Source of the DNA: Paraburkholderia sp. Tr-20389
Lineage (GTDB): Bacteria > Pseudomonadota > Gammaproteobacteria > Burkholderiales > Burkholderiaceae
Direction: 5' to 3'
NCBI RefSeq assembly: GCF_017104565.1
Contig: NZ_JAAGPD010000013.1
Span: 1 to 64,000, forward strand
DNA length: 64,000 nucleotides
The translations under genes and the position numbers were made by a program. Shown piece after piece: positions 1-64,000 of this stretch; the first letter of the stretch is position 1, and every line of letters starts with the position of its first letter. The notes beneath the pieces are model-generated. The model did not search any database. It was not told the origin of the DNA and saw only the letters and a list, made by a program, of their open reading frames with translations.

Positions 1-1202
1 GCGCGCTGATCCGCGAGCTGTACACCTTCCTGCGCCAGGCCGACGCGCGTGAACTGGGCGGCCTGTTCCGTCAGCTGGACGCGGCCGTTGGCTCCGCCAA
101 GGCCGCGATTCAGGAAAAAATCGACAACCACGTCACTCACGTCGTGCCTATCATCGCCGACATCGATGCGGGTTTCGGCAACGCCGAAGCGACATACCTC
201 CTGGCCAAGCAGTTCATCGAAGCGGGCGCATGCTGCATCCAGATCGAAAACCAGGTGTCCGACGAGAAGCAGTGCGGTCACCAGGATGGCAAGGTCACCG
301 TGCCGCACGAAGACTTCCTGGCCAAAGTGCGTGCTATTCGCTATGCGTTCCTGGAACTGGGCGTGGACGACGGCATCATCGTGTGCCGTACCGACTCGCT
401 GGGCGCCGGTCTGACCAAACAGATCGCCGTGACCCATACGCCGGGCGACCTGGGTGACCAATACAACGCGTTCCTCGATTGCGAGGAGTTGTCGGCCGAC
501 GAACTGGGCAATGGTGACGTCATCATCAAGCGCGACGGCAAGCTGCTGCGTCCCAAGCGCCTGCCTAGCAACCTGTTTCAGTTCCGCGCCGGCACGGGCG
601 AGGCGCGCTGCGTACTGGATTGCGTCACCGCACTTCAAAACGGTGCTGACCTGCTGTGGATCGAAACCGAAAAGCCGCATATCGCCCAGATCGCAGGCAT
701 GGTCAACGAAATTCGCAAAGTGGTCCCGAACGCCAAGCTGGTGTACAACAACAGCCCGTCGTTCAACTGGACGCTGAATTTCCGCCAGCAGGCGTATGAC
801 GCAATGAAGGCCGCGGGCAAGGATGTGTCGGCATATGATCGCGCGCAGCTGATGAGCGTGGAATACGACCAGACCGAACTGGCGAAGCTTGCCGACGAAA
901 AGATCCGGACCTTCCAGGCGGACTCGTCGCGCGAAGCAGGCATCTTCCACCACCTGATCACGCTGCCGACATACCACACGGCCGCATTGTCGACCGACAA
1001 CCTGGCGAAGGAGTACTTTGGCGACCAGGGCATGCTGGGTTATGTGGCTGGCGTGCAGCGCAAGGAAATCCGTCAGGGCATCGCCTGCGTGAAGCACCAG
1101 AACATGTCCGGCTCGGACATCGGCGACGACCACAAGGAGTACTTCAGCGGTGAAGCGGCTCTGAAAGCGGCGGGTAAAGACAACACCATGAACCAGTTCT
1201 GA
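1..1202 (+). CDS. aceA: isocitrate lyase, 3' part
   Basis: C-terminal portion (about 400 residues) of isocitrate lyase, which splits isocitrate into succinate and glyoxylate in the glyoxylate shunt. The frame is already open at base 3, so the start lies outside the window. The catalytic signature KQCGHQDGK is visible near base 270-300, and NNSPSFNWTLNFRQQ near 748-790. The sequence resembles the long (about 530-residue) Pseudomonas-type enzyme rather than the shorter Escherichia coli type; this is recognition from memory of the family. It ends in KDNTMNQF and is followed 20 bases later by a strong terminator, so it is probably the last gene of its transcript. It looks like core chromosome. 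Confidence 0.95.
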   Translation, partial: ALIRELYTFLRQADARELGGLFRQLDAAVGSAKAAIQEKIDNHVTHVVPIIADIDAGFGNAEATYLLAKQFIEAGACCIQIENQVSDEKQCGHQDGKVTVPHEDFLAKVRAIRYAFLELGVDDGIIVCRTDSLGAGLTKQIAVTHTPGDLGDQYNAFLDCEELSADELGNGDVIIKRDGKLLRPKRLPSNLFQFRAGTGEARCVLDCVTALQNGADLLWIETEKPHIAQIAGMVNEIRKVVPNAKLVYNNSPSFNWTLNFRQQAYDAMKAAGKDVSAYDRAQLMSVEYDQTELAKLADEKIRTFQADSSREAGIFHHLITLPTYHTAALSTDNLAKEYFGDQGMLGYVAGVQRKEIRQGIACVKHQNMSGSDIGDDHKEYFSGEAALKAAGKDNTMNQF

Positions 1203-1512
1203 TACCAGTAATACTAGAAGCAAAACGCCGACCCATACAGGTTGGCGTTTTTTCTCGGCGAGATTCCTCGCGGGGCTCTAGTCAGTAGTGTTCTGGTGTG
1301 CTTCCGCAGCAGAAGCTGCGCGTGTGGCTCGGCATGAGGATTGCGCGGTTGCCTCGCCACGCTCATCTTGTAGATGGGACAAGACTAGAATTTGACATAA
1401 ATCAAATTATCAACATTATATAGGCATCCTATCTATTTGCGAATGGTTGAGATGTCATCGAGGGTGGCGGAACGTTCTAAGTAAAGTGTCCGGTGACCGA
1501 CGCTGCGCCGGT
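1203..1512. other. intergenic region with an AT-rich FNR/ANR-like site
   Basis: No gene is visible. After the aceA terminator the DNA becomes AT-rich around 1385-1440. TTGACATAAATCAA at 1392-1405 matches the FNR/ANR box pattern TTGAT-N4-ATCAA at 9 of 10 positions. The same bases read as a -35 TTGACA with TTATAT 18 bases downstream (1416-1421). Rightward transcription from here would run antisense to the leftward gene at 1513-1971. Whether this is a working promoter cannot be told from sequence. Confidence 0.35.
1222..1254 (+). terminator. intrinsic terminator of aceA
   Basis: A 12-bp stem with a 6-base CATACA loop: AAAACGCCGACC pairs with GGTTGGCGTTTT (one G-T pair), and the run of T continues to 1253. 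It begins 20 bases after the aceA stop codon. Confidence 0.9.
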
Positions 1513-1971
1513 TCAATCTGCTTCGGGAATCGGCGAACTCGCCGTACCCTGAAGGAACCGCGCGAGCTGCCGCTCCGCGTCGATGACCTTATGCAGTGGC
1601 GCGACTGTCAGTTGCGAATCATGCAGTGCCAGCAGCTGTTCAAACGCCGGTAGCGCCTCGTCGGCGAGCAGCCATTCTCCCGATTCATGCGCAAGCGTCA
1701 GCGCAGCTTCGACCGCAAGTTCGACGAGTTTGTACAGTGCAACGGGCGCGGCACCGAACCCCGCCTGCTGGAGAAACCACGCAACATACACTGTTCGCAT
1801 CAGCTCGTTGAACAGGTAGTTGTTTCCGTGACAGCGCCGGCATGTCGCGAGCGCCAAGTGATACGAGAGCGACCGCTCCCGCGCGGACAACGCGTCCATG
1901 GGTAACAACATGGCTTTCGAGAGGGGGCGTCTAGATCGGCCCGCGCTACCCGAACCTCGATTGGAACTCAT
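1513..1971 (-). CDS. conserved small protein of unknown function
   Basis: A 152-residue protein, probably soluble and largely helical. It has a Cys-rich spot near residue 44 (CRRCHGNNYLFNELMRT) and a helical middle. I recognise the general look of a Burkholderiaceae conserved hypothetical protein but no function. Two internal Met codons (residues 21 and 25) are alternative starts. None of the three has a clear Shine-Dalgarno sequence, so the first 20 basic, Ser/Arg-rich residues may not be translated. It converges on aceA. Confidence 0.6.
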   Translation of the reverse strand: MSSNRGSGSAGRSRRPLSKAMLLPMDALSARERSLSYHLALATCRRCHGNNYLFNELMRTVYVAWFLQQAGFGAAPVALYKLVELAVEAALTLAHESGEWLLADEALPAFEQLLALHDSQLTVAPLHKVIDAERQLARFLQGTASSPIPEAD

Positions 1972-2289
1972 GTGATTTAGGAAAAACCCCGTCTGATCGG
2001 TGATCGTATTGTAGCGAGACCAGACCTTGCGGCACAGTGCCAGCGCCCCGTCTGGCGCGGTGCTAAAAATGTGCGCAAGTCACGGCGAGGCCTGACCGTC
2101 CGGCGCTACCCCGCGGCGGATGGTTTTCGCGCCGCCGCGCACCCCGTACTGGCGGTCGCAGACATCACAGGCCCGCGACTACAGGATCCCAATTTCCAAT
2201 GGTTTCAATGCGACAGAGATCCAGCGATCTCAACCGCGGGAGACTGGCTGGAACAATGGGACGCACTCAACAGCGCGAGGCCCTGCCGG
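1972..2289. other. intergenic region, nothing recognised
   Basis: Between the HU stop and the upstream end of the 1513-1971 gene. I see no RNA gene, repeat or convincing reading frame. The rightward frame through here continues into the HU gene antisense and is a GC-rich shadow. Promoter elements for the 1971 gene presumably lie in this stretch, but none stands out. Confidence 0.4.
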
Positions 2290-2568
2290 TTACTGACCGT
2301 TGACGGCATCCTTGAACGCCTTGCCGGCAGTGAATTTCACCGTTTTCGCCGCAGCGATTTGGATTTCATCACCGGTGGCCGGGTTGCGGCCCACGCGCGC
2401 GGCGCGGCTGCCTGTCGAAAACGAGCCGAATCCGATCAGTTGGACGGTGCCGCCCTTGGTCACTTCGGCCGTGATGGCCGCGATGATCGCATCGAGTGCC
2501 TCGCCCGTGCTCGACTTGCTTTCGCCGGTGCCAGCTGCGACTGCGTCGATGAGTTCCTGTTTGTTCAT
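2290..2568 (-). CDS. HU-family DNA-binding protein
   Basis: A 92-residue HU/IHF-fold nucleoid protein that bends and compacts DNA as a dimer. It opens [18 protein letters not shown] and carries the family signature around [21 protein letters not shown], the beta-arm region that contacts the minor groove, before the conserved C-terminal [12 protein letters not shown]. The start at 2568 is preferred over an upstream in-frame Met because GGGAGA lies 6-11 bases before it and the N-terminus then matches the family exactly. It is monocistronic and probably core. It is more like HU than IHF. Confidence 0.93.
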
Positions 2569-2872
2569 ATAGATTCTCCCTCTGTCTGATGTCCGCCCAT
2601 GCGCGTCAGACGCACACCCTAACGCATACGCGGCGAGCAATGCAACCTACACGACTTTGCGAGTCCATCAGAGGAGGGTTCGCACTGCCATTGTGGCACC
2701 CTCGCCTGCCGTCGATCGATGCTCGCTGGCACACGACCTACGTCACCGTGAAAGCCGCACTGCCCGACATGTGGGCGGGTGCTCTCAGTCGATTACTCCG
2801 CGAACCCGGCATCCGCGACTCGCGTTTTTCATCGAGCTGCGCTTCAGCTTTCGCGGCAAATGCGAACTGTCA

Positions 2873-3457
2873 TCATAGGCTGGGCGTACGGTTTGCCTGT
2901 TGTTCCAAGAGCCGATTGCGCCGGTCAAGATATCGATCATCGAACAGTCGAAGTGCGGTGCCTTCCAGTGTAAGGCGCGCTTGATTGGTCTTGCACGCCA
3001 TGATGGTTGAGTCCAGGCACCATCCATCGCCCGCAGCCGAGTGTACGGCCGGTGGTCCATACTTCTTAATCGCCGCGTCGTGCATTCCAGTACGGTTCTC
3101 GGAGGTCAGCGGGACGTTGTAGCTGATCATGTCCGCTGCCATCGGACTCTTGACATCGATCGGATTCTTCGTTTCAAAATGCACTGATACTCGTTCTCCT
3201 GGATTTTTCTCGAACGCAATGTCAGTTACGGCTTCTTTGTGCAACGCTAAGGGGACCTGCTTTGTAATTGTGAGACTTGTGCGCTTGGCATGGAAATGTG
3301 CAATCAGAGCGTCGGCTACTTGATCTGGTGACATACCCAGCCGGACCCCGGATATATCAAATGCCGAAGCGTCGACGGGCTCGCCGGCAACCGCGATACC
3401 GCTGATCATCAGTGCCGCCGCTAAGAATGTACGACCGAATAGACCTTGGATTCTCAT
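2873..3457 (-). CDS. exported protein of unknown function
   Basis: A 194-residue protein with a typical Sec signal peptide (MRIQGLFGRTFLAAALMISGIAVAGEP), probably cut after Ala-Gly near residue 25. The mature part starts ASAFDISGVRLGMSPDQV, a pattern seen in small exported proteins that open with a G-x-xLGMS motif. Two Cys near the C-terminus (GWCLDSTIMACKT) could form a disulfide. The start at 3457 is chosen because the upstream in-frame residues are not signal-like. Function unknown. Confidence 0.65.
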   Translation of the reverse strand: MRIQGLFGRTFLAAALMISGIAVAGEPVDASAFDISGVRLGMSPDQVADALIAHFHAKRTSLTITKQVPLALHKEAVTDIAFEKNPGERVSVHFETKNPIDVKSPMAADMISYNVPLTSENRTGMHDAAIKKYGPPAVHSAAGDGWCLDSTIMACKTNQARLTLEGTALRLFDDRYLDRRNRLLEQQANRTPSL

Positions 3458-3503
3458 AGTTTTGGTTGTAGTTGTGTAGGTACAGGCAGATCGTAGATCG
3501 TCT

Positions 3504-3863
3504 TTAACGCTCGTCCGAATAATAGAGGCCAGTCCCACAGGTGCCGCAAAAATGCTCACGAGTGTATGTGTATCGCATCAAGCGGCGCGTCTGCAAGAAA
3601 GTCGCACCGCAACTCACACACGATGGCTTACTTCCGCTTAGCATTGGATGTTGCCCAACGTACCACTCATATGTTTCATTCTCGTACCGTCGAATGGTTC
3701 GATATCGACGAACGAGGAGCAAGATGAGAACTGCGGTTACCAAAAGCGTCACCAACCCTGAGACGACCTGTCCATTTGCAACGTCTGCGAGGCCGCTTAT
3801 ACCGTGTACTCCGAGCATGATCGTGACGAAGAGCGTCAGATACTTTGATACTTTTCTTCTCAT
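3504..3863 (-). CDS. small membrane protein with a zinc-ribbon tail
   Basis: A 119-residue protein. Two hydrophobic segments (about residues 8-27 and 33-50) are followed by a basic stretch and a cytosolic tail with two CxxC knuckles, CVSC (near residue 82) and CGTC (near residue 107). That spacing suggests one zinc ribbon. The start MRRKVSKYLTLF is chosen because the 40 upstream residues are not membrane-like. The next gene leftward begins 46 bases after its stop, so the two may be cotranscribed. Function unknown. Confidence 0.6.
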   Translation of the reverse strand: MRRKVSKYLTLFVTIMLGVHGISGLADVANGQVVSGLVTLLVTAVLILLLVRRYRTIRRYENETYEWYVGQHPMLSGSKPSCVSCGATFLQTRRLMRYTYTREHFCGTCGTGLYYSDER

Positions 3864-4132
3864 TTGAGCGTTAATCCTTATATGATGTGCCGGATGTGCT
3901 CTCCCGGCACCCTTGGATTCCTCACAGATCGCCATGGTGCACGAATCAGCCACATCGACATGTATACGGCATCGATTCTCCAAGACTTTAGCGTGGGCAG
4001 AGCTTTCGAAGTTTCAACAGCCGAATGAGCGACGAGCGCTGCATGCTCGCGTGGCCACCACAGTCCTTGGCGAGGATTAACTCCCGGCAGAATCGCGCGG
4101 AGCTTTAGCAGCCAACCACCACGAGAACGATT

Positions 4133-4762
4133 TTGACAGCAACCGATTTCCTCGAACAATCAAGAAACCCCGTCGCGTGGCGAAAGCGCGCGGCCGCTTT
4201 ACGGCGATCTGCTGACCTGCTTTGGGAGGAGTTCTGCCGGGTATTTATCGCCGCAGTCGCCGAAGCCAGGGACGGTAAGGCGGAGCTGGATCTGGAGGGC
4301 ACGCTTGAGGCATTAGAAGGCGCAAAGCTGCTTTACGGCCTCGCGCTCGAAACCGCGCTAAAGGCGTGGATCATTGAAAATCATCCCTCCAGAATCGAGG
4401 TCCGTGTCACGATGGATGGCGCTGGGGAGGCGACGCACGCTGAACTGAAAGCTCTCGGCGTACCGATGTCGAGCGGTCGTAACCTGCTCGCGCTGGCGGA
4501 AGCAGCTGAACTTTTTGGCGATCGATTCCAGTTCGTTCTTCGGACCGACGGGGACAAGCAGGCAATGCGAAATATTTGTCGAGACCTCGCCGAAGTGGTG
4601 TTGTGGCGCGGACGATATCCCGTTCCGCTCGCATCGGCTGACCCGACCAAACTAGACCCAAGTGTCCCACCGAAGGCTATGGCGCACTACATGCGCGATT
4701 GGCTCGACCCTGTCCTCGATGCACTACTACAGCATAGGGGTAAGCACGCGCCAGTAAGGTGA
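4133..4762 (+). CDS. hypothetical protein, helical, HEPN-like pattern
   Basis: A 209-residue all-helical protein with a TTG start preceded by GAGAACG. The segment AKLLYGLALETALKAWII (residues about 64-81) resembles the first long helix of HEPN-type domains, which often occur in RNA-targeting toxins and abortive-infection proteins. The R-x4-6-H nuclease motif of active HEPN domains is not obvious, so this is only a structural hint. It lies among unrelated small genes in a patchwork region and is convergent with the gene at 4815-5573. Confidence 0.5.
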   Translation: MTATDFLEQSRNPVAWRKRAAALRRSADLLWEEFCRVFIAAVAEARDGKAELDLEGTLEALEGAKLLYGLALETALKAWIIENHPSRIEVRVTMDGAGEATHAELKALGVPMSSGRNLLALAEAAELFGDRFQFVLRTDGDKQAMRNICRDLAEVVLWRGRYPVPLASADPTKLDPSVPPKAMAHYMRDWLDPVLDALLQHRGKHAPVR

Positions 4763-4814
4763 CGGCGTGCGCGAGTTTTCAGCGCGCTAACGCCCCAACC
4801 AGACAAGAAGCAAG

Positions 4815-5573
4815 TTATTGGCCCGATTTTTGTGAGGCTGAACGCAGCTCTTCAGCCTGAAGCAACTCCTCAGCCTTCCTTGCGCGCAGTTGTTGAGCTT
4901 TCAGATCAGGCATTTCTCGCTCGAACAGTGCTTCAAGCTCTGGTATGAACGTTATGTCGCAAGCACTCTTCTTGTAGCCTTCACGTCGCTGCTGGATCAG
5001 CTTGTTAAACTCCTTTCGCGACCCTTCAAGCTGCACTGTTCCGCGTTCCCCAGCCTTAATCTCCTTGCGTATCTTCCCAGCCACACCGAGCACTTCGAGG
5101 CCGTAGAATGCCAGACGCTCCAACTCGAATTCATACTGCTCCGGTATGTCCGCCCACAGGCCAGTTCGAGCGATCCACGCACCGGTGTCACTGTATTCGC
5201 GTACCAACGCTTTTAGGGGCGCCACGAATGGAACAGGTAGCTCCGCCCACTGCGGCTCCGGGTGGAATTTGAGCGGAATGTCGTGTTGCACCCGCGAGAA
5301 TGCTTCCGGCTCGTGCCGGTAATACTCGTCAAACCCTTCGTGGATCTCATACATGTAGTTGGCGCAGCGGTTCGCAAATGATTCGAGCTGATCCATGATC
5401 TCCAACTTGACGTGACCGACGCGCTGCTTCTCCTTCGCCTTCTCTCGCCGTCTGTCCAGCCACTTTGAAAACGCGTTCCAGCCGACATTGACGGCGGCGC
5501 TGGTAAGTGCACTCGACGCCACGACGGTGAACCAACTTACGTTTGCTGCCGCTGCTGTTGCTTCTGCTGCCAT
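4815..5573 (-). CDS. hypothetical protein with N-terminal membrane anchor
   Basis: 252 residues. An Ala-rich N-terminus with a short hydrophobic stretch (SWFTVVASSALTSAAVNVG, residues 13-31) is followed by a strongly charged, mostly helical cytosolic part ending in a Glu/Leu/Arg-rich probable coiled coil (residues about 215-248). AGGCGGAG precedes the ATG. No catalytic motif recognised. It may be a membrane-tethered component of an unknown system; neighbours give no help. Confidence 0.5.
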   Translation of the reverse strand: MAAEATAAAANVSWFTVVASSALTSAAVNVGWNAFSKWLDRRREKAKEKQRVGHVKLEIMDQLESFANRCANYMYEIHEGFDEYYRHEPEAFSRVQHDIPLKFHPEPQWAELPVPFVAPLKALVREYSDTGAWIARTGLWADIPEQYEFELERLAFYGLEVLGVAGKIRKEIKAGERGTVQLEGSRKEFNKLIQQRREGYKKSACDITFIPELEALFEREMPDLKAQQLRARKAEELLQAEELRSASQKSGQ

Positions 5574-5675
5574 TGCTCCGCCTACTGTTTATCGCGCCCG
5601 TTTCCCGCCTCGTGCCAAACAGCATTCCATACTTTCGCCTTTGGTTGAAGGGCACTACCACTGAAAAACCGAAGG

Positions 5676-6176
5676 TTATCTGATGGATGTCAGGCGGGGA
5701 TCGAGCGCGAATCGTTCATCGTTCTTGAGATCAAAATATTTAGTCGCCGTCGATGTGTTGATCAGTAGATTCCACGAATGCTTGCTGACTGTGCTCGGCA
5801 GAATCACAAAGGGATGCGACGCAAGCAGTGCATCTCCAAATTTTTGTTGGTTCGGACTGACAGCGCCTGGATTCAACCAGTGCGGGTTAGGCACATCTGA
5901 TGGCCGCACGACTTCGATGGACACGGCGGCGATGCTGATTTCCAGCAGCCTGTGTGGAACGCTATCCAGGACGTTGAAGCCCTTATGCACGGCCACTTCA
6001 AGAATGGTGGTCGACGGATCTAACGAGGCATAGATTACTCGCTGCCCGGGTGAAGACCATCGGCCACCCGCCAGGAACGCGCCCTCGGCCGCAAACCACG
6101 TCGGAAAATGCTTCTCCCGTTCAAGTCTCCATACGCTCAACGTGCTCGTGCCGAGGTTTGTCGGCAAGGGCGTCAA
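5676..6176 (-). CDS. RES-domain toxin (NAD+-targeting) of a type II toxin-antitoxin pair
   Basis: 166 residues covering a full RES domain. Family members studied elsewhere degrade NAD+ by phosphorolysis and arrest growth. Visible landmarks are VWRLEREKHF (residues 15-24), the Arg-bearing GGRWSSPGQRVIYAS (about 37-51) and TILEVAVH, which correspond to the conserved Arg, Tyr and LEV-H blocks of the family. Its start codon overlaps the stop of the upstream antitoxin gene by 4 bases (ATGA), so translation is coupled. Confidence 0.85.
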   Translation of the reverse strand: MTPLPTNLGTSTLSVWRLEREKHFPTWFAAEGAFLAGGRWSSPGQRVIYASLDPSTTILEVAVHKGFNVLDSVPHRLLEISIAAVSIEVVRPSDVPNPHWLNPGAVSPNQQKFGDALLASHPFVILPSTVSKHSWNLLINTSTATKYFDLKNDERFALDPRLTSIR

Positions 6177-6694
6177 GAGTACACCCCATAATCCATCCGG
6201 ATGAGCAGCGTTTTTACGAGTTCTGCACCTTCGGAGCTTTGCAGCAGATCGATTGGTCGGCGCTGGTCCAGTCCAATGGCGGGCGTGGAAAGCCAGTGCT
6301 CCGCGGCATCCTTCGATCCCAGAACGTCGATTGCCTGTTCTGTGATTGACGCGAGCCGGATAAGGCGATCGGTCGCGTTGCTATCAAGCAGGCGGTCTTC
6401 ATCCCTGCCGCGCTGCAGAGTGCGTTCACTCACACCGATCGCCTGAAGCAGCGCTTCACGCGCGATGACTTCGTACGCGTCCATCATTTCCCGCGCAAGG
6501 ACAACCGGCAAGCCGTGCGTCACAATGTCATGTGCCTGCAACGGCGTCATATCGGTGACCTTCGTCATCCCCACGGTTAGAGTCCTTTCACTGCTGCCGA
6601 TGTACGTCCCGTACGACGTAATTCGCGTCTGCAACGCTTGCAGAAGGCTGCGAAACGGCGTGCCGTTCCCAAACTGTCGCGTTCTCGGTTCCAT
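6173..6694 (-). CDS. Xre/MbcA/ParS-type antitoxin of the RES toxin
   Basis: 173 residues. The N-terminal half contains a Xre-like DNA-binding region including LLQAIGVSERTLQRG, the helix-turn-helix segment typical of COG5642 antitoxins. The C-terminal half has the DUF2384/MbcA block (AIDVLGSKDAAEHWLSTPAIGLDQRRPIDLL in pieces) that blocks the toxin active site. GGAAAGGAG directly precedes the ATG at 6694 and fixes the start. The gene is upstream of the toxin, and a long inverted repeat lies just ahead of it, as expected for autoregulation. Confidence 0.85.
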   Translation of the reverse strand: MEPRTRQFGNGTPFRSLLQALQTRITSYGTYIGSSERTLTVGMTKVTDMTPLQAHDIVTHGLPVVLAREMMDAYEVIAREALLQAIGVSERTLQRGRDEDRLLDSNATDRLIRLASITEQAIDVLGSKDAAEHWLSTPAIGLDQRRPIDLLQSSEGAELVKTLLIRMDYGVYS

Positions 6695-6705
6695 TTCCAA
6701 ACTCC

Positions 6706-6747
6706 TTTCCGCCACGTGTCGCAATATTTTACGCCAAGTGGCGGAAA
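6706..6747. promoter_or_regulatory. palindromic operator of the RES-Xre operon
   Basis: TTTCCGCCAC (6706-6715) and GTGGCGGAAA (6738-6747) form a perfect 10-bp inverted repeat with a 22-base AT-rich centre. The half-sites are centred 32 bp apart, about three helical turns. It begins 12 bases upstream of the antitoxin start codon, overlapping the ribosome site. This is the expected place for antitoxin autorepression. Confidence 0.7.
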
Positions 6748-6836
6748 ATATCCAACACGTCCGCGGAGGGCGTCGGACTCTTCCATCGCCCGGAGTTGCG
6801 CTATATTGCCCGTCATTCTTCAGACGAGACCCATTG

Positions 6837-7241
6837 ATGAAACGGATTGCGCTGCTCACCCTCGTGCCTGCCCTGCTTGCTGCCTGTGCGCCGGTCGATG
6901 CCGTACGCAAGGAAAGCAGCCTTACGTGGGCGACGGTCACGATCGCCAGTTCGCCGGCCGCGCTGATGCGCTCGGCGCAGGAACGCACCCGGCGCTGCGG
7001 CTTTCTCGTCGGTTCCGTCACGATGGACGGCTCGTATTTTCCCGATACGGCCGATCAGGCGCTCGATCTGACCGTTCACATGGCGGGCGGTGGCGCGGTG
7101 GGCTTCGGCCGGCTGCGCATGGCGACCGATGGCACGTCGACCGCGGTGCGCATCGGCACGCCTGATTCATCGTTTGCTCGGGATGTGGGTGCCCGTGTCG
7201 GCCGGGTGCTGGCCGATCCATCGCTCGCTTGCGACGCCTGA
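6837..7241 (+). CDS. lipoprotein of unknown function
   Basis: 134 residues. MKRIALLTLVPALLAAC is a lipoprotein signal with lipobox LAAC (Cys17), so the protein should be lipid-anchored in the envelope. The mature part has Gly-rich beta-like segments (AGGGAVGFGRLRM). The start at 6837 is chosen because it gives the complete signal peptide. It is transcribed away from the RES-Xre operon from a shared region of 142 bases. The family resembles small Burkholderia lipoproteins, but I cannot name it. Confidence 0.65.
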   Translation: MKRIALLTLVPALLAACAPVDAVRKESSLTWATVTIASSPAALMRSAQERTRRCGFLVGSVTMDGSYFPDTADQALDLTVHMAGGGAVGFGRLRMATDGTSTAVRIGTPDSSFARDVGARVGRVLADPSLACDA

Positions 7242-7374
7242 ACCTGTCGCACCAACCAAGCTTCGCGGCGATGGGAGTGCTCTCCTAGCCGTCGCAACGT
7301 TTAGTGAATGACTCCGTTGGGGATCGCGCCCCGAGCGTCAACCACTTCTAATACTTTTCGCTGGAGTAAAATCA

Positions 7375-7971
7375 ATGCTTTCGAATTTCAACCGAACAGG
7401 CGCCGCTCTCATAGTCGGCGTCACTCTTGCTGGTTGTCACGGCAAGTCGGATCCTTCGCCGGAAAACTTTGTGAAGGCCGTGCAAAAGCATTTGGATACC
7501 ATTGATGCCGTTTGCGTGGACAGCGGACCACTTCCTTTTGATCTCCCGCACTACAGCGGCTCTGTTGGCTATCAGGAGGGGCAGGCGGATGCGCTGGTGA
7601 AGGTTGGCTTGCTTTCAAAGGAGCCAATCAGCGTCAATCAAGACGGTCGAGCGATTCCCGGGTTCCATTATTCAGCAACGGACGAGGGGAAAAAGGCATC
7701 CAGGCCGAATAACCGGATGTGTGGCGGGAAGACACAAATTCAATCGATCACGTGGTCTTCATCGGTCCCGGACAATGCCGCAGACGGTACAACCGTTCAA
7801 GTCAAGTACGTTGCGAAGTTGGTTGAGCGGCCGAATTGGGATGATGAAGCGACTCTTCGGAAGACGCATGTTGAAGTGCTTTCCACGAACGGTGGTACGT
7901 ACAACGCCGAAAATTTCCTTGAACTTACTAGTGATGGCTGGGTTGTGAAGCCGGCGTGGGGAACTCCATAA
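7375..7971 (+). CDS. lipoprotein of unknown function
   Basis: 198 residues with a lipoprotein signal (ALIVGVTLAGC, Cys21). The mature part has three further Cys and no recognised domain. CTGGAGTAAAATCA precedes the ATG, giving a usable Shine-Dalgarno site. Codon usage looks less GC-biased than its neighbours (many AAT, GAT, TTG), which suggests recent acquisition. It lies 133 bases after the preceding lipoprotein gene. Confidence 0.6.
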   Translation: MLSNFNRTGAALIVGVTLAGCHGKSDPSPENFVKAVQKHLDTIDAVCVDSGPLPFDLPHYSGSVGYQEGQADALVKVGLLSKEPISVNQDGRAIPGFHYSATDEGKKASRPNNRMCGGKTQIQSITWSSSVPDNAADGTTVQVKYVAKLVERPNWDDEATLRKTHVEVLSTNGGTYNAENFLELTSDGWVVKPAWGTP

Positions 7972-8157
7972 AAGAGAGCGTCAGTATTGCCTCTCAGGCG
8001 CTAGCGCCCGCTCGAAGAAGCTAACCCAAGGTGTCGGGGTTCGGAATAGGCGGTGGCACAGTGATGAAGCGATGGATCGAATTTGTCCGAAGTCGGAACC
8101 GCGCGCCGGACAGAGAAATCCCATGACTTTCTCCTTTTTCCGATCGATAGACGTTGG

Positions 8158-8418
8158 TCATGCGGGAACGAAATACGGGTGTCCGCCGTCCGGAAACTCG
8201 GACCACTCGACTTCGTTGATGTATTCCGCACACCTCACGAAGAGAGGATTAGCGCCGTGCGCGCTATCAATCTCCAACGCCTGTTCCGGGGCAAATCCGT
8301 GCGGAAACAAGTGCTCGACCACGCGCGCTTCATAGTCCCCACGCACAACGACTATGCGCATCCCGGCGTGAGCGTACCCGGCTAACGGTTTGCCACCACG
8401 TACGTGAATTCTGGTCAT
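8158..8418 (-). CDS. hypothetical protein
   Basis: 86 residues, no signal or membrane segment. GGAAGG lies 8 bases before the ATG at 8418 (MTRIHVRGGKPLAGYAHAGM), which decides this start against two upstream in-frame Met codons. The protein ends with an aromatic, Gly/Pro-rich tail (EWSEFPDGGHPYFVPA). Unknown function. Confidence 0.45.
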   Translation of the reverse strand: MTRIHVRGGKPLAGYAHAGMRIVVVRGDYEARVVEHLFPHGFAPEQALEIDSAHGANPLFVRCAEYINEVEWSEFPDGGHPYFVPA

Positions 8419-8619
8419 GTTCGCGCCTTCCAATTTTCCGTGGTTTAAGACCAAATCTCGTACTGGTGAGGGCACCGTGCGCATTGATAACGTGTACCGC
8501 TTACGTCGTATCCGTACTCGCTCAAGCGTTTGGCTTGGTACTTGTGCCTGCCGCGCAACCAACAGACAAGACTCGTGATGAATGCTTTCATGAAACCCCC
8601 TCGCGTGTTTTCCTGTGCA

Positions 8620-9402
8620 TCAAGCCCACGGCCTGTAACGCTGATCGAGTTTTTCGCACTCGCTCCACGTCTGACCTAACTTTACGTCCGTGTCCGCAAT
8701 TGAAAGCCCACACTTTTCACACGCGAAGCATGCGAGCAGGATGCCTGTTGCTGCACTCAAGACGGCTGCTGGAGTCTTGGAAAAAAGAGGCTTCAGTTGA
8801 ACACTGAACTTGCCACCATCGTGCCGTTCGAAGTATTCGTCCACGGCAGAAAGCGATGGGTGTGCTGCGTGGTGCGACAAATGGCGATACAAGCCGTCGT
8901 AGGCTGCTAGTGCCTTACCGCGCCTTGCAAACTCCCGCATGTCGATCGTGGCTGAATCTTTGTGCAAAGAGCTAAAGTCCTGTAGCTTTTCCTTGAACGG
9001 TTCAACATTCCCGTAGTCCTTCGCGTTCAGCAGAGTATTCGCATGCTTCACTCTGGAGGCAGAATCATGGGCAGCGAGTTCGCCGGGCGACACCGCGTCT
9101 TCAGCAATCGCAAGCATGACGAAAACCGTCTCGAGGAGCCCACGCGACATCGCAAGAGATTCCAGTGTCATTCCGGACTCCGCGAGCAACATTGCCGCCT
9201 GAAAATGAGTAACGCAGCGCGCAAAAAAAGCGCCAGCGACAAGCTGACGTCTGTTCTTCACGGCCCGGAGTCGCCCGGCGATCTCTAAAGCAAGTCGAGC
9301 GCATTTATCGGCGAAGTCGAACAATTCACCGTTACGCTGACGCTGTTCAGCTTGCAGGGCGGCTGCACTACGCCCCGCGAAATCTTCCGTCTCAAAGGTC
9401 AT
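8620..9402 (-). CDS. DUF5677-like protein
   Basis: 260 residues, mostly helical. The block FFARCVTHFQAAMLLAESGM..LAMSRGLLETVF (about residues 59-93) and the later YRHLSHHAAHPS resemble DUF5677 proteins, a family common on mobile elements with no assigned activity. The H-x-x-H-H cluster (residues about 173-178) could be metal-binding. AGGAGCGGGTGA precedes the ATG. Assignment is from motif memory only. Confidence 0.6.
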   Translation of the reverse strand: MTFETEDFAGRSAAALQAEQRQRNGELFDFADKCARLALEIAGRLRAVKNRRQLVAGAFFARCVTHFQAAMLLAESGMTLESLAMSRGLLETVFVMLAIAEDAVSPGELAAHDSASRVKHANTLLNAKDYGNVEPFKEKLQDFSSLHKDSATIDMREFARRGKALAAYDGLYRHLSHHAAHPSLSAVDEYFERHDGGKFSVQLKPLFSKTPAAVLSAATGILLACFACEKCGLSIADTDVKLGQTWSECEKLDQRYRPWA

Positions 9403-9471
9403 TCACCCGCTCCTACGATTTCTCGACGCGTTTTCCAGGGTCGGCGCCGCCGGCAAATCAATTTTCCTAGC

Positions 9472-9711
9472 TCACTGAAGTACGTCTGTGGGGCGCACTC
9501 CGGTGAAGAACGTACCATCGGGGTTCACCGCGATAAACCCGAACCCGGGACCGTCGTATTTCGGGTCACGCGCTATGTATAGTTTCTCGACCTCGTCGTA
9601 CTGCCACTTCCCCTTGCCGAACAACTTGTCCATGAAGCCCGGCATGTCCTTCGCTATCTCTGCGCTCAGTGCTGCGAACGTTGCATCGCTACCTTGTTTT
9701 GTTTTCTTCAT
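9472..9711 (-). CDS. small hypothetical protein
   Basis: 79 residues, hydrophilic, with an aromatic Gly-rich middle (YDGPGFGFIAVNPDGTFFTG). AGGAAAAGC precedes the ATG, and the stop of the preceding frameshifted gene is only 7 bases upstream, so the two are likely translated from one message. No family recognised. Confidence 0.5.
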   Translation of the reverse strand: MKKTKQGSDATFAALSAEIAKDMPGFMDKLFGKGKWQYDEVEKLYIARDPKYDGPGFGFIAVNPDGTFFTGVRPTDVLQ

Positions 9712-9718
9712 GCTTTTC

Positions 9719-10065
9719 CTAGCTTGCTTCTGTCCAAGATTCGATCCAAAACCTCACGCCACCGGACAAGGTGTGGGCACCAACGGTAAAAGTCTTGATG
9801 TACCGCTTCCCCACGTATTCAACTGTGGTCTTGCTCCTGGTGTTCGGGTACTTCTCATCCAGTTCGAGTTCAACCTCGTCATGCGGTGTGTCAGCGCGAT
9901 GAGGCGCGCTCGCTTGAGCGAACGTTCGACCCTGTATGCACGCTCCCTTGCCTCTGCCACAGCGGTTCGATGCTTGTTCGGGTTGTTGCCGTCATAGTCG
10001 TCCAAGCGTCGCCGCGCGGCTGCCAAGTCAGCGAGCGCCTTCTCCAAGTCATCAATGCTGTCCAT
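9719..10065 (-). pseudogene. frameshifted small gene
   Basis: The first 58 residues (MDSIDDLEKALADLAAARRRL...SLKRARLIAL) read in one frame, after which that frame turns into low-quality sequence. In another frame the natural continuation DTPHDEVELELDEKYPNTRSK... runs to a TAG at 9719, just ahead of the next gene. The two join near 9880-9895 if one base is missing in the present sequence. Joined, they give an acidic/basic protein of about 115 residues ending FWIESWTEAS. It is either a decayed gene, a sequencing error or, less likely, a programmed shift. Confidence 0.6.
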
Positions 10066-10074
10066 TCCGATTTC

Positions 10075-10698
10075 CTAGGCGTCGGCTTTGTCAATCTTTC
10101 GCTTTTTGCGCTCTTGCCGAACAAAAGGAGCGGATGTCGCTGCAACCAGCAATGTGTAGCGATCCTCTTTCGCCATCGCCTCGCCGTGAAAGATGCCCTC
10201 GCACATGTCCAGCAGATCGGAAACGAGCCCGTATTCGCAGCCAGCTTCGGTGAACGTGGTCACCATTGCCGCAACTTCGTCTGTTACGCGAAGGTCCGAC
10301 TTTGCTACCGGTGCCCGTTGGTATGACTCGTTTGCTCCACGCTGGAGGTCGATGAGGAACGCAGCCGCATCTTCGTCTAGACCGGTGTTTGGCACCGCGA
10401 CCTCCATCAACACGCGCAGCGTGTTTTCGAACCAGGCCTTGCCTTGCCATGGACCGTCATGGATCGCTGCCATGTAGCCAATCGCTCGCGAAACGATCTC
10501 CCAGTCGCCTCGCTGCTCTATCGCCCATTCCGCGTGCTCCTCCGCAATCGACGTAAGCTCAAGCCGCGAGACTATCAACGACATCGTTTGAGGCTGCCCC
10601 TTGACGCCAAAGCACGACCCGCAAAAAGCGCAGACATGCATAGCGCAGACCTCTTCCCCAAGTTCGTTGGGACGCCGTCGAGGCTTTGTCTGACTCAT
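10075..10698 (-). CDS. hypothetical protein with Cys cluster
   Basis: 207 residues. Near the N-terminus CAMHVCAFCGSC (residues 18-29) could hold a metal. The rest is helical and acidic (IAEEHAEWAIEQRGDWEIV), with a basic C-terminus (RQERKKRKIDKADA). It stands first in a probable leftward operon with the frameshifted gene (9 bases downstream) and 9472-9711. No family recognised. Confidence 0.5.
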   Translation of the reverse strand: MSQTKPRRRPNELGEEVCAMHVCAFCGSCFGVKGQPQTMSLIVSRLELTSIAEEHAEWAIEQRGDWEIVSRAIGYMAAIHDGPWQGKAWFENTLRVLMEVAVPNTGLDEDAAAFLIDLQRGANESYQRAPVAKSDLRVTDEVAAMVTTFTEAGCEYGLVSDLLDMCEGIFHGEAMAKEDRYTLLVAATSAPFVRQERKKRKIDKADA

Positions 10699-11065
10699 CC
10701 ATAAGCTCTATTTTCCGATAATTTACGAAGTTGCCGAGCAAGGTGAGAATACAATTGCGCCCGACATACTTGAACTTAAGTTAGCTAACAGCCGCAATCC
10801 GCAGCACTGCGCTGTCGCAGACGCCAGTTGTGACGAACTGGCCTGCGAGTGCAATGTCAGCAGTGGACGTTCACAGGGGACATATATGTTCCTGCGGGAC
10901 TGCCCGTCGTGCCAGTTCTGGAACAATCACGGAATCCTCCAGTGCGGAAATGGGTAAACGCTTCGCTCCTGCGTTCAAGAAAATGCCGCCTAGGCGGCTT
11001 TGCTTGCAGCGTAACGTTTCAAGTGCAAACCCGTTCTGATTTTACCGTTTTCCTTTTCATGGAGC
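10699..11065. other. intergenic region, possible decayed DNA
   Basis: No convincing gene; several overlapping short frames exist but none has family-like sequence or a ribosome site. At 10985-10998 GCCGCCTAGGCGGC is a perfect 14-base palindrome flanked by AAAAT and TTTGC. The rest has no structure I could recognise. Confidence 0.4.
10981..11001. terminator. weak bidirectional terminator-like palindrome
   Basis: GCCGCC/GGCGGC stem around a TA centre, with A-rich sequence on the left and TTTG on the right. It sits just beyond the stop (11066) of the leftward protease gene and could end its transcript, since the T-side on the leftward strand reads ATTTTC. Confidence 0.4.
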
Positions 11066-12037
11066 TCACTGCCGCCACTGTTTAATTGGGATCGCTGTTG
11101 AAACCCAGTATGGAATGTCAGGGTCGTCGTCCGGAATTGTCGCGATCAATTCTTCGAGGAGGGAGGGCGTAAGTGGCTCGCCCTCCACCCAGACTTTTGG
11201 TCGCTCAAAGATCGGCGTGACGCCGTCAAGCGGCAGCGCCGGATGGGTATCCATCCCCTCTTTCACGATTCCGGTTAGTCCCCAGCCAGTCTCGTCCGAC
11301 CAGAGAATGGGCCCGCCGCTCATGCCACTGAGGTTATTGGCCTCGGGCAGTTGCTTTATCTCAGAATGGATCCACAGGGTGGACTCGCTTATTTCTTCAA
11401 ACGGGGCGAACGCGATGACTGTCGGCATGCTCAAGACAGCTCCGACCGTGCTAGCCGGCCGCTGCTTCCGGCTCTGCTCAGGAAACCCGGTCGCAATTCC
11501 GCACAAGCTAGGCGAGTGTGGAGTGGGAGGGAGCCCTACGCGATCGCCCGGTATTGCTTCCCGTTTGATCTTGGCGAAGGTATCGCTCGGGATGCGTGCG
11601 ATGGCGAGATCTTTACCGCGCCCGGTGAACGCGTCTAAATGCGCCTTATGGAATTGAGCGTTGATGTGAACTTGCTCGTTCGGGGCAGGAAAAGTAAACC
11701 TTCGGTGCCCGCCGGGCGGTGGCGTAGCATTGCGTAGTTGAGGGTGCGCCTGCCATTCGTTTCGGATTTCGGCCTCTGCCTCTTCCAATGCCTCAACAAC
11801 GTGCCGACACGTAATGCCGTAGATCTGGTCATCGTGACGGACGAAGGTAAGGGTGCCGCTTCGGACCTTTGGCCGCTGCCCTTCAACGGAGACCAGATCT
11901 GCTTCCTTAGCAAGGTTGATCCCGAAAGAATTGGTTATGTAGATTGGAACACAAAAGCGATTGGTGTTGATGCTCTGGTCACTGCCTTCCAGGTCAGTGT
12001 GGATAAAGAGCAGATCGCCCTGTGTGTTATCAGTCAT
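11066..12037 (-). CDS. trypsin-fold serine protease-like protein
   Basis: 323 residues, no signal peptide, so probably cytosolic. The chymotrypsin-type triad is readable: His79 in ITCRHVVEA, Asp143 in GKDLAIARI and Ser240 in GMSGGPILW, with the usual order and spacing. GIVKEGMD after the serine resembles the substrate-binding strand. Similar stand-alone cytosolic trypsin-like proteins occur in bacterial defence islands, but nothing adjacent identifies a partner with certainty. GAAG lies 4 bases before the ATG. Substrate unknown. Confidence 0.7.
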   Translation of the reverse strand: MTDNTQGDLLFIHTDLEGSDQSINTNRFCVPIYITNSFGINLAKEADLVSVEGQRPKVRSGTLTFVRHDDQIYGITCRHVVEALEEAEAEIRNEWQAHPQLRNATPPPGGHRRFTFPAPNEQVHINAQFHKAHLDAFTGRGKDLAIARIPSDTFAKIKREAIPGDRVGLPPTPHSPSLCGIATGFPEQSRKQRPASTVGAVLSMPTVIAFAPFEEISESTLWIHSEIKQLPEANNLSGMSGGPILWSDETGWGLTGIVKEGMDTHPALPLDGVTPIFERPKVWVEGEPLTPSLLEELIATIPDDDPDIPYWVSTAIPIKQWRQ

Positions 12038-12198
12038 CTTCGATGTTTAAGTTGTGGTGATTGACCATATCCCACGGCGTAGCCCCTTCCCCTGCATTCG
12101 TATCGGGACAGGCAACGAGCACGGTCCCAAGCTGGAAGGCTGCGTTTAACGGATTGCCGTAGGTTAAGAGCGACGACTTCAACCCGCTACGTCGCCCT

Positions 12199-12264
12199 AT
12201 TTGCGTTGAACTCTATTGTTTCGGGTCAAAGTCTATTGTCTTGTGTCGAAGTCTATCGTCGGTT
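12199..12264. repeat. three 20-bp tandem repeats, IS-end-like
   Basis: Units start at 12205, 12225 and 12245, exactly 20 bp apart, with core GTCRAAGTCTATYGTC. Multiple short direct repeats of this size are typical of the ends of IS21-family elements, where they bind the transposase. No transposase gene is nearby, so this would be a remnant. The match to IS21 ends is from memory and unproven. Confidence 0.5.
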
Positions 12265-12277
12265 CACAGCGGCTTCA

Positions 12278-12754
12278 TCACGCGTCGCTTGGTCTTGTCG
12301 TTCGCATGTTTTCCATCGTGTCAACACGCGTTGCCTGTGCAGCTCGGAATGTCAGTTCGACGATGTCGGCGTCCCAGCCAACTTCAGTGAGGTATCCAAC
12401 ATCGAAGCGCTCCGGGTAAGCGAGGAGGAGAACCAGCTCGCCCATGAACGGATACGATGCCAATGTTCGGCCTTTCTTCGCATTTTGCGTTAGGGTGCTA
12501 ATGTGGTCGAAGTACCGAGGTAACACGGCCGCGTGCTGTTCGATCACTTCATCAAACTGTTTGAGGGTCGTCACGTTCGCGCGCGCCATGGCGGCAACAA
12601 ACTCCGGCGCACGCGCCTCTTCGGGTTCTCGAAGATCGAATTCAGCATTTTTGGCTGCCGCTTGCAACACCCCTCCACCGTCGGAGGTTCGGAAATAGTC
12701 GATCGCGGATTGGGGCGTCATCAATTCATCGGTATCTTTAGATTGCATAGTCAT
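12278..12754 (-). CDS. hypothetical protein
   Basis: 158 residues, acidic, helical, no Cys motif or membrane segment. GGAAAACG precedes the ATG at 12754. The sequence DYFRTSDGGGVLQAAAKNAEFD and EVGWDADIVELTFRAAQ show no recognised family. It lies 111 bases downstream of the 12866-13825 gene in the same direction and may share its transcript. Confidence 0.5.
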   Translation of the reverse strand: MTMQSKDTDELMTPQSAIDYFRTSDGGGVLQAAAKNAEFDLREPEEARAPEFVAAMARANVTTLKQFDEVIEQHAAVLPRYFDHISTLTQNAKKGRTLASYPFMGELVLLLAYPERFDVGYLTEVGWDADIVELTFRAAQATRVDTMENMRTTRPSDA

Positions 12755-12865
12755 CGTTTTCCGTTGTTGTTAGGTCGGCGTCTGTTCGGGCGATACAAGC
12801 CCGTACAGGCGCGCAAAGTCCGCCGCGTATGATGCCCCGCGACGTTTTGGGATGCACGTCTTCTG

Positions 12866-13825
12866 CTACATGCGCACCCGCGGTCGTTCGACTGATTGAT
12901 CGCGAAGTCGGTCGATCGATTCATGCTGGTTAGCCGCCAAGTCGGAAAGGAGTCGCCCAAGATCCACGACCCCGGCTTTGGCAAACTCTTCTGCGACATG
13001 CATCGAACGACGCTCACCCCGTGGCAAAAGAATGGCCCGGGTCTGGTTGTAAGGCGCAGGCATCCCGTGCCAATGCCACGTCGCGCCGAAGCTGCGCATC
13101 GCATCAACGAAACCGTTCGAAAACGCGGTGTGGTTAGGCACGACGAACATCTCGAAGTCGCGACGAAGCGAGGAAATTGCCTCTTCATTGAGGGCATACA
13201 CGCGCAGGTCCGCTTGCAGAGGCACGCGCTGCGGCAGACGTGAGGCAATGTATTTGGCCGCTGCAAAATGATGCGACCCACCACAGTTCATCAGCCAGAG
13301 GCGCCCATCCCATTGATAGCAGGCGAAGTGGTCAGTCGTTTTCTTCCTATGCAGAATGCGGATCTCGTCGTGTGCGAGATTTTCTGCAAGCTTCTCAGGA
13401 GTAATCTCGTCGATCATGTTCCGACTGTTCCGTTCAACCATCGCGTCGGTCGAAGAAAATTCAGACAGCTTCGACTTCGACCCGCTAAAGCCGTGCACGT
13501 CGGAAATGTCGCACCACCAGCCTTTGACAGTCGTCTCGACACAAATCTGCTCATACTCTGGACGGTGGATCTTATAGCCACGGTAGTCCCCGCCGATACG
13601 CTTCCAACCCATCAACGTGCCGCGTGGTAACCGATCGTGGAAGTTGAGCGAAATGCCATCGTTGAGGCGATGCCACGCCGGCACACTTGACGCCAGAATG
13701 CACGGCGCTGAATCGCTTAACTTTGTAGGGAGGTCCGGAGTCGCCGCAAGCAACCGCTGAAGCTTTACGGGCCGTCCAAAGTGTTCCTGTACGCTATCGG
13801 CCAGCAATTTTAGGATCGACGTCAC
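12866..13825 (-). CDS. hypothetical protein of about 320 residues
   Basis: 319 residues with a GTG start preceded by GGGGAAGC. Soluble, with conserved-looking aromatic and His/Cys positions (GWWCDISDVHGF, LWLMNCGGSHHFAAAKYIA, HWHGMPAPYNQTR). The GGSHHFAAAKYIA segment looks like a nucleotide- or metal-binding loop but I cannot assign a fold. Patchwork neighbourhood; no function can be proposed. Confidence 0.55.
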   Translation of the reverse strand: MTSILKLLADSVQEHFGRPVKLQRLLAATPDLPTKLSDSAPCILASSVPAWHRLNDGISLNFHDRLPRGTLMGWKRIGGDYRGYKIHRPEYEQICVETTVKGWWCDISDVHGFSGSKSKLSEFSSTDAMVERNSRNMIDEITPEKLAENLAHDEIRILHRKKTTDHFACYQWDGRLWLMNCGGSHHFAAAKYIASRLPQRVPLQADLRVYALNEEAISSLRRDFEMFVVPNHTAFSNGFVDAMRSFGATWHWHGMPAPYNQTRAILLPRGERRSMHVAEEFAKAGVVDLGRLLSDLAANQHESIDRLRDQSVERPRVRM

Positions 13826-13955
13826 GCTGCTTCCCCGTTATGAAATGGCCAATGTGTGTTTTTCCCTGTTCGTGTTATCGGCGCCCGCGCGCCGAACTTG
13901 ACTCCATAATAGTAACCATTGGCTACGTGGTCACGTGCTTTTGGAGCCGGTTCAG

Positions 13956-14312
13956 CTACCCGCTCTCATGCACGAATTCCAGCACTCTCGCGCTGCGTGC
14001 CACATAACGGGGATTCGCCCGCGCGACAACCGCAAAATACGGGTTATAACTCCATGAAACGCGGCCCGTAGCAACCACAAAATGCGGTTTCGTGTTCAGA
14101 ATCAAAACTGCCATGCCAACCGCGAAATGCGGATACCCTTCTTTTCTGCGCGCACGCTTTCTCGCGCGACGCGCAGCCTTCACACGCAATTTCCACGGGT
14201 AGTCTCGACTTGTCGCCGCGTCTTTACGGCGACGTATCCCATCTCTGATCGCTGAAGTAAATGCAGAGATTGAACGCGACGCCCTCCCCTTCACACATCG
14301 CACGGCCGTCAT
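13956..14312 (-). CDS. doubtful reading frame containing 15-residue tandem repeats
   Basis: 118 residues, very basic N-terminal half (RARKRARRKEGY). The C-terminal half has three 15-residue units that begin YPHFAVG, KPHFVVA and NPYFAVV. The repeat lies in the DNA as well (45-bp period), and each unit carries a small palindrome. The gene may therefore be an accidental reading of repetitive DNA rather than a protein. No good Shine-Dalgarno site. Confidence 0.3.
   Translation of the reverse strand: MTAVRCVKGRASRSISAFTSAIRDGIRRRKDAATSRDYPWKLRVKAARRARKRARRKEGYPHFAVGMAVLILNTKPHFVVATGRVSWSYNPYFAVVARANPRYVARSARVLEFVHESG
14028..14133. repeat. 45-bp-period palindromic repeats
   Basis: AACCGCAAAATACGGGTT (14028), AACCACAAAATGCGGTT (14073) and AACCGCGAAATGCGGAT (14118) start exactly 45 bp apart. 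Each can fold as a 5-6 bp stem around an A-rich loop. A weaker fourth copy may lie near 13999. They resemble intergenic REP-type palindromes but with a codon-multiple spacing. Confidence 0.6.
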
Positions 14313-14451
14313 CGCCGCCGGCTTCCGTGAACCCGCACCTTTGGCTTGGTTCGCTCGGGCATGCTGGCAACCCCTCCCTCCTGCAAAACGGGTTGGCGAA
14401 GCGGTAGCTTCGCAGATACTATGGGGGAGGGTAAATTCAGTATATAGGTTT

Positions 14452-15390
14452 ATGGACAGCGAACAGTGGCTGCGGAGTCCCGAGGACGCGTACGTCGAAT
14501 GGCAGCGTGCCGAGGCGACTGGCGCCGATCGTCGCGCCTTTGCAGAGCAATCGATTGTTCAGCACCTGTCGATGTTTCGACGGCTCAACCGATACCTGAT
14601 TGCTCATCGCAGCAATGTGGTTGCATTCGGCGTCGACCACATCGACCGTTTCTTTGCCGAACTCGATGGCAGTTGCAAGTCCGGCACGTCAACCCGCCAG
14701 CGATACCTTAAGCTGATTGATCGTCTCGCCCGACACCTGATCGCGCTTGAGCTTCGCACTGACAATCCAGCCAGCAGCCTACTGTCGAGCGAGCGCTGGC
14801 CGGAAGACGAGCCGGCGCCTGTCTTCCTGGGTTCGGCCGATGACGCTCGGCTGCAATCAGCCTGTGCCGTTCGCGCCTTCGATTCCTTCAAGGAATTGCG
14901 CAACGCCTCAATCGTCGCGTTGCTGCTCGGGACTGGCCTAACCGCCGCAGAACTCCGGGCGCTCGTTGTAGAAGATCTGGACGCGAGCAACTCGCGCATG
15001 AGTGTATTCGTGAAGAAGCACGGGCCGCGTATCGCGCGACGCGTCCCCGTTGATGCGTTCGCCGTTGATCTCCTCCGGCTTTATCAGAGCACGCGGGCAG
15101 GAATGTCCTGTCCCGCGCAGTGGCTCTTCGTGTCGACGGCAAACGGTACACCCATGAAAACAGACAGGCTCGGCGAATACGTGCGCCAAGCCCTTCATCA
15201 TGCGCAAATCTCCGCTCCCGACGAAAGCCCGCGTCTGCTGCGCAATACGTTCGGCCGTCGACACCTCATCGACGGCATGTCCAACGAGCAGGTGAGTAAC
15301 CTGCTAGGGCTGTCCAGTCATCGGACGGTCAACAGGCTACGACAGACTTTTGACGACGAAAAAATAGCTACCCCAGATGGATCGGGGTAG
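14452..15390 (+). CDS. divergent tyrosine recombinase (integrase-like)
   Basis: 312 residues from Met at 14452. The N-terminal part (about residues 30-105) looks like a SAM-like core-binding domain and the rest like a phage-integrase catalytic domain. Arg I is in LTAAELRALVVED and the beta-hairpin Lys in KKHGPRIARRVPV. Box II normally reads H-x-L-R-H; here the corresponding PRLLRNTFGRRH lacks the first His and has Asn for the last. The C-terminal SSHRTVNRLRQTF has Phe where the nucleophilic Tyr is expected. It may be inactive or an accessory recombinase. Whether it mobilises the island is unclear. Confidence 0.65.
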   Translation: MDSEQWLRSPEDAYVEWQRAEATGADRRAFAEQSIVQHLSMFRRLNRYLIAHRSNVVAFGVDHIDRFFAELDGSCKSGTSTRQRYLKLIDRLARHLIALELRTDNPASSLLSSERWPEDEPAPVFLGSADDARLQSACAVRAFDSFKELRNASIVALLLGTGLTAAELRALVVEDLDASNSRMSVFVKKHGPRIARRVPVDAFAVDLLRLYQSTRAGMSCPAQWLFVSTANGTPMKTDRLGEYVRQALHHAQISAPDESPRLLRNTFGRRHLIDGMSNEQVSNLLGLSSHRTVNRLRQTFDDEKIATPDGSG

Positions 15391-15501
15391 CTGCCGTCGC
15401 GTTCAGGGCCCGCCAAAAGAGCGACTTGACTTCTATTAGTTGTGCGTACCGTAGATCGTACGCAGGGCACGCGCTCTGCGATCTACCTGACGAGGAGGCG
15501 C

Positions 15502-15957
15502 ATGAACTACATAGGCCCGTTCAAGGACGTCATATACCCGAACGTAGACCGGGAGCCACGCATCGCACGCTATCGCATCGCTTTGATTCCGCAAGCGGCC
15601 GGCGCACGCGCCATCGTACATTTGCTCCGGAGTTCTGCAGTCGATTCGCAGGTGCACATTCCTGATGCAGCCTTTGACACGGTGCTGAACAGGATCGTCG
15701 GGATGCAATTATCAGGAGTCAGACTCGACCGCATTCAATTCGTGGTTCAGACGGACGAGGAACTGGTCGCATATCCGATCCGGTTCAACGCGCTCGAGCT
15801 CGCGCCAAGAAACGGGTTCCGATCGCGCGGCTCGAAGGACCATGCTGTACATATCCGTTCACACGACATCGTCGGCGGCTCGGTATCTTTCTACGTTGAT
15901 CGCGATGAAGGAAAGCCTGTCTCCGCGAGACTGGAGAAGGTGCTTCGACAGATATGA
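15502..15957 (+). CDS. hypothetical protein
   Basis: 151 residues. The AGGAGG 4-9 bases before the ATG at 15502 decides the start (MNYIGPFKDVIYPN). Mixed alpha/beta composition, no signal or Cys motif. Its stop overlaps the next gene by 4 bases (ATGA), so both are cotranslated. Function unknown; probably island cargo. Confidence 0.55.
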   Translation: MNYIGPFKDVIYPNVDREPRIARYRIALIPQAAGARAIVHLLRSSAVDSQVHIPDAAFDTVLNRIVGMQLSGVRLDRIQFVVQTDEELVAYPIRFNALELAPRNGFRSRGSKDHAVHIRSHDIVGGSVSFYVDRDEGKPVSARLEKVLRQI

Positions 15958-16262
15958 TCAACCGCGCTCGGTATGCAGTCGGCGTGTGGCCATCGTTATG
16001 GCCCAGCGAGCCACATATGTCACACCGAATCCTGATCGACCTTTCGTTGAAAAGGGTCGTCGCGGGTCAGGATCGCGTGCAAAAACAATGGCGAACGATG
16101 AACTCGGTCGACTTCGATTACATGCAGCAGATCATCGGCGAGAGTTTTCAGGATGTTTTCGACGATCTGCATGAATACGGGCTTGACCTCGTCGATGAGC
16201 CACCACCCTGGGCTCGTGAAGGGATGCCCGGACGCGCAGATCGCATCAAGGGAAATGCTTAA
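15954..16262 (+). CDS. hypothetical protein
   Basis: 102 residues, translationally coupled to the preceding gene by an ATGA overlap. An internal Met (MSHRILIDLS, residue 22) is an alternative start. The C-terminal half is acidic (IIGESFQDVFDDLHEYGLDLVDEPPPW). No family recognised. Confidence 0.5.
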   Translation: MINRARYAVGVWPSLWPSEPHMSHRILIDLSLKRVVAGQDRVQKQWRTMNSVDFDYMQQIIGESFQDVFDDLHEYGLDLVDEPPPWAREGMPGRADRIKGNA

Positions 16263-16355
16263 AGCCATGAGCACCCCACGTCTGAGCGGTTTCATCCGTC
16301 GCTATGGGGAGGTTCGCCCGCGAATGCGTATGCGCCGTCTTCCGCGTCACGCAGC

Positions 16356-16563
16356 ATGGGCGCCGGGCTCAAGACTTGGCTTCTTCGCGAGATTCGGCTC
16401 CGCGAGGCACAGCATTTGACAGCGGGATGACGAATCCTCCCGCCCGTCGCGACTTCCGGTCACGGAAGCCGCCCAGCTGGCCGACAAATTGCTCGTCAAT
16501 AGCCTATCGTTTGAGCAAGTGCGCAGCGCGGAGGCGGGACATGTTTCTTTTCTATCTTATTGA
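16356..16563 (+). pseudogene. possible broken small gene
   Basis: MGAGLKTWLLREIRLREAQH (16356-16428, ending at a TGA) and a following frame containing LPVTEAAQLADKLLVNSLSF (to 16563) both look like real protein, yet lie in different frames and the second has no ATG. They could be one gene broken by a shift near 16420. The evidence is composition only. Confidence 0.25.
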
Positions 16564-16999
16564 TCCCGTCAGCCGCTCGATCGAAAAAGTGCGCGACGGC
16601 TTCGACCGGGCTGCCGAACTGACGAACAGCGACGCGCCCGAGATCGACACCTTGTGGGAAGACGCATCGGATCCGGACTCATCGGTCGACGTCGCGTACA
16701 ACCCCGATGCCGGGGGCCAGCCCGTCTTCCGTCTACGGCTTTCGCATGGCGGTAACACGACGGAGCGCGTTGTCGCTGGCCGCAGCGTTCTCATGGCGTG
16801 CGGCGCAGTGCCCGACGACATCGCGCAGCAGGTAGCGACGACAGAGGCTGTTCAGGCGGCAATCCATTTTGCGGGCGGGCGGACCAACATCGCCGAATGG
16901 CTGAAGGCCGGTGCGCCGGACGCTCGCGCGCCGGCTCGGCGCAGCGCCTCGCCCGACCACCCCCGTAGATATCGCCACAGCACGACCGGGCGGCGATAG
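16541..16999 (+). CDS. hypothetical protein
   Basis: 152 residues from the ATG at 16541, which follows GGAGGCGGGAC. N-terminus MFLFYLIDPVSRSIEKVRDGF, a middle with beta character and an Arg-rich tail (DHPRRYRHSTTGRR). No family recognised. It is the last small gene before the SOS-regulated cassette. Confidence 0.5.
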   Translation: MFLFYLIDPVSRSIEKVRDGFDRAAELTNSDAPEIDTLWEDASDPDSSVDVAYNPDAGGQPVFRLRLSHGGNTTERVVAGRSVLMACGAVPDDIAQQVATTEAVQAAIHFAGGRTNIAEWLKAGAPDARAPARRSASPDHPRRYRHSTTGRR

Positions 17000-17120
17000 C
17001 CTGTCCGTCCGGCTCAGGCCCGCTTACGAAGCTCTAACGGCCAAGCGTCCCCATCGCCTGGCATGCCGACGGCACGCCGTTTAAACGGGCGATGTAAGCG
17101 TCGCCTTACCAGGCTATACT

Positions 17121-17138
17121 ACTGTTTATATATACAGT
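17121..17138. promoter_or_regulatory. LexA (SOS) box of the imu operon
   Basis: ACTGTTTATATATACAGT fits CTGT-N8-ACAG with an all-AT centre, close to the Gram-negative LexA consensus. It lies 18-35 bases upstream of the imuA start, where it would cover the promoter. Damage induction is therefore expected. Confidence 0.88.
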
Positions 17139-17155
17139 GTTTTGTGGGGAGAGCC

Positions 17156-17863
17156 ATGAGTGCCGTCATGCTACCCGAAGCGATCCATCCCGATTTATGG
17201 AGAGCCAACCAGCTCGCCCGCGCGGCGTCGCGCGTCGTCCCTTGCGGCGCCGAAGCCCTTGCGGCCGAATTGCCGGGCGGCGGCTGGCCGCGGGGCGTGC
17301 TGACCGATCTTCTCGTCCAGCAGACCGGTTGTGGCGAACTGCGGCTGCTACGGCCCGCCTTCGAGCGCCTTGAATCCAAACCGGTCGTGCTTTTGCAGCC
17401 GCCCCACAACGTCCAGCCGACCGCGTTTGCGTGGTGGGGGCTCGATCCGTCCAATCTGCTGACGGTGAAAGCACTGAAGACCGCCGACGCGCTATGGGCC
17501 GCCGAGCAGATTCTGCGCGCGGGCACCTGCGGCGCGCTCGTGTTCTGGCAGCAGCACGTGAGGCCCGAGGCGGTGCGCCGACTGCATCTGGCCGCGCAGA
17601 CGTCAGAGTCGCTCTTTTTCATGGTGCGGCCGCTGGCTACGACGCGAGACGCCTCGCCCGCCCCGCTACGGCTCGCGATCCGCGCCGCGAAAGGCGGCGT
17701 CGATGTCCAGTTTCTAAAACGTCGCGGCCCCGCTCGCGATGAACCGCTATTCGTGTCCCTGACGCCCTCCCCGATCCTGAACGTAAAACGCAATGCAACT
17801 GTGGATAGGCGTCCATCTCCCGCTGTTGTGCCTCGAAGTGTTCCGACCGAAGTGGTCGCTTGA
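17156..17863 (+). CDS. imuA: ImuA, translesion-mutagenesis accessory protein (RecA-like)
   Basis: 235 residues. ImuA is a RecA/SulA-related partner of ImuB and DnaE2 in damage-induced mutagenesis. The N-terminal HPDLWRANQLAR and ELPGGGWPRGVLTDLLVQQTG (in parts) are typical of ImuA, and the P-loop Gly-Lys-Thr of true RecA is absent. The start at 17156 follows GGGGAGAG and directly follows the LexA box. It overlaps imuB by 71 bases in another frame. First gene of the cassette. Confidence 0.88.
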   Translation: MSAVMLPEAIHPDLWRANQLARAASRVVPCGAEALAAELPGGGWPRGVLTDLLVQQTGCGELRLLRPAFERLESKPVVLLQPPHNVQPTAFAWWGLDPSNLLTVKALKTADALWAAEQILRAGTCGALVFWQQHVRPEAVRRLHLAAQTSESLFFMVRPLATTRDASPAPLRLAIRAAKGGVDVQFLKRRGPARDEPLFVSLTPSPILNVKRNATVDRRPSPAVVPRSVPTEVVA

Positions 17864-19265
17864 ACCCGATGACAACGCGGGTCTTGCCGTGCTCGAAAAG
17901 GAGCGCGTCATCGCTGCTGACCCGTCCGCGCGCGCGGACGGGGTCCGCATCGGCATGCGGCGCGGCGGTGTCCTGACGCTCGCTCCTGCCACCGTCATGC
18001 AGGAGCGCGACGGCACGGCCGAGGTCAACGCGGTGCGCGAGATCGCGACAGGTTTGCTGAACCTCTCGCCGCAGGTCGTCATCGCCGAGGAAAGCACGGT
18101 GCTCGTCGACGTGTCGGCAAGTCTGCGGCTCTTCGGCGGTATCCGCGCGTTGCGTCGCATGGCGCGGCGGGTCGCGCACGCCATAGGTCTGACGGCCACG
18201 ATCAGCGTCGCACCAACGGGACAGGCCGCATGGCTGCTCGCGCGGCACCGCGGCGGCGTGGCGCTCTCGCACGCTTCGCTCTCGCGCGCGCTCGCGGGAC
18301 TGCCGGTCAGCCTGCCCACACCGGCCAGACGTCACCTCGACTGGCTGACGGGCATCGGCTGCGAAACGATCGGACAGCTGATGCGCCTGCCCCGCGCGGG
18401 ACTGAAGAAACGCTGCGGCACGGCACTGCTCGATGTGCTGGACCGCGCCAATGGAGCGGCACCCCACGTGTATGAATGGTACGAGACACCGCCGACCTTT
18501 CAGGCGCGCGTCGAACTTCCCGATCGCATCGAACACGCCGAAGCGTGTCTCTTTGCGGCCCGCCGGCTCGTCGTCCAGCTAACGGGCTGGCTATCGCAGA
18601 AGCAGCTTGCCGTCACGCGCATCGCGCTGCTGCTCGAACATGAGCGTGGCCGCGACGCGATCGACCCGACGACGATTGCGGTGTCGCTCGCGGAGCCGAC
18701 GTGGCGCGAAGACCACCTGATGCGCCTGCTGAAAGAACGGCTGGGCCGTGTAGAACTCGCTGCGGCTGTCATCGCACTGCAACTCGTCGTGCAGGAAGTG
18801 AAGGAAGCCGAACCGGCGTCGGACTCCCTGTTCCCTGAACCGGGCGGCACGGCGGCGGATCACGTGCGGCTGCTTGAACTGTTGGTCGCTCGACTCGGCG
18901 CGGAAAACGTGCTGAAGCCCGCGCCCGTCGCCGACCACCGTCCGGAAGTCGCCGCGCGCTGGGTGCCCGTCACGGACAAGACGAAGTACGTTGCGCCGGC
19001 GCCGGAGACGCCCCGTCCCGCCTGGCTGATGGAGTCGCCCATCAAGCTGCTGATGCGCGGCGAGCGACCGTTTTACGGCTCGCCGCTGCGCACGGCGTCA
19101 TCCGGTGAGCGCGTCGAAGCGGGCTGGTTCCAGGGGGAGCCGGTGACGCGCGATTACTTCGTTGCCGAGGCCGACGACCACATCTGCTATTGGATCTACC
19201 GCGAGCGGATCGGCGCCGTCGACGAAGACGAGCCACGCTGGTACCTGCATGGGCTGTTCGGATAA
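17793..19265 (+). CDS. imuB: ImuB, Y-family polymerase-like mutasome scaffold
   Basis: 490 residues. ImuB is a catalytically inactive Y-family polymerase relative that links ImuA, the beta clamp and DnaE2. The opening WIGVHLPLLCLEVF aligns with Y-family motif I but lacks the metal-binding Asp, as in ImuB. The helix-hairpin segment WLTGIGCETIGQLMRLPRAGL (in parts) and the long C-terminal tail fit the family length. It overlaps imuA and ends 3 bases before dnaE2. Confidence 0.9.
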   Translation: MQLWIGVHLPLLCLEVFRPKWSLEPDDNAGLAVLEKERVIAADPSARADGVRIGMRRGGVLTLAPATVMQERDGTAEVNAVREIATGLLNLSPQVVIAEESTVLVDVSASLRLFGGIRALRRMARRVAHAIGLTATISVAPTGQAAWLLARHRGGVALSHASLSRALAGLPVSLPTPARRHLDWLTGIGCETIGQLMRLPRAGLKKRCGTALLDVLDRANGAAPHVYEWYETPPTFQARVELPDRIEHAEACLFAARRLVVQLTGWLSQKQLAVTRIALLLEHERGRDAIDPTTIAVSLAEPTWREDHLMRLLKERLGRVELAAAVIALQLVVQEVKEAEPASDSLFPEPGGTAADHVRLLELLVARLGAENVLKPAPVADHRPEVAARWVPVTDKTKYVAPAPETPRPAWLMESPIKLLMRGERPFYGSPLRTASSGERVEAGWFQGEPVTRDYFVAEADDHICYWIYRERIGAVDEDEPRWYLHGLFG

Positions 19266-19268
19266 GTC

Positions 19269-22200
19269 ATGGTGCCTGCATCGTTCGGCCTGCCCGGCTA
19301 TGCCGAGTTGCAGTGTGCGTCCAACTTCACGTTCCTGCACGGCGCTTCGCATGCCGAGGAACTGGCCGCGCGCGCGGCGCAGCTTGGGTACGAGGCCATT
19401 GCAATCACCGACGAGTGCTCGCTTGCGGGCATCGTGCGTGCGCACGTCGCCGCAAAGGAAGCGGGCATCAAACTGCTGGTCGGCGCGCATTTTCGCGTCA
19501 CGAACGCCGATGGCTCGCCTGCCCTCGCCTTCACGGCGATCGCCCAGACTCGCGACGGCTACGGCAACCTGTCCGAACTCATCACGCTTGCGCGCACGCG
19601 CACGGCCAAGGGCACGTATGTCGTCTATCCGCACGACCTCGATCATCCTGATCCGCCTTACACGCATCTACGCGCGCTACCTGATTGCCTGATCATCCTG
19701 ACGCCCGAATTTCCCGCGAAGGATGCGCGGCTGGACGCACAGGCGCAATGGGCGGCACAAACGTTCGGCACCGATCGCTGCTGGATGGGACTGACCCTGC
19801 ACGCCCGCGCGCTCGATGATCTGCATCGCAATACCGTCTACGACGTCGCCGAACGGCACGGACTGAGCGCAGTGGCTACCGGCCAGGTGCTGATGCATGT
19901 GCGCTCGCGCAAGCCGCTGCAGGACACACTGACGGCGATTCGCCTGAACCGGCCCGTGACCGAATGCGGATTCGAACTGACACCAAACGCCGAACAGCAT
20001 CTGCGCTCGCGGTTGCGGCTGGCCAACGTCTATCAGGCGGACTCGCTCGCGCAGACACTGAACATCGCGTCGCGCTGCACGTTCGTGCTCGACGAGCTTC
20101 GTTACGAGTATCCCGACGAACTCGTGCCGCCCGGTACCACACCGACCGCGTACCTGCGGCGCGAGACCTATCTGGGCGCACACCGCCGCTATCCCCGCGG
20201 CATCCCGCACAACGTGCAGACGCAGATCGAGCACGAACTGTCGCTGATCGCGGACCTGAAGTATGAGCCGTACTTCCTGACGGTGTACGACATTGTCCGT
20301 TTCGCGCGCAACGAAGGCATCCTGTGTCAGGGGCGCGGTTCGGCGGCAAACTCCGCAATCTGCTACTGCCTCGGTATCACGGAGGTGGACCCCGCGCGGG
20401 GCAATCTGTTGTTTGAACGGTTCATCTCAAGGGAACGGGCGGCTGCGGGGGACGTGCCCGATATCGACACCGACTTCGAGCACCAGCGGCGCGAGGAAGT
20501 GATCCAGTACATCTACGGGAAGTACACGCGCACACGCGCGGCGCTGGCGGCTGCCGTCACAACCTACCGGCCACGTTCGGCGATCCGCGACTCCGGCAAG
20601 GCGCTCGGCATTGATCCTTTGATCGTTGATCGGGTCGCGAAAGAGCATCACTGGTTTGATTCGAGCGTCGATCTTATGCGTCGCTTCGTTGATAGCGGGC
20701 TGGACTCCGAGACGCCAATAATCCAGCAGTGGGCAACGCTCGCGGCGACGCTACTCGGCTTTCCGCGTCACCTGTCCCAGCACGTAGGAGGCTTTGTAAT
20801 CGCTCGCGGCAAGCTCTCGCGGCTTGTGCCCCTCGAAAACGCGTCGATGCCGGATCGCACCGTGATCCAGTGGGACAAGGACGATCTGGAAGCGCTCGGC
20901 CTTCTCAAAATCGACGTGCTTGCGCTCGGCATGCTGTCGGCGATCCGCCGCACGCTCGAACTGGTTTCGCAGCAACGCGGCGAGCCATTCGAAATGCAGG
21001 ACATCCCAGCCGAGGACGAGGCGACCTACGACATGATCTGTGCGGCTGATACCGTCGGCGTGTTCCAGATCGAGTCTCGTGCACAGATGAGCATGCTGCC
21101 GCGCCTGAGGCCACGCGAGTTCTACGATCTCGTGATCGAAGTCGCGATCGTGCGGCCGGGCCCGGTTCAGGGCGGCATGGTCCATCCGTATCTTCGCCGT
21201 CGGCAGGGACTGGAACCCGTCAGCTATCCGAGTGCGGAGGTCGAGCAGGCGCTCAAGCGCACGCTTGGCGTGCCTATCTTTCAGGAGCAGGTTATGCAGG
21301 TTGCGATGCTCGCGGCTGGCTTCAGCGCGGGCGAGGCGGACCAGTTGCGCCGCGCGATGGCCGCATGGAAGCGCAAGGGCGGCCTGCAGCATTACCACGA
21401 CCGCATTGTTGAAGGGATGCTCCAGCGCGGCTACGACCGCGAGTTTGCCGAGTCGATCTTCGCGCAGATACAGGGCTTCGGCGAATACGGCTTCCCCGAA
21501 AGCCACGCGGCGAGCTTCGCGCTGCTCGTCTACGCAAGCTGCTGGCTCAAGCGCCACGAGCCAGCAGCATTCCTGTGCGCGATGCTCAACAGCCAGCCAA
21601 TGGGTTTCTACTCACCATCGCAACTTGTCCAGGATGCAAAACGTCATGGCGTCGGTGTGCTGCCCGTCGATGTGACAGTCAGCAACTGGGATTCAACGAT
21701 GGAAGGCGACGGGAGTATGGCACCCGTGCGTCTTGGAATGTCCGTGGTTCGCGGCATGCGAGAGGAAACCTCGCAGCGCATTGAAGCGGCGCGCGCGGTG
21801 AAGGCATTCCGCGATGTCGCCGATCTCGCGAACCGCGCGCAGCTGGATCGCCATGACCTGCAGGTGCTCGCGGCAGCCAACGCACTGAAGGCGCTCGCGG
21901 GCGACCGGCGGCAGGCACTATGGGCAGCCGTCGCCGCCGTCCCAGAGAAAGATCTGTTGCGCGCGACGGCGCGCGAGGAAGAAGCACCCAGGCTGGTCGC
22001 GCCAACCGAAGGACAGGACCTGATCGCCGACTACCGTTCGACGGGTCTGACGCTCGGCCGACATCCGCTCGCCCTGCTGCGCGAGAAGCTACTGACGATG
22101 CGCCTCATGTCCGCCGAAACGCTGATGCGCTACCGCGACGGACAGCTCGCACGGGCTTGCGGAATCGTCACGGTACGTCAGCGCCCCGGCACGGCGAACG

Positions 22201-22424
22201 GCGTCATGTTCATGACGCTCGAGGACGAGACGGGATCTGTGAACGTGATCGTCTGGCAGTCGGTGCTTGAACGGCAGCGGCGCGAAGCGCTCGGCTCGTC
22301 ACTGCTTGCCGTTTATGGGGTGTGGCAGCGTCAGGGCGACGTGAAGCATCTTGTCGCACAACGGCTTGTCGACGTATCGCACCTGCTCGGCGAATTGCCA
22401 ACGGCGAGCCGGAATTTTCACTGA
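19269..22424 (+). CDS. dnaE2: DnaE2/ImuC error-prone DNA polymerase III alpha subunit
   Basis: 1051 residues, the usual DnaE2 length. An N-terminal PHP domain (YAELQCASNFTFLHGASH, residues about 8-70) is followed by the C-family polymerase core with GRGSAANSAICYCLG, the catalytic PDIDTDFE and later PGPVQGGMVHPYLRRR, and an OB-fold near residues 960-1030. It copies damaged DNA with ImuB. The start lies 3 bases after the imuB stop. Confidence 0.95.
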   Translation: MVPASFGLPGYAELQCASNFTFLHGASHAEELAARAAQLGYEAIAITDECSLAGIVRAHVAAKEAGIKLLVGAHFRVTNADGSPALAFTAIAQTRDGYGNLSELITLARTRTAKGTYVVYPHDLDHPDPPYTHLRALPDCLIILTPEFPAKDARLDAQAQWAAQTFGTDRCWMGLTLHARALDDLHRNTVYDVAERHGLSAVATGQVLMHVRSRKPLQDTLTAIRLNRPVTECGFELTPNAEQHLRSRLRLANVYQADSLAQTLNIASRCTFVLDELRYEYPDELVPPGTTPTAYLRRETYLGAHRRYPRGIPHNVQTQIEHELSLIADLKYEPYFLTVYDIVRFARNEGILCQGRGSAANSAICYCLGITEVDPARGNLLFERFISRERAAAGDVPDIDTDFEHQRREEVIQYIYGKYTRTRAALAAAVTTYRPRSAIRDSGKALGIDPLIVDRVAKEHHWFDSSVDLMRRFVDSGLDSETPIIQQWATLAATLLGFPRHLSQHVGGFVIARGKLSRLVPLENASMPDRTVIQWDKDDLEALGLLKIDVLALGMLSAIRRTLELVSQQRGEPFEMQDIPAEDEATYDMICAADTVGVFQIESRAQMSMLPRLRPREFYDLVIEVAIVRPGPVQGGMVHPYLRRRQGLEPVSYPSAEVEQALKRTLGVPIFQEQVMQVAMLAAGFSAGEADQLRRAMAAWKRKGGLQHYHDRIVEGMLQRGYDREFAESIFAQIQGFGEYGFPESHAASFALLVYASCWLKRHEPAAFLCAMLNSQPMGFYSPSQLVQDAKRHGVGVLPVDVTVSNWDSTMEGDGSMAPVRLGMSVVRGMREETSQRIEAARAVKAFRDVADLANRAQLDRHDLQVLAAANALKALAGDRRQALWAAVAAVPEKDLLRATAREEEAPRLVAPTEGQDLIADYRSTGLTLGRHPLALLREKLLTMRLMSAETLMRYRDGQLARACGIVTVRQRPGTANGVMFMTLEDETGSVNVIVWQSVLERQRREALGSSLLAVYGVWQRQGDVKHLVAQRLVDVSHLLGELPTASRNFH

Positions 22425-22444
22425 ATTGAACGTAAGGAAGATCG

Positions 22445-22744
22445 ATGGAAAACTACAACGTCCTGTTTGATGCACAGGCTGCCGTCGAGGCAGTTGTGCC
22501 GAATATCGTCACGCGGCATCGTGATAAAAGCATCCTGACATGGAAGCTGATCCACGAGATCGAGGAGGAGGTGCTGTGCGAAGTCCGCGCGGGCGGAAGG
22601 TTCAGCACGCGGTTGCTGCAGATGATCTGCGCGCCAGCCGCCCTCTCTTACCCCAATGACGATCGCCCTGCTTCCTTTGAGGGCCATGACTTCGTTCCGG
22701 TTGTCTTCGGGGCAATTGAGAAGGCATGGCGACAGGTCCACTAA
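22445..22744 (+). CDS. small hypothetical protein after dnaE2
   Basis: 99 residues, acidic, 20 bases downstream of dnaE2, with AAGGAAG before its ATG. It may be the last gene of the SOS operon. Contains WKLIHEIEEEVLCEVRAGG; no family recognised. Confidence 0.5.
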   Translation: MENYNVLFDAQAAVEAVVPNIVTRHRDKSILTWKLIHEIEEEVLCEVRAGGRFSTRLLQMICAPAALSYPNDDRPASFEGHDFVPVVFGAIEKAWRQVH

Positions 22745-22857
22745 AGAGGTTATCTTTGGCCACCTACGGAGACGTGGAAGCTGCTTGACGAAGACCGGGT
22801 CTGCTGTACAACGGTGTTGTCCTCAACCTTAACGAGCTAGAAAGGAAGACAACACTG

Positions 22858-23070
22858 ATGCGCCGCCGACAACCCAAGATCTACGCTACCCTTCGCCGCC
22901 GTTTTTGCACTGAGGCTCTGGTGACGATGGGCTTCAAGTACACGAGTACCAGCGGGTCCACTCTGGTCAAGCTCGGCGCCTGTCGTACCCCGTATGCGAC
23001 AGCTTCGCGTGACGGCGAGTTCTGGCGTGTGACGCCACTCGTCGGCCCACGGATTTGGCGAGCCTGTTGA
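22858..23070 (+). CDS. small basic protein, uncertain
   Basis: 70 residues, strongly basic (MRRRQPKIYATLRRRF), with AAAGGAAG 10 bases before the ATG. Upstream TTGACG and TACAAC spaced 16 bases (about 22786-22813) could be a promoter. An opposing frame of similar length exists, but it lacks a ribosome site. Function unknown. Confidence 0.4.
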   Translation: MRRRQPKIYATLRRRFCTEALVTMGFKYTSTSGSTLVKLGACRTPYATASRDGEFWRVTPLVGPRIWRAC

Positions 23071-23140
23071 TTTGTGGCGTTCATATATGCCATAAACGCG
23101 TACTGCGCGAGCCTCCGGTACGCATCGAACGCTGTATGAA

Positions 23141-23761
23141 TCACTCGGAATTTTTCAGACCAAATCCGAGCGCTTCTGGGCGGCTGTATTGTGCGTTCTT
23201 GACCTTGATCCAGTTCAGTGAGCGACCGCGCGCATACGGAGACGTCTTTCGCTTTGCGACCATCCCCTCGAAGTCATGGAGCAGCACTTGTTCAAACACC
23301 AGCTCGCCAACGCCTTCGACGTCTGTCACATAGACGAGCGTGGGCGTGTCGTCGAAAGCGTCGCGCAGGCAAGACTTGCGCTCGGCTAATGGCAGTGCAC
23401 GCTGATCCACGCCATCCGCGATCATCATGTCGAAAACATAGAGCCTTGCAGGGCAGCGACGCGCGGCGGCCGGCACGCTGCGGAGCGATGTTGTCCTCGC
23501 GCGCTGCTGCAAGCTCGCGAATGACTCGCTCCCGCGAGCGGCGCCCACGGCAAGCTCGGCATCCCAGACGAAATCACCCGGCACTGCCGCGACAGCCTCG
23601 ATGACCTCGGGAAACGCGACGTTGAAGAGATTTCCTTCGCGGCTGATGAGATCGACGCCTCGCTCGCGCGACTTGCGCACGAGGCAGCGAAAACCGTCTA
23701 ATTTCCATTCGTAGAGCCAGTCTCGATCGGAAAATGGACGTTTCCGCAGTGTCGAGTGCAT
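23141..23761 (-). CDS. ATP-dependent DNA ligase, adenylation domain only
   Basis: 206 residues. The nucleotidyl-transferase motifs are in order: motif I EWKLDGFR (Lys20 is the AMP-accepting nucleophile), motif III LYVFDMM, motif IV FEGMVAKR and motif V SLNWIKVKN. Ligases of the LigD type normally add an OB-fold of about 100 residues; here the protein stops soon after motif V. Start 23761 begins 4 bases after the stop of the upstream gene; an upstream ATG at 23797 is possible. It lies within a cluster of repair genes. Confidence 0.8.
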   Translation of the reverse strand: MHSTLRKRPFSDRDWLYEWKLDGFRCLVRKSRERGVDLISREGNLFNVAFPEVIEAVAAVPGDFVWDAELAVGAARGSESFASLQQRARTTSLRSVPAAARRCPARLYVFDMMIADGVDQRALPLAERKSCLRDAFDDTPTLVYVTDVEGVGELVFEQVLLHDFEGMVAKRKTSPYARGRSLNWIKVKNAQYSRPEALGFGLKNSE

Positions 23762-23765
23762 CAGG

Positions 23766-24038
23766 TCAGTTGCGTCCAAATGTCGCCTCGCGCTCAAGAC
23801 GATCGAGCCAGGCGGTGCAGTAGGCGAGCTTTGCGTAAGCGAAGCCGATCGGTCCCGCGCGCTTTACCGAGAGGCCGCTGTAGTTGCAGAAGTGCTCGAA
23901 GTCGTCGATGGGAGTATGCCCGCGCGAATTCACTGGCAGCGGCTCGGGCAGGAGGTCGGCCAGCATCGTGTCTGGGTGACAAAAGAAGTCGCCGTCTGGG
24001 TAGAGGCGGCCCCAGCGTTCTGCATTGAAGTCTTGCAT
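23766..24038 (-). CDS. hypothetical protein upstream of the ligase
   Basis: 90 residues (MQDFNAERWGRLYPDGDFFCH...). TTGGAGAACC before the ATG at 24038 fixes the start. The N-terminal DFNAERWGRLYPDG resembles a stretch inside the PAPS-reductase-like protein of 24953-26761 (RDFDAEQWNRYLHPE), which may be a shared motif. It forms a two-gene unit with the ligase and diverges from the SRAP gene. Confidence 0.55.
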   Translation of the reverse strand: MQDFNAERWGRLYPDGDFFCHPDTMLADLLPEPLPVNSRGHTPIDDFEHFCNYSGLSVKRAGPIGFAYAKLAYCTAWLDRLEREATFGRN

Positions 24039-24164
24039 GGCGGTTCTCCAAGGATGACGCCCAAGGACAAGCATGACAGATACCTGCTCGACGCGCTCGC
24101 GCGGGTCGCCGCCCTTCCGCGCTACTATCGGGATGTACAGTTCATTACTCGCAGGGTCCGGTCG

Positions 24165-24857
24165 ATGTGCACAAGCTATCAAACCAACGAGTACGATCGT
24201 TTCGAGGCGTTCAGTTTGTTTTCGCCTCCGACGTTTGAGTACCAGCGCGAGATCTTCAAGGACAACTACGTTGCGCCGATATTCCGGCGTGAGGAGGATT
24301 ACTTTGCGACTGATCCGGCGACCTTCGCCCTGATTCCGCGTCGTAAGATGAAGCCGAAAACCAAGCCTTTCGATACGATGAATGCGCGCGACGATTCGCT
24401 CGACGTCAAGCCGAGCTTTGTCGGGCCGTGGCGCTCTATGCAGCTCTGCCTGATACCGTGCCAATGGTTCTATGAGCCAAGTTACGAAAAAGATCCGGAG
24501 AAATCGGAACGTTGGCGCATCGGTATGGCCGACGGCGGCCCGCTCGCGATCGCGGGACTCTGGAAAAGCTGGAATGAGGCAGATGGCGGTCGGTCGTTTT
24601 CGTTCACGATGTTGACCGTCAACGCGGATGACCACCCGTTGATGAAGCGCTTTCAAAAACCTGGTGCGGAGAAGCGATCGGTCGTGATCGTGCCACCGGA
24701 CCGCTACGAGGAATGGTTGACCTGCAGCTCAAGCGAGGACGCACAGTCCTTTTTGAACCTGTATCCATCCGAGATGATGCACGCCGAACCCTACCCTTTG
24801 CCTCCGCGCAAGCGGCGCACGGAGCCAGCGATCGATGATCAGAGCAGCTTGTTCTAA
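24165..24857 (+). CDS. SRAP (YedK/HMCES) abasic-site processing protein
   Basis: 230 residues. SRAP proteins crosslink through Cys2 to abasic sites in single-stranded DNA. The true start must be MCTSY at 24165 so that Cys is residue 2; the frame is open far upstream, but those residues are not part of the domain. Visible catalytic elements are MNARDDS (Asn), LIPCQWFYEPS (Glu) and LTVNADDHPLMKRF (His). The C-terminus ends in a QSSLF tail. It fits the damage-response setting next to imuABC and the ligase. Confidence 0.88.
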   Translation: MCTSYQTNEYDRFEAFSLFSPPTFEYQREIFKDNYVAPIFRREEDYFATDPATFALIPRRKMKPKTKPFDTMNARDDSLDVKPSFVGPWRSMQLCLIPCQWFYEPSYEKDPEKSERWRIGMADGGPLAIAGLWKSWNEADGGRSFSFTMLTVNADDHPLMKRFQKPGAEKRSVVIVPPDRYEEWLTCSSSEDAQSFLNLYPSEMMHAEPYPLPPRKRRTEPAIDDQSSLF

Positions 24858-24900
24858 ACGCCTACCTCGTCGCTGATCCTGTATTTCCGTTTTCTCAAAT

Positions 24901-24934
24901 AAAAAAATCCCCGAGGCCTCTAGCCCCGGGGATC
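24901..24934 (-). terminator. terminator of the leftward 24.9-31.3 kb unit
   Basis: ATCCCCG and CGGGGAT pair around a GC-rich interior. On the leftward strand the stem is followed by TTTTTTT then ATTTG. It lies 18 bases beyond the stop at 24953. The rightward strand has a weaker tail and may also stop the SRAP transcript. Confidence 0.75.
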
Positions 24935-24952
24935 CCGAAAAAAACTGGCCGC

Positions 24953-26761
24953 TTACGCGGCTTCTGCAAACAGATCAAGCTGCGGACCTTCGCGACAAAG
25001 CAGTACCTGATGCTCACCGTCGCTGATACCACAAGCGACAAGATGGGCATCCAGTTCCGCAGGTGTCAGGTTTCTGCGCTGTGCGAGGCGCGCAAAATAT
25101 TGTCCTCGCTTCGCCATGTCCTGATACCGCTGAGCCATGCCGACCGGCAGCTTCACGAAGCCTTCGTTCAGCCAGAACCGCGCTGATTCGATCGCTTCGC
25201 GATTCTGGTTGTGGAGCATGAACGCTGTATCGTACGAGCACGTTACAAACGCACACGCAGCTTCCGCGTCGACCTCAAACTGCGAGGCCTCTTCGAAGTA
25301 GACCGTTTGCTCCCCGCCCGTCGTTCTGGCATAGCGGCCCGGCCGTTCAGGATGCAAGTAGCGGTTCCATTGCTCCGCATCGAAATCGCGAAGCCCGAGT
25401 GCAGGCGCGTCGCGATCATACTGTCCGACCGGGTACCAGCCGTGCAGCACGATCTCCGCTTTCGGTTTTGCTTCCAACGGAGGAACAGGGTATCGCCGTC
25501 CAAGGACGTTCACGTCGTGCCACACGGCAAGCGCAGGGAAAGCGTGTGGTGCGTAGTGGTGCATCGACAGGAAGAAATCAATGGCCACGAGCTGCTGTGG
25601 CGTCACGAACTCGAATTGCGGATCACACAGTTCGCGGTTCTCTTCGTTGTCGGGAATAAGCCCCGACGCCATATCCGCAGAATGCGCTTCCGCCCGATCT
25701 CGCTCGTTCGCGTCGATACTAAGGATCATTTTTAGCATATTGACCCTCTCGGAAAAATTGTAGGTATCGGCCTGAATCCGCGTATATCCAGCGTCACTCA
25801 GCGTTCGGCCGACCAGCTCGCGCCGCGACATGTCCCACTGAACGGCAAGAAGGTAGTTTCGAAAGTCGTTCAGTGGCTTGAGGTGCACATACTCCTGCTC
25901 CTGCATCATGTTTTCGAGCGATCTGTCATTGCTCACCATTCCGCAGAAAACGCAGCCGAAACGCGACCCACACGCCGCTCGCGTCCCACTCTCACCCATC
26001 ACGACGCCGCAGACACCGCCGTTACCCGCCCGATAGATATCGGAGAGCCTCGTGACCGTCGACGACGACAACGGGCTCGGAAACGGCATACTCGCCGGTT
26101 CCGCGAGACACGCCAGCATCGTCCATACATCGTCCACCGTCCAGTCTCGCAACGGAGAGAGCGTCAACGTTCCCGAGGCCTGGCGAGTCGCCATATCAGC
26201 CTGTTCATCTCTCTCAATCATTGCCCGACCTCTGGACTGGCTTTCGTCGAGGCGATTGCCAATCACGGAGATCGTTTCACGCACGCCGGCGGCGTTCGCC
26301 TTCTGCTCAAGGAGATTGCGGAGCCTTCCGATTGGACGTACCTTGTACGAATCTGCACAGGCTCGTACGCGCTTCCCGTTTCGGACACCGTTCTCCGGCG
26401 TCCTGACAAGTGTGCCTCGCCCTATCGTTTGCACGACAAACTGCGATGCAAGCGACGGCTGGGTGACATGCACCTCAACGGGCAAGCCAGCCTCCTCGAC
26501 AAACAGCGTCACCTCTTCCAGCAACGAGTGCAGGAAATTCGATGTCGTTGGGTTATCGATGGTCGTGTCCGCAGAGATGACGTAGTGCCTCACGTCCGGG
26601 TTCCTGAAATTCGCCCGTCTGACTGCCTCAAGCATCAGGACCATCGCGCACGTACTGTCTTTCCCGCCGCTCAGTCCCGTTGCCAAAACATACCCCTGCT
26701 CGATGTACGACTGCATCGATCCAATCGCACGTTCCATCAGGGCAAAAATGTCATGTTCCAT
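24953..26761 (-). CDS. PAPS-reductase/DndC-like sulfurtransferase-family protein
   Basis: 602 residues. The PP-loop ATP pyrophosphatase motif SGGKDST is at residues 31-37, and CGSRFGCVFCGM near residue 265 supplies Cys pairs as in DndC-type and PAPS-reductase-like enzymes. SPLRDWTVDDVW is also typical. The last 250 residues form an extra domain that I do not recognise. Start 26761 is preferred to the in-frame ATG 12 bases upstream because GGAG (26768-26771) then has a 6-base spacing, overlapping that ATG. Preceded by a leader element with an SD mimic. Role in DNA modification or thiolation is inference. Confidence 0.75.
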   Translation of the reverse strand: MEHDIFALMERAIGSMQSYIEQGYVLATGLSGGKDSTCAMVLMLEAVRRANFRNPDVRHYVISADTTIDNPTTSNFLHSLLEEVTLFVEEAGLPVEVHVTQPSLASQFVVQTIGRGTLVRTPENGVRNGKRVRACADSYKVRPIGRLRNLLEQKANAAGVRETISVIGNRLDESQSRGRAMIERDEQADMATRQASGTLTLSPLRDWTVDDVWTMLACLAEPASMPFPSPLSSSTVTRLSDIYRAGNGGVCGVVMGESGTRAACGSRFGCVFCGMVSNDRSLENMMQEQEYVHLKPLNDFRNYLLAVQWDMSRRELVGRTLSDAGYTRIQADTYNFSERVNMLKMILSIDANERDRAEAHSADMASGLIPDNEENRELCDPQFEFVTPQQLVAIDFFLSMHHYAPHAFPALAVWHDVNVLGRRYPVPPLEAKPKAEIVLHGWYPVGQYDRDAPALGLRDFDAEQWNRYLHPERPGRYARTTGGEQTVYFEEASQFEVDAEAACAFVTCSYDTAFMLHNQNREAIESARFWLNEGFVKLPVGMAQRYQDMAKRGQYFARLAQRRNLTPAELDAHLVACGISDGEHQVLLCREGPQLDLFAEAA

Positions 26762-26812
26762 GTGATGCTCCATTCAAGAAAGGAGCGCCCTTTCGGGACG
26801 CTCCCGAAAGGG
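26762..26812 (-). promoter_or_regulatory. SD-mimic leader element A
   Basis: In leader orientation: CCCTTTCGGGA/TCCCGAAAGGG stem; mimic GGGAGCG (26799-26805); anti-SD CGCTCC (26782-26787); real SD GGAGC (26767-26771). The anti-SD can pair with the mimic or with the SD but not both. Confidence 0.7.
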
Positions 26813-26828
26813 TTAGGAAGTGAATGAT

Positions 26829-27653
26829 TTACAAGGTCAAATTCAGACTTGCCGACCGTGCGTCTTCCAGAGACAGACTTGCAGCTGCAAAAAGGTCAGG
26901 CTGGCGTGTTGCGCGATCAAGCCGGGGCAATGCCTTCGCATAGCGGCTCGGCCCGCTGCCATCGAAACTGTTCGCTCCGGCGGCAGCACAGATGTGAATG
27001 CGACGCGCCGAATTAACGCGTCCAACATGAAGGTGGCAGTTGCGTCTGCGTGCAAGCAAGCCCCACGCTTCCGCCGTCTCCTCCTTCCACTCCGTCGAAC
27101 CCCCGATGAAGATCCCGACTACGGGCGACAGATACGGTGCGACATCGTCGAGTTGCATCCCGTTCTGTACCGCGAGGAGCAGCTGGGCAGGAATGCCTGA
27201 CAGACGCTCCTTCCAACGCAACGAAAAATCGAGCGATGCCAACCCACCCTGAACGATGTCGGGCAAAACAATCCAGTCGGCGCGCTCCCCGAGCTTCTCC
27301 ACAACATCCAGAAAGGCAGGTTCATCGAACGGTTCACCACGCTGGTATGCCGTCCATGCGCCGTTGTCGATCGCATAACGCATCCCTTCCGTACGATGCT
27401 CGCCCTTGGCAGACACCAGGAGGCGCCATCCGGCTTCCGCCAGCGCCTCGAGGTTGCGACGCGTGCCCGTCCGGCTCGCGTACCCAACCATCGGCGCGCG
27501 GTGCATGACCAGGCGCTCCTCGATGTCGTCCGGCTCATCGTCAGCGCTACCGTCGACGCAGTAGTAATCGGCGTAGGCCATGACAGCCTGAGCCCAACCC
27601 TGCCTCTGACCGCTCGCATATGACGCTAGCCAGCTCGGCACCTTCGCGCTCAA
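26829..27653 (-). CDS. TGT/DpdA-like protein
   Basis: 274 residues. IDNGAWTAYQRG, the PDIV of WIVLPDIVQGG, LLAVQNGM, VVGIFIGGSTEWKEET and HVGRVNSARRIHICAAAGANSFDGS (in parts) recall the TIM-barrel of tRNA-guanine transglycosylases and the DpdA family that inserts 7-deazaguanines into DNA. The zinc-binding C-terminus of true TGT is not seen. The TTG start overlaps the upstream stop by 4 bases, with GGGAG ahead. Sits directly upstream of the PAPS-reductase-like gene. Substrate and base are unknown; the assignment is by motif memory. Confidence 0.5.
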   Translation of the reverse strand: MSAKVPSWLASYASGQRQGWAQAVMAYADYYCVDGSADDEPDDIEERLVMHRAPMVGYASRTGTRRNLEALAEAGWRLLVSAKGEHRTEGMRYAIDNGAWTAYQRGEPFDEPAFLDVVEKLGERADWIVLPDIVQGGLASLDFSLRWKERLSGIPAQLLLAVQNGMQLDDVAPYLSPVVGIFIGGSTEWKEETAEAWGLLARRRNCHLHVGRVNSARRIHICAAAGANSFDGSGPSRYAKALPRLDRATRQPDLFAAASLSLEDARSASLNLTL

Positions 27654-27847
27654 ATTGAGTGCTCCCGATCGGGCGTCGGCCTACCTGCAATGACAAGAAA
27701 ATGTTTCTCTCCCGCCAACCGGTTGACCTTGCGCACCCACGGTCGGACTTCATTCGGACACGTTGGCTGCCCTGCGACGTATTGCATCGCCGCGGCTTCG
27801 GTGTCGAACTTCTCAGGTCGGAATCCAACAATGGCTGCTTCAAACAT
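27650..27847 (-). CDS. small hypothetical protein
   Basis: 65 residues, MFEAAIVGFRPEKFDTEAAAMQYVAG, with GTGGAGT before the ATG. Translationally coupled to the TGT/DpdA-like gene (4-base overlap). Contains a pattern like phage-type KFDTEAAA..F/Y motifs but no known function. Preceded by leader element B. Confidence 0.55.
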   Translation of the reverse strand: MFEAAIVGFRPEKFDTEAAAMQYVAGQPTCPNEVRPWVRKVNRLAGEKHFLVIAGRPTPDREHSI

Positions 27848-27905
27848 AGATACTCCACAAAGAGAGATGCGGAGCGACCCTTCCGGGACCGCATTCCCGC
27901 AGGGT
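27848..27905 (-). promoter_or_regulatory. SD-mimic leader element B
   Basis: Core CCCTGCGGGA / TCCCGGAAGGG; mimic ATGCGG (27889-27894); anti-SD CTCCGCA (27868-27874) pairs 7 bp, one G-U, with the SD region TGTGGAG (27853-27859). The CCC begins directly after the U-tract of the terminator at 27906, leaving no room for a promoter. Confidence 0.7.
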
Positions 27906-27948
27906 AAAAAAAAGAAAGCCCCGACGCCTGAAAATCGGTCGCCGGGGC
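27906..27948 (-). terminator. terminator immediately upstream of leader B
   Basis: Leftward strand: GCCCCGGCGAC pairs with GCGTCGGGGC around a 10-base loop and is followed by TTTCTTTTTTTT. It ends the 28380-27964 pair of genes, 16 bases after the 27964 stop, and abuts leader element B. Confidence 0.85.
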
Positions 27949-27963
27949 ATTCGCAAACAGCTA

Positions 27964-28164
27964 TCAGGAACAGGACTTCGGATGACTCGCCGGGAAGACG
28001 GGCACCCTGCCGTCAGGACAGAGCGTGAAGTCTCCAGGCTCGCCTTTGGGCCTCTGAACCACGATCACGGACCGCGTGCTCGTCGCGTGCGCCTGCGGTT
28101 GATTCGTACAGGCACACAACGACGAACTGCCAGCCGCTAACAGCAGAAAAATGAGGTTTTGCAT
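27964..28164 (-). CDS. small lipoprotein
   Basis: 66 residues. Signal MQNLIFLLLAAGSSSLCAC has lipobox LCAC (Cys19). The short mature part contains two more Cys. It could be an entry-exclusion or lysis-type lipoprotein of a mobile element, but there is no direct evidence. Begins 30 bases after the preceding gene's stop, and is followed by a terminator. Confidence 0.55.
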   Translation of the reverse strand: MQNLIFLLLAAGSSSLCACTNQPQAHATSTRSVIVVQRPKGEPGDFTLCPDGRVPVFPASHPKSCS

Positions 28165-28194
28165 GGTTGTCGCTCAAAGATTGAAGGGCCCCGC

Positions 28195-28380
28195 TTACGC
28201 AGAACGTGATTCAGTGGGATCGCTCACATGCACCGTCACCCACCTACCGTCGATCAGGACGTCACGCAGGAGCGTGCCGTTCAGGACGTAGGTGTGATTG
28301 GTGCCGACGCGCGGATTGCAAGGACGAACCGAGAGCGTTGCCGCTTCGGCACGGACGTTGAAACTACGGATCAAAGACAT
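28195..28380 (-). CDS. small hypothetical protein
   Basis: 61 residues, beta-rich (TLSVRPCNPRVGTNHTYVLNG; VLIDGRWVTVHVSD). GAGGAACGCC directly before the ATG serves as SD and is nearly identical to the mimic in leader element C. No family recognised. Confidence 0.5.
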   Translation of the reverse strand: MSLIRSFNVRAEAATLSVRPCNPRVGTNHTYVLNGTLLRDVLIDGRWVTVHVSDPTESRSA

Positions 28381-28440
28381 GGCGTTCCTCGTTGATAAAT
28401 CGGCGAGAAAACGCCCCTGTGGGGGCGTTCCCCACAGGGT
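28381..28440 (-). promoter_or_regulatory. SD-mimic leader element C
   Basis: CCCTGTGGGG / CCCCCACAGGG stem; mimic GGAACGCC (28424-28431); anti-SD GGCGTTTTCTCG (28404-28415) pairs 11 bp with one bulge to the SD region CGAGGAACGCC next to the start codon. Mimic and SD differ by one base over ten (GGGGAACGCC, GAGGAACGCC). Confidence 0.78.
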
Positions 28441-28455
28441 TGAAAGAAAAAACGT

Positions 28456-30777
28456 TCAGGCTGCTAGCGCCTCGACGTCGATAAGTGCATCGGCCTCCCC
28501 GACAAGGTCAGGTGTCTGCGAGATGAAGAACTCCCGCTGATACCCGCCCTGTCGAAGCACCTCGCGCTTCATCCGCATGAACTGCATCTTGCGTTGCGGG
28601 TCGAGCGAGCCGTCAGACTCATCGCTGAAAAGCGTCTGGTACGGTTGCCCGGTGTTCTGGGCAAGGTACAACGCGATACCACGCGTCAGACACTCGTTGA
28701 TCCAGACCTTCTGGCCTCCCGACATCACCGACACCGACTTGGTGCTGTCGGCTTCAGCGTCATGCACGAGAATTTCAAAGCCCTCGCGCATTTCGCCACT
28801 GGCCAGCGCGCGCTGCGTGCGGATCTCCACCGTGAACCGCATCCCATAACAGGCCAGCAACAGCCTGTTGACGGTATCGGTCAATGCGGGTCCCGCGTCG
28901 TCGATGGTCAGGGCAATCACGCCGTCGTTACCCAGCCCTTTCGCCAGCAGCTTCCACTGAGCGATCTCGTCGGACAGACGATCCGCACGCAGTTGCGTAG
29001 CCGAGAAGCGGGCAAGCTCAACGTCCAGACCATTCGATTCAGCCTGCAGAACCGTTTGAGAGCGGATCGATGCTTCGATCCTCCCATCCAGTGCTGCAAC
29101 AGCCTCGCGGTTTGCAACCAGCTTCCGTTCGGTCTCTGCAATTGCAGCCGTCACGTCGACGGCTGCAAGCTGCTTCGATTCCTCGTGGATTCTGGTCATC
29201 TCCGTCGTCATGCGAGCCTTTTCGGACTCGAAACGGGCGGTGCGCGCAGTACTCTCTTCAGCAACCGTCCTGAGTTCCGCATTCGCAGTCTCCAGTCCCG
29301 CTATAGCCGCATCGAGAAGCGGCTTGCTCGCAGCAAGTTCGGTTGCAGCCTGCAAGGTCTTGCGCGCCGCGCTTAAGGCGTTCGTGACAGCAGTCAACTC
29401 GCCCCGCTTCGCGGCAAGTTCGGCAACGACAGGTGCAAGCTCATCCGCCTGCGCCTTCTTCTCGCGATATTTCGTGCGAAGTTCGGACACTGACACGCGT
29501 TGCAAGTCTGCCTGCGATCGCGCCTGTAACGCCTGCGTGAGCAACGGACAGACTGCATGCATTGCGTTGCCGACACAGGGAACCTGATCGACAACGGCGG
29601 CCTGCCGGTTCAACGTTTCCAAGTGAGCGGCTTTCGTCTGGCCTTCCGTCATCAGCCCCGACAGCGCAGCACTGAGCGTAGCGTGTGATACCTGCTTTGC
29701 TTCAAGCTCCGCGATCAGGCGCTGTAGAGGCTCCAGCTTTGCCTCTTCACGGCCGATCACCAGTTCCACCTCGTCACGTTTTGCCGCCGCGCCAAGAATC
29801 GCTTCCTTGCGTGCTAATGTCGCCTGATGCGTCGCGATGGTCCGGTTGATGGCAGTGACGCGTTGCTGACTTCGAACTGATGCAGCCTGCTCGTCGTCAG
29901 ACATAGCCTTCACGGTCCGTACCAGCTCTCCACCACGCACGGCCAACTCACGAAGCCGTGCTTCAGACGTGGCCGACTCACTCGCCTTCGCTGCGAACGT
30001 CGCGCGTTCCTGAGTCAGCTTCGCAGCTTCCTCAAGCATTGCGTCACGTTGCGATCGGGCCTCGCGCAGAGCATCGCCCTGAGCCAGTACCGAGCGCTCC
30101 AATTCCGACTTGCGCTGACGTTTTCCAGCGAGCGCGACGAGTTCCGATTGGATCTCGTCGAGAGCACGACCCAGAATCCTCGCAACGTCGCCCGCTTTCG
30201 CCGACAGCGTCTTAAGGTGTTCGATGCCGAGCATCTCTGCCAGCAACGTCTTGATCTCGCCGGCGCCATACGACGCAAGCGGCCGCCGGTTCTGCGCGGA
30301 AAAGACACTGGTAAAGAACGTCTCCAGCGAGCCATTGATGGCTTCGACACAGCGGTTGTACGTCGCCGCCTTGCCATCCGACACTGTACCGTCAGGCAAC
30401 GTGACCGGTCGCCATGTGCCGTCAGACCCATACCACGCGAGGTAGTACTCCGCCTTCCCGGTCTTGCCAGGTTTCCGGAAAGTGAACGTCGATCGGTAGC
30501 GGATGCCGTCGTGCTCCCACTCGAGTTCCTTCAGCGCGCTGGTGCCACAGATGTGATCCCAGTACGAGAACGCATCCACCGACAGCGTCGACGCATGAGA
30601 AGGCATGATCGGATAAGGATGCAGGTTGTCGATGATGGTCGTCTTCCCCGCTCCATTGGGTCCGACGAGAGCAATGAGACCTTCGGGCAGCGCTTCGAGG
30701 TCAAGGGTGATGCTTTCGCGCTTCATGCCATCGCGAACCCCATAGAAGCCTTCCAGCGTCAGTTTCAGAGGGCGCAT
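28456..30777 (-). CDS. SbcC/Rad50-like ATPase
   Basis: 773 residues. SMC-type ATPase partner of the SbcD-like nuclease upstream. Walker A GPNGAGKTT lies near residues 39-47, long coiled coils fill about 190-640, and the C-terminal half-site has VMSGGQKVWINE (signature) and a Walker B-like SDESDGSLDP. The zinc hook is degenerate: VPCVGNAMHAVCPLL near residue 400 rather than CxxC. AGGAGG precedes the ATG; it overlaps the upstream gene by 13 bases. Shorter than E. coli SbcC (about 1050). Confidence 0.85.
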   Translation of the reverse strand: MRPLKLTLEGFYGVRDGMKRESITLDLEALPEGLIALVGPNGAGKTTIIDNLHPYPIMPSHASTLSVDAFSYWDHICGTSALKELEWEHDGIRYRSTFTFRKPGKTGKAEYYLAWYGSDGTWRPVTLPDGTVSDGKAATYNRCVEAINGSLETFFTSVFSAQNRRPLASYGAGEIKTLLAEMLGIEHLKTLSAKAGDVARILGRALDEIQSELVALAGKRQRKSELERSVLAQGDALREARSQRDAMLEEAAKLTQERATFAAKASESATSEARLRELAVRGGELVRTVKAMSDDEQAASVRSQQRVTAINRTIATHQATLARKEAILGAAAKRDEVELVIGREEAKLEPLQRLIAELEAKQVSHATLSAALSGLMTEGQTKAAHLETLNRQAAVVDQVPCVGNAMHAVCPLLTQALQARSQADLQRVSVSELRTKYREKKAQADELAPVVAELAAKRGELTAVTNALSAARKTLQAATELAASKPLLDAAIAGLETANAELRTVAEESTARTARFESEKARMTTEMTRIHEESKQLAAVDVTAAIAETERKLVANREAVAALDGRIEASIRSQTVLQAESNGLDVELARFSATQLRADRLSDEIAQWKLLAKGLGNDGVIALTIDDAGPALTDTVNRLLLACYGMRFTVEIRTQRALASGEMREGFEILVHDAEADSTKSVSVMSGGQKVWINECLTRGIALYLAQNTGQPYQTLFSDESDGSLDPQRKMQFMRMKREVLRQGGYQREFFISQTPDLVGEADALIDVEALAA

Positions 30778-31298
30778 GATCCAGCCTCCTGCTCTGAGAT
30801 CGCGGCCATCTGTGCGTAGAACGCATCATCGTCATCGTTTGGAAACGGCTCGCGCATCGGATCGACGGCAACCACCTCTGTCGTGGCCGGTACCTGAAGC
30901 GTTCCTTCGACAGCAGCGGCAACCTTGTCGCATACGCGGCTGAATTCGCGTCGCGCGCGAGTCAGCAGCTCGTCCCAATCGCGATAGCCGGTCAGGCTTC
31001 GGATCTCCATCGACGACCACTGCTTTGCGTAACCTTCCCGGTACGACCAGAGAAGGTGTTGCATCTGAACAGTCGGCGTTACGGCAATCTGCCGCGCAGC
31101 ATGAGTTGTTTCCGACAGCACGAGGATCTGGCCAGACTGCGCCATGACGGCTCCGCGTTGCTGCCCAAAGGGTTGATGAAAAATCGCAGCGGTAAAGCCT
31201 GCGTGATCGACGAGCGACCGTTGAATATCGCGCATGTCCTGATCGTCCATGGCGAAAGTGCGGACCCATTCGGAACCGGCAGGGTAAAGGCCAAACAT
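30765..31298 (-). CDS. hypothetical protein between SbcD- and SbcC-like genes
   Basis: 177 residues (MFGLYPAGSEWVRTFAMDDQDMRDIQRSLVDHAGFTAAIF...). The start at 31298 follows ACGGAGTGCAATC and leader element D. Its gene overlaps the SbcC-like gene, so the two products probably act together. Predicted helical, soluble; Arg-rich R-x3-R-R-E-F near residue 118. Unknown function; could be a loader or regulator of the nuclease, by position only. Confidence 0.55.
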   Translation of the reverse strand: MFGLYPAGSEWVRTFAMDDQDMRDIQRSLVDHAGFTAAIFHQPFGQQRGAVMAQSGQILVLSETTHAARQIAVTPTVQMQHLLWSYREGYAKQWSSMEIRSLTGYRDWDELLTRARREFSRVCDKVAAAVEGTLQVPATTEVVAVDPMREPFPNDDDDAFYAQMAAISEQEAGSCAL

Positions 31299-31359
31299 GA
31301 TTGCACTCCGTGAGTGATTGGACGGAGTGCGCCCGGTAGGGATCGCTCCCCGCCAGGGT
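31299..31359 (-). promoter_or_regulatory. SD-mimic leader element D
   Basis: Mimic GGGGAGCG (31344-31351), CCCTACCGGG, then anti-SD GCACTCCGT (31322-31330), which is perfectly complementary over 9 bp to the SD region ACGGAGTGC (31303-31311). Alternative pairing of CGCACTCC with the mimic frees the SD. Confidence 0.75.
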
Positions 31360-31400
31360 AAATGAATTGAACTGCTGAGAAAGGTCAAACAACAACTACG

Positions 31401-31426
31401 TCGATGCGTCTATGACGCGGTGAACC
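31401..31426 (-). promoter_or_regulatory. conserved 5' hairpin element, copy 1
   Basis: Leftward: GGTTCACCGCGTC-ATA-GACGCATCGACG. Stem GCGTC/GACGC. It shares TTCAnnCCGCGTC...GACGCATCGAC with copies at 35159, 55681 and 60408. All four lie a few tens of bases downstream of possible -10 sequences on the leftward strand. Followed by leader D and the genes 30765, 28456. Confidence 0.6.
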
Positions 31427-31515
31427 TTGTTTCGATAGCTGCAGGAGCTATCGGAACAACGCTGTGTCCGAACACGGGAGAGCCTTACTGGCCTCTCCCG
31501 CTCAGCGGCAGCGAG

Positions 31516-32880
31516 TTACGCTGCGAACAGATCGCCGTCGAGCCATGATGCCTGCGTGCCGGTTCCAACTTCAACCGTTGCGACAGGCGTCGTGGCATCA
31601 GCCAACGAATCGGCCTGATCGGGACAGGAATCCGCCGTAGCGACTGCTGCCGGCTCCACCTCGAGGCCTGCAAGCACGGCAGCCGCGATCGCTTCAACGA
31701 AGCCCGATTCGAGAAGTTGGTACCGCTCGACCAGCGGCGCCGCGTCCACGTTCGCGTGCTCGGCCCAACGTTCGATCTTGCGATCTACGGTCGTTTCGAG
31801 ACTGATTCCCTGCGAACGCGAGCGCACCACCGGCAGTATTCGCGCTTCAACCTTCAATCCAGCCGCCTGCGCAAAGAGGGCTTCGATCGCATCACGATCA
31901 ACCGACTGACGATGCTCTTCGTCGACCTGCCAACGAACACGAACGAACTTGTCGCTCGCATCCACAGCGATCGCCGCAAGCTTCTCCATGTCCGGCGTAC
32001 CATCGAAGTCCACACAGATTGTCTGTCGTGAAGGCGTCGGAATGAGTTCCGCTCTCGCGTCACCCACCTCAACGTCCCACATCAGATATCCCTTGTCGCC
32101 TTCCTCGCCGTAATGAAATCGTCCGATCGATCCGGCGTAGCCGACCAGCTGGCCACCGCGTTCCCACTGCTGCGCCTTATGAATGTGCCCGAGCAGAAAC
32201 GCGTCACATCTGGCGTCAAACAGCGCGCCGAGCGAAAACTCGTGATCGAATCCCGCCATCGTCACGCCATGCTCAGTCGTACAACCGTTGACCGTGCCGT
32301 GCGACACCCCGACAGTGCGGATGCCCGCCGCCGAAAGGCGTTGATTGATCCGTCCAGCGGCAGTCAGATAGTCACCCAGCACTGCCTCCAGACCGGTTGC
32401 CGCATCCTTCGCACCGACAGCGGCCGCCAGTTGCCCTTTGTTGACCGTGGGCAGACAGGTGAACACGACATCTGCGCCGAATGTCAAAACGCTACGCAAC
32501 TCCTCTTCGTTGAACACCGGTCCCGCCGAAGCGAAGAAATTCCCTTCGAAAAGGCTCACCTGTTGCACACGTTCGGCGATGAAAACGGGGTGCTTCTGCC
32601 TCATCAGCGCGAAGTTACGCAACGTGCCTGGCGGCTCGTGCGAGAACGTGCCCTGAAGCATCAGCACTGGCATCGAGAGACTGAGATGGTTGATATTCCA
32701 TGCCAGCCTGTTAAGCGCCGGCGCGTGAGCATCAAGCCGATGGTCTGTCGAGTCACCCGAGATTACGGCGACATCCATACAACGGTTCATCGCATCCTGT
32801 GCTGCGTAGGTAAAGCATCGGTCTGCCTCATCGAGGTTTTCCGGCGAGTAATGCAGGTCAGAAAAATGAGCGATTTTCAA
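31516..32880 (-). CDS. SbcD/Mre11-like nuclease
   Basis: 454 residues with a TTG start following AAGGAG. Calcineurin-like phosphoesterase motifs: MKIAHFSDLH (Asp8, His10), VISGDSTDH, a replaced motif III (QGTFSHE instead of GNHE) and LLGHIHKAQ. It should form the nuclease half of a complex with the SbcC-like ATPase. The ATG 45 codons upstream is rejected because the extra residues would be encoded by a terminator-like hairpin and the canonical SbcD N-terminus begins here. The C-terminal 90 residues are Ala/Val-rich and not recognised. Confidence 0.82.
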   Translation of the reverse strand: MKIAHFSDLHYSPENLDEADRCFTYAAQDAMNRCMDVAVISGDSTDHRLDAHAPALNRLAWNINHLSLSMPVLMLQGTFSHEPPGTLRNFALMRQKHPVFIAERVQQVSLFEGNFFASAGPVFNEEELRSVLTFGADVVFTCLPTVNKGQLAAAVGAKDAATGLEAVLGDYLTAAGRINQRLSAAGIRTVGVSHGTVNGCTTEHGVTMAGFDHEFSLGALFDARCDAFLLGHIHKAQQWERGGQLVGYAGSIGRFHYGEEGDKGYLMWDVEVGDARAELIPTPSRQTICVDFDGTPDMEKLAAIAVDASDKFVRVRWQVDEEHRQSVDRDAIEALFAQAAGLKVEARILPVVRSRSQGISLETTVDRKIERWAEHANVDAAPLVERYQLLESGFVEAIAAAVLAGLEVEPAAVATADSCPDQADSLADATTPVATVEVGTGTQASWLDGDLFAA

Positions 32881-32893
32881 GTCGACTCCTTGA

Positions 32894-32926
32894 AATGAAA
32901 AAGGCCGCTCCGAGCGAAGCAGCCTT
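32894..32926 (-). terminator. terminator-like hairpin in the sbcD-like leader
   Basis: Leftward: AAGGCTGCT pairs with AGCGGCCTT, followed by TTTTTCATTT, and ends about 10 bases before the AAGGAG of the SbcD-like gene. CAAGGCTGC in the stem resembles the SD region CAAGGAGTC, and CCTT downstream could pair with either. It may be an attenuator related to the leader elements. Confidence 0.55.
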
Positions 32927-33095
32927 GATTGATGAGCGCACAGGGCGCGATAGAAAAATAGATGTTCCGCCGTAGCGGAAGGATTCGATGCGCTGGTTCG
33001 CGCGGTCGAAAACATTTGAGCAAGCCTGCTTGCTGAAATGCTCTCTCGCCGCTGAGAGGAAGGAAACGCCAGCCCACGAAGGGGCTGGCTATGTG

Positions 33096-34397
33096 TTACA
33101 CGAAGGTGTTGGCCTGTTTGATCTCATCATCAAGCGCAGTGCGATCATCGAGCGCCGTCGCGAGACGGGCGTTCATCTGATCAACATCTGCGGGCCGCTC
33201 TGCCCAGCCACGGCCAAACTTCACATGCGCATACCTGCGGAATTCTTGCTGACGGTCTGGTTGACTCAGACCTAACCGGTTCAGCAGATCGCTCATGCGA
33301 TGACGTTTGTCTTCGAGAGACTCCCCCGGGCCCGGTTCGTCAGGCATTCCTGCATCTGAACCACCCTCGCCCGCTTCGACGACGCCCGCACGGTCTTCTT
33401 CCGATAAAACCAAGGGATCAGTCAGTACTTCGACAGAACCGCCGGTTTCGATCAGGGCTACCGCGCGGCTCGCGGCTTCGATCGCCGGTTGCGTTTCGTC
33501 GCCAGCATCCAGCAGCGCGCCGAGGTCAATGTCCGCATCCAGTACCGTCAGCATCTGCTTTTGGCGGACTGGCTGGCCGTTGTCATCGATCCGCGTGATA
33601 TCGAATTCCTTCTTCGATATCCAGAATCGCGTGCCTGTCAGTCTGCCTCGTGCGAGCGAAACGGTTTGCATCGCCGAGTACGCTTTCTGCAACACGTAGA
33701 TCGAGTTCGTCGGCAGTTCGATCAACCCGAGCCCCTTCACGTCAGGCATCGCGAAAACGAACGCGGCCGTCAGATTGCATTTGCGGTCCTGATACTGCGG
33801 ACAGACATGCGGATCGCAGATACCGTCGGGTATGTCGCTATCCTGACGTTGGATGACAGTACGACCGCCGAAGGTGCGACGGGCACGTTTCGCCCTTGCA
33901 TCCCGCTCGGCCGGCGCGTAGGTCTTGCAGTAGCGCTTTCCGTCGTGACCGTACTCGGAGAAGAACTGGCGGCTCGACGTTGTGTACACCGCCATCTGGT
34001 TCGGTACGTTACGCAGCCAGTCATCGAACGCGAACATGACCGGGAAACGATGCAGTTTGATGCCGTCGCCGCGGTCTTCGCCGTACAGCCGCAGAATTTC
34101 ATCCGCCGTTTCCGGGTTGGAGAAATCCGATCGTCTGCAAACGAAGTGCGAGACGTTTCGAGGGATCAGTGCATTGCGCAGGTTGAGCTTCGATTCGAGC
34201 ACCTTGCCGATGGTTTCGTACGAGTCACCGGCGGCGACCATGTCGTTATACAGCGCGACAGCCTGCGGATTGCCCTGCATCGCGCGTGTCAACACCTTGA
34301 TGCCGGGCCGGATCTTCCCGATGATCGGCGGCCTGATGCTGCGCTCTTCAACGAGACTGCGGGGTATGGTGTCGAACATCTGGACGACAGCGTTCAT
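33096..34397 (-). CDS. recombination-directionality-factor-like metal-binding protein
   Basis: 433 residues. RPPIIGKIRPGIKVLT near the N-terminus, GICDPHVCPQYQDRKCNL (about residue 200) with four Cys/His ligands, and GLGLIELPTNSIYVLQKAYSAM resemble the Gp3-like RDF/metal-binding family of phages and conjugative elements. The C-terminal third is acidic and poorly conserved. It overlaps the upstream gene by 4 bases. A role in controlling integration or excision is inference from the family name. Confidence 0.6.
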   Translation of the reverse strand: MNAVVQMFDTIPRSLVEERSIRPPIIGKIRPGIKVLTRAMQGNPQAVALYNDMVAAGDSYETIGKVLESKLNLRNALIPRNVSHFVCRRSDFSNPETADEILRLYGEDRGDGIKLHRFPVMFAFDDWLRNVPNQMAVYTTSSRQFFSEYGHDGKRYCKTYAPAERDARAKRARRTFGGRTVIQRQDSDIPDGICDPHVCPQYQDRKCNLTAAFVFAMPDVKGLGLIELPTNSIYVLQKAYSAMQTVSLARGRLTGTRFWISKKEFDITRIDDNGQPVRQKQMLTVLDADIDLGALLDAGDETQPAIEAASRAVALIETGGSVEVLTDPLVLSEEDRAGVVEAGEGGSDAGMPDEPGPGESLEDKRHRMSDLLNRLGLSQPDRQQEFRRYAHVKFGRGWAERPADVDQMNARLATALDDRTALDDEIKQANTFV

Positions 34398-34663
34398 GAT
34401 GGTTTCCTTGCGAGAAAAAAGATGGCGTTCATCCGTAGCGTTTTGGCTTGAGATTCGACCTCATGCGCCGCAGCGCTGCCTCGACGTTCGCTGACATGGT
34501 GGATAAAGACGGAGCGCTCGGCGTCGCTGAACATCGCAACCGTCGCGGCCTCACAGCGGGAGCGCCACGCTTCTGACGTGGTGTCGGAAGCTCCTCGCTC
34601 GTCGTCCAGTTGATGCTTGATGGCCTCGGCGATGCGTTGATCGAGGCGGTCGGGTAACAACAT
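34394..34663 (-). CDS. small hypothetical protein, coupled to the RDF-like gene
   Basis: 89 residues from the ATG at 34663, which has GGAGG with 5-base spacing. Helical and charged (LDQRIAEAIKHQLDDERG). Its stop overlaps the next start by 4 bases. First gene of the leftward unit begun by the 35.16-kb element. Confidence 0.6.
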   Translation of the reverse strand: MLLPDRLDQRIAEAIKHQLDDERGASDTTSEAWRSRCEAATVAMFSDAERSVFIHHVSERRGSAAAHEVESQAKTLRMNAIFFLARKPS

Positions 34664-34704
34664 AAACACCTCCAGTTGAGAAAGCCCATCGGAACCGATG
34701 GACG

Positions 34705-34736
34705 AAAAAAAAGCCCGCTCCGGGGAGGAGCGAGCT
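34705..34736 (-). terminator. terminator ahead of the 34394 gene
   Basis: Leftward: AAGCTCGCTC / GAGCGGGCTT stem, loop CTCCCCG, followed by TTTTTTTTC. It stands between leader element F and the first gene, so transcripts from 35.16 kb must pass it. Confidence 0.8.
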
Positions 34737-34747
34737 TCGTGAAATCA

Positions 34748-34800
34748 GCATAGGTGAGACCTACGCGCCACGTCCCTTCTGGGGACGTGGCGAGCAGGGA
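34748..34800 (-). promoter_or_regulatory. SD-mimic-type leader element F (detached)
   Basis: CCCTGCTC followed by GCCACGTCCC/GGGACGTGGC (34767-34791) and a second stem GCGTAGGT/ACCTATGC (34748-34766). It has the CCC..GGG layout of the family but is followed by a terminator and not directly by a clear gene, so it may be a leftover leader whose gene was lost. Confidence 0.45.
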
Positions 34801-35158
34801 GCGCCCGGAAGCCGGAGCGCTCTGTCAGAGGACGTAAAGTCGTCCTCGCGCGGCATGGTCACGCCGCGCAACAGCCCTTTTCGGAAAATACATTCCGCCG
34901 CAGGAATCACGGATCAGCCAACTTCGATCGTTCTACCCAGATCAGGCTCTGGAGAGAGAACACCCGAAAACCCGGGTTCGAACGATGTACCGGCGCAAAT
35001 GAATGCAGGCCAGGGTACGAGTATCACAGCTGAAATAGGGGAGTCAGTAGCTGGCAGACTCAGCACAAGGAGATTTCCACACCGGGAGCTATCCGGTCGG
35101 AGCATGCTCAGGAGCACGACTTGGAGAAAGTAGATGGACTCCGGGCTTGGAGTCGAGG

Positions 35159-35187
35159 TCGATGCGTCAGAGACGCGGGGTATGGAT
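35159..35187 (-). promoter_or_regulatory. conserved 5' hairpin element, copy 2
   Basis: Leftward: CATACCCCGCGTC-TCT-GACGCATCGACC. Stem GCGTC/GACGC with the same flanks as the other three copies. TGAAACT about 12 bases upstream on this strand could be a -10. Confidence 0.6.
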
Positions 35188-35317
35188 TGAAGTTTCAGGG
35201 CAAATTGCCCTCGCGTGCGCGCTAAAGCTCACAAATTTCATATAGCTTTTCGCGAGCTTGACAACACCTGATTCGATGAGAATGTGTGTGAGAGAACACA
35301 TACTTCCGAGAACAGTT

Positions 35318-35920
35318 ATGTCTGGCTTCGACACGGAAAAGCCCGAAGGGGCTGATCCAGAACGACTCATTCCCCCCGCGCCCTCAGATCACGGCTCGAC
35401 AGGGCTTCGTCCCATCAAGCGCCTCACGAGCGATGATCGACTCGCCCGCATCAATCCCGAGACGCTGGCCAAAACCGAGTTGCACTATTACTCGGCATTC
35501 GCGCGGGAATTTGTCAGGTCGGACTACAACTTCTGCGCCGCAAAAATGACGATCGCGCGCGGCGGCAAGCTTGTCGCGCTTGAAGCCGAGTTCCGCACCG
35601 CCGAAGCTTTCTTCCGCAAGGCCCTGGGCTGGGCGAACCGCATGCACGGCAGAAACGTCCGCCTGGACCCGGAAACCGTGACACTTGAAATCAAGCATCC
35701 GATGTCGGGTCGCCTCGTGCGTCTGCTGACGATCTACGACCACCTCTTCCTTAAGACAATGGAAGCGCTCGTAGCGCGCACTTTGATGATGCATGAGAGA
35801 AAAGCTGCGCTCGATAGCGCGGAAGCACGGATCAAGCAGATTCCCTTCCTATGCATCCCGGATAACGATCGCTACGCGCCCGAAGGCGTTCTCCTGCCCG
35901 ACGCAACTGAGGCCCATTAA
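35318..35920 (+). CDS. conjugative-element-type protein of unknown function
   Basis: 200 residues from ATG 35318 (MSGFDTEKPEGADPERLIPP); a TTG 60 bases upstream is an alternative start. The body DRLARINPETLAKTELHYYSAFAREF...RIKQIPFLCIPDNDRYAPEG looks like conserved proteins of integrative conjugative elements, possibly of the DUF1845/TIGR03761 type, though I cannot confirm which. Helical, soluble. First of five rightward genes. Confidence 0.55.
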   Translation: MSGFDTEKPEGADPERLIPPAPSDHGSTGLRPIKRLTSDDRLARINPETLAKTELHYYSAFAREFVRSDYNFCAAKMTIARGGKLVALEAEFRTAEAFFRKALGWANRMHGRNVRLDPETVTLEIKHPMSGRLVRLLTIYDHLFLKTMEALVARTLMMHERKAALDSAEARIKQIPFLCIPDNDRYAPEGVLLPDATEAH

Positions 35921-35994
35921 GCGGACCGCCGCGTCGGCTTGACATTGCATGGCGCGTGTCAGGCTGTATCCAGACAACGAGAAGAGGTTCTTTA

Positions 35995-36903
35995 ATGGAC
36001 ATTCGAGAAATCCAGCGTCTGCATGCGCAGTTCGCGCCCGACTCGATGGTGATCGACCTTCCCCGGCAGATCGCCGCGCTGCCCGCACCGGGCGACTATT
36101 CGGAAGGAGCGCGCCAATCTCCGCTTGCACGAATCGGGCAAGCGCCAGAGCACTTCGCGCGCGCGAAATGGGCAAAGGCGGGTCCGCTTGCTCGCGGCGC
36201 AGCCATCGCTGTGGCTGCGGCCGCAGTTCTCGGCATGGCAGGTATGGGCGCGGCATCGCTCTATACCAGTTACCGCGCCAACCACCACGATCCCGTCGTT
36301 GTGGCTCAACCTGAAAAACAGACAGCGTCGAAGACGCCCGCCGCCGAGGCGAAGCCAGCGCCCGCTTTTGCTGATATCGACGCGACGCCCGCGCATCCCG
36401 TTAGTGCAGCGCCGACGCTGAGCGCAAGCGATTTCGCGTCGGCAGGTTCGCTGGGTCTCACGGCGGATCAGTTCAGGAATTCGTTGAAGACAACGCCTCG
36501 CGACGACGGTCCTTCCGCCGCACCAGCGATGACCACCGAAGCGCAACGGGCCGCGGCGTCCCCGATCCATCGGGAATCGACCCGGCGCGACTTGCCCGCT
36601 TCCGCTGCTTCAACAAGCGCCACTTCGCAGTCGCAACAGGCAACTGCAACAGTCGCGGTCCCGGCGCCGGCGGCTCCCGCGCCTGAGCGCGCAAAGGCCG
36701 AGACGAAACAGACGCCGCCGGCCGCCGTAGCGCCGCCGGCTCCAGCGATCGCAACGCAACCCGCTGTAACTGATAAGCCAACGCACCCGGTACACCGGCA
36801 TATCTCACGTCCGCGCCCCGAGGCTGCTGACACGGAAACGACCACCGCACCAAAGCCCGCAGCCGCGAACCGCGCAGGCTCCGCTGAAGTGCAAATGTTC
36901 TAG
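35995..36903 (+). CDS. single-pass membrane protein with Pro/Ala-rich tail
   Basis: 302 residues from ATG 35995 (AGAGG ahead). A cytosolic N-terminus of about 65 residues, one membrane helix (GAAIAVAAAAVLGMAGMGAA, about 69-88) and a long low-complexity Pro/Ala/Thr/Lys periplasmic region. This layout recalls the N-terminal half of VirB10/TonB-like proteins, but no C-terminal domain follows. It may span the periplasm and contact envelope proteins; inference only. Confidence 0.55.
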   Translation: MDIREIQRLHAQFAPDSMVIDLPRQIAALPAPGDYSEGARQSPLARIGQAPEHFARAKWAKAGPLARGAAIAVAAAAVLGMAGMGAASLYTSYRANHHDPVVVAQPEKQTASKTPAAEAKPAPAFADIDATPAHPVSAAPTLSASDFASAGSLGLTADQFRNSLKTTPRDDGPSAAPAMTTEAQRAAASPIHRESTRRDLPASAASTSATSQSQQATATVAVPAPAAPAPERAKAETKQTPPAAVAPPAPAIATQPAVTDKPTHPVHRHISRPRPEAADTETTTAPKPAAANRAGSAEVQMF

Positions 36904-36915
36904 GACGCCCTTGAC

Positions 36916-37392
36916 ATGAAAACGGAACTCAACATCACCCTTATCTCTCCCGGCTGCACGATCACGGGCGACATGATTGTTGATCACGGCGTCAGCTGTT
37001 TCGGTCTGCTCGATGGCGGCATCGTCTCGACGCAAGGTCTCCTGCACGTGGGCAGCGGTGGCCTCGTCAAGGGTACGGCGCAGGGGGAGCACGTCCGTAT
37101 CGATGGCCGCGTCGACGGCAACGTTCATGCACGCGGCTCGCTGGAGATCAACGGTCAGGTGACAGGCGACATCCTGTACTGTGGCACGATCCGGCTCGGG
37201 CCGAATGCCGCGCTCAACGGCGCGCTCAAGCGCGTGCCGCGCATGCTGACTATCGAGGCAGAGCCCATCAGCGCGGGAGGCGACCATATGCCGGAAGTTT
37301 CGACGCCTGCCCAGGGTCAGCAGGTTGAGACACCATCGGCGACGGAACGACCGGATTCGAACGTGACCGAGTTCGCACGCGTCAAGGCCTGA
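36916..37392 (+). CDS. bactofilin-family protein
   Basis: 158 residues. The segment of about residues 10-105 is a right-handed beta-helix repeat with Gly at turns: ISPGCTITGDMIVDHG, VSTQGLLHVGSGGLVKG, VRIDGRVDGNVHARGSLEING and GDILYCGTIRLGPNA. This is typical of bactofilins, which polymerise into membrane-associated filaments. The tails are disordered. It follows the membrane protein gene by 12 bases. A bactofilin beside conjugation genes is unusual; it might organise the transfer site. Confidence 0.75.
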   Translation: MKTELNITLISPGCTITGDMIVDHGVSCFGLLDGGIVSTQGLLHVGSGGLVKGTAQGEHVRIDGRVDGNVHARGSLEINGQVTGDILYCGTIRLGPNAALNGALKRVPRMLTIEAEPISAGGDHMPEVSTPAQGQQVETPSATERPDSNVTEFARVKA

Positions 37393-37409
37393 TCTCGACC
37401 GTCAAATCC

Positions 37410-37706
37410 ATGGCCTCCGGACCTGCCTTTCCCGCGCGAGACTGGGAATCCGCCGCACAGGAAGCGGCGTTCGAAGGCCTTTGCTTTTGCATGGTTAGCG
37501 ATGGTCGCTTCGTTAACCGTGATGCAATGCCCGACGGCACGCCCCACCGCAACCGCTTCTCGCTCCCACGGACATTCTTCGCCAGACACGGAGCACGGGA
37601 GCGCGCAGAACTGATGAACCATCCCGACATTAAACCCGAACCGAGCGCGACGCAGTTGACTGAAGCTGCCGACCGGATCGCCCTTCACATCGTTGACCAA
37701 AGATAA
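37410..37706 (+). CDS. hypothetical protein
   Basis: 98 residues. N-terminal WESAAQEAAFEGLCFC, middle RNRFSLPRTFFARHG. No family recognised. It is tightly packed between the bactofilin and the next gene (2-base gap), so it belongs to the same operon. Confidence 0.5.
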   Translation: MASGPAFPARDWESAAQEAAFEGLCFCMVSDGRFVNRDAMPDGTPHRNRFSLPRTFFARHGARERAELMNHPDIKPEPSATQLTEAADRIALHIVDQR

Positions 37707-37708
37707 CC

Positions 37709-38221
37709 ATGAACATCCTTCGCAAGACCCTTTTCGCGACCACGGTCGCCGGCGCACTGATTGCCGGCGCGCATGCTGCGACGACCATCGAGGTGCTGGA
37801 CGTCTCGTGGTACAAGGACGGAAAGTTGATCGACGGCGCCCGCCATACCCTGAGCGGTGACGGCATGCCACCCCAACCCGCTTTCAAACAACGCGGCCAA
37901 CAGGTCGGATATCTGCAATGCACCCGGACGGCGAATCAGATCGACCGTCGCGTCAAGACTGCATTCGTCGGCCGGTCGCTGGCAGTCACACCTGTAACGC
38001 TCGACGGCGACAAGGCGCATCTCATGATCTCCGCGATGGACACCGTGCTCACAGGCAAGCACGAGATCGGTACGGCCGACTGCGTCTCGGAGGTTCTCGA
38101 TGTCAGCGGATACTCTCAATCGGACATTGCGGTCGACGTCGCCGACGGCAAGACCGTCGACGTTCCGTTGAGCGACCCGCATTACCAGCTTAAAGTCAGC
38201 CTGCATCACGAGATGCTCTAA
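37709..38221 (+). CDS. exported protein of unknown function
   Basis: 170 residues. Sec signal MNILRKTLFATTVAGALIAGAHAA with cleavage after AHA. The mature part is beta-rich with two Cys (YLQCTRT, GTADCVSE) likely to form a disulfide. Last gene of the rightward unit; a terminator follows at 38305. Confidence 0.6.
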   Translation: MNILRKTLFATTVAGALIAGAHAATTIEVLDVSWYKDGKLIDGARHTLSGDGMPPQPAFKQRGQQVGYLQCTRTANQIDRRVKTAFVGRSLAVTPVTLDGDKAHLMISAMDTVLTGKHEIGTADCVSEVLDVSGYSQSDIAVDVADGKTVDVPLSDPHYQLKVSLHHEML

Positions 38222-38304
38222 TTTCCGGAACGCCTGTCCTCCAATAGATCGCAGTAGGGTTTATACTTAACCCGTCTCCTCTGTGTCTCCTCCGACATGG
38301 ATTC

Positions 38305-38328
38305 AGCCCGCCGAGTGCGGGCTTTTTC
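38305..38328 (+). terminator. terminator of the 35.3-38.2 kb operon
   Basis: AGCCCGC (38305-38311) and GCGGGCT (38317-38323) stem, loop CGAGT, then TTTTCTTTTT. Confidence 0.85.
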
Positions 38329-38346
38329 TTTTTGCGGCTCGCCAAA

Positions 38347-38383
38347 TGAAAAAGGGAGCCAACCGATCGGTGACTCCCTTTCT
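38347..38383 (-). terminator. terminator of the UvrD-like gene
   Basis: Leftward: AAAGGGAGTCACC pairs with GGTTGGCTCCCTTT (one bulge) around GATC, followed by TTCATTT. It begins about 20 bases after the stop at 38406. Confidence 0.75.
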
Positions 38384-38405
38384 TTGGGCCGGCTCAACGC
38401 GACCG

Positions 38406-40130
38406 CTATGCGGCCTGCTGAAGCGCCTCAACCTGCGCTTCCGTTACAAACCGCGACGCGAAATTCTTCGACGTGCCGGAAATCATCAGCGTCTCTCGCG
38501 CGCGCGTCATGGCCACATAGAACAGGCGACGCTCCTCCGGCTCCGTTGACTTTGCATCAGGCACGACGCTCTCCTCTGATCGCGCAATCCACACGTGATC
38601 CCATTCGAGGCCTTTCGAGCTGTGCATGGTTGTCAGGATGAGCGCGCCGGGCGTCGGCTCATTGTTGTTCTGTCGAAGGAACAGCAGCCGGTCTGCAAGC
38701 GTGCCCGTGAGCCGCGTCAGGACGTCGTAGGTCGCCTGAATCGTGCGAATCGCACTTTCCTTCCTGGCATACTTCAGCATCCACTCGTTCACGCCTTCCA
38801 GCACCAACGAGTAAAACTTGCGGTCGCACAGTCCGCGCCACTCGGCAAGACGTTTCATGAATTCGCGGTAATTGGTCGCTACTTCTTCCGGCAAGCCAAG
38901 CTCAACCAGTTCCGCGCGCGGCTTCTGGATCAGTTCGGCTCCCATGCTTGCATGCAACGAGCGCAGCTGCTCGGCACTCAAGCCCATGTGGGCCAGCACG
39001 GCGTCCAGGCCGGTTTCCTTCACGCGCTCGACGATCTCAAGCAGATTGCACATCAGCGCGCCCTCAGGGCGGCTCAGGACGGACGCGCCCGACGCGCGGT
39101 AGTACTTCACGCCGTGCGACCGACAGACGGCTTCCAGCGGGTCGAGGATACGGTTGGTGCGCGCAAGGATCGCGCAGCTTTTGCCCTTGGCGAGCAACGG
39201 CGCGAGCGCCTCAACGGCTGACGTCGCCTCCACATACTCATCCGCATGCCTCGACGCGAGCACGCTGCCACCGGGCCCCTTCTCCGCGCGCAGCACTTTC
39301 GAGATCCGGTCGACATTGTTGCGGATGACACGGTCTGCGGCGGCCAGAATCTCGGAGCGGCACCTATAGTTGCTCCCGAGGACGACAGGTTTCGCGTCGA
39401 ACTCCTTGATGAACGATTCCATGCCCCGGTAGCCAAGCGCCTCGCGGAACGCGTAGATACTCTGGTCGTCGTCGCCAACGACCGTGACGATCGACCCCGC
39501 TTTCGCATGAAGCTCAATCCAGCGGTATTGCAGCGGATCGGTGTCCTGGAACTCGTCGACGAGCAGGTAGGTGAAGGGGTAAGGCAGTATGGTGCCGTTT
39601 TGCATGCCCTCGACCGCGAGCCGGAGCATGTCCTGAAAATCGATCTTGCCGTTTCGCGCGAGCGCTTCCTGATAGGCGTGATAAAGCTGCCCGTCTGCAC
39701 TTTTCGAGTCGCACTGGCCGAAATTGGTTTTGATCTTTTCGATCGTTGGGATGACGTCCTCTGCCTTCCCGTCGAAACCAAGATCCTGCATCACCCGAAT
39801 CAGCAAACCGAGCCGGTCGCCATCGCTCGCGATATCGAGCGGACGCGCACCGGGCCGTTGAAGCTGCTTGTAGGCGAGGGAGTGGAACGTGCCCGCGATC
39901 AGGCGCTTTTTCACGCCCTTTCCAGCGACCGCGAGAATCCGCTCGCGAAGTTCGATGGCCGCGTCCTTGGAAAAGGTCACCGCCCCGACCATTGAAGCGT
40001 TCTCCTGCAGCAGGAGCGCGCCTTTGGTGGCGATTGTCTTTGTCTTGCCCGCGCCGGGGCACGCAATCGCCACACAGTTTTGGCGCAACTGGGCGACTTC
40101 CCGCTGCTGGGGGTTCAATTCGTCCAGCAT
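38406..40130 (-). CDS. UvrD/Rep-family superfamily 1 helicase
   Basis: 574 residues. Motifs in order: Q motif LNPQQREV, Walker A CPGAGKTKT, Ia VTFSKDAA, II LLVDEFQDTDPLQ, III GDDDQSIYAFR, IV SNYRCRSEILAAA and VI FYVAMTRARETLM. Shorter than chromosomal UvrD (about 720), with a reduced 2B region. GGAGGGCGGC precedes the ATG. It follows the 40141 gene by 10 bases. Probably acts on single-stranded DNA during transfer or repair. Confidence 0.9.
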   Translation of the reverse strand: MLDELNPQQREVAQLRQNCVAIACPGAGKTKTIATKGALLLQENASMVGAVTFSKDAAIELRERILAVAGKGVKKRLIAGTFHSLAYKQLQRPGARPLDIASDGDRLGLLIRVMQDLGFDGKAEDVIPTIEKIKTNFGQCDSKSADGQLYHAYQEALARNGKIDFQDMLRLAVEGMQNGTILPYPFTYLLVDEFQDTDPLQYRWIELHAKAGSIVTVVGDDDQSIYAFREALGYRGMESFIKEFDAKPVVLGSNYRCRSEILAAADRVIRNNVDRISKVLRAEKGPGGSVLASRHADEYVEATSAVEALAPLLAKGKSCAILARTNRILDPLEAVCRSHGVKYYRASGASVLSRPEGALMCNLLEIVERVKETGLDAVLAHMGLSAEQLRSLHASMGAELIQKPRAELVELGLPEEVATNYREFMKRLAEWRGLCDRKFYSLVLEGVNEWMLKYARKESAIRTIQATYDVLTRLTGTLADRLLFLRQNNNEPTPGALILTTMHSSKGLEWDHVWIARSEESVVPDAKSTEPEERRLFYVAMTRARETLMISGTSKNFASRFVTEAQVEALQQAA

Positions 40131-40140
40131 GCCGCCCTCC

Positions 40141-40971
40141 TTAAAGGCCGCGAACCGTCGTCATCAGGCGCAGGTGCGTCATGTAACCGCGCACGCCCAG
40201 CGGATTGACCTTCTTCAGGAAGCGCACCGTTTCGTCGTCCACATCCGACTGGTCCCGAATGCCGTTCCAGACCATGAAGTCGAAGTGATCCATCGCGCGG
40301 TCAAACTTCGTGATGGCCGTCAGCACGCGCATCGAAAAGCGCGAATACACCTCCACCTGCATATCGAGCGCGGGCATCGGGATCGACGGCTCGAAAACAA
40401 ACTCGCCAGCCTGGCGAAGCTCGGCCTCTTTCTGCTGACGGTAGCCTTCCGTGACGCGCGTCACTTCCTCGACGTGCGCCTCGATAGCGTCGATCTGCTT
40501 GTCGAAAAACTTGTTCACGGACTTTTTGTCTTCCACGCCGAACGTCGAATCGCCAAAGCGCTGCATGTTGACGCTCATGCGATTCAGGTACGGCCACCAT
40601 TGTTCAAACAACGGCTTCAGACGCGTGTGATTCAGACGGACGTGGGCCGGCACCACCGCGGCGCCGGAGAGTTGACGCTCCATCAACTGGCGGCCGATCT
40701 CACGCCGGCGCTTGATGATGGCAATGCGATCGCTCGCTGGCAGATCACGAAACAGCTTGCGCGTCTTCGCAACCTCCGCGAGCTTGAGGTTCGCCTCATC
40801 GCTGGAAATCACGCCTTCCTTGTGCAGGCGGTCGGCGTCCGCTTCCATCTGGTTGAGTTCCAGCTCGACGTCGGCTTGGCCTTCGACATCCGCGCTTGCA
40901 TGCGCGTCGGGCGGAACTGCGGAATTCACAGCCAGCGTTTTTTCCAGATCGGTTTCTGCCACAGCGCTCAT
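40141..40971 (-). CDS. hypothetical protein upstream of the helicase
   Basis: 276 residues from ATG 40971 (GGAGAGG ahead). The first 60 residues are acidic and low in complexity. The body (RLHKEGVISSDEANLKLAEV; HVRLNHTRLKPLFEQWWPYLNRM) is helical, with a conserved-looking end (FDFMVWNGIRDQSDVDDETVRFLKK). Of a type seen in conjugative elements, but I cannot name it. Forms an operon with the UvrD-like gene. Confidence 0.5.
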   Translation of the reverse strand: MSAVAETDLEKTLAVNSAVPPDAHASADVEGQADVELELNQMEADADRLHKEGVISSDEANLKLAEVAKTRKLFRDLPASDRIAIIKRRREIGRQLMERQLSGAAVVPAHVRLNHTRLKPLFEQWWPYLNRMSVNMQRFGDSTFGVEDKKSVNKFFDKQIDAIEAHVEEVTRVTEGYRQQKEAELRQAGEFVFEPSIPMPALDMQVEVYSRFSMRVLTAITKFDRAMDHFDFMVWNGIRDQSDVDDETVRFLKKVNPLGVRGYMTHLRLMTTVRGL

Positions 40972-41303
40972 TTGTGCCTCTCCATTTCGTTGGTTAATCG
41001 GGCACACGAGAGACGTGTCCCAACAATGTCATTGTTGCGACGGCGAGAATGCAGGAGCGCCCGAAACAGGCACTATTTCGAGTTTCTTTTAGCGATTGGG
41101 ATACGATCCCATCTCGCCACATGCCGCTCGCCTGAAGGTGCGTCGGCACCCGTCTCGCGACAGGTGCGGATGGAGGAATCGGGGGAGATTTGGTAGAGAA
41201 AACGGCGGGGCGCGGCGTCCGCGTTAAAACGCGTTAAGGCCACTTCTGCGGAAAGCCCCGGAAATTTATATGTCTTTCCGGGGATCAGATTACAACATCC
41301 CTT
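40972..41303. other. intergenic control region of the 40.97-38.4 kb operon
   Basis: No gene. Two hairpins near the start: GGGCACACGAGAGACGTGTCCC (40999-41020) and CAACAATGTCATTGTTG (41021-41037). At the other end lies the 55-bp element at 41229-41283 that is repeated at 52067. Confidence 0.5.
41229..41283 (-). repeat. dispersed control repeat, copy 1
   Basis: Rightward strand reads ACGCGTTAAGGCCACTTCTG...GAAATTTATATGTCTTTCCG and matches 52067-52122 at most positions (ACGCGTTAA-R-GCCACT-Y-C-Y-GC-R-GAAAG). It folds with CCCCGGAAA/TTTCCGGGG. Both copies lie 180-310 bases upstream of a leftward operon. A weaker, partial copy may lie at 35217-35257. Confidence 0.55.
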
Positions 41304-41918
41304 CTATCTGGATGACTGGAATGACTCTGCAGCCTTCCAGAGCAGTGCGCCAAGGAGCGCAGCAACCGCGAGCCAATAACCGGCCAGCACGGGAACCGGC
41401 GCGACGAGAACGCCGAACAGCGTACCTGTTACAAGTAGCAGGCCATGACCGGCCAGGTGGAAAGACAGCGGGCTGACGAAACCGGCGGCGGAAGCCTTGA
41501 TCTTTCGTCGCGCCGCTCCGTCGATAAACATGCCGAACGCGAACAGCAGTGTACCGACGATCCACATCTTCATGACCATCGCGCGGAACATCATCCGGTA
41601 GGCCAACAACCAGAAATTTTCCGTCCACGTGTGGGCGAAGCTGGAAAATCCGCCGTCGTTCAGGGCACCGACATTGCCAGACGCGGTGAGCGTGCGGTGC
41701 ACGATGCCGTTGTCGACGAACGAACGCCGGAACAGGTCGTTCGCGGACCGGATGGCTGCGTCAGCCCTCTCCTGTCCGACCGATGCGACAAGCGACTCAG
41801 TTTCTGCGTCGGGAATCTCGAAGAGTGTGCGGTCAGGGATCGCCGGCATCACGGCGATCGCGAGCACCGGGACCAGCAGGAACCAGACCTTGAGGTGCGA
41901 ACCGAAACGGCTAGCCAT
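41304..41918 (-). CDS. DUF4400-like conjugation membrane protein
   Basis: 204 residues with about four membrane helices: residues 10-27, one near 115-135 and two near 150-195. FSSFAHTWTENFWLLAYRMMFRAMVMKMWIVG and FVSPLSFHLAGHGLLL are characteristic of the DUF4400 family of integrative conjugative elements. Last gene of the transfer operon. Its start overlaps the end of the preceding gene. Confidence 0.65.
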   Translation of the reverse strand: MASRFGSHLKVWFLLVPVLAIAVMPAIPDRTLFEIPDAETESLVASVGQERADAAIRSANDLFRRSFVDNGIVHRTLTASGNVGALNDGGFSSFAHTWTENFWLLAYRMMFRAMVMKMWIVGTLLFAFGMFIDGAARRKIKASAAGFVSPLSFHLAGHGLLLVTGTLFGVLVAPVPVLAGYWLAVAALLGALLWKAAESFQSSR

Positions 41919-42165
41919 GGTGCAGAAGCTTCACGATGAGTAAAACGGGGATTGCGGCCGTAGCCAGCAGGCCACCCCAGAAAAGCTGCGGGCGATGCAG
42001 ACTGATCGAAGCAAGCGCGTAGCAGCGCGCGCCCGCGCCCCACGTGAACTGCTCGGGCGGCGTGGCGCCGGGCTCGTCGAAGGCGCTGGCGGTATCAAGC
42101 GCACGCCGCGCCATGTCGACATCAACCCGCGACAACTTCGCTATGATCGTAGCGGTGAGCGACAT
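41911..42165 (-). CDS. small membrane protein of the transfer operon
   Basis: 84 residues from ATG 42165. One C-terminal membrane segment (FWGGLLATAAIPVLLIVKLL). It overlaps the preceding gene by 44 bases and the next by 8, as genes do throughout this operon. No family recognised. Confidence 0.5.
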   Translation of the reverse strand: MSLTATIIAKLSRVDVDMARRALDTASAFDEPGATPPEQFTWGAGARCYALASISLHRPQLFWGGLLATAAIPVLLIVKLLHHG

Positions 42166-42640
42166 CGTATTCCTCAAAGTATCGACGGAACGCTTCGCCT
42201 TGCAGCACGCGTGACGCCAGTTGGAATGCTGCGGTGCGCTCCGTGATGTGTTCCGGGCACCGCTCATCAACCATCTCAAATTCGCAGTTCGGATGCCGCT
42301 CCTCAAAGCCGGGGATCGACTCCAGCATCGGACACCAGACGATCAGCTTTTCGCCGCGACGCGCGACGTAGCGGCGCGCGTAGAGCGACTTGGCGGGTTC
42401 GAACAGTCCCTGCATGAATGCGACGTGCTGATCACCCGTGCGCTTCGCCCTCTTGAAGCTGCTCAATGCCGATTCGATCATTTCGGCTGCTAGCGGCCCC
42501 TTGTCTCCGAGGAAGCGCTCACCGACAAAGTCGGCTACCCGCGAACACGCGAGCTCGAGATCGGGCGCGACGTTGAACACAGGAATCAGCTTGTGCGACA
42601 GCTTATGGTCGCGAATGACGTTTTTGAATACAGCGGACAT
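42122..42640 (-). CDS. hypothetical protein of the transfer operon
   Basis: 172 residues, soluble, helical. Contains RYVARRGEKLIVWCPMLESIPGFEERHP and MVDERCPEHITERTAAF. Placed between the coupling protein and the DUF4400-like gene, so it is probably a conjugation accessory protein. Not recognised. Confidence 0.5.
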   Translation of the reverse strand: MSAVFKNVIRDHKLSHKLIPVFNVAPDLELACSRVADFVGERFLGDKGPLAAEMIESALSSFKRAKRTGDQHVAFMQGLFEPAKSLYARRYVARRGEKLIVWCPMLESIPGFEERHPNCEFEMVDERCPEHITERTAAFQLASRVLQGEAFRRYFEEYDVAHRYDHSEVVAG

Positions 42641-42649
42641 TTGTTTATT

Positions 42650-44521
42650 TCAGCCTTCGATGATTGGAATTCGGCCCTGATACACGGCACCGCCAGAGAT
42701 ACGCATGAAATATTGCAAATTCGGCAACTTGAGAATAATTGGCATCGGGATCAATGGCACTTTCTCCAGTTGCAGGGTGCGCGACTGTGACCCGCTGAAC
42801 TCCATCGCATGCGCCTCGGTCGAGGTGTTCGTGCTGTTCGAGATGTTGACCACCCGAATCGCTGTCTCCCCCACCTTGTCCGAAAACCACTTGGCGGTAT
42901 CGCTATCTTCCAATCTTAAAATTATCTGGTTGTTCAGATTCCCCAAAACCTGCAGCATTTTCGCCGCGTTTCCGAGTTTTGCTTCGAGGTCAGCCCGAGC
43001 CTGAAATGCGACGAACGCCTTGAAGCCCGCACCGCGACCCTTGTTCAGAATCTGGATCACCTGTTCGTTGATCGCCTCCGCAATCTCGTCGATGATCAGA
43101 ACGACGTCAGGCTTCTCGGCATAGAAGTTGTAGATCGAACCGCAGACGGCCGCCACATCCGATAGTGCCATTGACGCGATCGCTTTCTGAACGATGTTAT
43201 TCGACAGCGAGTCAAGGCCCATGTAGAGGACGGCCTTCTGCTTGATGATCTTGTCGATGTCCCAGATCTCTCGGTCGTCGTCAAAGTCATCGGCCTTGGG
43301 GGCCAGCATCAGGCCGGTTTCGCCAGTTGCGAGCATCTGCAGCAGCGGCAGTGCGGATGCGATGATCCGCATGTAGTGCTCGCGGTCATGCGTATGGGTT
43401 GCGATCAGACCGTCGATAGTTTCATGCCCGCGATCGTTGGCCGCAAACTGATCGTTGTACAGTTTTGCCATCCCGTCGACCAGCGACACGTCGTTCTTGC
43501 GTACCGAGTCTTTGACCGTCTGCGCGACCGTCAACTCTTCCCAGTTCGACAGCCCGTTTTCAACGAAGAAGCGACGCAGGCAGCGGTCCAGCAGCGTGCC
43601 GATGCCCGACTGCGCATACTTGAGGATCGAGCGCAGATTCGGCTTGTCGCCAACGTACAGCTCCCCTTTGACGGCGCGGTCGATAAAGAGGAACGCGAAG
43701 TCGCGAAATGGCCCCTCCTCCATCAGCTGCGCGATGCGCGACGGGATTTCCGATGGCTGCGACCAGTTTTCCAGCGGGTTGAGCCGGATCGACTCATGCG
43801 GCTTGGCCTGATTGAAGTACAGGAATTTTCGGCCGGCGCGCGCACATTCCTTTTCGACCCGGTTCTTCCAGTCATCGTCGTTCTTCGGATCAACAATGAT
43901 CAACACGTCTTTCGGGTTATGAATGACCTGCGTCGAGATGACCTCATACGTGCGCGTCTTGCCTGAGCCCGTTGTGCCGCCCACGAGCGTATGCCCGCCC
44001 ATTGCCTTGTAGTGGAACGGCACGCGGACCTTCTTCGGTTCCATGCCGTGAATCCACGATGCGCCTTGCGGCATCCGGTCGCGAACGCTGTCACGCGGCG
44101 CGAAGATGCGCTCGATACGCGCCTCGACTTTCCGCCCCGCCTCCGTCTTGTTCAACCACTTCGGCAAGGACGGGATATCGGTCACGGGCATGCGCAGGAT
44201 GTCGTGAGCGATCTGCGTGTGCTTCTGCGTCCACTCGAAGCCGGTGCCGAGATACATTGAATCCTCGCGTGCGCGCATCTGGCGCTGCGTTTCGAGCAGT
44301 TTCGCGATGATGATCTTGCTCAGCCACTTCGTCGAAATGGCCATGCGGAAGCTCAGTGCGCGCCAGACCTGTATCCCCCGGATGACCAGCATGACGAAAG
44401 CCGCGAGGGCGAAAGCCCAGCCATACGGCATCCCGGACACGAGAATGCCGACGATCGCTACAGGCCATATAAGCAGCGGCCGGAATTCGTAGATCGGGCG
44501 GAAATGATTGATGTAGCTCAT
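42650..44521 (-). CDS. traD: type IV coupling protein (TraD/VirD4 class)
   Basis: 623 residues. Two N-terminal membrane helices (about 15-35 and 36-50), Walker A GGTTGSGKT near residue 185 and Walker B VVLIIDEIAE near residue 455. It pumps the relaxase-DNA complex into the secretion channel. N-terminus and length resemble TraD proteins of integrative conjugative elements. It overlaps the TraI-like gene by 4 bases. Confidence 0.88.
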   Translation of the reverse strand: MSYINHFRPIYEFRPLLIWPVAIVGILVSGMPYGWAFALAAFVMLVIRGIQVWRALSFRMAISTKWLSKIIIAKLLETQRQMRAREDSMYLGTGFEWTQKHTQIAHDILRMPVTDIPSLPKWLNKTEAGRKVEARIERIFAPRDSVRDRMPQGASWIHGMEPKKVRVPFHYKAMGGHTLVGGTTGSGKTRTYEVISTQVIHNPKDVLIIVDPKNDDDWKNRVEKECARAGRKFLYFNQAKPHESIRLNPLENWSQPSEIPSRIAQLMEEGPFRDFAFLFIDRAVKGELYVGDKPNLRSILKYAQSGIGTLLDRCLRRFFVENGLSNWEELTVAQTVKDSVRKNDVSLVDGMAKLYNDQFAANDRGHETIDGLIATHTHDREHYMRIIASALPLLQMLATGETGLMLAPKADDFDDDREIWDIDKIIKQKAVLYMGLDSLSNNIVQKAIASMALSDVAAVCGSIYNFYAEKPDVVLIIDEIAEAINEQVIQILNKGRGAGFKAFVAFQARADLEAKLGNAAKMLQVLGNLNNQIILRLEDSDTAKWFSDKVGETAIRVVNISNSTNTSTEAHAMEFSGSQSRTLQLEKVPLIPMPIILKLPNLQYFMRISGGAVYQGRIPIIEG

Positions 44522-45891
44522 GCGGCGGGACGCTCCATGATTAGACGACCAGCTCGTTCGACGATGCAGATGTCGTTGCCCGATGCGCGCAGGAGGAGCG
44601 CGCGTTTGCGCAACTGTTCGACGAGCGTGTCGCTGGTCATCCCATATGCGCCGACCAGGCGCTTCTGCACCGTCAGGCCCTTATCTTCCCAACTAACTTT
44701 CGCTTTGCCCGAGGCGACGTCATCCGCGAGCGCGCGGAAGAACTCGCGCATCATGGCTGAGCCAGGACCGAGTATCTCGTTCAGTTCTTCGTCCGTCGGG
44801 CCGGTCCGCGGACCTTTCGGTGCCGTCGGTGATGTCTTCATCTGTGACGGGTCGATGGCAGCAGGGTTTGGCGCATCCATGGCCGTTGGTGAGCCTGCCG
44901 TCGCGGCGGCCGGCTGCGCCTCGCTCCGTTGGAGCGCGTCGAGCAGCGACTGCGAAAGCTGCGGTGCGCCCGGTGCTGCCGGAGATGTTGTAGCAACCGA
45001 CCCGGATGGCGAGACGTCTGTGGAAGGCCCTGGCGCCGTGGCGGGCGCGGGCTCCGGAGATTGAGGAGTCGCGGCCTGCGGCGTCGCCTGAGAAGTCGCC
45101 GTAGCGGGACTGGCAGCTGCTGCGACGGGTGCTACCTGCTGAGGCTGCAGTTCGAGGGCGACGTGGACTGCCGACGGCACGTCAAATTTGACGGGCGCAA
45201 ACAGCCCACGTTGCGCCTTGCGCTCAAAATCAACTGCCACGTCCATCGCCTGACGCACGACCTTGTGAACGAGCGCCTCGAAACCCTGCGGACTCCTGTC
45301 GGGATTGATCGCCCCAAACAGGTCTGACAGCACAGCGTTGTCGAGACCGGAAAGCAGCTCAGGCGCGATCACCGTCCGCGCAAACATCGCCGTGCGCATC
45401 CGCTCGCCCTTGAGCGGCACGGCGCGACGCTGGACGAAATATTCGCGGTCGCCGACCCACTCTCCAAACGCCCCGTGCGCGGCAGGATTCCACTGGGCAT
45501 TGTCCGACGCGCGCACGAACTCGAAGTGCCTGCACGGTTCGTCGAGCAGCGAGCACACAGCGGCCAGAAAAACCGCGTAAATGTACTGCGGTTCAAGCCG
45601 GCGGCGCTTCTCCGAAGTCATGTCGGCAGCAAACTTCTGCCCACCCGCGAGCCGCATGGCGTAGAAAGTCGCTTCGATGGTTGCGCGGAACGCACCACCC
45701 GGCTCAGCATGCAACTCAGGCGTGAGCGGCATCGACGAAAACCAGGCGGCGCACCGGCGCAGGACGGACAGCCACTTCCTCTCGAATTCCGCCTCGGTGC
45801 TCTCGTTGGCACACTGCCGCACAAGCTCCAAACGCTTCTTGTGTGTCTCCAAAAGTTCGGGACCCGCGATCGGGCGATGGGCGGCGGTCAT
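44518..45891 (-). CDS. traI: TraI-like MOBH relaxase-family protein
   Basis: 457 residues. The N-terminal domain PELLETHKKRLELVRQ...LHAEPGGAFRATIEATFYAMRLAGG...KRRRLEPQYIYAVFLAAVCSLLDEPCRHF matches the TraI_2 domain pattern of MOBH relaxases. A Pro/Ala/Gln linker (about 245-350) leads to a C-terminal winged-helix-like domain (GPTDEELNEILGPG...). The metal-binding His/Asp residues of the HD-type site are not all evident. If active, it nicks oriT. Position beside traD supports the call. Confidence 0.7.
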   Translation of the reverse strand: MTAAHRPIAGPELLETHKKRLELVRQCANESTEAEFERKWLSVLRRCAAWFSSMPLTPELHAEPGGAFRATIEATFYAMRLAGGQKFAADMTSEKRRRLEPQYIYAVFLAAVCSLLDEPCRHFEFVRASDNAQWNPAAHGAFGEWVGDREYFVQRRAVPLKGERMRTAMFARTVIAPELLSGLDNAVLSDLFGAINPDRSPQGFEALVHKVVRQAMDVAVDFERKAQRGLFAPVKFDVPSAVHVALELQPQQVAPVAAAASPATATSQATPQAATPQSPEPAPATAPGPSTDVSPSGSVATTSPAAPGAPQLSQSLLDALQRSEAQPAAATAGSPTAMDAPNPAAIDPSQMKTSPTAPKGPRTGPTDEELNEILGPGSAMMREFFRALADDVASGKAKVSWEDKGLTVQKRLVGAYGMTSDTLVEQLRKRALLLRASGNDICIVERAGRLIMERPAA

Positions 45892-46898
45892 GGGATGAAA
45901 CTCTTTGCCAGTTTGAGCGCACCCGTTCCGGTTGCTCCTGCACCGCTGCCGAACATCCCCGCCAGCTTCGGAATCTCGAAGGCCAGCAACAGGACGAACA
46001 CTGCCAGGTCAAACGCGTAAGCGCCCGTCACCGTGGCGCCACTCGCAGGTGTAGCTTTGCTAACGGCATTCGCGATGTTGGCGCCTACCAGCTTCACGAG
46101 TACGGCAACCATGACGACATACATGCCCGAATGAATCATCCAGTCGAGCCATCTCATAAAGTAGTTGCGCGTGTAGCTGGAAAAACCCAACGAGATTGCG
46201 ATCGGCCCGAGAACGATACCCACTGCCGCCTGAATCTGCCCCACCGCACTGAAATACGCGAAGACGATGGAAGCGATCAGGATCACGATAAACGCGAGGA
46301 GCAACCCAATCGCGTCGACCATCGTCCCTGTGATGTCCGTCAGGAGCTTGATGCTCAGAACGCGGTTCTTCAGGGCGTCGTACATGGTCCCGGCGAGTGT
46401 CGCAAGCTGCGTGGAAATGCTGTTATCGGCGCCGCCCGATATGTGCGACGCGAGTTGATCGAACCACGTCCAGAATCCCGTCGCAGAAGTCGAATAACCG
46501 AGGTACAGCGCGACGAAGATGCCGAGCACCGCCACCTCCTCGAATAGGTTCACCCATGCCGCGACGGGATGATGCGTACCCGAGAAGCGAATGCCGACCA
46601 GCACGAGTGAGATGACGCCCAGGCCCCATGCGAACTTGTTTGCTTCCGTCATCACATTAGCACTGGCGTCGACAGCTGCCGGAATCAGGTTACCGATCAG
46701 CGACGTGATCTGATTGATCGCGTCCGTAGAGCCTTTCGTAAAATCGCCGTTCTGGCTCGTCAAAGGCTGTGCGGTAGTCGTCCCGGTGGTGCCCGTTGTA
46801 TCTGCAAACGCTGTGGACGACACGAACGCTGGCAGAAGAGCGCAAAGCACGAAGACCAGCCTACGCGATACACGCATTAAGAACATGCTCATGCTCAT
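45888..46898 (-). CDS. VirB6/TrbL-like inner-membrane channel protein
   Basis: 336 residues. A signal-like N-terminus (MFLMRVSRRLVFVLCALLPAFVSS) and about six membrane helices, including IGLLLAFIVILIASIVFAYF. The C-terminus is Gly-rich. Gene order after the VirB5-like gene and the topology fit VirB6/TrbL. Overlaps both neighbours by 4 bases. Confidence 0.8.
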   Translation of the reverse strand: MSMSMFLMRVSRRLVFVLCALLPAFVSSTAFADTTGTTGTTTAQPLTSQNGDFTKGSTDAINQITSLIGNLIPAAVDASANVMTEANKFAWGLGVISLVLVGIRFSGTHHPVAAWVNLFEEVAVLGIFVALYLGYSTSATGFWTWFDQLASHISGGADNSISTQLATLAGTMYDALKNRVLSIKLLTDITGTMVDAIGLLLAFIVILIASIVFAYFSAVGQIQAAVGIVLGPIAISLGFSSYTRNYFMRWLDWMIHSGMYVVMVAVLVKLVGANIANAVSKATPASGATVTGAYAFDLAVFVLLLAFEIPKLAGMFGSGAGATGTGALKLAKSFIP

Positions 46899-47659
46899 TG
46901 GCCGAGAACCTTGGACGTGCCGATCGTGGCGTTGTAGGTAGCGCGTTGTTGATCCAGTTGGGTCTGCAACGCCGCCTTCGCCGTGTTGCTTGCCTGATCG
47001 TCCGCCGTCTTCTGGGCCTGCACGACGCTATCAGCCTGTTGCTTCGTCGCCATCATCTGCAGCATGTCGCTGTTCTGGCTTGCGACGATATCCAGCATGT
47101 GTGTCGTGAGTTGAGCCGTCGCTTCAGCCGTCGGCGACATGTTCAGCTGGTCCTGGATCTCCTGACGGCGCTTGGCGAGCACGCTCACGTGCGAAATGAC
47201 GTCATTGCCCTGCTGGAAAAGCTGCTTTGCCGTCTGGTCGTTGTTGCTGATGAGGGTCGCCTGATCATTGAACCACTGCGTCGTGGACTTGCCCGACTGC
47301 GTAATCAGGGCCTGCACTTTGGTCGCGTACTGTGCGTTCGATTGCAGGCCACCATACAGCGCCTTCATCGTGTCCGTGTACTTGTTCAGCGTGTCGATAT
47401 CGCCGGAGATGGTGCTAGCCTGCGCCGCCATCGCGGCCGGATTCAGATTGGCCGCCTGTTTAAGCTGGTTCAGCATCATCTGATACTGGTACGTGAGGTT
47501 CGTATCCTGATAGACCTCTCCTTTGACCGCGCCCATTGCCGTCAGCGTGTTCTGAATGAAATTGGTCGGATCGAAGACGGGTAACGTCGCATCGCTTTGC
47601 TGGACGAAGCCGAAAGTCACCGTAGCAACTGCCACGACGGTTCTTAGCAATTTTTTCAT
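46895..47659 (-). CDS. VirB5/TrbJ-like pilus-tip protein
   Basis: 254 residues with a signal peptide (MKKLLRTVVAVATVTFGFVQQSDA). LPVFDPTNFIQNTLTAM is the TrbJ opening motif, followed by long Gln-rich amphipathic helices (residues 60-250). Periplasmic, minor pilus component. Located between VirB4- and VirB6-like genes as usual. Confidence 0.82.
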   Translation of the reverse strand: MKKLLRTVVAVATVTFGFVQQSDATLPVFDPTNFIQNTLTAMGAVKGEVYQDTNLTYQYQMMLNQLKQAANLNPAAMAAQASTISGDIDTLNKYTDTMKALYGGLQSNAQYATKVQALITQSGKSTTQWFNDQATLISNNDQTAKQLFQQGNDVISHVSVLAKRRQEIQDQLNMSPTAEATAQLTTHMLDIVASQNSDMLQMMATKQQADSVVQAQKTADDQASNTAKAALQTQLDQQRATYNATIGTSKVLGQ

Positions 47660-47699
47660 GGTGAGAAGTTCCAGGAGTAGGAGTTAGCGGATCGACGGG

Positions 47700-50162
47700 C
47701 TACGCGTTCGCAGTCACGTCGCGCACGTATGCGTCCTGCCAGTTGTCGACGCCCGACTTGATATGCTTGTCGAGCAGCGCCTGCGCACGGCCGTCTGAGC
47801 GGAGGTACGCCAGCGCCTCTTTCGTGAAGGCGGCCTGCAACATGCGGGTCTGCGTGGATGTCACCCACAGGTAGTCACGGTTCGGTACCGCCTCGGCGAT
47901 CATCTTGATCTGGTGCTGGGTCAGGCCAAAGATGTCGCGATACAGCGCCTGGTTGTTGATCGCGTCGCTGTTGGGCAGATAGATGATGTTCGGTATGTTC
48001 TCTTTGAGAATTTCGAAGTCCGGTACGCGCGCAAGCTGCCCGAGCGACTGCGTTGCCATCAGCAGGGCCGCGTTCAGCTTCCGGATCGTCACAGCCCAGA
48101 TTTCCAGGCGCGCATAGAACTTCGGGTAAGTAAAGAAGAACCCGGCCTCCTCGATCTCGATCACGGTATAGCGCTTGCCATCCAGAATCTGCGCGATCCG
48201 GTAGAAGGCATAGTCCATGAATAGCGCGGCGGCAACCGGGAAATTCTGGAACAGGTCGCCCATTTCGATCGACAGGTCATCGGAGAGGGAGAAGCCGTCC
48301 TCGACGTGATCGAAGAAGTGACCGTTCTTTTGCCCCTCTGTCCATAGGACCAGACGTTCGCGAAGTTCCTGGGGCAGCAGATTCGTCAGCCTGGACAGCC
48401 GCCACATCTCTGGCGGAAAGCCGCGTGCGAGCGTGCGGATGCGGTCGTAGATCGTGGCTTCATCCTCCGGCGCGCAGGTGTAGTCATCGCCTTCAATAAC
48501 AAGCGTCACCCACTCGGCCACGTACGACCAGTGCTTGCTGTCGCCGATAAGCGAGAGCGGGTTAACCGAGGTCGCGGCCTCGAACCGGCCTGTCGCGTCG
48601 ATGAAACGGCCGCCGCCGAGCAGCGTCGGAATGCGCGTCGAGCGGTCCTTGTCGAAACGGATACGGCGGGCGTCGTGTCGCCCCGTCTGCGACATCAGGA
48701 AATTGAGAATCACGGACTTGCCCGCGCCGATCGGTCCCACAACGAGCGTGTGCGCCTTGCCGCCCGGATGGTGCAGATCGACGTTTTGAAGCGTCTTGTG
48801 CCGCGTCGGCAAACAGGTGAGCGGGCCGATGCGCTTGCCCGACTGCTGGCTCAACCACTCATTGACAGTCGAGCCCTCGCCTACGCTGCAGATGGGCGCG
48901 ATATCCGAGACTGCCGGCGTCTCGACAAACTGCAGGCGCTTCTGCTGATCCCAGCGTCCAGGCAACGTCGACGCCCACGCGGCGAACAGGTTGTCCTTTT
49001 CCGGAAGCACACCGAATCCGGCGTTACCGATGACCCCGACGACCTGTCTGGTTGCGTCCTCGCATTCTTTCTCCGTGCTGCCATACACGATCACTGAGAT
49101 ATTCGCGAAGCCGTACTGTTGACCCTCGGCATCGAGTTTCGCGAGGGCATCGCTGGCTTCCTTCGCCAGCATCTCGCGACCCTCATCGTTTTTCTGCTCT
49201 TCCTTCGTTGCCCATTGCTTGATGATGGCAACGGGATTGAACGCTGCGACCTTGTAGAAGCCGCGAATCTTCTTGATGTAGCTGCTCGCGCGCGAGGTGT
49301 CGAGGAACCGGAACATGACGCATACATCCAGTTCCGCGTCGACCTGCGACAGCACATCAAGCGCGGCTTCCCTGAAACCGTTCCACTCCTTGACACCTAG
49401 AATGCGCGCGTACACCTTTCCATGCGCCGACTCGAACATGAGTTGTTCGGAACCGATCGTCACGATCGTTTCGGTCAGATGCGTGTCGAGCATCGTGACG
49501 GGATACCGGATGCGGCGCTTCGGCGTGCTCGGATTCGCGCGCTGATGGAGGAACGAGAGCGCATTCTGCAACTGCAGGCGCTTCATCTTCAGGCGCGTCA
49601 CACCGCCCACGAAGCTGTCGATGACCGCCTCGAACCGCTTGATCTCGTTCTGCAGTTTGGTCAGATCAAACACGAACGCGCTACGCGCGAGAATAAGATC
49701 CTTCCCCGCCTCGAACATCGCCGCGAACACGTTTTTGCCACCGACCGACATGTGATAGCCGATCTTGTCGAAGATTCGCGACAGCCCCGTTTCCGGCGTG
49801 AACGCCAGCGCCATTGAATGCGAATTGCGAAAGAACTTGCCGCTGCCGATATTGGCCTGATTGATGGCGTCCACCTGCGCGTCCGCTTCCGATGCGAAGT
49901 CGCCGTCGATCCCGCCTTTCACGCGGCGATGCGATACCCGCCACCATGCCGTAACGCGATGATCGAAGTTCTTGCATGCGTGGTCGAGGTTGTCCCGCGC
50001 GGCGGTGATGTCCGCAGGATTGGGCGTGTCGGCGTCGATCCCCTCAAACTCGAATAGGGTGACCAGCGATCCGTCCTTGTCGAGCACGAGTTCGGGCGTG
50101 ACGAGCGTCATCCATGGGGCGATTTCCTGAACCGCGCGCTTGGTGAACGACATTTTCAGCAT
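47700..50162 (-). CDS. VirB4/TrbE ATPase
   Basis: 820 residues, the family length. Walker A VVGPIGAGKSV near residue 465 and Walker B VIEIEEAGFFF near 660. It energises pilus assembly and substrate transfer at the inner membrane. The N-terminal CagE/TrbE domain starts MLKMSFTKRAVQEIAPW. The ATG at 50162 and a second three codons on are both possible. Overlaps the VirB3-like gene by 7 bases. Confidence 0.92.
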   Translation of the reverse strand: MLKMSFTKRAVQEIAPWMTLVTPELVLDKDGSLVTLFEFEGIDADTPNPADITAARDNLDHACKNFDHRVTAWWRVSHRRVKGGIDGDFASEADAQVDAINQANIGSGKFFRNSHSMALAFTPETGLSRIFDKIGYHMSVGGKNVFAAMFEAGKDLILARSAFVFDLTKLQNEIKRFEAVIDSFVGGVTRLKMKRLQLQNALSFLHQRANPSTPKRRIRYPVTMLDTHLTETIVTIGSEQLMFESAHGKVYARILGVKEWNGFREAALDVLSQVDAELDVCVMFRFLDTSRASSYIKKIRGFYKVAAFNPVAIIKQWATKEEQKNDEGREMLAKEASDALAKLDAEGQQYGFANISVIVYGSTEKECEDATRQVVGVIGNAGFGVLPEKDNLFAAWASTLPGRWDQQKRLQFVETPAVSDIAPICSVGEGSTVNEWLSQQSGKRIGPLTCLPTRHKTLQNVDLHHPGGKAHTLVVGPIGAGKSVILNFLMSQTGRHDARRIRFDKDRSTRIPTLLGGGRFIDATGRFEAATSVNPLSLIGDSKHWSYVAEWVTLVIEGDDYTCAPEDEATIYDRIRTLARGFPPEMWRLSRLTNLLPQELRERLVLWTEGQKNGHFFDHVEDGFSLSDDLSIEMGDLFQNFPVAAALFMDYAFYRIAQILDGKRYTVIEIEEAGFFFTYPKFYARLEIWAVTIRKLNAALLMATQSLGQLARVPDFEILKENIPNIIYLPNSDAINNQALYRDIFGLTQHQIKMIAEAVPNRDYLWVTSTQTRMLQAAFTKEALAYLRSDGRAQALLDKHIKSGVDNWQDAYVRDVTANA

Positions 50163-50464
50163 GGAAGATCCTGATCGAAGCCATATGGGCGCTTGAACCG
50201 TGCACTGAATTTCCCGTGAGGCTCGGGCTCATACACGTCGGGATAGCGGTTATAGACGAGCATCACAAGGCGCCACCACGGATCTTTCGAGCTACGCCAG
50301 CGCAGATAGAAATGCGCGAGGACACCCAGCACGAGGAAGGACGGTGTCCAGCTCGTATAGGTGAGCAACGCGGTAATCGTGCCGTTCAGGATCGCGAGCA
50401 TGCGGTCCGCGCCGCCCATCTGGCGGGGCAGCGAGAGTCCGCGGCTGACCTTGTGTTGGCGCAT
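50156..50464 (-). CDS. VirB3/TrbD-like protein
   Basis: 102 residues from ATG 50464. Opening HKVSRGLSLPRQMGGADRML followed by one or two membrane helices (LNGTITALLTYT...FLVLGVLAHFYL) and a cytosolic tail, the usual TrbD layout. It starts just before the end of the pilin gene and overlaps virB4. Confidence 0.8.
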   Translation of the reverse strand: MRQHKVSRGLSLPRQMGGADRMLAILNGTITALLTYTSWTPSFLVLGVLAHFYLRWRSSKDPWWRLVMLVYNRYPDVYEPEPHGKFSARFKRPYGFDQDLPC

Positions 50465-50465
50465 A

Positions 50466-50819
50466 TCAGCAGGCGACGGCCATGTGGAAGTGATCGCGCA
50501 TGATCGGCACAGCAACGGATGCGATACCTAGACCGATCAGCACCACAGAGAACGTCTTTGCGATGTTGCTTTCCGAGTTCGCGACGGCGACGCCGCCCAG
50601 CGTGATCAGCACGATACCGATGCCGTACAGGTACGGGCCGCTGATGAGGTTGCTGATCGTGCAGATGATGTCGGTCAGACCGGTCAGCGACGAGTAGTCG
50701 CCCGCTGCCATCGCCGCTGCCGATGCCACGCTCAGCAGCGCGCCGACAATCATCGGCTTGCCCGGTCGCAGCTTCTTCGCCACCGCGGCAGCCGTACTGA
50801 AAAACCTTCCTTGCTTCAT
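50466..50819 (-). CDS. VirB2/TrbC-like pilin
   Basis: 117 residues. A long signal (to ASAAAMAAG, about residue 39), then two hydrophobic helices (LYGIGIVLITLGGVAVAN; FSVVLIGLGIASVAVPIM) separated by a short polar loop. GGGAG lies 9 bases ahead of ATG 50819. The upstream part of the open frame overlaps the virB11 end and is not coding. Confidence 0.85.
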   Translation of the reverse strand: MKQGRFFSTAAAVAKKLRPGKPMIVGALLSVASAAAMAAGDYSSLTGLTDIICTISNLISGPYLYGIGIVLITLGGVAVANSESNIAKTFSVVLIGLGIASVAVPIMRDHFHMAVAC

Positions 50820-50833
50820 TTTTGATGCTCCCG

Positions 50834-51883
50834 TTAAAAAACCCGTCGTAGGTCGTAGTCGTTGTTGCGAAAGCCCCGGATTTCGAGGATTTCGGATATG
50901 TGGCGCATTTCCCCCGTTCGTTTGAAATGCACCACGTAGTTGAAGCAGTCGGCGATGTTCTTGCGCATATCGCCCAGTTCCCACCGCGATCCAGAAGGGA
51001 TGCCGAGCATGGCGAGACTTTCGAGACGGCTGAGCGCCGTGCGCGCGTTGTTCGCGTGGAGGGAAGCAAGGCCACCGTCGTGGCCCGTGTTGAGCGCCTG
51101 CAGCAGGTCATAGCCCTCGCCGCCGCGTACTTCGCCGACGATGATCCGGTCAGGACGGAAGCGCAGGCACAGCGCGACGAGAAGCTGCGTCGTGACGTTT
51201 GTATCCGCGTTTGACAGCAGGCGCACGCGGTTCGGCACCTGCACCTTCAACTCCATCGTGTCTTCGATGGTGATCACGCGCTGGTCCTGCGGGATCACAC
51301 CAACGAGCGCGTTGAGGAATGTCGTTTTACCCGCCGACGTGCCGCCGGCGACGAGGACATTTTTGCGTGACTGGATGAGCGCCTTGAGCGCGCGGGCGAG
51401 CGCTTCGTTTTCGATGCCCTCTTCAAAGTGGATAGCCTCTGCTTCGAGCGGGCGCGCGTTCGACCTCGCGAATGCGCCCACATGCACATAGTCGTCGAGG
51501 TCCATCTTCGACTCGCGGTGCTTCCGGATACTGAGCGCGTGACCGTCGATCGCGGTCGGATTCATCACCGCAGCGATACGCAGGTTCTTGTGACCGGCGT
51601 TGATGATGCCCTTGTCACTGCCCGCCCGCGCGGACTTGTCGACGGACGATGCCAGCGAGTGAATCGCCCCTTCCAGATGCTCTGGCCTCAGATCGATGTT
51701 CACACGCGACATGACGCCGCGATGTTCGATCCACACATTGCGATAGTCGTTGACCATGATTTCCGCAATGTCCGGTGCGTCAAAGTATTCCTTCAACGGC
51801 GCGAGCGCCTGGAAAAACATATCGACGGCACCCGCTTTGAGCGGCTGCAGCTTCAATACCGGGTTGTCGACAAGCTCGGACAT
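50834..51883 (-). CDS. VirB11/TrbB traffic ATPase
   Basis: 349 residues. Walker A VAGGTSAGKTT near residue 186, Asp box TIEDTMEL, Walker B-like RIIVGEVRGGEGYDLL and His box GHDGGLASLHANN. First gene of the leftward transfer operon (VirB11, B2, B3, B4, B5, B6, TraI, TraD, accessory). Hexameric inner-face ATPase. Confidence 0.92.
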   Translation of the reverse strand: MSELVDNPVLKLQPLKAGAVDMFFQALAPLKEYFDAPDIAEIMVNDYRNVWIEHRGVMSRVNIDLRPEHLEGAIHSLASSVDKSARAGSDKGIINAGHKNLRIAAVMNPTAIDGHALSIRKHRESKMDLDDYVHVGAFARSNARPLEAEAIHFEEGIENEALARALKALIQSRKNVLVAGGTSAGKTTFLNALVGVIPQDQRVITIEDTMELKVQVPNRVRLLSNADTNVTTQLLVALCLRFRPDRIIVGEVRGGEGYDLLQALNTGHDGGLASLHANNARTALSRLESLAMLGIPSGSRWELGDMRKNIADCFNYVVHFKRTGEMRHISEILEIRGFRNNDYDLRRVF

Positions 51884-52066
51884 GCGATGCTCTGATGGCG
51901 GTCTAACATGCGACTATTGTTCTGTCTGGCTTGCGCAGGCGGGCATCAAAAGGCTGGTGAAATTACGCGGCTTTCTCGCTTCGACCCCACCCCTGAATCC
52001 GTGAGCCTGTTGCCGACGACGAGAGAGGGCGCCAGCGAAATGTCTGGCCTCGACGGACTTCTTATT

Positions 52067-52122
52067 ACGCGTTAAAGCCACTCCCGCAGAAAGACCCACG
52101 AAATCGTGTAGCTTTCCGACCC
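52067..52122 (-). repeat. dispersed control repeat, copy 2
   Basis: Rightward strand reads ACGCGTTAAAGCCACTCCCG...GAAATCGTGTAGCTTTCCG, about 70 percent identical by eye to 41229-41283. Folds with CACGA/TCGTG inside GAAAG/CTTTC. Upstream of VirB11 by about 190 bases. Confidence 0.55.
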
Positions 52123-52163
52123 ACAGCCTAGGAAACACCCGAAAACCGCTAAACCAATGGACG

Positions 52164-52188
52164 AAAAAAAACCCGGCACATGGCCGGG
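52164..52188 (-). terminator. terminator of the MoxR-DUF3150-vWA operon
   Basis: Leftward: CCCGGCCATGTGCCGGG (6-bp stem), then TTTTTTTTCGTCC. It begins 38 bases past the stop at 52227. Confidence 0.85.
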
Positions 52189-52226
52189 CTTTGTCAGAGA
52201 GAAACGCTTTCGTCGGAAAACCGGGT

Positions 52227-53519
52227 TCAGCAGATGACTTCAACGGTTTCGCCGCAAGGCGCACGGCGTGCGCGCGTAAGCGGTGTCGTCGAGGCCCACA
52301 GCACAGGGTAATGCGGCACGGAGGCCGGAAACTTCCCGTCCATGTCCGTCAGGTAGACCAGAAACGCGGGATTCAGACCGTCAGCTATGACGCGGTTGAA
52401 AGGATCGGTGAATGCTGTCCCTCCCCCGCCCCGCACAGGTTTGATTTCGGGCGAGTCGCCTCGCTCGAAGATCTGCACCTGCGTCACGCGTACATCGCAG
52501 TCCATCACGATCAACCTTGCTGGCCTGAGCGTATGGAACACCGAAAGGATCTCGGCATCGAACTGCGCCTGCGTTTCGTCAAAAACCGAACCGCTGGAGT
52601 CGCGCACGAACACCGCATCACCCACCGCCGGCGTGTGCAGGGAGGGCAGATAGAACCCCAGATGCAGGTATCGGCGATTCGGCTGGGCGAAGCTGTAGTC
52701 CGTCGGCGATGACTGTTGCGCGAAACGGTGAAGCACCGCGCGCCAGTCGACAACGGGCCGTACGGCCTCGCCGGCCATCGCCTGCAGGTCGCCCGGCAGC
52801 TTGCCGCGCATCTGCGCCGCTTTTGCGGCCTGCACGACAGCAACCTTCCACTCAGCTTCCTTCACAGGCTTATCAGTCCCCGAGTACTGGCGGACCTCAC
52901 CACACGATGGGCCAGCTGACGGCTCTGGATCACCCTGTCCTCCACCTGTCTGCGACTGTGGATTCGGAGCCCCACCTTTGCCGCCGCCATTCCCGTCTGG
53001 CCCGGACGACTGGCCCTGCGGTTTGGGTTGCTGCTGCTGGGGCTGCTGATCGGGTTTAGGCTGCTGATCAGGTTTGGGCTGTTTCTGCTTTGCCTCCTGC
53101 GTCAGAGCGCCATAAATCTCTTCAGCCGACTTTCCGGCAAAGCGTGCGTCGTTCAGCGCCCCCCTCGGCAACACAAAATCCGACGAAGTGAGAATCGGAG
53201 TGATGGCGTATTGGCTTGATTCGCTCCACCGACCGGCCTCTCGCGCGCCCTGACGCCAGCAATGACCGTTGGCCACCTGCATGACCTTCAGCGCCAGCAC
53301 GCCCCGAAGTTCAAGGTCGCTCAACTTATCGACGTATTCGGGGTTATAGCCCAACGACTCCCCGTCTACCCAGCATTCCTTCGTTGAACGGTCCTCAACC
53401 ATCTTCAGACGCAATGCGAGCGACCCGAAAAACGGTTGGGACAGAACGAGCTCAGTTCGCTGTTTGGCAATGCGCGGATGGACCGCGCCATTGCCAGCTA
53501 CCGTCACGGTGCGATCCAT
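52227..53519 (-). CDS. vWA/DUF2201-like MoxR partner protein
   Basis: 430 residues. The C-terminal half has a MIDAS-like AVFVRDSSGSV (D-x-S-x-S), IVMDCDVRVTQVQIF and VYLTDMDG, as in the DUF2201 vWA-like family found beside MoxR ATPases. The middle (about 145-205) is a Gln/Pro/Gly low-complexity linker. Start 53519 lies 10 bases after the DUF3150 stop, with AAGGGGG ahead. Likely the substrate-handling partner of the ATPase. Confidence 0.75.
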   Translation of the reverse strand: MDRTVTVAGNGAVHPRIAKQRTELVLSQPFFGSLALRLKMVEDRSTKECWVDGESLGYNPEYVDKLSDLELRGVLALKVMQVANGHCWRQGAREAGRWSESSQYAITPILTSSDFVLPRGALNDARFAGKSAEEIYGALTQEAKQKQPKPDQQPKPDQQPQQQQPKPQGQSSGPDGNGGGKGGAPNPQSQTGGGQGDPEPSAGPSCGEVRQYSGTDKPVKEAEWKVAVVQAAKAAQMRGKLPGDLQAMAGEAVRPVVDWRAVLHRFAQQSSPTDYSFAQPNRRYLHLGFYLPSLHTPAVGDAVFVRDSSGSVFDETQAQFDAEILSVFHTLRPARLIVMDCDVRVTQVQIFERGDSPEIKPVRGGGGTAFTDPFNRVIADGLNPAFLVYLTDMDGKFPASVPHYPVLWASTTPLTRARRAPCGETVEVIC

Positions 53520-53529
53520 AAGCGCCCCC

Positions 53530-54441
53530 TTAAGCAACGAGGCGCAACTGCGCGCACTGGTCCACGGGCTCGATCTCCGTTTCCGGCGTCATGCCCATGA
53601 ACGCAGCCATCAGCCCCTCGATCTCCTGTGCCTTGCTGGCCACCTGGGAACGCAGGACATTCGACTCCTTCAGATCCGCACCCGTGTGAACGGCGAGATG
53701 CGTCTTCGCCTGATCAAGGATGTGCGTGAGCTTCGGATCGTTGGAGAAGTTGAGCTTCGGCAGCAACGCGCACAGGTCGCGCACGTTATTGGCCACGTCC
53801 AGACGCACGTTGCCCGTCGCATACAGCCGCGACGCCATCTGCGAAACGGCCGAATACATCCGTTCGACGAGATCCTCGTTCGCGGTCGCGATCGATGCCA
53901 GCACGTGCTCATCGAGTTCGCTTTTCAGCGTCGTCAGCACGTCTGCAGGCAGGTCTACGCCGAACTGGCTGGCGTCAGGAAACGGCAGAACGGCCATCTT
54001 CACGCCGAACTTGGAGGACAGTTCCGCGAGGGTCGGATAGTCCGCCTCGTTGAACAGGCCGTTCAGTTCCGCGCGGGCGCGCTCCTTCAGGTCCAGGTAG
54101 TCGGTCAGAAACACGGACACCGCCAGATCGAACTCGTCTTTCATCGAGCGCATCCGGTCGGCGAATTCCATGTAGATCATCGTCGGCAGAAGCCGCACCC
54201 CAAGCTGGTCGTACTTCAACGAGTGATCGTAGAAGTATTTCCGGATGCGGCCGGCGAGCGTCACCACCTCCTGAAAACTGGGGGAGTTTTCGGGCAGCAG
54301 GCGTTTGTTGAATCTGCCGATGCCCTTTGCATGGTGCTTGTTCTCGACCTCTTCGGTGGCCTTGCCGTCGAATCGACGGGCAACCCACGTGGAGATCGTG
54401 ACCGAGCAGAGCATGACTTTCGACTGGATGTTGGTGTTCAT
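53530..54441 (-). CDS. DUF3150-like protein
   Basis: 303 residues. [33 protein letters not shown] near the N-terminus and [23 protein letters not shown] are typical of DUF3150 proteins that accompany MoxR-type ATPases in phages and mobile elements. Helical, probably a structural partner. Lies between the ATPase and vWA genes; a terminator-like hairpin is 45 bases upstream. Confidence 0.7.
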
Positions 54442-54478
54442 GAGAAAACTCCGTATAGAAAATGAATGGATGAGGCGA

Positions 54479-54518
54479 AAAAAATGGCCCTGCGTGTCCT
54501 CGCGGACACGGCAGAGCC
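54479..54518 (-). terminator. intra-operon terminator between MoxR and DUF3150 genes
   Basis: Leftward: GGCTCTGCCGTGTCC and GGACACGCAGGGCC pair around a GCGA tetraloop, followed by ATTTTTTTC. It separates genes that clearly belong together, so read-through must occur. Confidence 0.75.
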
Positions 54519-54560
54519 ATGAGTGATGAAGCTGAGAAAAAAGTGGAATGGAACGGCGGA

Positions 54561-55586
54561 TCAGTCGCCCTTGATGATTGCGCCGATCTCGCCGCCCTGC
54601 GCTCGGATAAAGGCGTAGGAGTTGGCTATTTCCGGCGTGCGCTCCAATGCGTCACGCACGAGTAGCGCCGCGAATTCGCGATGCCCCGCTTCGATCATGC
54701 GTTCCGTATAGGTCACGACACGATCGAAGTTCGCTTCCGTTGCGCGCGCAGCCAGAGCGGTTGCGATTGCGTAAAGCGTCGACGGCGTCTGAGGGATCAT
54801 CGCCTTGTCGGGGGTAGCCAGAAGCGCATCGGGGTTCGGCAGTTCGCGGTAGATCTGCAGGAAGCTGACAAGCTCGGTTGCAGCGCCTTCGCCCACCGAT
54901 CCCGCATGCGAGATGTGCTCCAGGTGTTTCGGCACCAGACCCATCGTCTTCGCGACGAAACCCCAGCTGCGGGGACTCGGCGTGTTTTCGATATCGCGTG
55001 ACGTCTTCTGCACCGAGAGCAGGTCCGGACGGAATCGCAGGAACGCGATAAGTTCGGGCGGCACATTGTTTCGCACAGCCCACTTCGTCCAGCCGTCGAT
55101 CGTCGCTTCCAGCTCGACCACCGTTGCGAAACGCGAGATGACAGGGTCAAGAATCCCCGTCACGCCTGCGTTGTCGGTCCGGCGGTTTGTCGCGGCAAGA
55201 AACGTCACGTGCGGCGGCAAGACGTGCTCGCCGATACGGCGGGCAAGCAGCAGTTGCATCTTGGCGGCCTGAACGGCGGGCGAGGCCTGCCCCAGATCGT
55301 CCAGAAACCAGATGAGCGGGCGTCTGGCCTTCATCGCGCGTTCGAGATCGCCGAACGGCAGGAACTTCGCGTTCAAGCCGTCGGGCGCCGGAAACGGCAG
55401 CCCTTTCGAGTCGGTCGGATCTTCAACAACGGGATGGCTGATGAGCAGTTCGTGATCGGTTGCGTGCGCGACCTGTTCGACGATATCGCTCTTGCCGATA
55501 CCCGGTCGACCGGTAATCAGCACCGGCAGGCGCTTCGGGACATACAGCGTGAGCAGTTCGGTCAGTTGTGCGGGCGTAACTTTCAT
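54561..55586 (-). CDS. MoxR-type AAA+ ATPase
   Basis: 341 residues from ATG 55586. Walker A GRPGIGKS at residues 26-33, Walker B PLIWFLDDLGQA near 105, sensor LAATNRRTDNAG near 155. MoxR ATPases act as remodelling chaperones with vWA partners, here the two genes downstream. Preceded by leader element G. Confidence 0.85.
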   Translation of the reverse strand: MKVTPAQLTELLTLYVPKRLPVLITGRPGIGKSDIVEQVAHATDHELLISHPVVEDPTDSKGLPFPAPDGLNAKFLPFGDLERAMKARRPLIWFLDDLGQASPAVQAAKMQLLLARRIGEHVLPPHVTFLAATNRRTDNAGVTGILDPVISRFATVVELEATIDGWTKWAVRNNVPPELIAFLRFRPDLLSVQKTSRDIENTPSPRSWGFVAKTMGLVPKHLEHISHAGSVGEGAATELVSFLQIYRELPNPDALLATPDKAMIPQTPSTLYAIATALAARATEANFDRVVTYTERMIEAGHREFAALLVRDALERTPEIANSYAFIRAQGGEIGAIIKGD

Positions 55587-55653
55587 AATGGCTTTCCAGA
55601 AAAGAAAAAGCCCCGAAAGGACTACGCCCGTAGGGACGTGGTCCCTGAGGGGC
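55587..55653 (-). promoter_or_regulatory. SD-mimic-type leader element G
   Basis: CCCCTCAGGGACCACGTCCCTACGGG core, GGAC/GTCC arm; GGCTTTTTC (55604-55612) can pair with the SD region GGAAAGCC (55590-55598). GCCCC...GGGGC followed by TTTTTCTTTT also reads as a terminator ending at the gene start. Confidence 0.6.
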
Positions 55654-55680
55654 GAGAAAAGGATGCCGATGAATCGGCGG

Positions 55681-55709
55681 GTCGATGCGTCAAAGACGCG
55701 GGTGAAGTC
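55681..55709 (-). promoter_or_regulatory. conserved 5' hairpin element, copy 3
   Basis: Leftward: ACTTCACCCGCGTC-TTT-GACGCATCGACC. TACACT lies 11 bases upstream as a possible -10. Same stem and flanks as the copies at 31401, 35159 and 60408. Confidence 0.65.
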
Positions 55710-55807
55710 CTCAGTGTAGGGAGCGCGCGATTGGCGCAATGCCTGAATCGTCGCTTTTTCGTACTGTCTTATGTGGCATGTCGCGAGGTTCACTCTTCGG
55801 GCAGACG

Positions 55808-55832
55808 AAAAAAACCCGGCGCGAGGCCGGGT
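55808..55832 (-). terminator. terminator of the 55852 gene
   Basis: Leftward: ACCCGGC/GCCGGGT stem around CTCGC, then TTTTTTCGTC. 19 bases after the stop. Confidence 0.85.
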
Positions 55833-55851
55833 GTGTTCAAGGAAATGGTGA

Positions 55852-57183
55852 TCAGACGTGATGGGCTACCGGCGACTGTGCGTAGACCGCCGGATGAATC
55901 CCGGCGGGCATGCGGGCCGCGTGCGTGCGCACGAGCAGCTCGCGAGCCTCACGCGTCCCTGCAGCGTCCCACTCAGACTGGAACGCCTCGCCGAACCCCG
56001 CCAGCGCAAAAATCGCCCGGCGACGGGCAGCAGCGCGCACGCCGAGCAGCTTCACCCCGAATACCTCGCGCACCGTTTGCTTGGAGACGCGATTGCGCTC
56101 ATCAGGACAGTCCAGCAGGTCCAGCAGAAATCGCATATCGCCGCTGTCGATCGCTTCGGAGATTTCGTTACCGAACGCAAACGTCTCGCGACCATGCTCG
56201 AGTTGCGCAATCTGCATTCGCTGGTCGAAGTGACGTTGCGAGATGCGTTTTTCCGCACGCTCCTTGCGCAGCTGCGTGACGGCCGTATCGCGCCGGTGAT
56301 CTGCCATCCTGCTGCGGTAGACCTCCGAGAACTTCGACACGGGTCTGCCAAGCGGCTGCGGGCTCGCGTAACGTTCGGGCAGGCTGTACGGCTCCAACAG
56401 CCCGTGACGCAACAGCAGGTCATCGACCTCGACATACGTCGGCCTGTTCGGCGCCAGTCGCATCACCATCGCGAGAAGTGCAGCGTTCTGCGACGTTATG
56501 CCTCCCTTTTCTCGCGACATGATGCTCGCGAGAACGCGCACCTTGTCAGTAGACATCGCACCGCGCAGTTCCGGTACGGACAGCAGCACCTGGCCCCACG
56601 CCATGTCGGTCGAAAGCTTCTCCGGCAACTCGCGGTATTCAGCGAGCACCGCTTCGGGGACGGGAAAGCCCTCAGCGAGCGCGTACGCAACGTGCACTTC
56701 GTGCCGTCCGTTGCGGTCGCGCGCGCGGCCATATTCCGGACCGGCGTAGCGAAAGCCGAACCGGCGCTCGCATTCGGCCTGAAGCAGGTCATGCAGGCCG
56801 AGATTCCCTCGCCCGTCCGAAGCTGCGTCGATCTGGTCCGACGAGAAGATGAGGCGCGGACTCGACGTGAGGTCGAACGCGTCGTAGAGCAGCTTCCAGT
56901 GCGATCGACGGATCTGCCATGCCGCCTGCATCACGCCGTTCGGCCGGAAGTAAGCGCCATCGATCTCATCGACCATGGACAGGAACACGTCGCGCGCCGT
57001 GCCGGGACGCCGGACAGTCAGGCTGCCGTTGTAGCGGGTGACGTCGACGGGTTGGCCACCGTGCAGGAGCACTATGTCTGAGGATTCAACGGAAGAAAGG
57101 CGGGAATCGGTTTTGAAAACTGCCAGCACTTCGAGCAGCGTACCGAGGAAGAGCTTCTGATCAGCAAAGGAAAGGTGATACAT
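55852..57183 (-). CDS. hypothetical island protein
   Basis: 443 residues from ATG 57183. Opens MYHLSFADQKLFLGTLLEVL. The C-terminal part is basic and helical (SRMADHRRDTAVTQLRKERAEKRI). No catalytic motif recognised. CGGAGCAATC is the ribosome site, 4-13 bases ahead, and pairs with leader element H. Lies between the MoxR unit and small cargo genes. Confidence 0.55.
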   Translation of the reverse strand: MYHLSFADQKLFLGTLLEVLAVFKTDSRLSSVESSDIVLLHGGQPVDVTRYNGSLTVRRPGTARDVFLSMVDEIDGAYFRPNGVMQAAWQIRRSHWKLLYDAFDLTSSPRLIFSSDQIDAASDGRGNLGLHDLLQAECERRFGFRYAGPEYGRARDRNGRHEVHVAYALAEGFPVPEAVLAEYRELPEKLSTDMAWGQVLLSVPELRGAMSTDKVRVLASIMSREKGGITSQNAALLAMVMRLAPNRPTYVEVDDLLLRHGLLEPYSLPERYASPQPLGRPVSKFSEVYRSRMADHRRDTAVTQLRKERAEKRISQRHFDQRMQIAQLEHGRETFAFGNEISEAIDSGDMRFLLDLLDCPDERNRVSKQTVREVFGVKLLGVRAAARRRAIFALAGFGEAFQSEWDAAGTREARELLVRTHAARMPAGIHPAVYAQSPVAHHV

Positions 57184-57250
57184 CGTTGATTGCTCCGGGA
57201 AAGACCTGCGGGCAATCGTTCCCTGTCGGGCCGAATGCCCGCATAGGGAT
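57184..57250 (-). promoter_or_regulatory. SD-mimic leader element H
   Basis: CCCTATGCGGGC / GCCCGACAGGG core; mimic GCGGGCATTCG (57232-57242); anti-SD CGATTGCCCGC, whose GATTGC (57212-57217) pairs with GCAATC of the SD region (57188-57193). Confidence 0.65.
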
Positions 57251-57280
57251 GAGCGCCAAGCGGCGCGAAAAATGGAAGTG

Positions 57281-57739
57281 TTAAGCGACGTCGAGCGTGT
57301 GGGCGATGAAGCGCGCGAGATCCCACGCATGGTCGGACCTGAAGACCTTTGCGCGTAGCATCGGCATCACCGCATAACCGCGCCGGTGCGAGTGCGCCGT
57401 CTCGGTTCGAGATATCCAGTCGACGTTAACGATCCAGCCTTCCGATCGCCCGATATCGACGGAGACGGCGAGCCGGTTCCATACGCTGTCGTCAGGCCAA
57501 AGTCTCGCCAGACGCGCGCCGCTCGTTTCCTCGTCGGCGTCGTCCAGCGTGTTCGCCGGCGCAAGCCATTCAGGTTCAAGCTCGGTCCCGTACAACGCCT
57601 TGCACAATGCTTTAAGGACATCGCCGACCGTCTTTCCAGCAGTGTCGAGTCGCTCGCGAGCAGGCGCAGGACTCATCGCGACGCCCGCAGCGGCAGGAAC
57701 AGCGCTAGCCGTGGCCAGATTCAGGGAAACCTGTTGCAT
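57281..57739 (-). CDS. hypothetical protein
   Basis: 152 residues. Contains VWNRLAVSVDIGRSEGWIVNVDWISRT and a C-terminal DHAWDLARFIAHTLDVA. TTTGGAGATTCAAC before the ATG. A simple hairpin ACGCGCCTTCGGGCGCGT lies in its leader (57764-57781 region). Function unknown. Confidence 0.5.
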   Translation of the reverse strand: MQQVSLNLATASAVPAAAGVAMSPAPARERLDTAGKTVGDVLKALCKALYGTELEPEWLAPANTLDDADEETSGARLARLWPDDSVWNRLAVSVDIGRSEGWIVNVDWISRTETAHSHRRGYAVMPMLRAKVFRSDHAWDLARFIAHTLDVA

Positions 57740-57794
57740 GTTGAATCTCCAAATACAAACGCGCCCGAAGGCGCGTCAGAATGTCCGATAGACG

Positions 57795-57819
57795 AAAAAA
57801 AACCGCACCTAAGGTGCGG
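57795..57819 (-). terminator. terminator between 57854 and 57739 genes
   Basis: Leftward: CCGCACCTTAGGTGCGG, perfect 8-bp stem with a 1-2 base centre as drawn (in practice a small loop), then TTTTTTTTCGTC. Confidence 0.8.
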
Positions 57820-57853
57820 CTTTACTCTTTGGACGTGGCCCTAGGCCGCGTCG

Positions 57854-57970
57854 TTAATCATGTTTGCCCCATTCGCGCTCACGATCGCGCTTGACACCGT
57901 TGTTGTTTGTCCAGAGAAAGAAGGCTGCAATGGACAAGCCCAACACGAGCGTGATGATACTTGCAGTCAT
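57854..57970 (-). CDS. 38-residue membrane peptide
   Basis: MTASIITLVLGLSIAAFFLW then TNNNGVKRDREREWGKHD: one membrane helix followed by a charged tail. AAAGGAGATTGAA gives an excellent ribosome site, and the ATG follows the stop of the 57972 gene by 1 base. Resembles small inner-membrane regulators of larger complexes or holin-like peptides; role unknown. Confidence 0.65.
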   Translation of the reverse strand: MTASIITLVLGLSIAAFFLWTNNNGVKRDREREWGKHD

Positions 57971-57971
57971 T

Positions 57972-58436
57972 TCAATCTCCTTTCATTGCAAGAAACCCGA
58001 CGTACCACAATACTACCCCAACTACGAAGAGACTCGCGGCTCCTGCAATTGTCGGCAGATCGGGCGTCGTCGCTGCGTGCACGAAGCCCACGAACCCGCC
58101 CAGTGACGCGGCAGAGAGCGTATGCAGATAACGCGCATTCTGCTGTCGCTGATCTTTCGTCGGAAACGTGATGGCATTGAAGACGCGCCGGAAGCCCGGT
58201 TGCGGCTCAGATGGTAAGTCCACAGTGTAGGAGCCGTCGCCGGCAACCTGAACGGGCAGGACGAATCCGTCAAAAAACAGTCCGAATGCTGGTGAGCATT
58301 CCGACTCGTCCATCGTCCTCAACATCGCATGCAGACGCGGAGGCAGCGTCACCTTCCCCGTTTCCGGGTCAAGTGTCACGCGCTCCGTGATCGTTGTGCC
58401 GCCCGTGTACTCGACCTTGACCTTCGCCAGTTTCAT
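57972..58436 (-). CDS. hypothetical protein with C-terminal membrane hairpin
   Basis: 154 residues. A soluble beta-rich N-terminal part (KVKVEYTGGTTITERVTLDPETGKVTL) and two C-terminal membrane helices (LSAASLGGFVGFVHA; IAGAASLFVVGVVLWYVGFLA). Overlaps the preceding gene by 4 bases (ATGA) and is followed at once by the 38-residue peptide, so the three act as a unit. Confidence 0.6.
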   Translation of the reverse strand: MKLAKVKVEYTGGTTITERVTLDPETGKVTLPPRLHAMLRTMDESECSPAFGLFFDGFVLPVQVAGDGSYTVDLPSEPQPGFRRVFNAITFPTKDQRQQNARYLHTLSAASLGGFVGFVHAATTPDLPTIAGAASLFVVGVVLWYVGFLAMKGD

Positions 58437-58825
58437 TGACGACCTCTCGAAGAGGTGTCGATGCCACCCGCCAGACGCAGGCCATCGAGAAAGGACTCGT
58501 AACCGCGGGCCGATTCGATCTGCTCAATCGGCACGTAGTTCTCGCCGCCGCCGGTCATGTCACCTCGACCGCGACGTGTGCGGAAGCTGAACGCCACACG
58601 CTGCTGGCACTGATGATCCAGCACGTCGACGAAGAGCGTATCGGTACGCAGTGACACGCGACCCGGCAGATTGCGCCGGGACGGCTGAACGACGATTTCA
58701 TGGGAACGCAGACGCAGATCCTGCGCGACGCGTCGAAGGACGCGGGTTGCCTGCTGCTGGAGCGCCGCTTTCGCGCCCGCACCCGCCGAGCGGCGGTCAG
58801 AGTAAAACAGTTTCGGGAACTTCAT
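58433..58825 (-). CDS. hypothetical protein
   Basis: 130 residues from ATG 58825 (MKFPKLFYSDRRSAGAGAKA). Basic, mixed fold, ending YVPIEQIESARGYESFLDGLRLAGG. The ribosome site CGAGGC (58831-58836) pairs with leader element I. Unknown function. Confidence 0.55.
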   Translation of the reverse strand: MKFPKLFYSDRRSAGAGAKAALQQQATRVLRRVAQDLRLRSHEIVVQPSRRNLPGRVSLRTDTLFVDVLDHQCQQRVAFSFRTRRGRGDMTGGGENYVPIEQIESARGYESFLDGLRLAGGIDTSSRGRQ

Positions 58826-58880
58826 GATTTGCCTCGATGAGACGAGGCGGCTCCCTTGCGGGGGCTGCCCCGCAAGGGAA
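58826..58880 (-). promoter_or_regulatory. SD-mimic leader element I
   Basis: Perfect stem CCCTTGCGGGG / CCCCGCAAGGG; mimic GGGGC (58867-58871); anti-SD GCCTCG (58843-58848) is fully complementary to the SD CGAGGC (58831-58836). Confidence 0.72.
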
Positions 58881-58907
58881 ACGCGCCGGTTAGGGCACGC
58901 AAAAAGA

Positions 58908-59369
58908 TCAGTGGGTAATCCGGTAGCCGGACCCACTGGAAACGAGATAAACGTGCTCGCCGGGGACGAAACGCTGGTCGTCAACCTGCGAGACGACAAC
59001 GGTCTGACCGTTGGCGCGACGCAGGAAAACTTCGACGCCACTGTGACGGGACATAGCCACGCTCACATGTTGCGAGATGAAGCCCGCAGCAGCCCCAGAC
59101 AGCGCGCCCGAGACATACCGGCCTTTCCCGTTCCCGATGACCTGGGAGCCGAGAAACGCGCTTGCCGCCGCACTGACGATCGATGTCAGCCCCGAGGAGT
59201 CGGAACTGGACTCGATCGTGATCTGACGCACGCGCAGGATCGTCGCCTCTTCCATCTGGCCGAGATGCTGCACGTCGTAACGCTGATACGTATTCGGCGA
59301 GCCGAAATCCGCGGTAGCGCACGCTGTCAGAAGTGACAGAAGAACGACGCTGATGATGAGCTTGAACAT
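58908..59369 (-). CDS. glycine-zipper outer-membrane lipoprotein
   Basis: 153 residues. Lipobox LTAC (Cys17) after MFKLIISVVLLSLLTAC. The middle (AAASAFLGSQVIGNGKGRYVSGALSGAAAGF) is a glycine-zipper of the SlyB/Pcp type, and the C-terminus VFLRRANGQTVVVSQVDDQRFVPGEHVYLV matches that family's beta domain. An envelope stress lipoprotein relative carried as cargo. Preceded by leader element J. Confidence 0.75.
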   Translation of the reverse strand: MFKLIISVVLLSLLTACATADFGSPNTYQRYDVQHLGQMEEATILRVRQITIESSSDSSGLTSIVSAAASAFLGSQVIGNGKGRYVSGALSGAAAGFISQHVSVAMSRHSGVEVFLRRANGQTVVVSQVDDQRFVPGEHVYLVSSGSGYRITH

Positions 59370-59430
59370 GGTGGTTGCCTCAACGAATTGATGAGCAACC
59401 GACCCGTCAGGGTGGTTGCCCTGACTGGGA
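59370..59430 (-). promoter_or_regulatory. SD-mimic leader element J
   Basis: CCCAGTCAGGG / CCCTGACGGG core; mimic GGGCAACCACC (59411-59421) is almost identical to the SD region AGGCAACCACC beside the start; anti-SD GGTTGCTC (59393-59400) pairs with either. Confidence 0.78.
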
Positions 59431-59441
59431 AGAAAAGTAGT

Positions 59442-59798
59442 TCAGTGGTCAGCGACGAGGCGAAGACGCGAGCTCGTCCTGTTCGGCACTGCCAGCGCAC
59501 ATGCGCTGATGAGCGCCGCGACCGGTGTGAGAACGAAGACGAACCAGAAACCGACGCCTTGCACGAACGCGCTTCGCGCATAGCCGTCCCCACTGAGGGA
59601 CTCGACCATGAACGAAGCAAACGACAGCTGGTGAGACGCGACCTTTGCGAGATACGCATTGAGGCCGGCAGTACCGGATGTCTGCAGCAGATCCAGTTGA
59701 AACTGCTGTTCGAGCAGGCAGCCATAGATGACCAGTGCGCAGCCAATTGCAGCGAGCGCACCCATGAGAGCGGCTACGACGTTGAAGCGGTTTGACAT
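59442..59798 (-). CDS. membrane protein with two helices
   Basis: 118 residues. Helices at about 8-30 (VVAALMGALAAIGCALVIYG) and 80-105 (GVGFWFVFVLTPVAALISACALAV) flank a periplasmic-type loop of about 50 residues. GGAGTC is the ribosome site. Unknown function; next gene encodes the glycine-zipper lipoprotein. Confidence 0.55.
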   Translation of the reverse strand: MSNRFNVVAALMGALAAIGCALVIYGCLLEQQFQLDLLQTSGTAGLNAYLAKVASHQLSFASFMVESLSGDGYARSAFVQGVGFWFVFVLTPVAALISACALAVPNRTSSRLRLVADH

Positions 59799-59855
59799 TG
59801 CAAGACTCCAGCGAAACGGGAGCCGGGTCCCGTTGGGATGGCTCCCAACGGGATT
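59799..59855 (-). promoter_or_regulatory. SD-mimic leader element K
   Basis: Perfect stem CCCGTTGGGA / TCCCAACGGG; mimic GGGAGCC (59840-59846) and anti-SD GGCTCCC (59818-59824) are fully complementary; the anti-SD can instead pair 6 bp with the SD GGAGTC (59804-59809). Confidence 0.78.
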
Positions 59856-59899
59856 GGATGGGCTTCAGGTGACAGGCACCTGAAGCACGCAGACAGGGA

Positions 59900-60184
59900 T
59901 TACGACGGCAGACGCGTGAGGTAATGCAGATCGACTCGACCGCTCTTGACGAGCTCGCGCTCGGCGTCGAACGGAATGCCGAAGTCGAACTTCACAGTGG
60001 CCGTTCCATCACTCCACAAATACAGAATGGTGGCGTCGAATTGTCTGATCGGGAGCGTTGCGACAGCCTGCGCGGAAACACGCTGCTTTTCGCGAAAGCC
60101 CCACTTCTCAGAGATCCTCGCCGGATCTGCGGAAAGTGCCAAACGGCGGGCCAGCTCTTCCGAAACAATAGCTTTCTGCAGCAT
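59900..60184 (-). CDS. small hypothetical protein
   Basis: 94 residues from ATG 60184. Helical N-terminus (VSEELARRLALSADP), beta-rich rest (ATILYLWSDGTATVKFDFG). AAGGAGCC is the ribosome site. First gene after the 60.41-kb promoter element. No family recognised. Confidence 0.55.
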   Translation of the reverse strand: MLQKAIVSEELARRLALSADPARISEKWGFREKQRVSAQAVATLPIRQFDATILYLWSDGTATVKFDFGIPFDAERELVKSGRVDLHYLTRLPS

Positions 60185-60241
60185 GGTGCGGCTCCTTGAA
60201 AAGGGAGCCGGTCCCAGAGGGAGGTGGCTCCCAGATGGGTA
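60185..60241 (-). promoter_or_regulatory. SD-mimic leader element L
   Basis: CCCATCTGGGAG / CTCCCTCTGGG core; mimic GGGAGCC (60226-60232); anti-SD GGCTCCC (60203-60209); real SD AGGAGCC (60190-60196). Mimic and SD share six bases, so the anti-SD pairs equally with both. Confidence 0.8.
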
Positions 60242-60304
60242 CATGAAATGTGACGAACGCGAAGTCCGTCGTCGAGAGAAAGCGCGATGGGAAAACCCAT
60301 CGGT

Positions 60305-60338
60305 AAAAGAAAAGGGCCGACGCGAACGTCAGCCCTTT
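60305..60338 (-). terminator. terminator in the leader of the 60184 gene
   Basis: Leftward: AAAGGGCTGACG and CGTCGGCCCTTT pair around TTCG (one mismatch), followed by TCTTTTACC. It lies between the promoter element at 60408 and leader element L, so it would attenuate the unit. Confidence 0.75.
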
Positions 60339-60407
60339 CGATAAACCATCCAACGAGTGAATGGGGTGGAGAGAAAAAATCGACGGACCTGGAGAGGTCG
60401 TCTGGAG

Positions 60408-60434
60408 GTCGATGCGCAGTAGCGCAGGGAATGA
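60408..60434 (-). promoter_or_regulatory. conserved 5' hairpin element, copy 4
   Basis: Leftward: ATTCATTCCCTGCGC-TACT-GCGCATCGACC. The stem sequence differs (TGCGC/GCGCA instead of GCGTC/GACGC), but pairing and flanks are kept, which is covariation in favour of an RNA hairpin. TTAGACT upstream is a possible -10. Confidence 0.65.
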
Positions 60435-60523
60435 ATCGAGTCTAACGGCCCTGATATGCGGCGCTGCCGCGGAATCATCCCGTTTTCGACCTGGCTTTCG
60501 TTCGCGGAGTCTTTCCAACGGAC

Positions 60524-60591
60524 AAAAAAATGCCAGCCCGAAGGCTGGCGCGAAAAAGTTCGTAAGTGCTCGAGGGGTGGTCGTTACGAAC
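60524..60591 (-). ncRNA. possible small RNA with tandem terminator hairpins
   Basis: Leftward: GTTCGTAA...TTACGAAC (8-bp stem, 60558-60591) followed by TTTTTCG, then GCCAGCC-TTCG-GGCTGGC (60532-60549) followed by ATTTTTTTG. No leftward gene lies upstream within 150 bases, since the next gene diverges, so the terminators must serve a short transcript. Promoter not identified. Confidence 0.35.
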
Positions 60592-60738
60592 CTGAGAGAG
60601 ACTCCATTCTATGAGTACTCGATCCCTCAACTAGCGCGCAATGGCGACTGATTTGATGTCCATTGACTCCCGGCCGTACGCGCCTTGACTTTCGGCTGTA
60701 GCTGCGAAGATGAATCATCACCTTCACTTCTGCACGCC

Positions 60739-61938
60739 ATGTCCCTTCAGATTATTGACCTCTCGGCACTTCGCCAGCGCATCGAACACAACGTCGCCCG
60801 CGTCCACCGCTTCGTGACCAGCACCCCTGACGTGGATGCTCTTCTTGATGCTAACGCGGTCGTAGCGATCGGCGTCAGTGGCGGAAAGGACAGTGTGGCC
60901 TGTGCACTCGCTGTCGCACGTCACCTCGACCTGATTGGTCATACCGGGCCACGCGTGCTAGTCCACGCCGATCTGGGTCGCGTCGAATGGAAAGACAGCG
61001 CGCCCACGTGCGAACGGCTCGCCGCCCATCTCGGTTGGGAACTGCTGACAGTACGCCGTCAAGCCGGCGACATGCTCGCGCGGTGGCAAAAGCGATGGGA
61101 GAACAACGTCACGCGTTACAGAGAACTGTCGTGCGTTCGACTGATCCTGCCATGGAGCACCCCGTCCATGCGGTTCTGCACGTCCGAATTGAAGACGGCG
61201 GTGATCACGAGCGCGCTGAAGAAACGCTACCCGCAGCACGACATCGTGAACGTGACGGGCGTTCGCCGTCAGGAAAGTTCGGCACGCAGCAAGATGCCGG
61301 TCGCAGCGCCCCTCGCCGCGCTGACCCGCCGCAATCATCGTGGCGTGACGTGGAACGCCATCATCGAATGGCCGGTGGAGGATGTCTTTGCGGAGATCGC
61401 GGATGCAGGACTGGCCCTGCACGAGGCCTACACGCGATATGGCGCGTCGCGCGTCTCGTGCGCATTCTGCATCATGAGTTCGCTCGACGACCTGCGCGCC
61501 GCTGCTGGTTGCGCAGACAACCACGACCTGTACCGGGAAATGGTTGCGATGGAGGCTGCTTCGACCTTCGCATTTCAGGGACAACGCTGGCTCGCTGACG
61601 TCGCACCAGACCTTCTTTCCCCTTCGTTGAAAGCTGACGTCGAGCGCGCCAAGCTCGCGGCCGCCGAGCGTCAGGCAATCGAAGCCGAGATACCCGCACA
61701 TCTGCTTTACACGGCCGGCTGGCCGACCACGCGGCCCACTCTGGAAGAAGCCGCGCTAATCGCGAGCGTTCGTTCGCGCGTTGCGAAGCTGCTGGGCATC
61801 GACGTCGATCACACGACGGCCGCTTCTGTGCTCGCGCGCTACGACGCCCTTCTCGCCGCACGCCCGGTTTCGGACGCAACGCTGGACAGCCCCGCACTCG
61901 TCCCAGTTGCACCGCATCAGGCCGAATTCGCATTCTAA
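60739..61938 (+). CDS. second PAPS-reductase-like protein
   Basis: 399 residues. PP-loop SGGKDSV at 47-53, VLVHADLGRVEWKDS, RFCTSELKTAVI and a CAFC pair in SRVSCAFCIM near residue 250 are the hallmarks of the PAPS reductase-like family on phages and conjugative elements. Unlike the larger protein at 24953 it has no extra C-terminal domain. Start 60739 (MSLQIIDLSALRQR) is chosen as the first Met of the domain. Substrate unknown. Confidence 0.75.
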   Translation: MSLQIIDLSALRQRIEHNVARVHRFVTSTPDVDALLDANAVVAIGVSGGKDSVACALAVARHLDLIGHTGPRVLVHADLGRVEWKDSAPTCERLAAHLGWELLTVRRQAGDMLARWQKRWENNVTRYRELSCVRLILPWSTPSMRFCTSELKTAVITSALKKRYPQHDIVNVTGVRRQESSARSKMPVAAPLAALTRRNHRGVTWNAIIEWPVEDVFAEIADAGLALHEAYTRYGASRVSCAFCIMSSLDDLRAAAGCADNHDLYREMVAMEAASTFAFQGQRWLADVAPDLLSPSLKADVERAKLAAAERQAIEAEIPAHLLYTAGWPTTRPTLEEAALIASVRSRVAKLLGIDVDHTTAASVLARYDALLAARPVSDATLDSPALVPVAPHQAEFAF

Positions 61939-62004
61939 AACCCGAGCGGTGCTGGCTGGCCGCTTCTAACCCACTTCTTCCACAACCCCACGAGGAATAG
62001 CTTC

Positions 62005-62409
62005 ATGAGTAATCGAAACGATGGAACAACAGCCGTCATCGGCTTTGTCGTATTGGCCGCTCTCGCAGTTTTGCTCGCACTCTCGCGCGCAATCGGCGCC
62101 AGCTTTTCATCGGTGTGCACTGCGGCCGTCCCGATCATCTTCGCTGCGGTCATCGCGGTTGCTGCGTGGCGCTTTCTCGAGGACTTTGGACCTGCGCTTC
62201 TCGCAGGCTTTGCCGCGATCGCGTGGCCAGCGCTTTGGCCCGTTCTCGACAGCATCGCCAACGGCGGGCGGGACACGGACACCTACTTTCGTCCGATGGA
62301 CGATCCGTTCATCAATAGCGTGTGGCTGAAATGGGGCATCGAAGTCATCCTCGTCGCGTTGATCGTCCTGGCGCTTTATGTGCGCCACCGGCGCCGGCGA
62401 TACTGGTAA
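62005..62409 (+). CDS. membrane protein
   Basis: 134 residues with three to four helices (AVIGFVVLAALAVLLALS; VPIIFAAVIAVAAW; ALLAGFAAIAWPALWPVL; VILVALIVLALYV) and a basic C-terminus. GAGGAATAGCTTC before the ATG. Probably in one unit with the preceding gene (66 bases apart). Unknown role. Confidence 0.55.
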   Translation: MSNRNDGTTAVIGFVVLAALAVLLALSRAIGASFSSVCTAAVPIIFAAVIAVAAWRFLEDFGPALLAGFAAIAWPALWPVLDSIANGGRDTDTYFRPMDDPFINSVWLKWGIEVILVALIVLALYVRHRRRRYW

Positions 62410-62411
62410 GC

Positions 62412-62443
62412 AAAAAAAAACGCCGCCCCTTTCGGGTGCGGCG
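62412..62443 (-). terminator. terminator between convergent genes
   Basis: CGCCGC/GCGGCG outer and CCC/GGG inner stem around TTTC (62421-62443). On the leftward strand TTTTTTTTT follows. It ends the 62458 gene and may act on the rightward side too. Confidence 0.8.
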
Positions 62444-62457
62444 CTGTTCGACAGAAG

Positions 62458-63546
62458 TTAGACCAGTTCGAGAATCAACTGGGCCAGGTCAGTGCAGGAC
62501 GTCTCGCGGACCGCCGTCGTCGACGGTGCGTCTTGGGGAACCGTCCACGTCACCTGCTGGCTCCGCAGTCCGCACAGCTTGTACATCGCGGAACCGCGCG
62601 GCTCGGCCGGCACCTCGCCAAACCGAAAAGTGAACCGCTCAGGCGCGCGTCCGTTGTCGTCTGCGATGCCGAGATAGCCGGCGAGTTCGTCAGCAACACG
62701 GCCGCAATACTCTTCGAGCCCTGCTGGCATGCGGGTGACATCGACAACTGTCTCCGCTGGCAAAGGCCCAGCGTTCACCATCAGCTCCCGATACACCGGA
62801 ATCGCCGCCTTCGCGAATCCGGGCGCTTCCATCTCAAGCGGATACGCAACGTCAGTGATGAAGCTACCGATCGCCGAATACTGCCAGCCAGCGTTTTCCC
62901 AAGCCTGCCCATCGAGGGAGACAAGCCTGTGCTCGTCGTCGATCTTGTAGCACCTCACCGCGGGCATGCGATCCATTACAGACGGTGAGCGGCTCGGTAG
63001 TTTCACGTCATCATCGACAGCGACGCTTGAGCAGTCATTCACTTCGAGCACACGCCAGACGCTTAGCGGCCCGTTCTCGCCGTAGATCACTTCCAGAAGC
63101 GCAGCGTCAGCGAACAGCGACACTCCGGCTTTCCCACTCACGATCTCCTCGACACGATCACCGAGACCGGCCGCGACGAGGCTTTTGCGCACATCGTCGA
63201 GCGAGCCTTCCGGAAGCGACGCGCGGTGGGACTTTGACACGTCCAGGCGGATCGTCCGGTCCGGAAGACGGAATGGTCTGGCCAGCACGGAGCGCCACGT
63301 TCCGATGTAGTTTTCGGGCCGGATGTTGCCAGCGCGGCTTTGCAACATGCCACCCTCGCAGGAGGTCGCGTGTCGGAACACCCGTCGCATCACATCGCGA
63401 TAGCGACCGAATGCGATCGCCGACCAGCGATCGTCGTGCGGATGGCAGTTTTTTTCGTACGTCCGCTCGAACAGCGCGAACATCCACTCGCCGTCGGCCG
63501 TCTGAAATGCGGCTGCCTGCTTGCCCGTCAATACGGTTGAACCCAT
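62458..63546 (-). CDS. hypothetical island protein, DUF932-like
   Basis: 362 residues from ATG 63546 (MGSTVLTGKQAAAFQTADGEW). Soluble; contains FRHATSCEGGMLQSRAGNIRPENYIGTW and a C-terminal region rich in beta structure. The length and general pattern recall DUF932-type phage/plasmid proteins, but that is a weak impression. The ribosome site CGGAGCTT pairs with leader element M. Confidence 0.45.
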   Translation of the reverse strand: MGSTVLTGKQAAAFQTADGEWMFALFERTYEKNCHPHDDRWSAIAFGRYRDVMRRVFRHATSCEGGMLQSRAGNIRPENYIGTWRSVLARPFRLPDRTIRLDVSKSHRASLPEGSLDDVRKSLVAAGLGDRVEEIVSGKAGVSLFADAALLEVIYGENGPLSVWRVLEVNDCSSVAVDDDVKLPSRSPSVMDRMPAVRCYKIDDEHRLVSLDGQAWENAGWQYSAIGSFITDVAYPLEMEAPGFAKAAIPVYRELMVNAGPLPAETVVDVTRMPAGLEEYCGRVADELAGYLGIADDNGRAPERFTFRFGEVPAEPRGSAMYKLCGLRSQQVTWTVPQDAPSTTAVRETSCTDLAQLILELV

Positions 63547-63605
63547 CTGAAGCTCCGATATGAAATGCGGAGCAGCCCCCAACGGGCTGCGCCCGCTGAG
63601 GGAAG
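63547..63605 (-). promoter_or_regulatory. SD-mimic leader element M
   Basis: CCCTCAGCGGGC / GCCCGTTGGGG core; arm GCAGC/GCTGC; anti-SD GCTCCG (63568-63573) is fully complementary to the SD CGGAGC (63552-63557). Two further hairpins with T-runs lie just upstream (63615-63665). Confidence 0.68.
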
Positions 63606-63651
63606 AAAAGACGAGGCCGCCACAAAGGCGGCAATGAAAAGGCGGTCCTGA

Positions 63652-64000
63652 CTAAGACCGCGAACGCGCAGGCGTCTGTGCCGAAACCACCAGTCCATGC
63701 ACCGCGACGATTACGCCGCCGTACACCACCAGCATGAGCAGACCGGCAATCCATCCGTTACCACCGAATCCGGCAAGTGCACCACTCAGGAAACAGACAG
63801 CGGTCGCAGCCTTTCCAAGCAGCCACCAACTGAGTCGTTGGCCTTGCGCCGAGAGCACATCCAGCAACGCGTCACGCCGCTTTTCCGTCGCGATGGACGC
63901 CGCGAACAGAAGCGCAGTCACCACGAGCGCCGCGGCCATCCAGAACCCGATGTGCTGGCTGGCGAACTCGCGGTGACGCAGGAACCACTGTGCGAGCGGC
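63652..64000 (-). CDS. membrane protein, 5' end outside the window
   Basis: At least 115 residues. The frame is open to the window edge (LAQWFLRHREFASQHIGFW before the first internal Met), so the true start lies beyond. Three helices: AAALVVTALLFAAS, LLGKAATAVCFLSGALAG and WIAGLLMLVVYGGVIVAVHG. Followed by a hairpin that could end it. Unknown function. Confidence 0.55.
   Translation of the reverse strand, partial: PLAQWFLRHREFASQHIGFWMAAALVVTALLFAASIATEKRRDALLDVLSAQGQRLSWWLLGKAATAVCFLSGALAGFGGNGWIAGLLMLVVYGGVIVAVHGLVVSAQTPARSRS

What the first reader, a model, noticed from the sequence alone, without database searches (positions are those of the whole stretch)
26762..63605. Family of twelve leaders built around a Shine-Dalgarno mimic and an anti-Shine-Dalgarno switch strand
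Seen directly: leaders A, B, C, D, F, G, H, I, J, K, L and M (26762, 27848, 28381, 31299, 34748, 55587, 57184, 58826, 59370, 59799, 60185, 63547) share CCC-n-GGG-n-CCC-n-GGG. In most, an internal segment copies the real SD region of the same gene (for example GGGGAACGCC and GAGGAACGCC in C; GGGCAACCACC and AGGCAACCACC in J; GGGAGCC and AGGAGCC in L). A third strand is complementary to both. The primary sequence differs from gene to gene while the three-way complementarity is kept, which is strong covariation-like evidence for mutually exclusive structures controlling translation. G and F are poorer fits, with no clear SD mimic seen. Inference: a shared trans-factor or condition toggles all these cargo genes. 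Established context: candidate cis-regulatory RNAs called radC (Proteobacteria, mobile DNA genes) and sbcD (Burkholderia) have been described; this family may be one of them or new.
Basis: partly seen in the sequence, partly recalled or inferred. Interest (0 to 1): 0.92.

Follow-up and report, generated by a model that had tools for sequence, protein, structure and literature searches.

The report
Plasmid-wide family of RNA translation switches
A family of bacterial plasmids places, just before many of its genes, short RNA leaders that differ in sequence but share one folding rule, under which a strand can either hide the ribosome's landing site or be held away from it, so the plasmid may control many of its genes with one kind of switch that is not in the public RNA library searched.

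Summary
All 11 lie on the minus strand directly 5' of a start codon (11 places against 0.2 expected). The twelfth, F, is the known sbcD RNA. Three helices are conserved although sequences differ: P1 (5' arm with 3' arm), P2 (loop "SD mimic" with anti-SD strand) and P3 (anti-SD strand with the real SD). P2 and P3 compete for the anti-SD strand, P1 and P2 for the arms. Own strands pair better than swapped ones for all three helices; controls do not. In the 9 Mb genome all 14 model hits at E<=1 lie on one contig, which carries a PRTRC cassette. All 12 of 40 congeneric genomes with PRTRC ParB have at least 4 leader hits; 4 of the other 28 have 1-3. PRTRC elements of two other families, pMOL28 and pHG1 have them too. 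No Rfam family reaches its gathering score on the leaders; radC does not match. Best reading: a two-state translational leader, P1+P3 hiding the SD and P2 exposing it. The trigger is unknown. The structure is well supported computationally; the function is inferred and untested.

The parts
26759..26812 (-). Leader A, before a PAPS-reductase-domain gene (24953-26761 minus)
   Evidence: R2 38.3 bits; Pfam PF01507
27845..27904 (-). Leader B, before a 65-aa ORF (27650-27847 minus)
   Evidence: R2 36.6 bits
28378..28439 (-). Leader C, before a 61-aa ORF (28195-28380 minus)
   Evidence: R2 42.3 bits
31296..31358 (-). Leader D, before a 177-aa gene (30765-31298 minus), which lies just upstream of an SbcC/SMC-like ATPase gene
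   Evidence: R2 36.6 bits; neighbours
55584..55652 (-). Leader G, before a MoxR-like AAA ATPase gene (54561-55586 minus); weakest member, variant topology
   Evidence: R2 25.7 bits; AAA_5 match
57181..57248 (-). Leader H, before a 443-aa gene (55852-57183 minus)
   Evidence: R2 32.6 bits; leader pattern found at 48 of 52 homologous starts, window included
58823..58878 (-). Leader I, before a 130-aa gene (58433-58825 minus)
   Evidence: R2 42.4 bits
59367..59429 (-). Leader J, before a gene with a weak glycine-zipper match (58908-59369 minus). Read 5'->3' on the minus strand: P1 5' arm 59429-59419, loop/mimic 59418-59413, P1 3' arm 59412-59403, anti-SD 59400-59393, SD region 59381-59370, start codon 59369-59367
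   Evidence: R2 45.9 bits, the best in the window; leader pattern at 42 of 52 homologous starts, window included
59796..59852 (-). Leader K, before a 118-aa gene (59442-59798 minus)
   Evidence: R2 37.4 bits
60182..60239 (-). Leader L, before a 94-aa gene (59900-60184 minus)
   Evidence: R2 39.7 bits
63544..63602 (-). Leader M, before a 362-aa gene (62458-63546 minus)
   Evidence: R2 38.5 bits
   Evidence: RF01757 115.9 bits; distribution
55682..55699 (-). Operon-head hairpin GCGTC-n-GACGC-ATCGA upstream of leader G, with a -10-like TACACT before it
31401..31418 (-). Operon-head hairpin upstream of leader D
35159..35176 (-). Operon-head hairpin upstream of the sbcD RNA

Best explanation
A family of about 55-70-nt two-state translational leaders belonging to PRTRC-bearing plasmids and related elements. 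SHOWN by computation: three helices are conserved while sequence varies. P1 is the 5' arm CCCn(2-7)GGG with the 3' arm CCCn(2-7)GGG. P2 is GGG plus the P1 loop (SD mimic) with the anti-SD strand, its inner part being the third (CCC) with the fourth (GGG) block. P3 is the anti-SD strand with the SD and the bases between SD and start codon. P2 competes with P3 because both use the anti-SD strand (in some, such as M, the two segments overlap only in part), and with P1 because both use the same arms. INFERRED: with P1 formed, the anti-SD strand is free and pairs with the SD (P3), so translation is off; when the 5' arm is held away or opened, the mimic captures the anti-SD strand (P2) and the SD is exposed, so translation is on. 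In 10 of 11 window leaders (not G) the predicted finished fold is P1+P3, while just before the SD is transcribed P1 and P2 lie within about 3 kcal/mol in 7 of 11, so the choice could be tipped during transcription or by a factor acting on the 5' arm. The factor is unknown; since arms and loops differ from gene to gene, a protein reading the shared CCC/GGG hairpin shape is more likely than an antisense RNA or a small ligand. The leaders would make a translational regulon out of accessory operons of the element.
For: Swap test (own strands against strands of other leaders; 2000 shuffles, none as good): 101 non-redundant leaders P1 z -13.3, P2 z -12.6, P3 z -9.0 (n=60); controls mimic:SD z +0.7 and upstream:SD z +1.7. 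Repeat on all 78 model hits (ten further stretches; 68 could be parsed): P1 z -13.1, P2 z -12.7 (P2 is not in the model), P3 z -13.7 (n=59), control z -1.0; without the own contig (n=62) -12.5, -12.3, -13.0, control -1.1. A smaller hand-entered set gave the same picture. Column counts on alignment A2: covariation score above all 500 shuffles and above every slid version for P1, P3 and P2 (A2 was filtered on P1 energy, so P1 there is favoured). Energetics. Own genome: all 14 hits at E<=1 on the PRTRC contig. PRTRC association. Annotated starts: 9 of 9 plus-strand hits on pMOL28 and 7 of 8 on pHG1 end on an annotated start codon (one further pMOL28 hit is on the other strand of a leader). One natural variant: in P. 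sabiae (L003) the leader of gene J is gone, the deletion ends lying in the mimic and SD repeats, so the mimic now stands where the SD stood.
Against: No expression, probing or mutant data. Holding the 5' arm open in silico lowers the cost of opening the SD by 2 kcal/mol or more in only 28 of 101 leaders and raises it in 5 (equal-length control: 9 and 4); a minimum-energy version gives 36 and 11. In the window it helps by less than 2 kcal/mol, or not at all, in B, D, G and H, and in I the control segment lowers the cost more than the 5' arm does. Some leaders fold into P2 as their minimum (e.g. pMOL28 17093 and 29829), so the default state is not uniform. Orthologues are not all covered: the pattern is at 34 of 54 homologous starts for gene I and 54 of 84 for G (outgroups included), and many gene I relatives carry instead one strong hairpin with a U run. 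On A2 the number of pairs changed on both sides does not exceed shuffles for P2 (453 of 500 as high). Leaders were first collected by the CCC/GGG pattern, so the constancy of those blocks is partly ascertainment; RNAalifold alone predicts only 5 pairs of P1. Not every one of the 101 need be a true leader.
Confidence: 0.66

Rival explanations
1. Transcription attenuator: the P2 hairpin plus the following U-rich stretch is an intrinsic terminator and P1 the anti-terminator; SD pairing is secondary.
For: In two genomes of another family of the order (L108, L109) 17 of 21 leaders have 5 or more U in the 8 bases after P2; many gene I relatives have a GC hairpin followed by a U run right before the SD.
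Against: In the window 0 of 11 leaders have such a U tract, and 14 of 85 in the non-redundant set. In L108/L109 the U tract also faces an A-rich SD flank, so P3 may explain it (read). P1 would then allow transcription but hide the SD through P3.
Confidence: 0.13
2. Static structure: P1 is a stabilising or insulating hairpin and P3 a fixed RBS hairpin that sets low translation; there is no switching.
For: P1+P3 is the predicted resting fold of 10 of 11 window leaders, with an SD opening cost of 1.8-11.2 kcal/mol over the 11.
Against: P2 has no role here, yet it is kept as strongly as P1 and P3 (z -12.6 and -12.7), and P1/P2 are near balance before the SD is made in 7 of 11.
Confidence: 0.13
3. 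DNA-level element: the palindromic CCC/GGG block is an operator or cruciform site and RNA pairing is incidental.
For: P1 is close to a perfect palindrome in A, C, I and K; operon heads do carry separate conserved DNA motifs.
Against: P2 and P3 covary with the SD region; arm and loop sequences vary freely; orientation and nearness to the start codon are kept, also inside operons.
Confidence: 0.05
4. Translational coupling: ribosomes ending the upstream gene disturb the P1 5' arm and so switch the next gene on; no trans-factor.
For: Of 291 leaders 261 have an upstream ORF stop within 400 nt, 118 of them 10-59 nt before the 5' arm; in the window 12, 16 and 16 nt for J, A and C.
Against: No sharp preferred distance (quartiles 39, 68, 193 nt); L, D and G have no close upstream gene on the same strand.
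Confidence: 0.15

Closest known systems
radC RNA (Rfam RF01754)
   Different: No match of the leaders to the model (window E<=5; six leaders E<=10); the radC model has 149 positions, the leaders are about 60 nt with hardly any conserved sequence.
sbcD RNA (Rfam RF01757)
   Different: 155 positions, strongly conserved sequence, not directly before a start codon, single copy; not found in G032, G091, G147, G190 and G125, which have 3-11 leader hits each, nor in G051 and G365 with 1 and 3 weak hits.
Translational riboswitch expression platforms with SD, anti-SD and anti-anti-SD strands (recalled; e.g. SAM-II, preQ1)
   Same: Mutually exclusive pairing decides whether the SD is free.
   Different: No conserved aptamer or ligand pocket seen; 14 sequence-unlike copies on the element of the window.
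Metastable mRNA leaders of hok/sok type (recalled)
   Same: Alternative folds of one mRNA hide or expose a start site.
   Different: Short 5' leader only, no antisense RNA looked for or known here, and a set of genes instead of a single toxin gene.

Membership tests
radC RNA RF01754 | Matches the covariance model | tested here: not met
   No radC match up to E 5 in the window or up to E 10 in 59300-60300 and 26700-28500, which hold J, K, L and A, B, C. The genome-wide radC search rang nowhere, controls included, and is no test.
sbcD RNA RF01757 | Matches the covariance model above 40 bits | tested here: met
   For F only (34757-34904 minus, 115.9 bits); for the other 11 not met.
Metabolite riboswitch | Conserved aptamer sequence and structure | tested here: not met
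   Alignment A2 of 49 leaders: outside the CCC/GGG blocks and the SD/start no column reaches 90%; no Rfam riboswitch reaches its gathering score in the window. A SAM-SAH match on leader A has 15.3 bits against a cut-off of 40, E 2.4, chance level.
Metabolite riboswitch | Ligand binding changes the structure | not testable with these tools
   Needs in-line probing or binding assays.
Intrinsic-terminator attenuator | GC hairpin followed directly by a U tract | tested here: not met
   0 of 11 window leaders, 14 of 85 in the non-redundant set; but 17 of 21 in L108/L109.
CsrA/Rsm target leader | GGA in the hairpin loop | tested here: not met
   GGA occurs in GGG+loop of 7 of 11 window leaders (A, B, C, D, G, K, L) and not in H, I, J, M (read).
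Mutually exclusive SD / anti-SD switch (general kind) | Anti-SD strand conserved as complement of both the SD and an upstream mimic | tested here: met
Mutually exclusive SD / anti-SD switch (general kind) | Translation changes with the fold | not testable with these tools
   Needs reporter fusions.

The most novel reading that the evidence does not exclude
A regulatory RNA class defined by a pairing rule rather than a sequence: a PRTRC-bearing element puts a dozen or more sequence-unlike three-strand leaders before its own genes, all obeying one element-borne or host factor that opens or closes P1, so that a whole block of the element can be switched at the level of translation, for example on entry into a new cell.
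Probability: 0.35. Interest if true: 0.87.

Novelty: new variant of a known kind. Interest (0 to 1): 0.72.

Why it matters
PRTRC cassettes sit on large plasmids of Burkholderiales (63 plasmid records with a ParB match, mostly of that order), including the laboratory plasmids pHG1 and pMOL28, and little is written about them: a whole-word search found 10 papers, not all on this cassette judging by title. A translational regulon made of many leaders would be a handle on how such elements control their own genes, and would give a case where evolution keeps a three-strand exchange rule while rewriting the letters, which is useful for RNA-switch discovery methods that depend on conserved sequence.

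Tried and rejected
Pseudoknot reading (P1 plus loop:anti-SD at once): rejected by inspection, since a 10-11-bp P1 with almost no linker to the anti-SD strand leaves no room. A cis competitor for the 5' arm: upstream 40 nt, upstream 40-80 nt and the start of the coding sequence pair with the 5' arm no better than swapped (z +1.4 to +1.7). sbcD RNA as the shared trans-factor: not supported, because it was not found in G032, G091, G147, G190 or G125, which carry 3-11 leader hits each; a diverged copy is not excluded. radC: rejected. Terminator reading: kept as a rival. First covariance model R1 (RNAalifold structure, 5 pairs) was set aside for R2 (P1+P3 written by hand on A2). Rows dropped: 383 raw leader candidates were reduced to 291 by keeping one strand per place and to 101 below 70% identity. 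For A2, 58 of the 101 passed filters on SD, P1 energy, spacer length and source; 10 of these I dropped by eye as odd or G-like, and window leader L was added, giving 49. In one search I had entered 46 of the 78 hits (those to E 0.031 less six) and 45 parsed; on checking I repeated the test on all 78, of which 68 parsed. G365 against the reading: PRTRC ParB present but its 3 weak hits lie on other contigs. G051 has only 1 hit at E<=1. Methylomonas gave 2 weak hits, one at an annotated start, and Rhodanobacter 1, at an annotated start; Aromatoleum and Polaromonas stretches gave none at E<=0.1.

Paper search: Weinberg 2010 (PMC2864571) two passages seen, column headings not; PMC7466150 three passages on PRTRC seen; PMC6436695 passages seen and irrelevant (the term matched a plasmid name). 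Other papers: search listings only. That the family is not in print rests on these searches and on Rfam 15, not on a full literature search.
Full report
WHAT IS THERE. The pattern CCC-n-GGG-n-CCC-n-GGG occurs at 11 places in the window (counting both strands of a place once), each on the minus strand directly 5' of an open frame; simulated sequences of the same di- or trinucleotide make-up give 0.2 on average and 2 at most (60 each). The leaders run from the first CCC to the start codon, 54-69 nt.

THE GENES. A precedes a PAPS-reductase-domain gene, D a small gene just upstream of an SbcC-like ATPase gene, G a MoxR-like ATPase, J a protein with a weak glycine-zipper match; B, C, H, I, K, L and M precede genes without a Pfam match at E<=0.01. 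The window belongs to a 200-kb contig, C6, of a 9-Mb genome, which also carries PRTRC ParB at 68437-70074; the nearest plasmid records are from Paraburkholderia, Caballeronia and Cupriavidus. No leader lies in the block 38-54 kb, which in the related plasmids is the type IV secretion block.

THREE HELICES. I collected leaders by the block pattern, an open frame of at least 45 codons (shorter only at contig ends) and an SD score, without using P2 or P3, from the window and 87 loci: 383 candidates, 291 after choosing one strand per place, 101 below 70% identity. Of 60 Burkholderiaceae loci 59 have at least one of the 291 and 51 at least three; 26 outgroup loci have 2 in all. In each of the 101 I asked whether its own strands pair better than strands swapped between leaders. 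P1: -13.4 against -10.4 kcal/mol, z -13.3. P2: -9.2 against -6.7, z -12.6. P3 (n=60 with a long enough spacer): -10.4 against -7.3, z -9.0. None of 2000 shuffles was as good for any. Controls: mimic with SD z +0.7, 20 nt upstream with SD z +1.7. Window leaders alone: -4.7, -4.9, -4.5. On alignment A2 (49 leaders, filtered on P1 energy among other things) the covariation score exceeds all 500 shuffles for each helix and is the highest among slid versions; the count of pairs with changes on both sides does not exceed shuffles for P2 (453 of 500 as high) and hardly for P1 (111 of 500). RNAalifold alone finds only the inner five pairs of P1. Related sequences can inflate such counts; the further set below speaks against that being the whole story.

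FURTHER SET. Model R2 contains P1 and P3 only. It gave 78 hits at E<=0.5 on ten further stretches, both strands; 68 could be parsed into blocks. P2, which the model does not know, gives z -12.7; P1 -13.1; P3 -13.7 (n=59); control -1.0. Leaving out the own contig (n=62): -12.5, -12.3, -13.0 (P1, P2, P3), control -1.1. The 31 entered by hand from other families or genera give -8.8, -7.1 and -9.3, control -0.1. In L108 and L109 the letters are different (e.g. mimic GGGGACAC, anti-SD GUGUCCC, SD AGGAGACAC) and the rule is the same.

DISTRIBUTION. In the own genome 14 hits at E<=1 all lie on C6: the 11 of the window and three more, at 70108 before PRTRC ParB, 85684 and 88410 (150 of 1254 first-look candidates were scored). 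Among 40 congeneric genomes 16 have hits at E<=0.05. PRTRC ParB is over its cut-off in 12 of 40; all 12 have 4-12 hits. Of the 28 without it, four have hits (G004, G014 and G021 one each, G032 three). By my count of the listing, 78 of the 91 hits in the 12 genomes lie on the ParB contig, 8 more on contigs with the element's sbcD RNA, and 5 elsewhere. A hypergeometric estimate for 12 of 12 among 16 of 40 is about 3e-7 (worked by hand). In the wider family 4 of 41 genomes have hits, each genome's hits on one contig (one of the five in G091 overlaps another on the other strand); G065 has ParB on that contig. As a prediction test I searched the four PRTRC genomes of other families found: G147 10 of 10 and G190 9 of 9 hits on the ParB contig, G125 9 of 11, G051 1 of 1 but weak (E 0.23). 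G365 of another family of the class fails: 3 weak hits, none on the ParB contig. On named plasmids, pMOL28 (L120) has 9 plus-strand hits, all ending on the third base of an annotated start codon (and one hit on the other strand of a leader), and pHG1 (L121) has 7 of 8 so. The model was trained on loci fetched with a protein of these elements, so the link is partly built in; the whole-genome searches were not restricted to the elements.

HOW IT MAY WORK. Predicted folds of 10 of 11 window leaders (not G) are P1+P3 with the SD paired; the cost of opening the SD is 1.8-11.2 kcal/mol over the 11. When the transcript reaches just short of the SD, P1 and P2 differ by about 3 kcal/mol or less in 7 of 11 (D, K, C, B, M, J, A); over 101 leaders P2 is favoured in 60, against 35% with swapped anti-SD strands (300 swapped). 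Keeping the 5' arm unpaired lowers the SD opening cost by more than 3 kcal/mol in A, C, I, J, K and M, though in I the control segment does more; by 2.0 in L; and by less than 2 or not at all in B, D, G, H. Over the 101, 28 fall by at least 2 kcal/mol and 5 rise (control 9 and 4). I therefore favour: P1 leads to P3 and off; a held or opened 5' arm leads to P2 and on. The direction, the signal and the effect on translation are inferred. No cis competitor for the 5' arm was found, and no RNA-binding domain over its cut-off among 50 of 82 predicted window proteins. In P. sabiae the leader of gene J has been deleted; the deletion ends lie in the mimic and the SD, and the mimic now stands at SD position, one natural case in which the mimic plausibly serves as an SD.

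OPERON HEADS. Many operon heads share a -10-like TA-A-T, then GCGTC-n-GACGC-ATCGACC at what would be the 5' end of the mRNA: 184 hits in window and loci, 88 of 291 leaders have such a motif within 120 nt upstream, and 4 of 7 exact matches of the pattern in the own genome are on C6. This suggests a shared transcriptional layer besides the leaders.

KNOWN OR NEW. No leader reaches the gathering score of any Rfam 15 family in the window, in L002, L006 and L007 or in L121, L122, L123 and L125, and radC does not appear even at E<=5 or 10 (leader A has chance-level matches to suhB and SAM-SAH at E 2.4). sbcD RNA is a separate family of the same elements: one copy in 13 of 13 PRTRC-bearing Burkholderiaceae genomes searched and none in the 12 others, five of which carry PRTRC ParB in other families. 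The kind of mechanism, SD hidden or exposed by exchange of strands, is known; the family, its lack of conserved sequence, its copy number and its tie to PRTRC elements appear new as far as Rfam and my paper searches reach.

Noticed in passing
window 34757-34904 minus; G handles: The orphan sbcD RNA occurs once in each of 13 PRTRC-bearing Burkholderiaceae genomes and in none of 12 other genomes searched (five of these carry PRTRC ParB but belong to other families): it looks like a fixed part of the Burkholderiaceae form of this element.
   Followed up: partly
window 31401-31418, 35159-35176, 55682-55699, about 60415 (all minus); many loci: Operon heads share a promoter-like -10, an upstream AAAGC...GCTTT-like stretch and a 5' hairpin GCGTC-n-GACGC-ATCGACC whose stem varies (GCGC/GCGC in some).
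   Followed up: partly
gene I homologues in L035, L037, L041, L042 and others: Instead of the leader they have one GCGAGGTG/CACCTCGC-type hairpin with a U run directly before the SD; terminator-like or a degenerate switch.
   Followed up: no
L003, upstream of 22372 minus: The gene J leader is deleted with the deletion ends in the mimic and SD repeats, leaving the mimic at SD position.
   Followed up: partly
window 38273-38330 plus: Match to the Betaproteobacteria toxic small RNA family (RF02278, 51.8 bits, just above its cut-off of 50).
   Followed up: no
window 17955-24857: Genes for an ImuB/Y-family polymerase-like protein (IMS), a 1051-aa ORF beside it, an ATP-dependent DNA ligase domain and an SRAP protein: a DNA repair block on the element.
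   Followed up: no
window 5676-6694 minus: RES-domain protein next to an Xre/MbcA/ParS antitoxin: a likely RES/Xre toxin-antitoxin pair.
   Followed up: no
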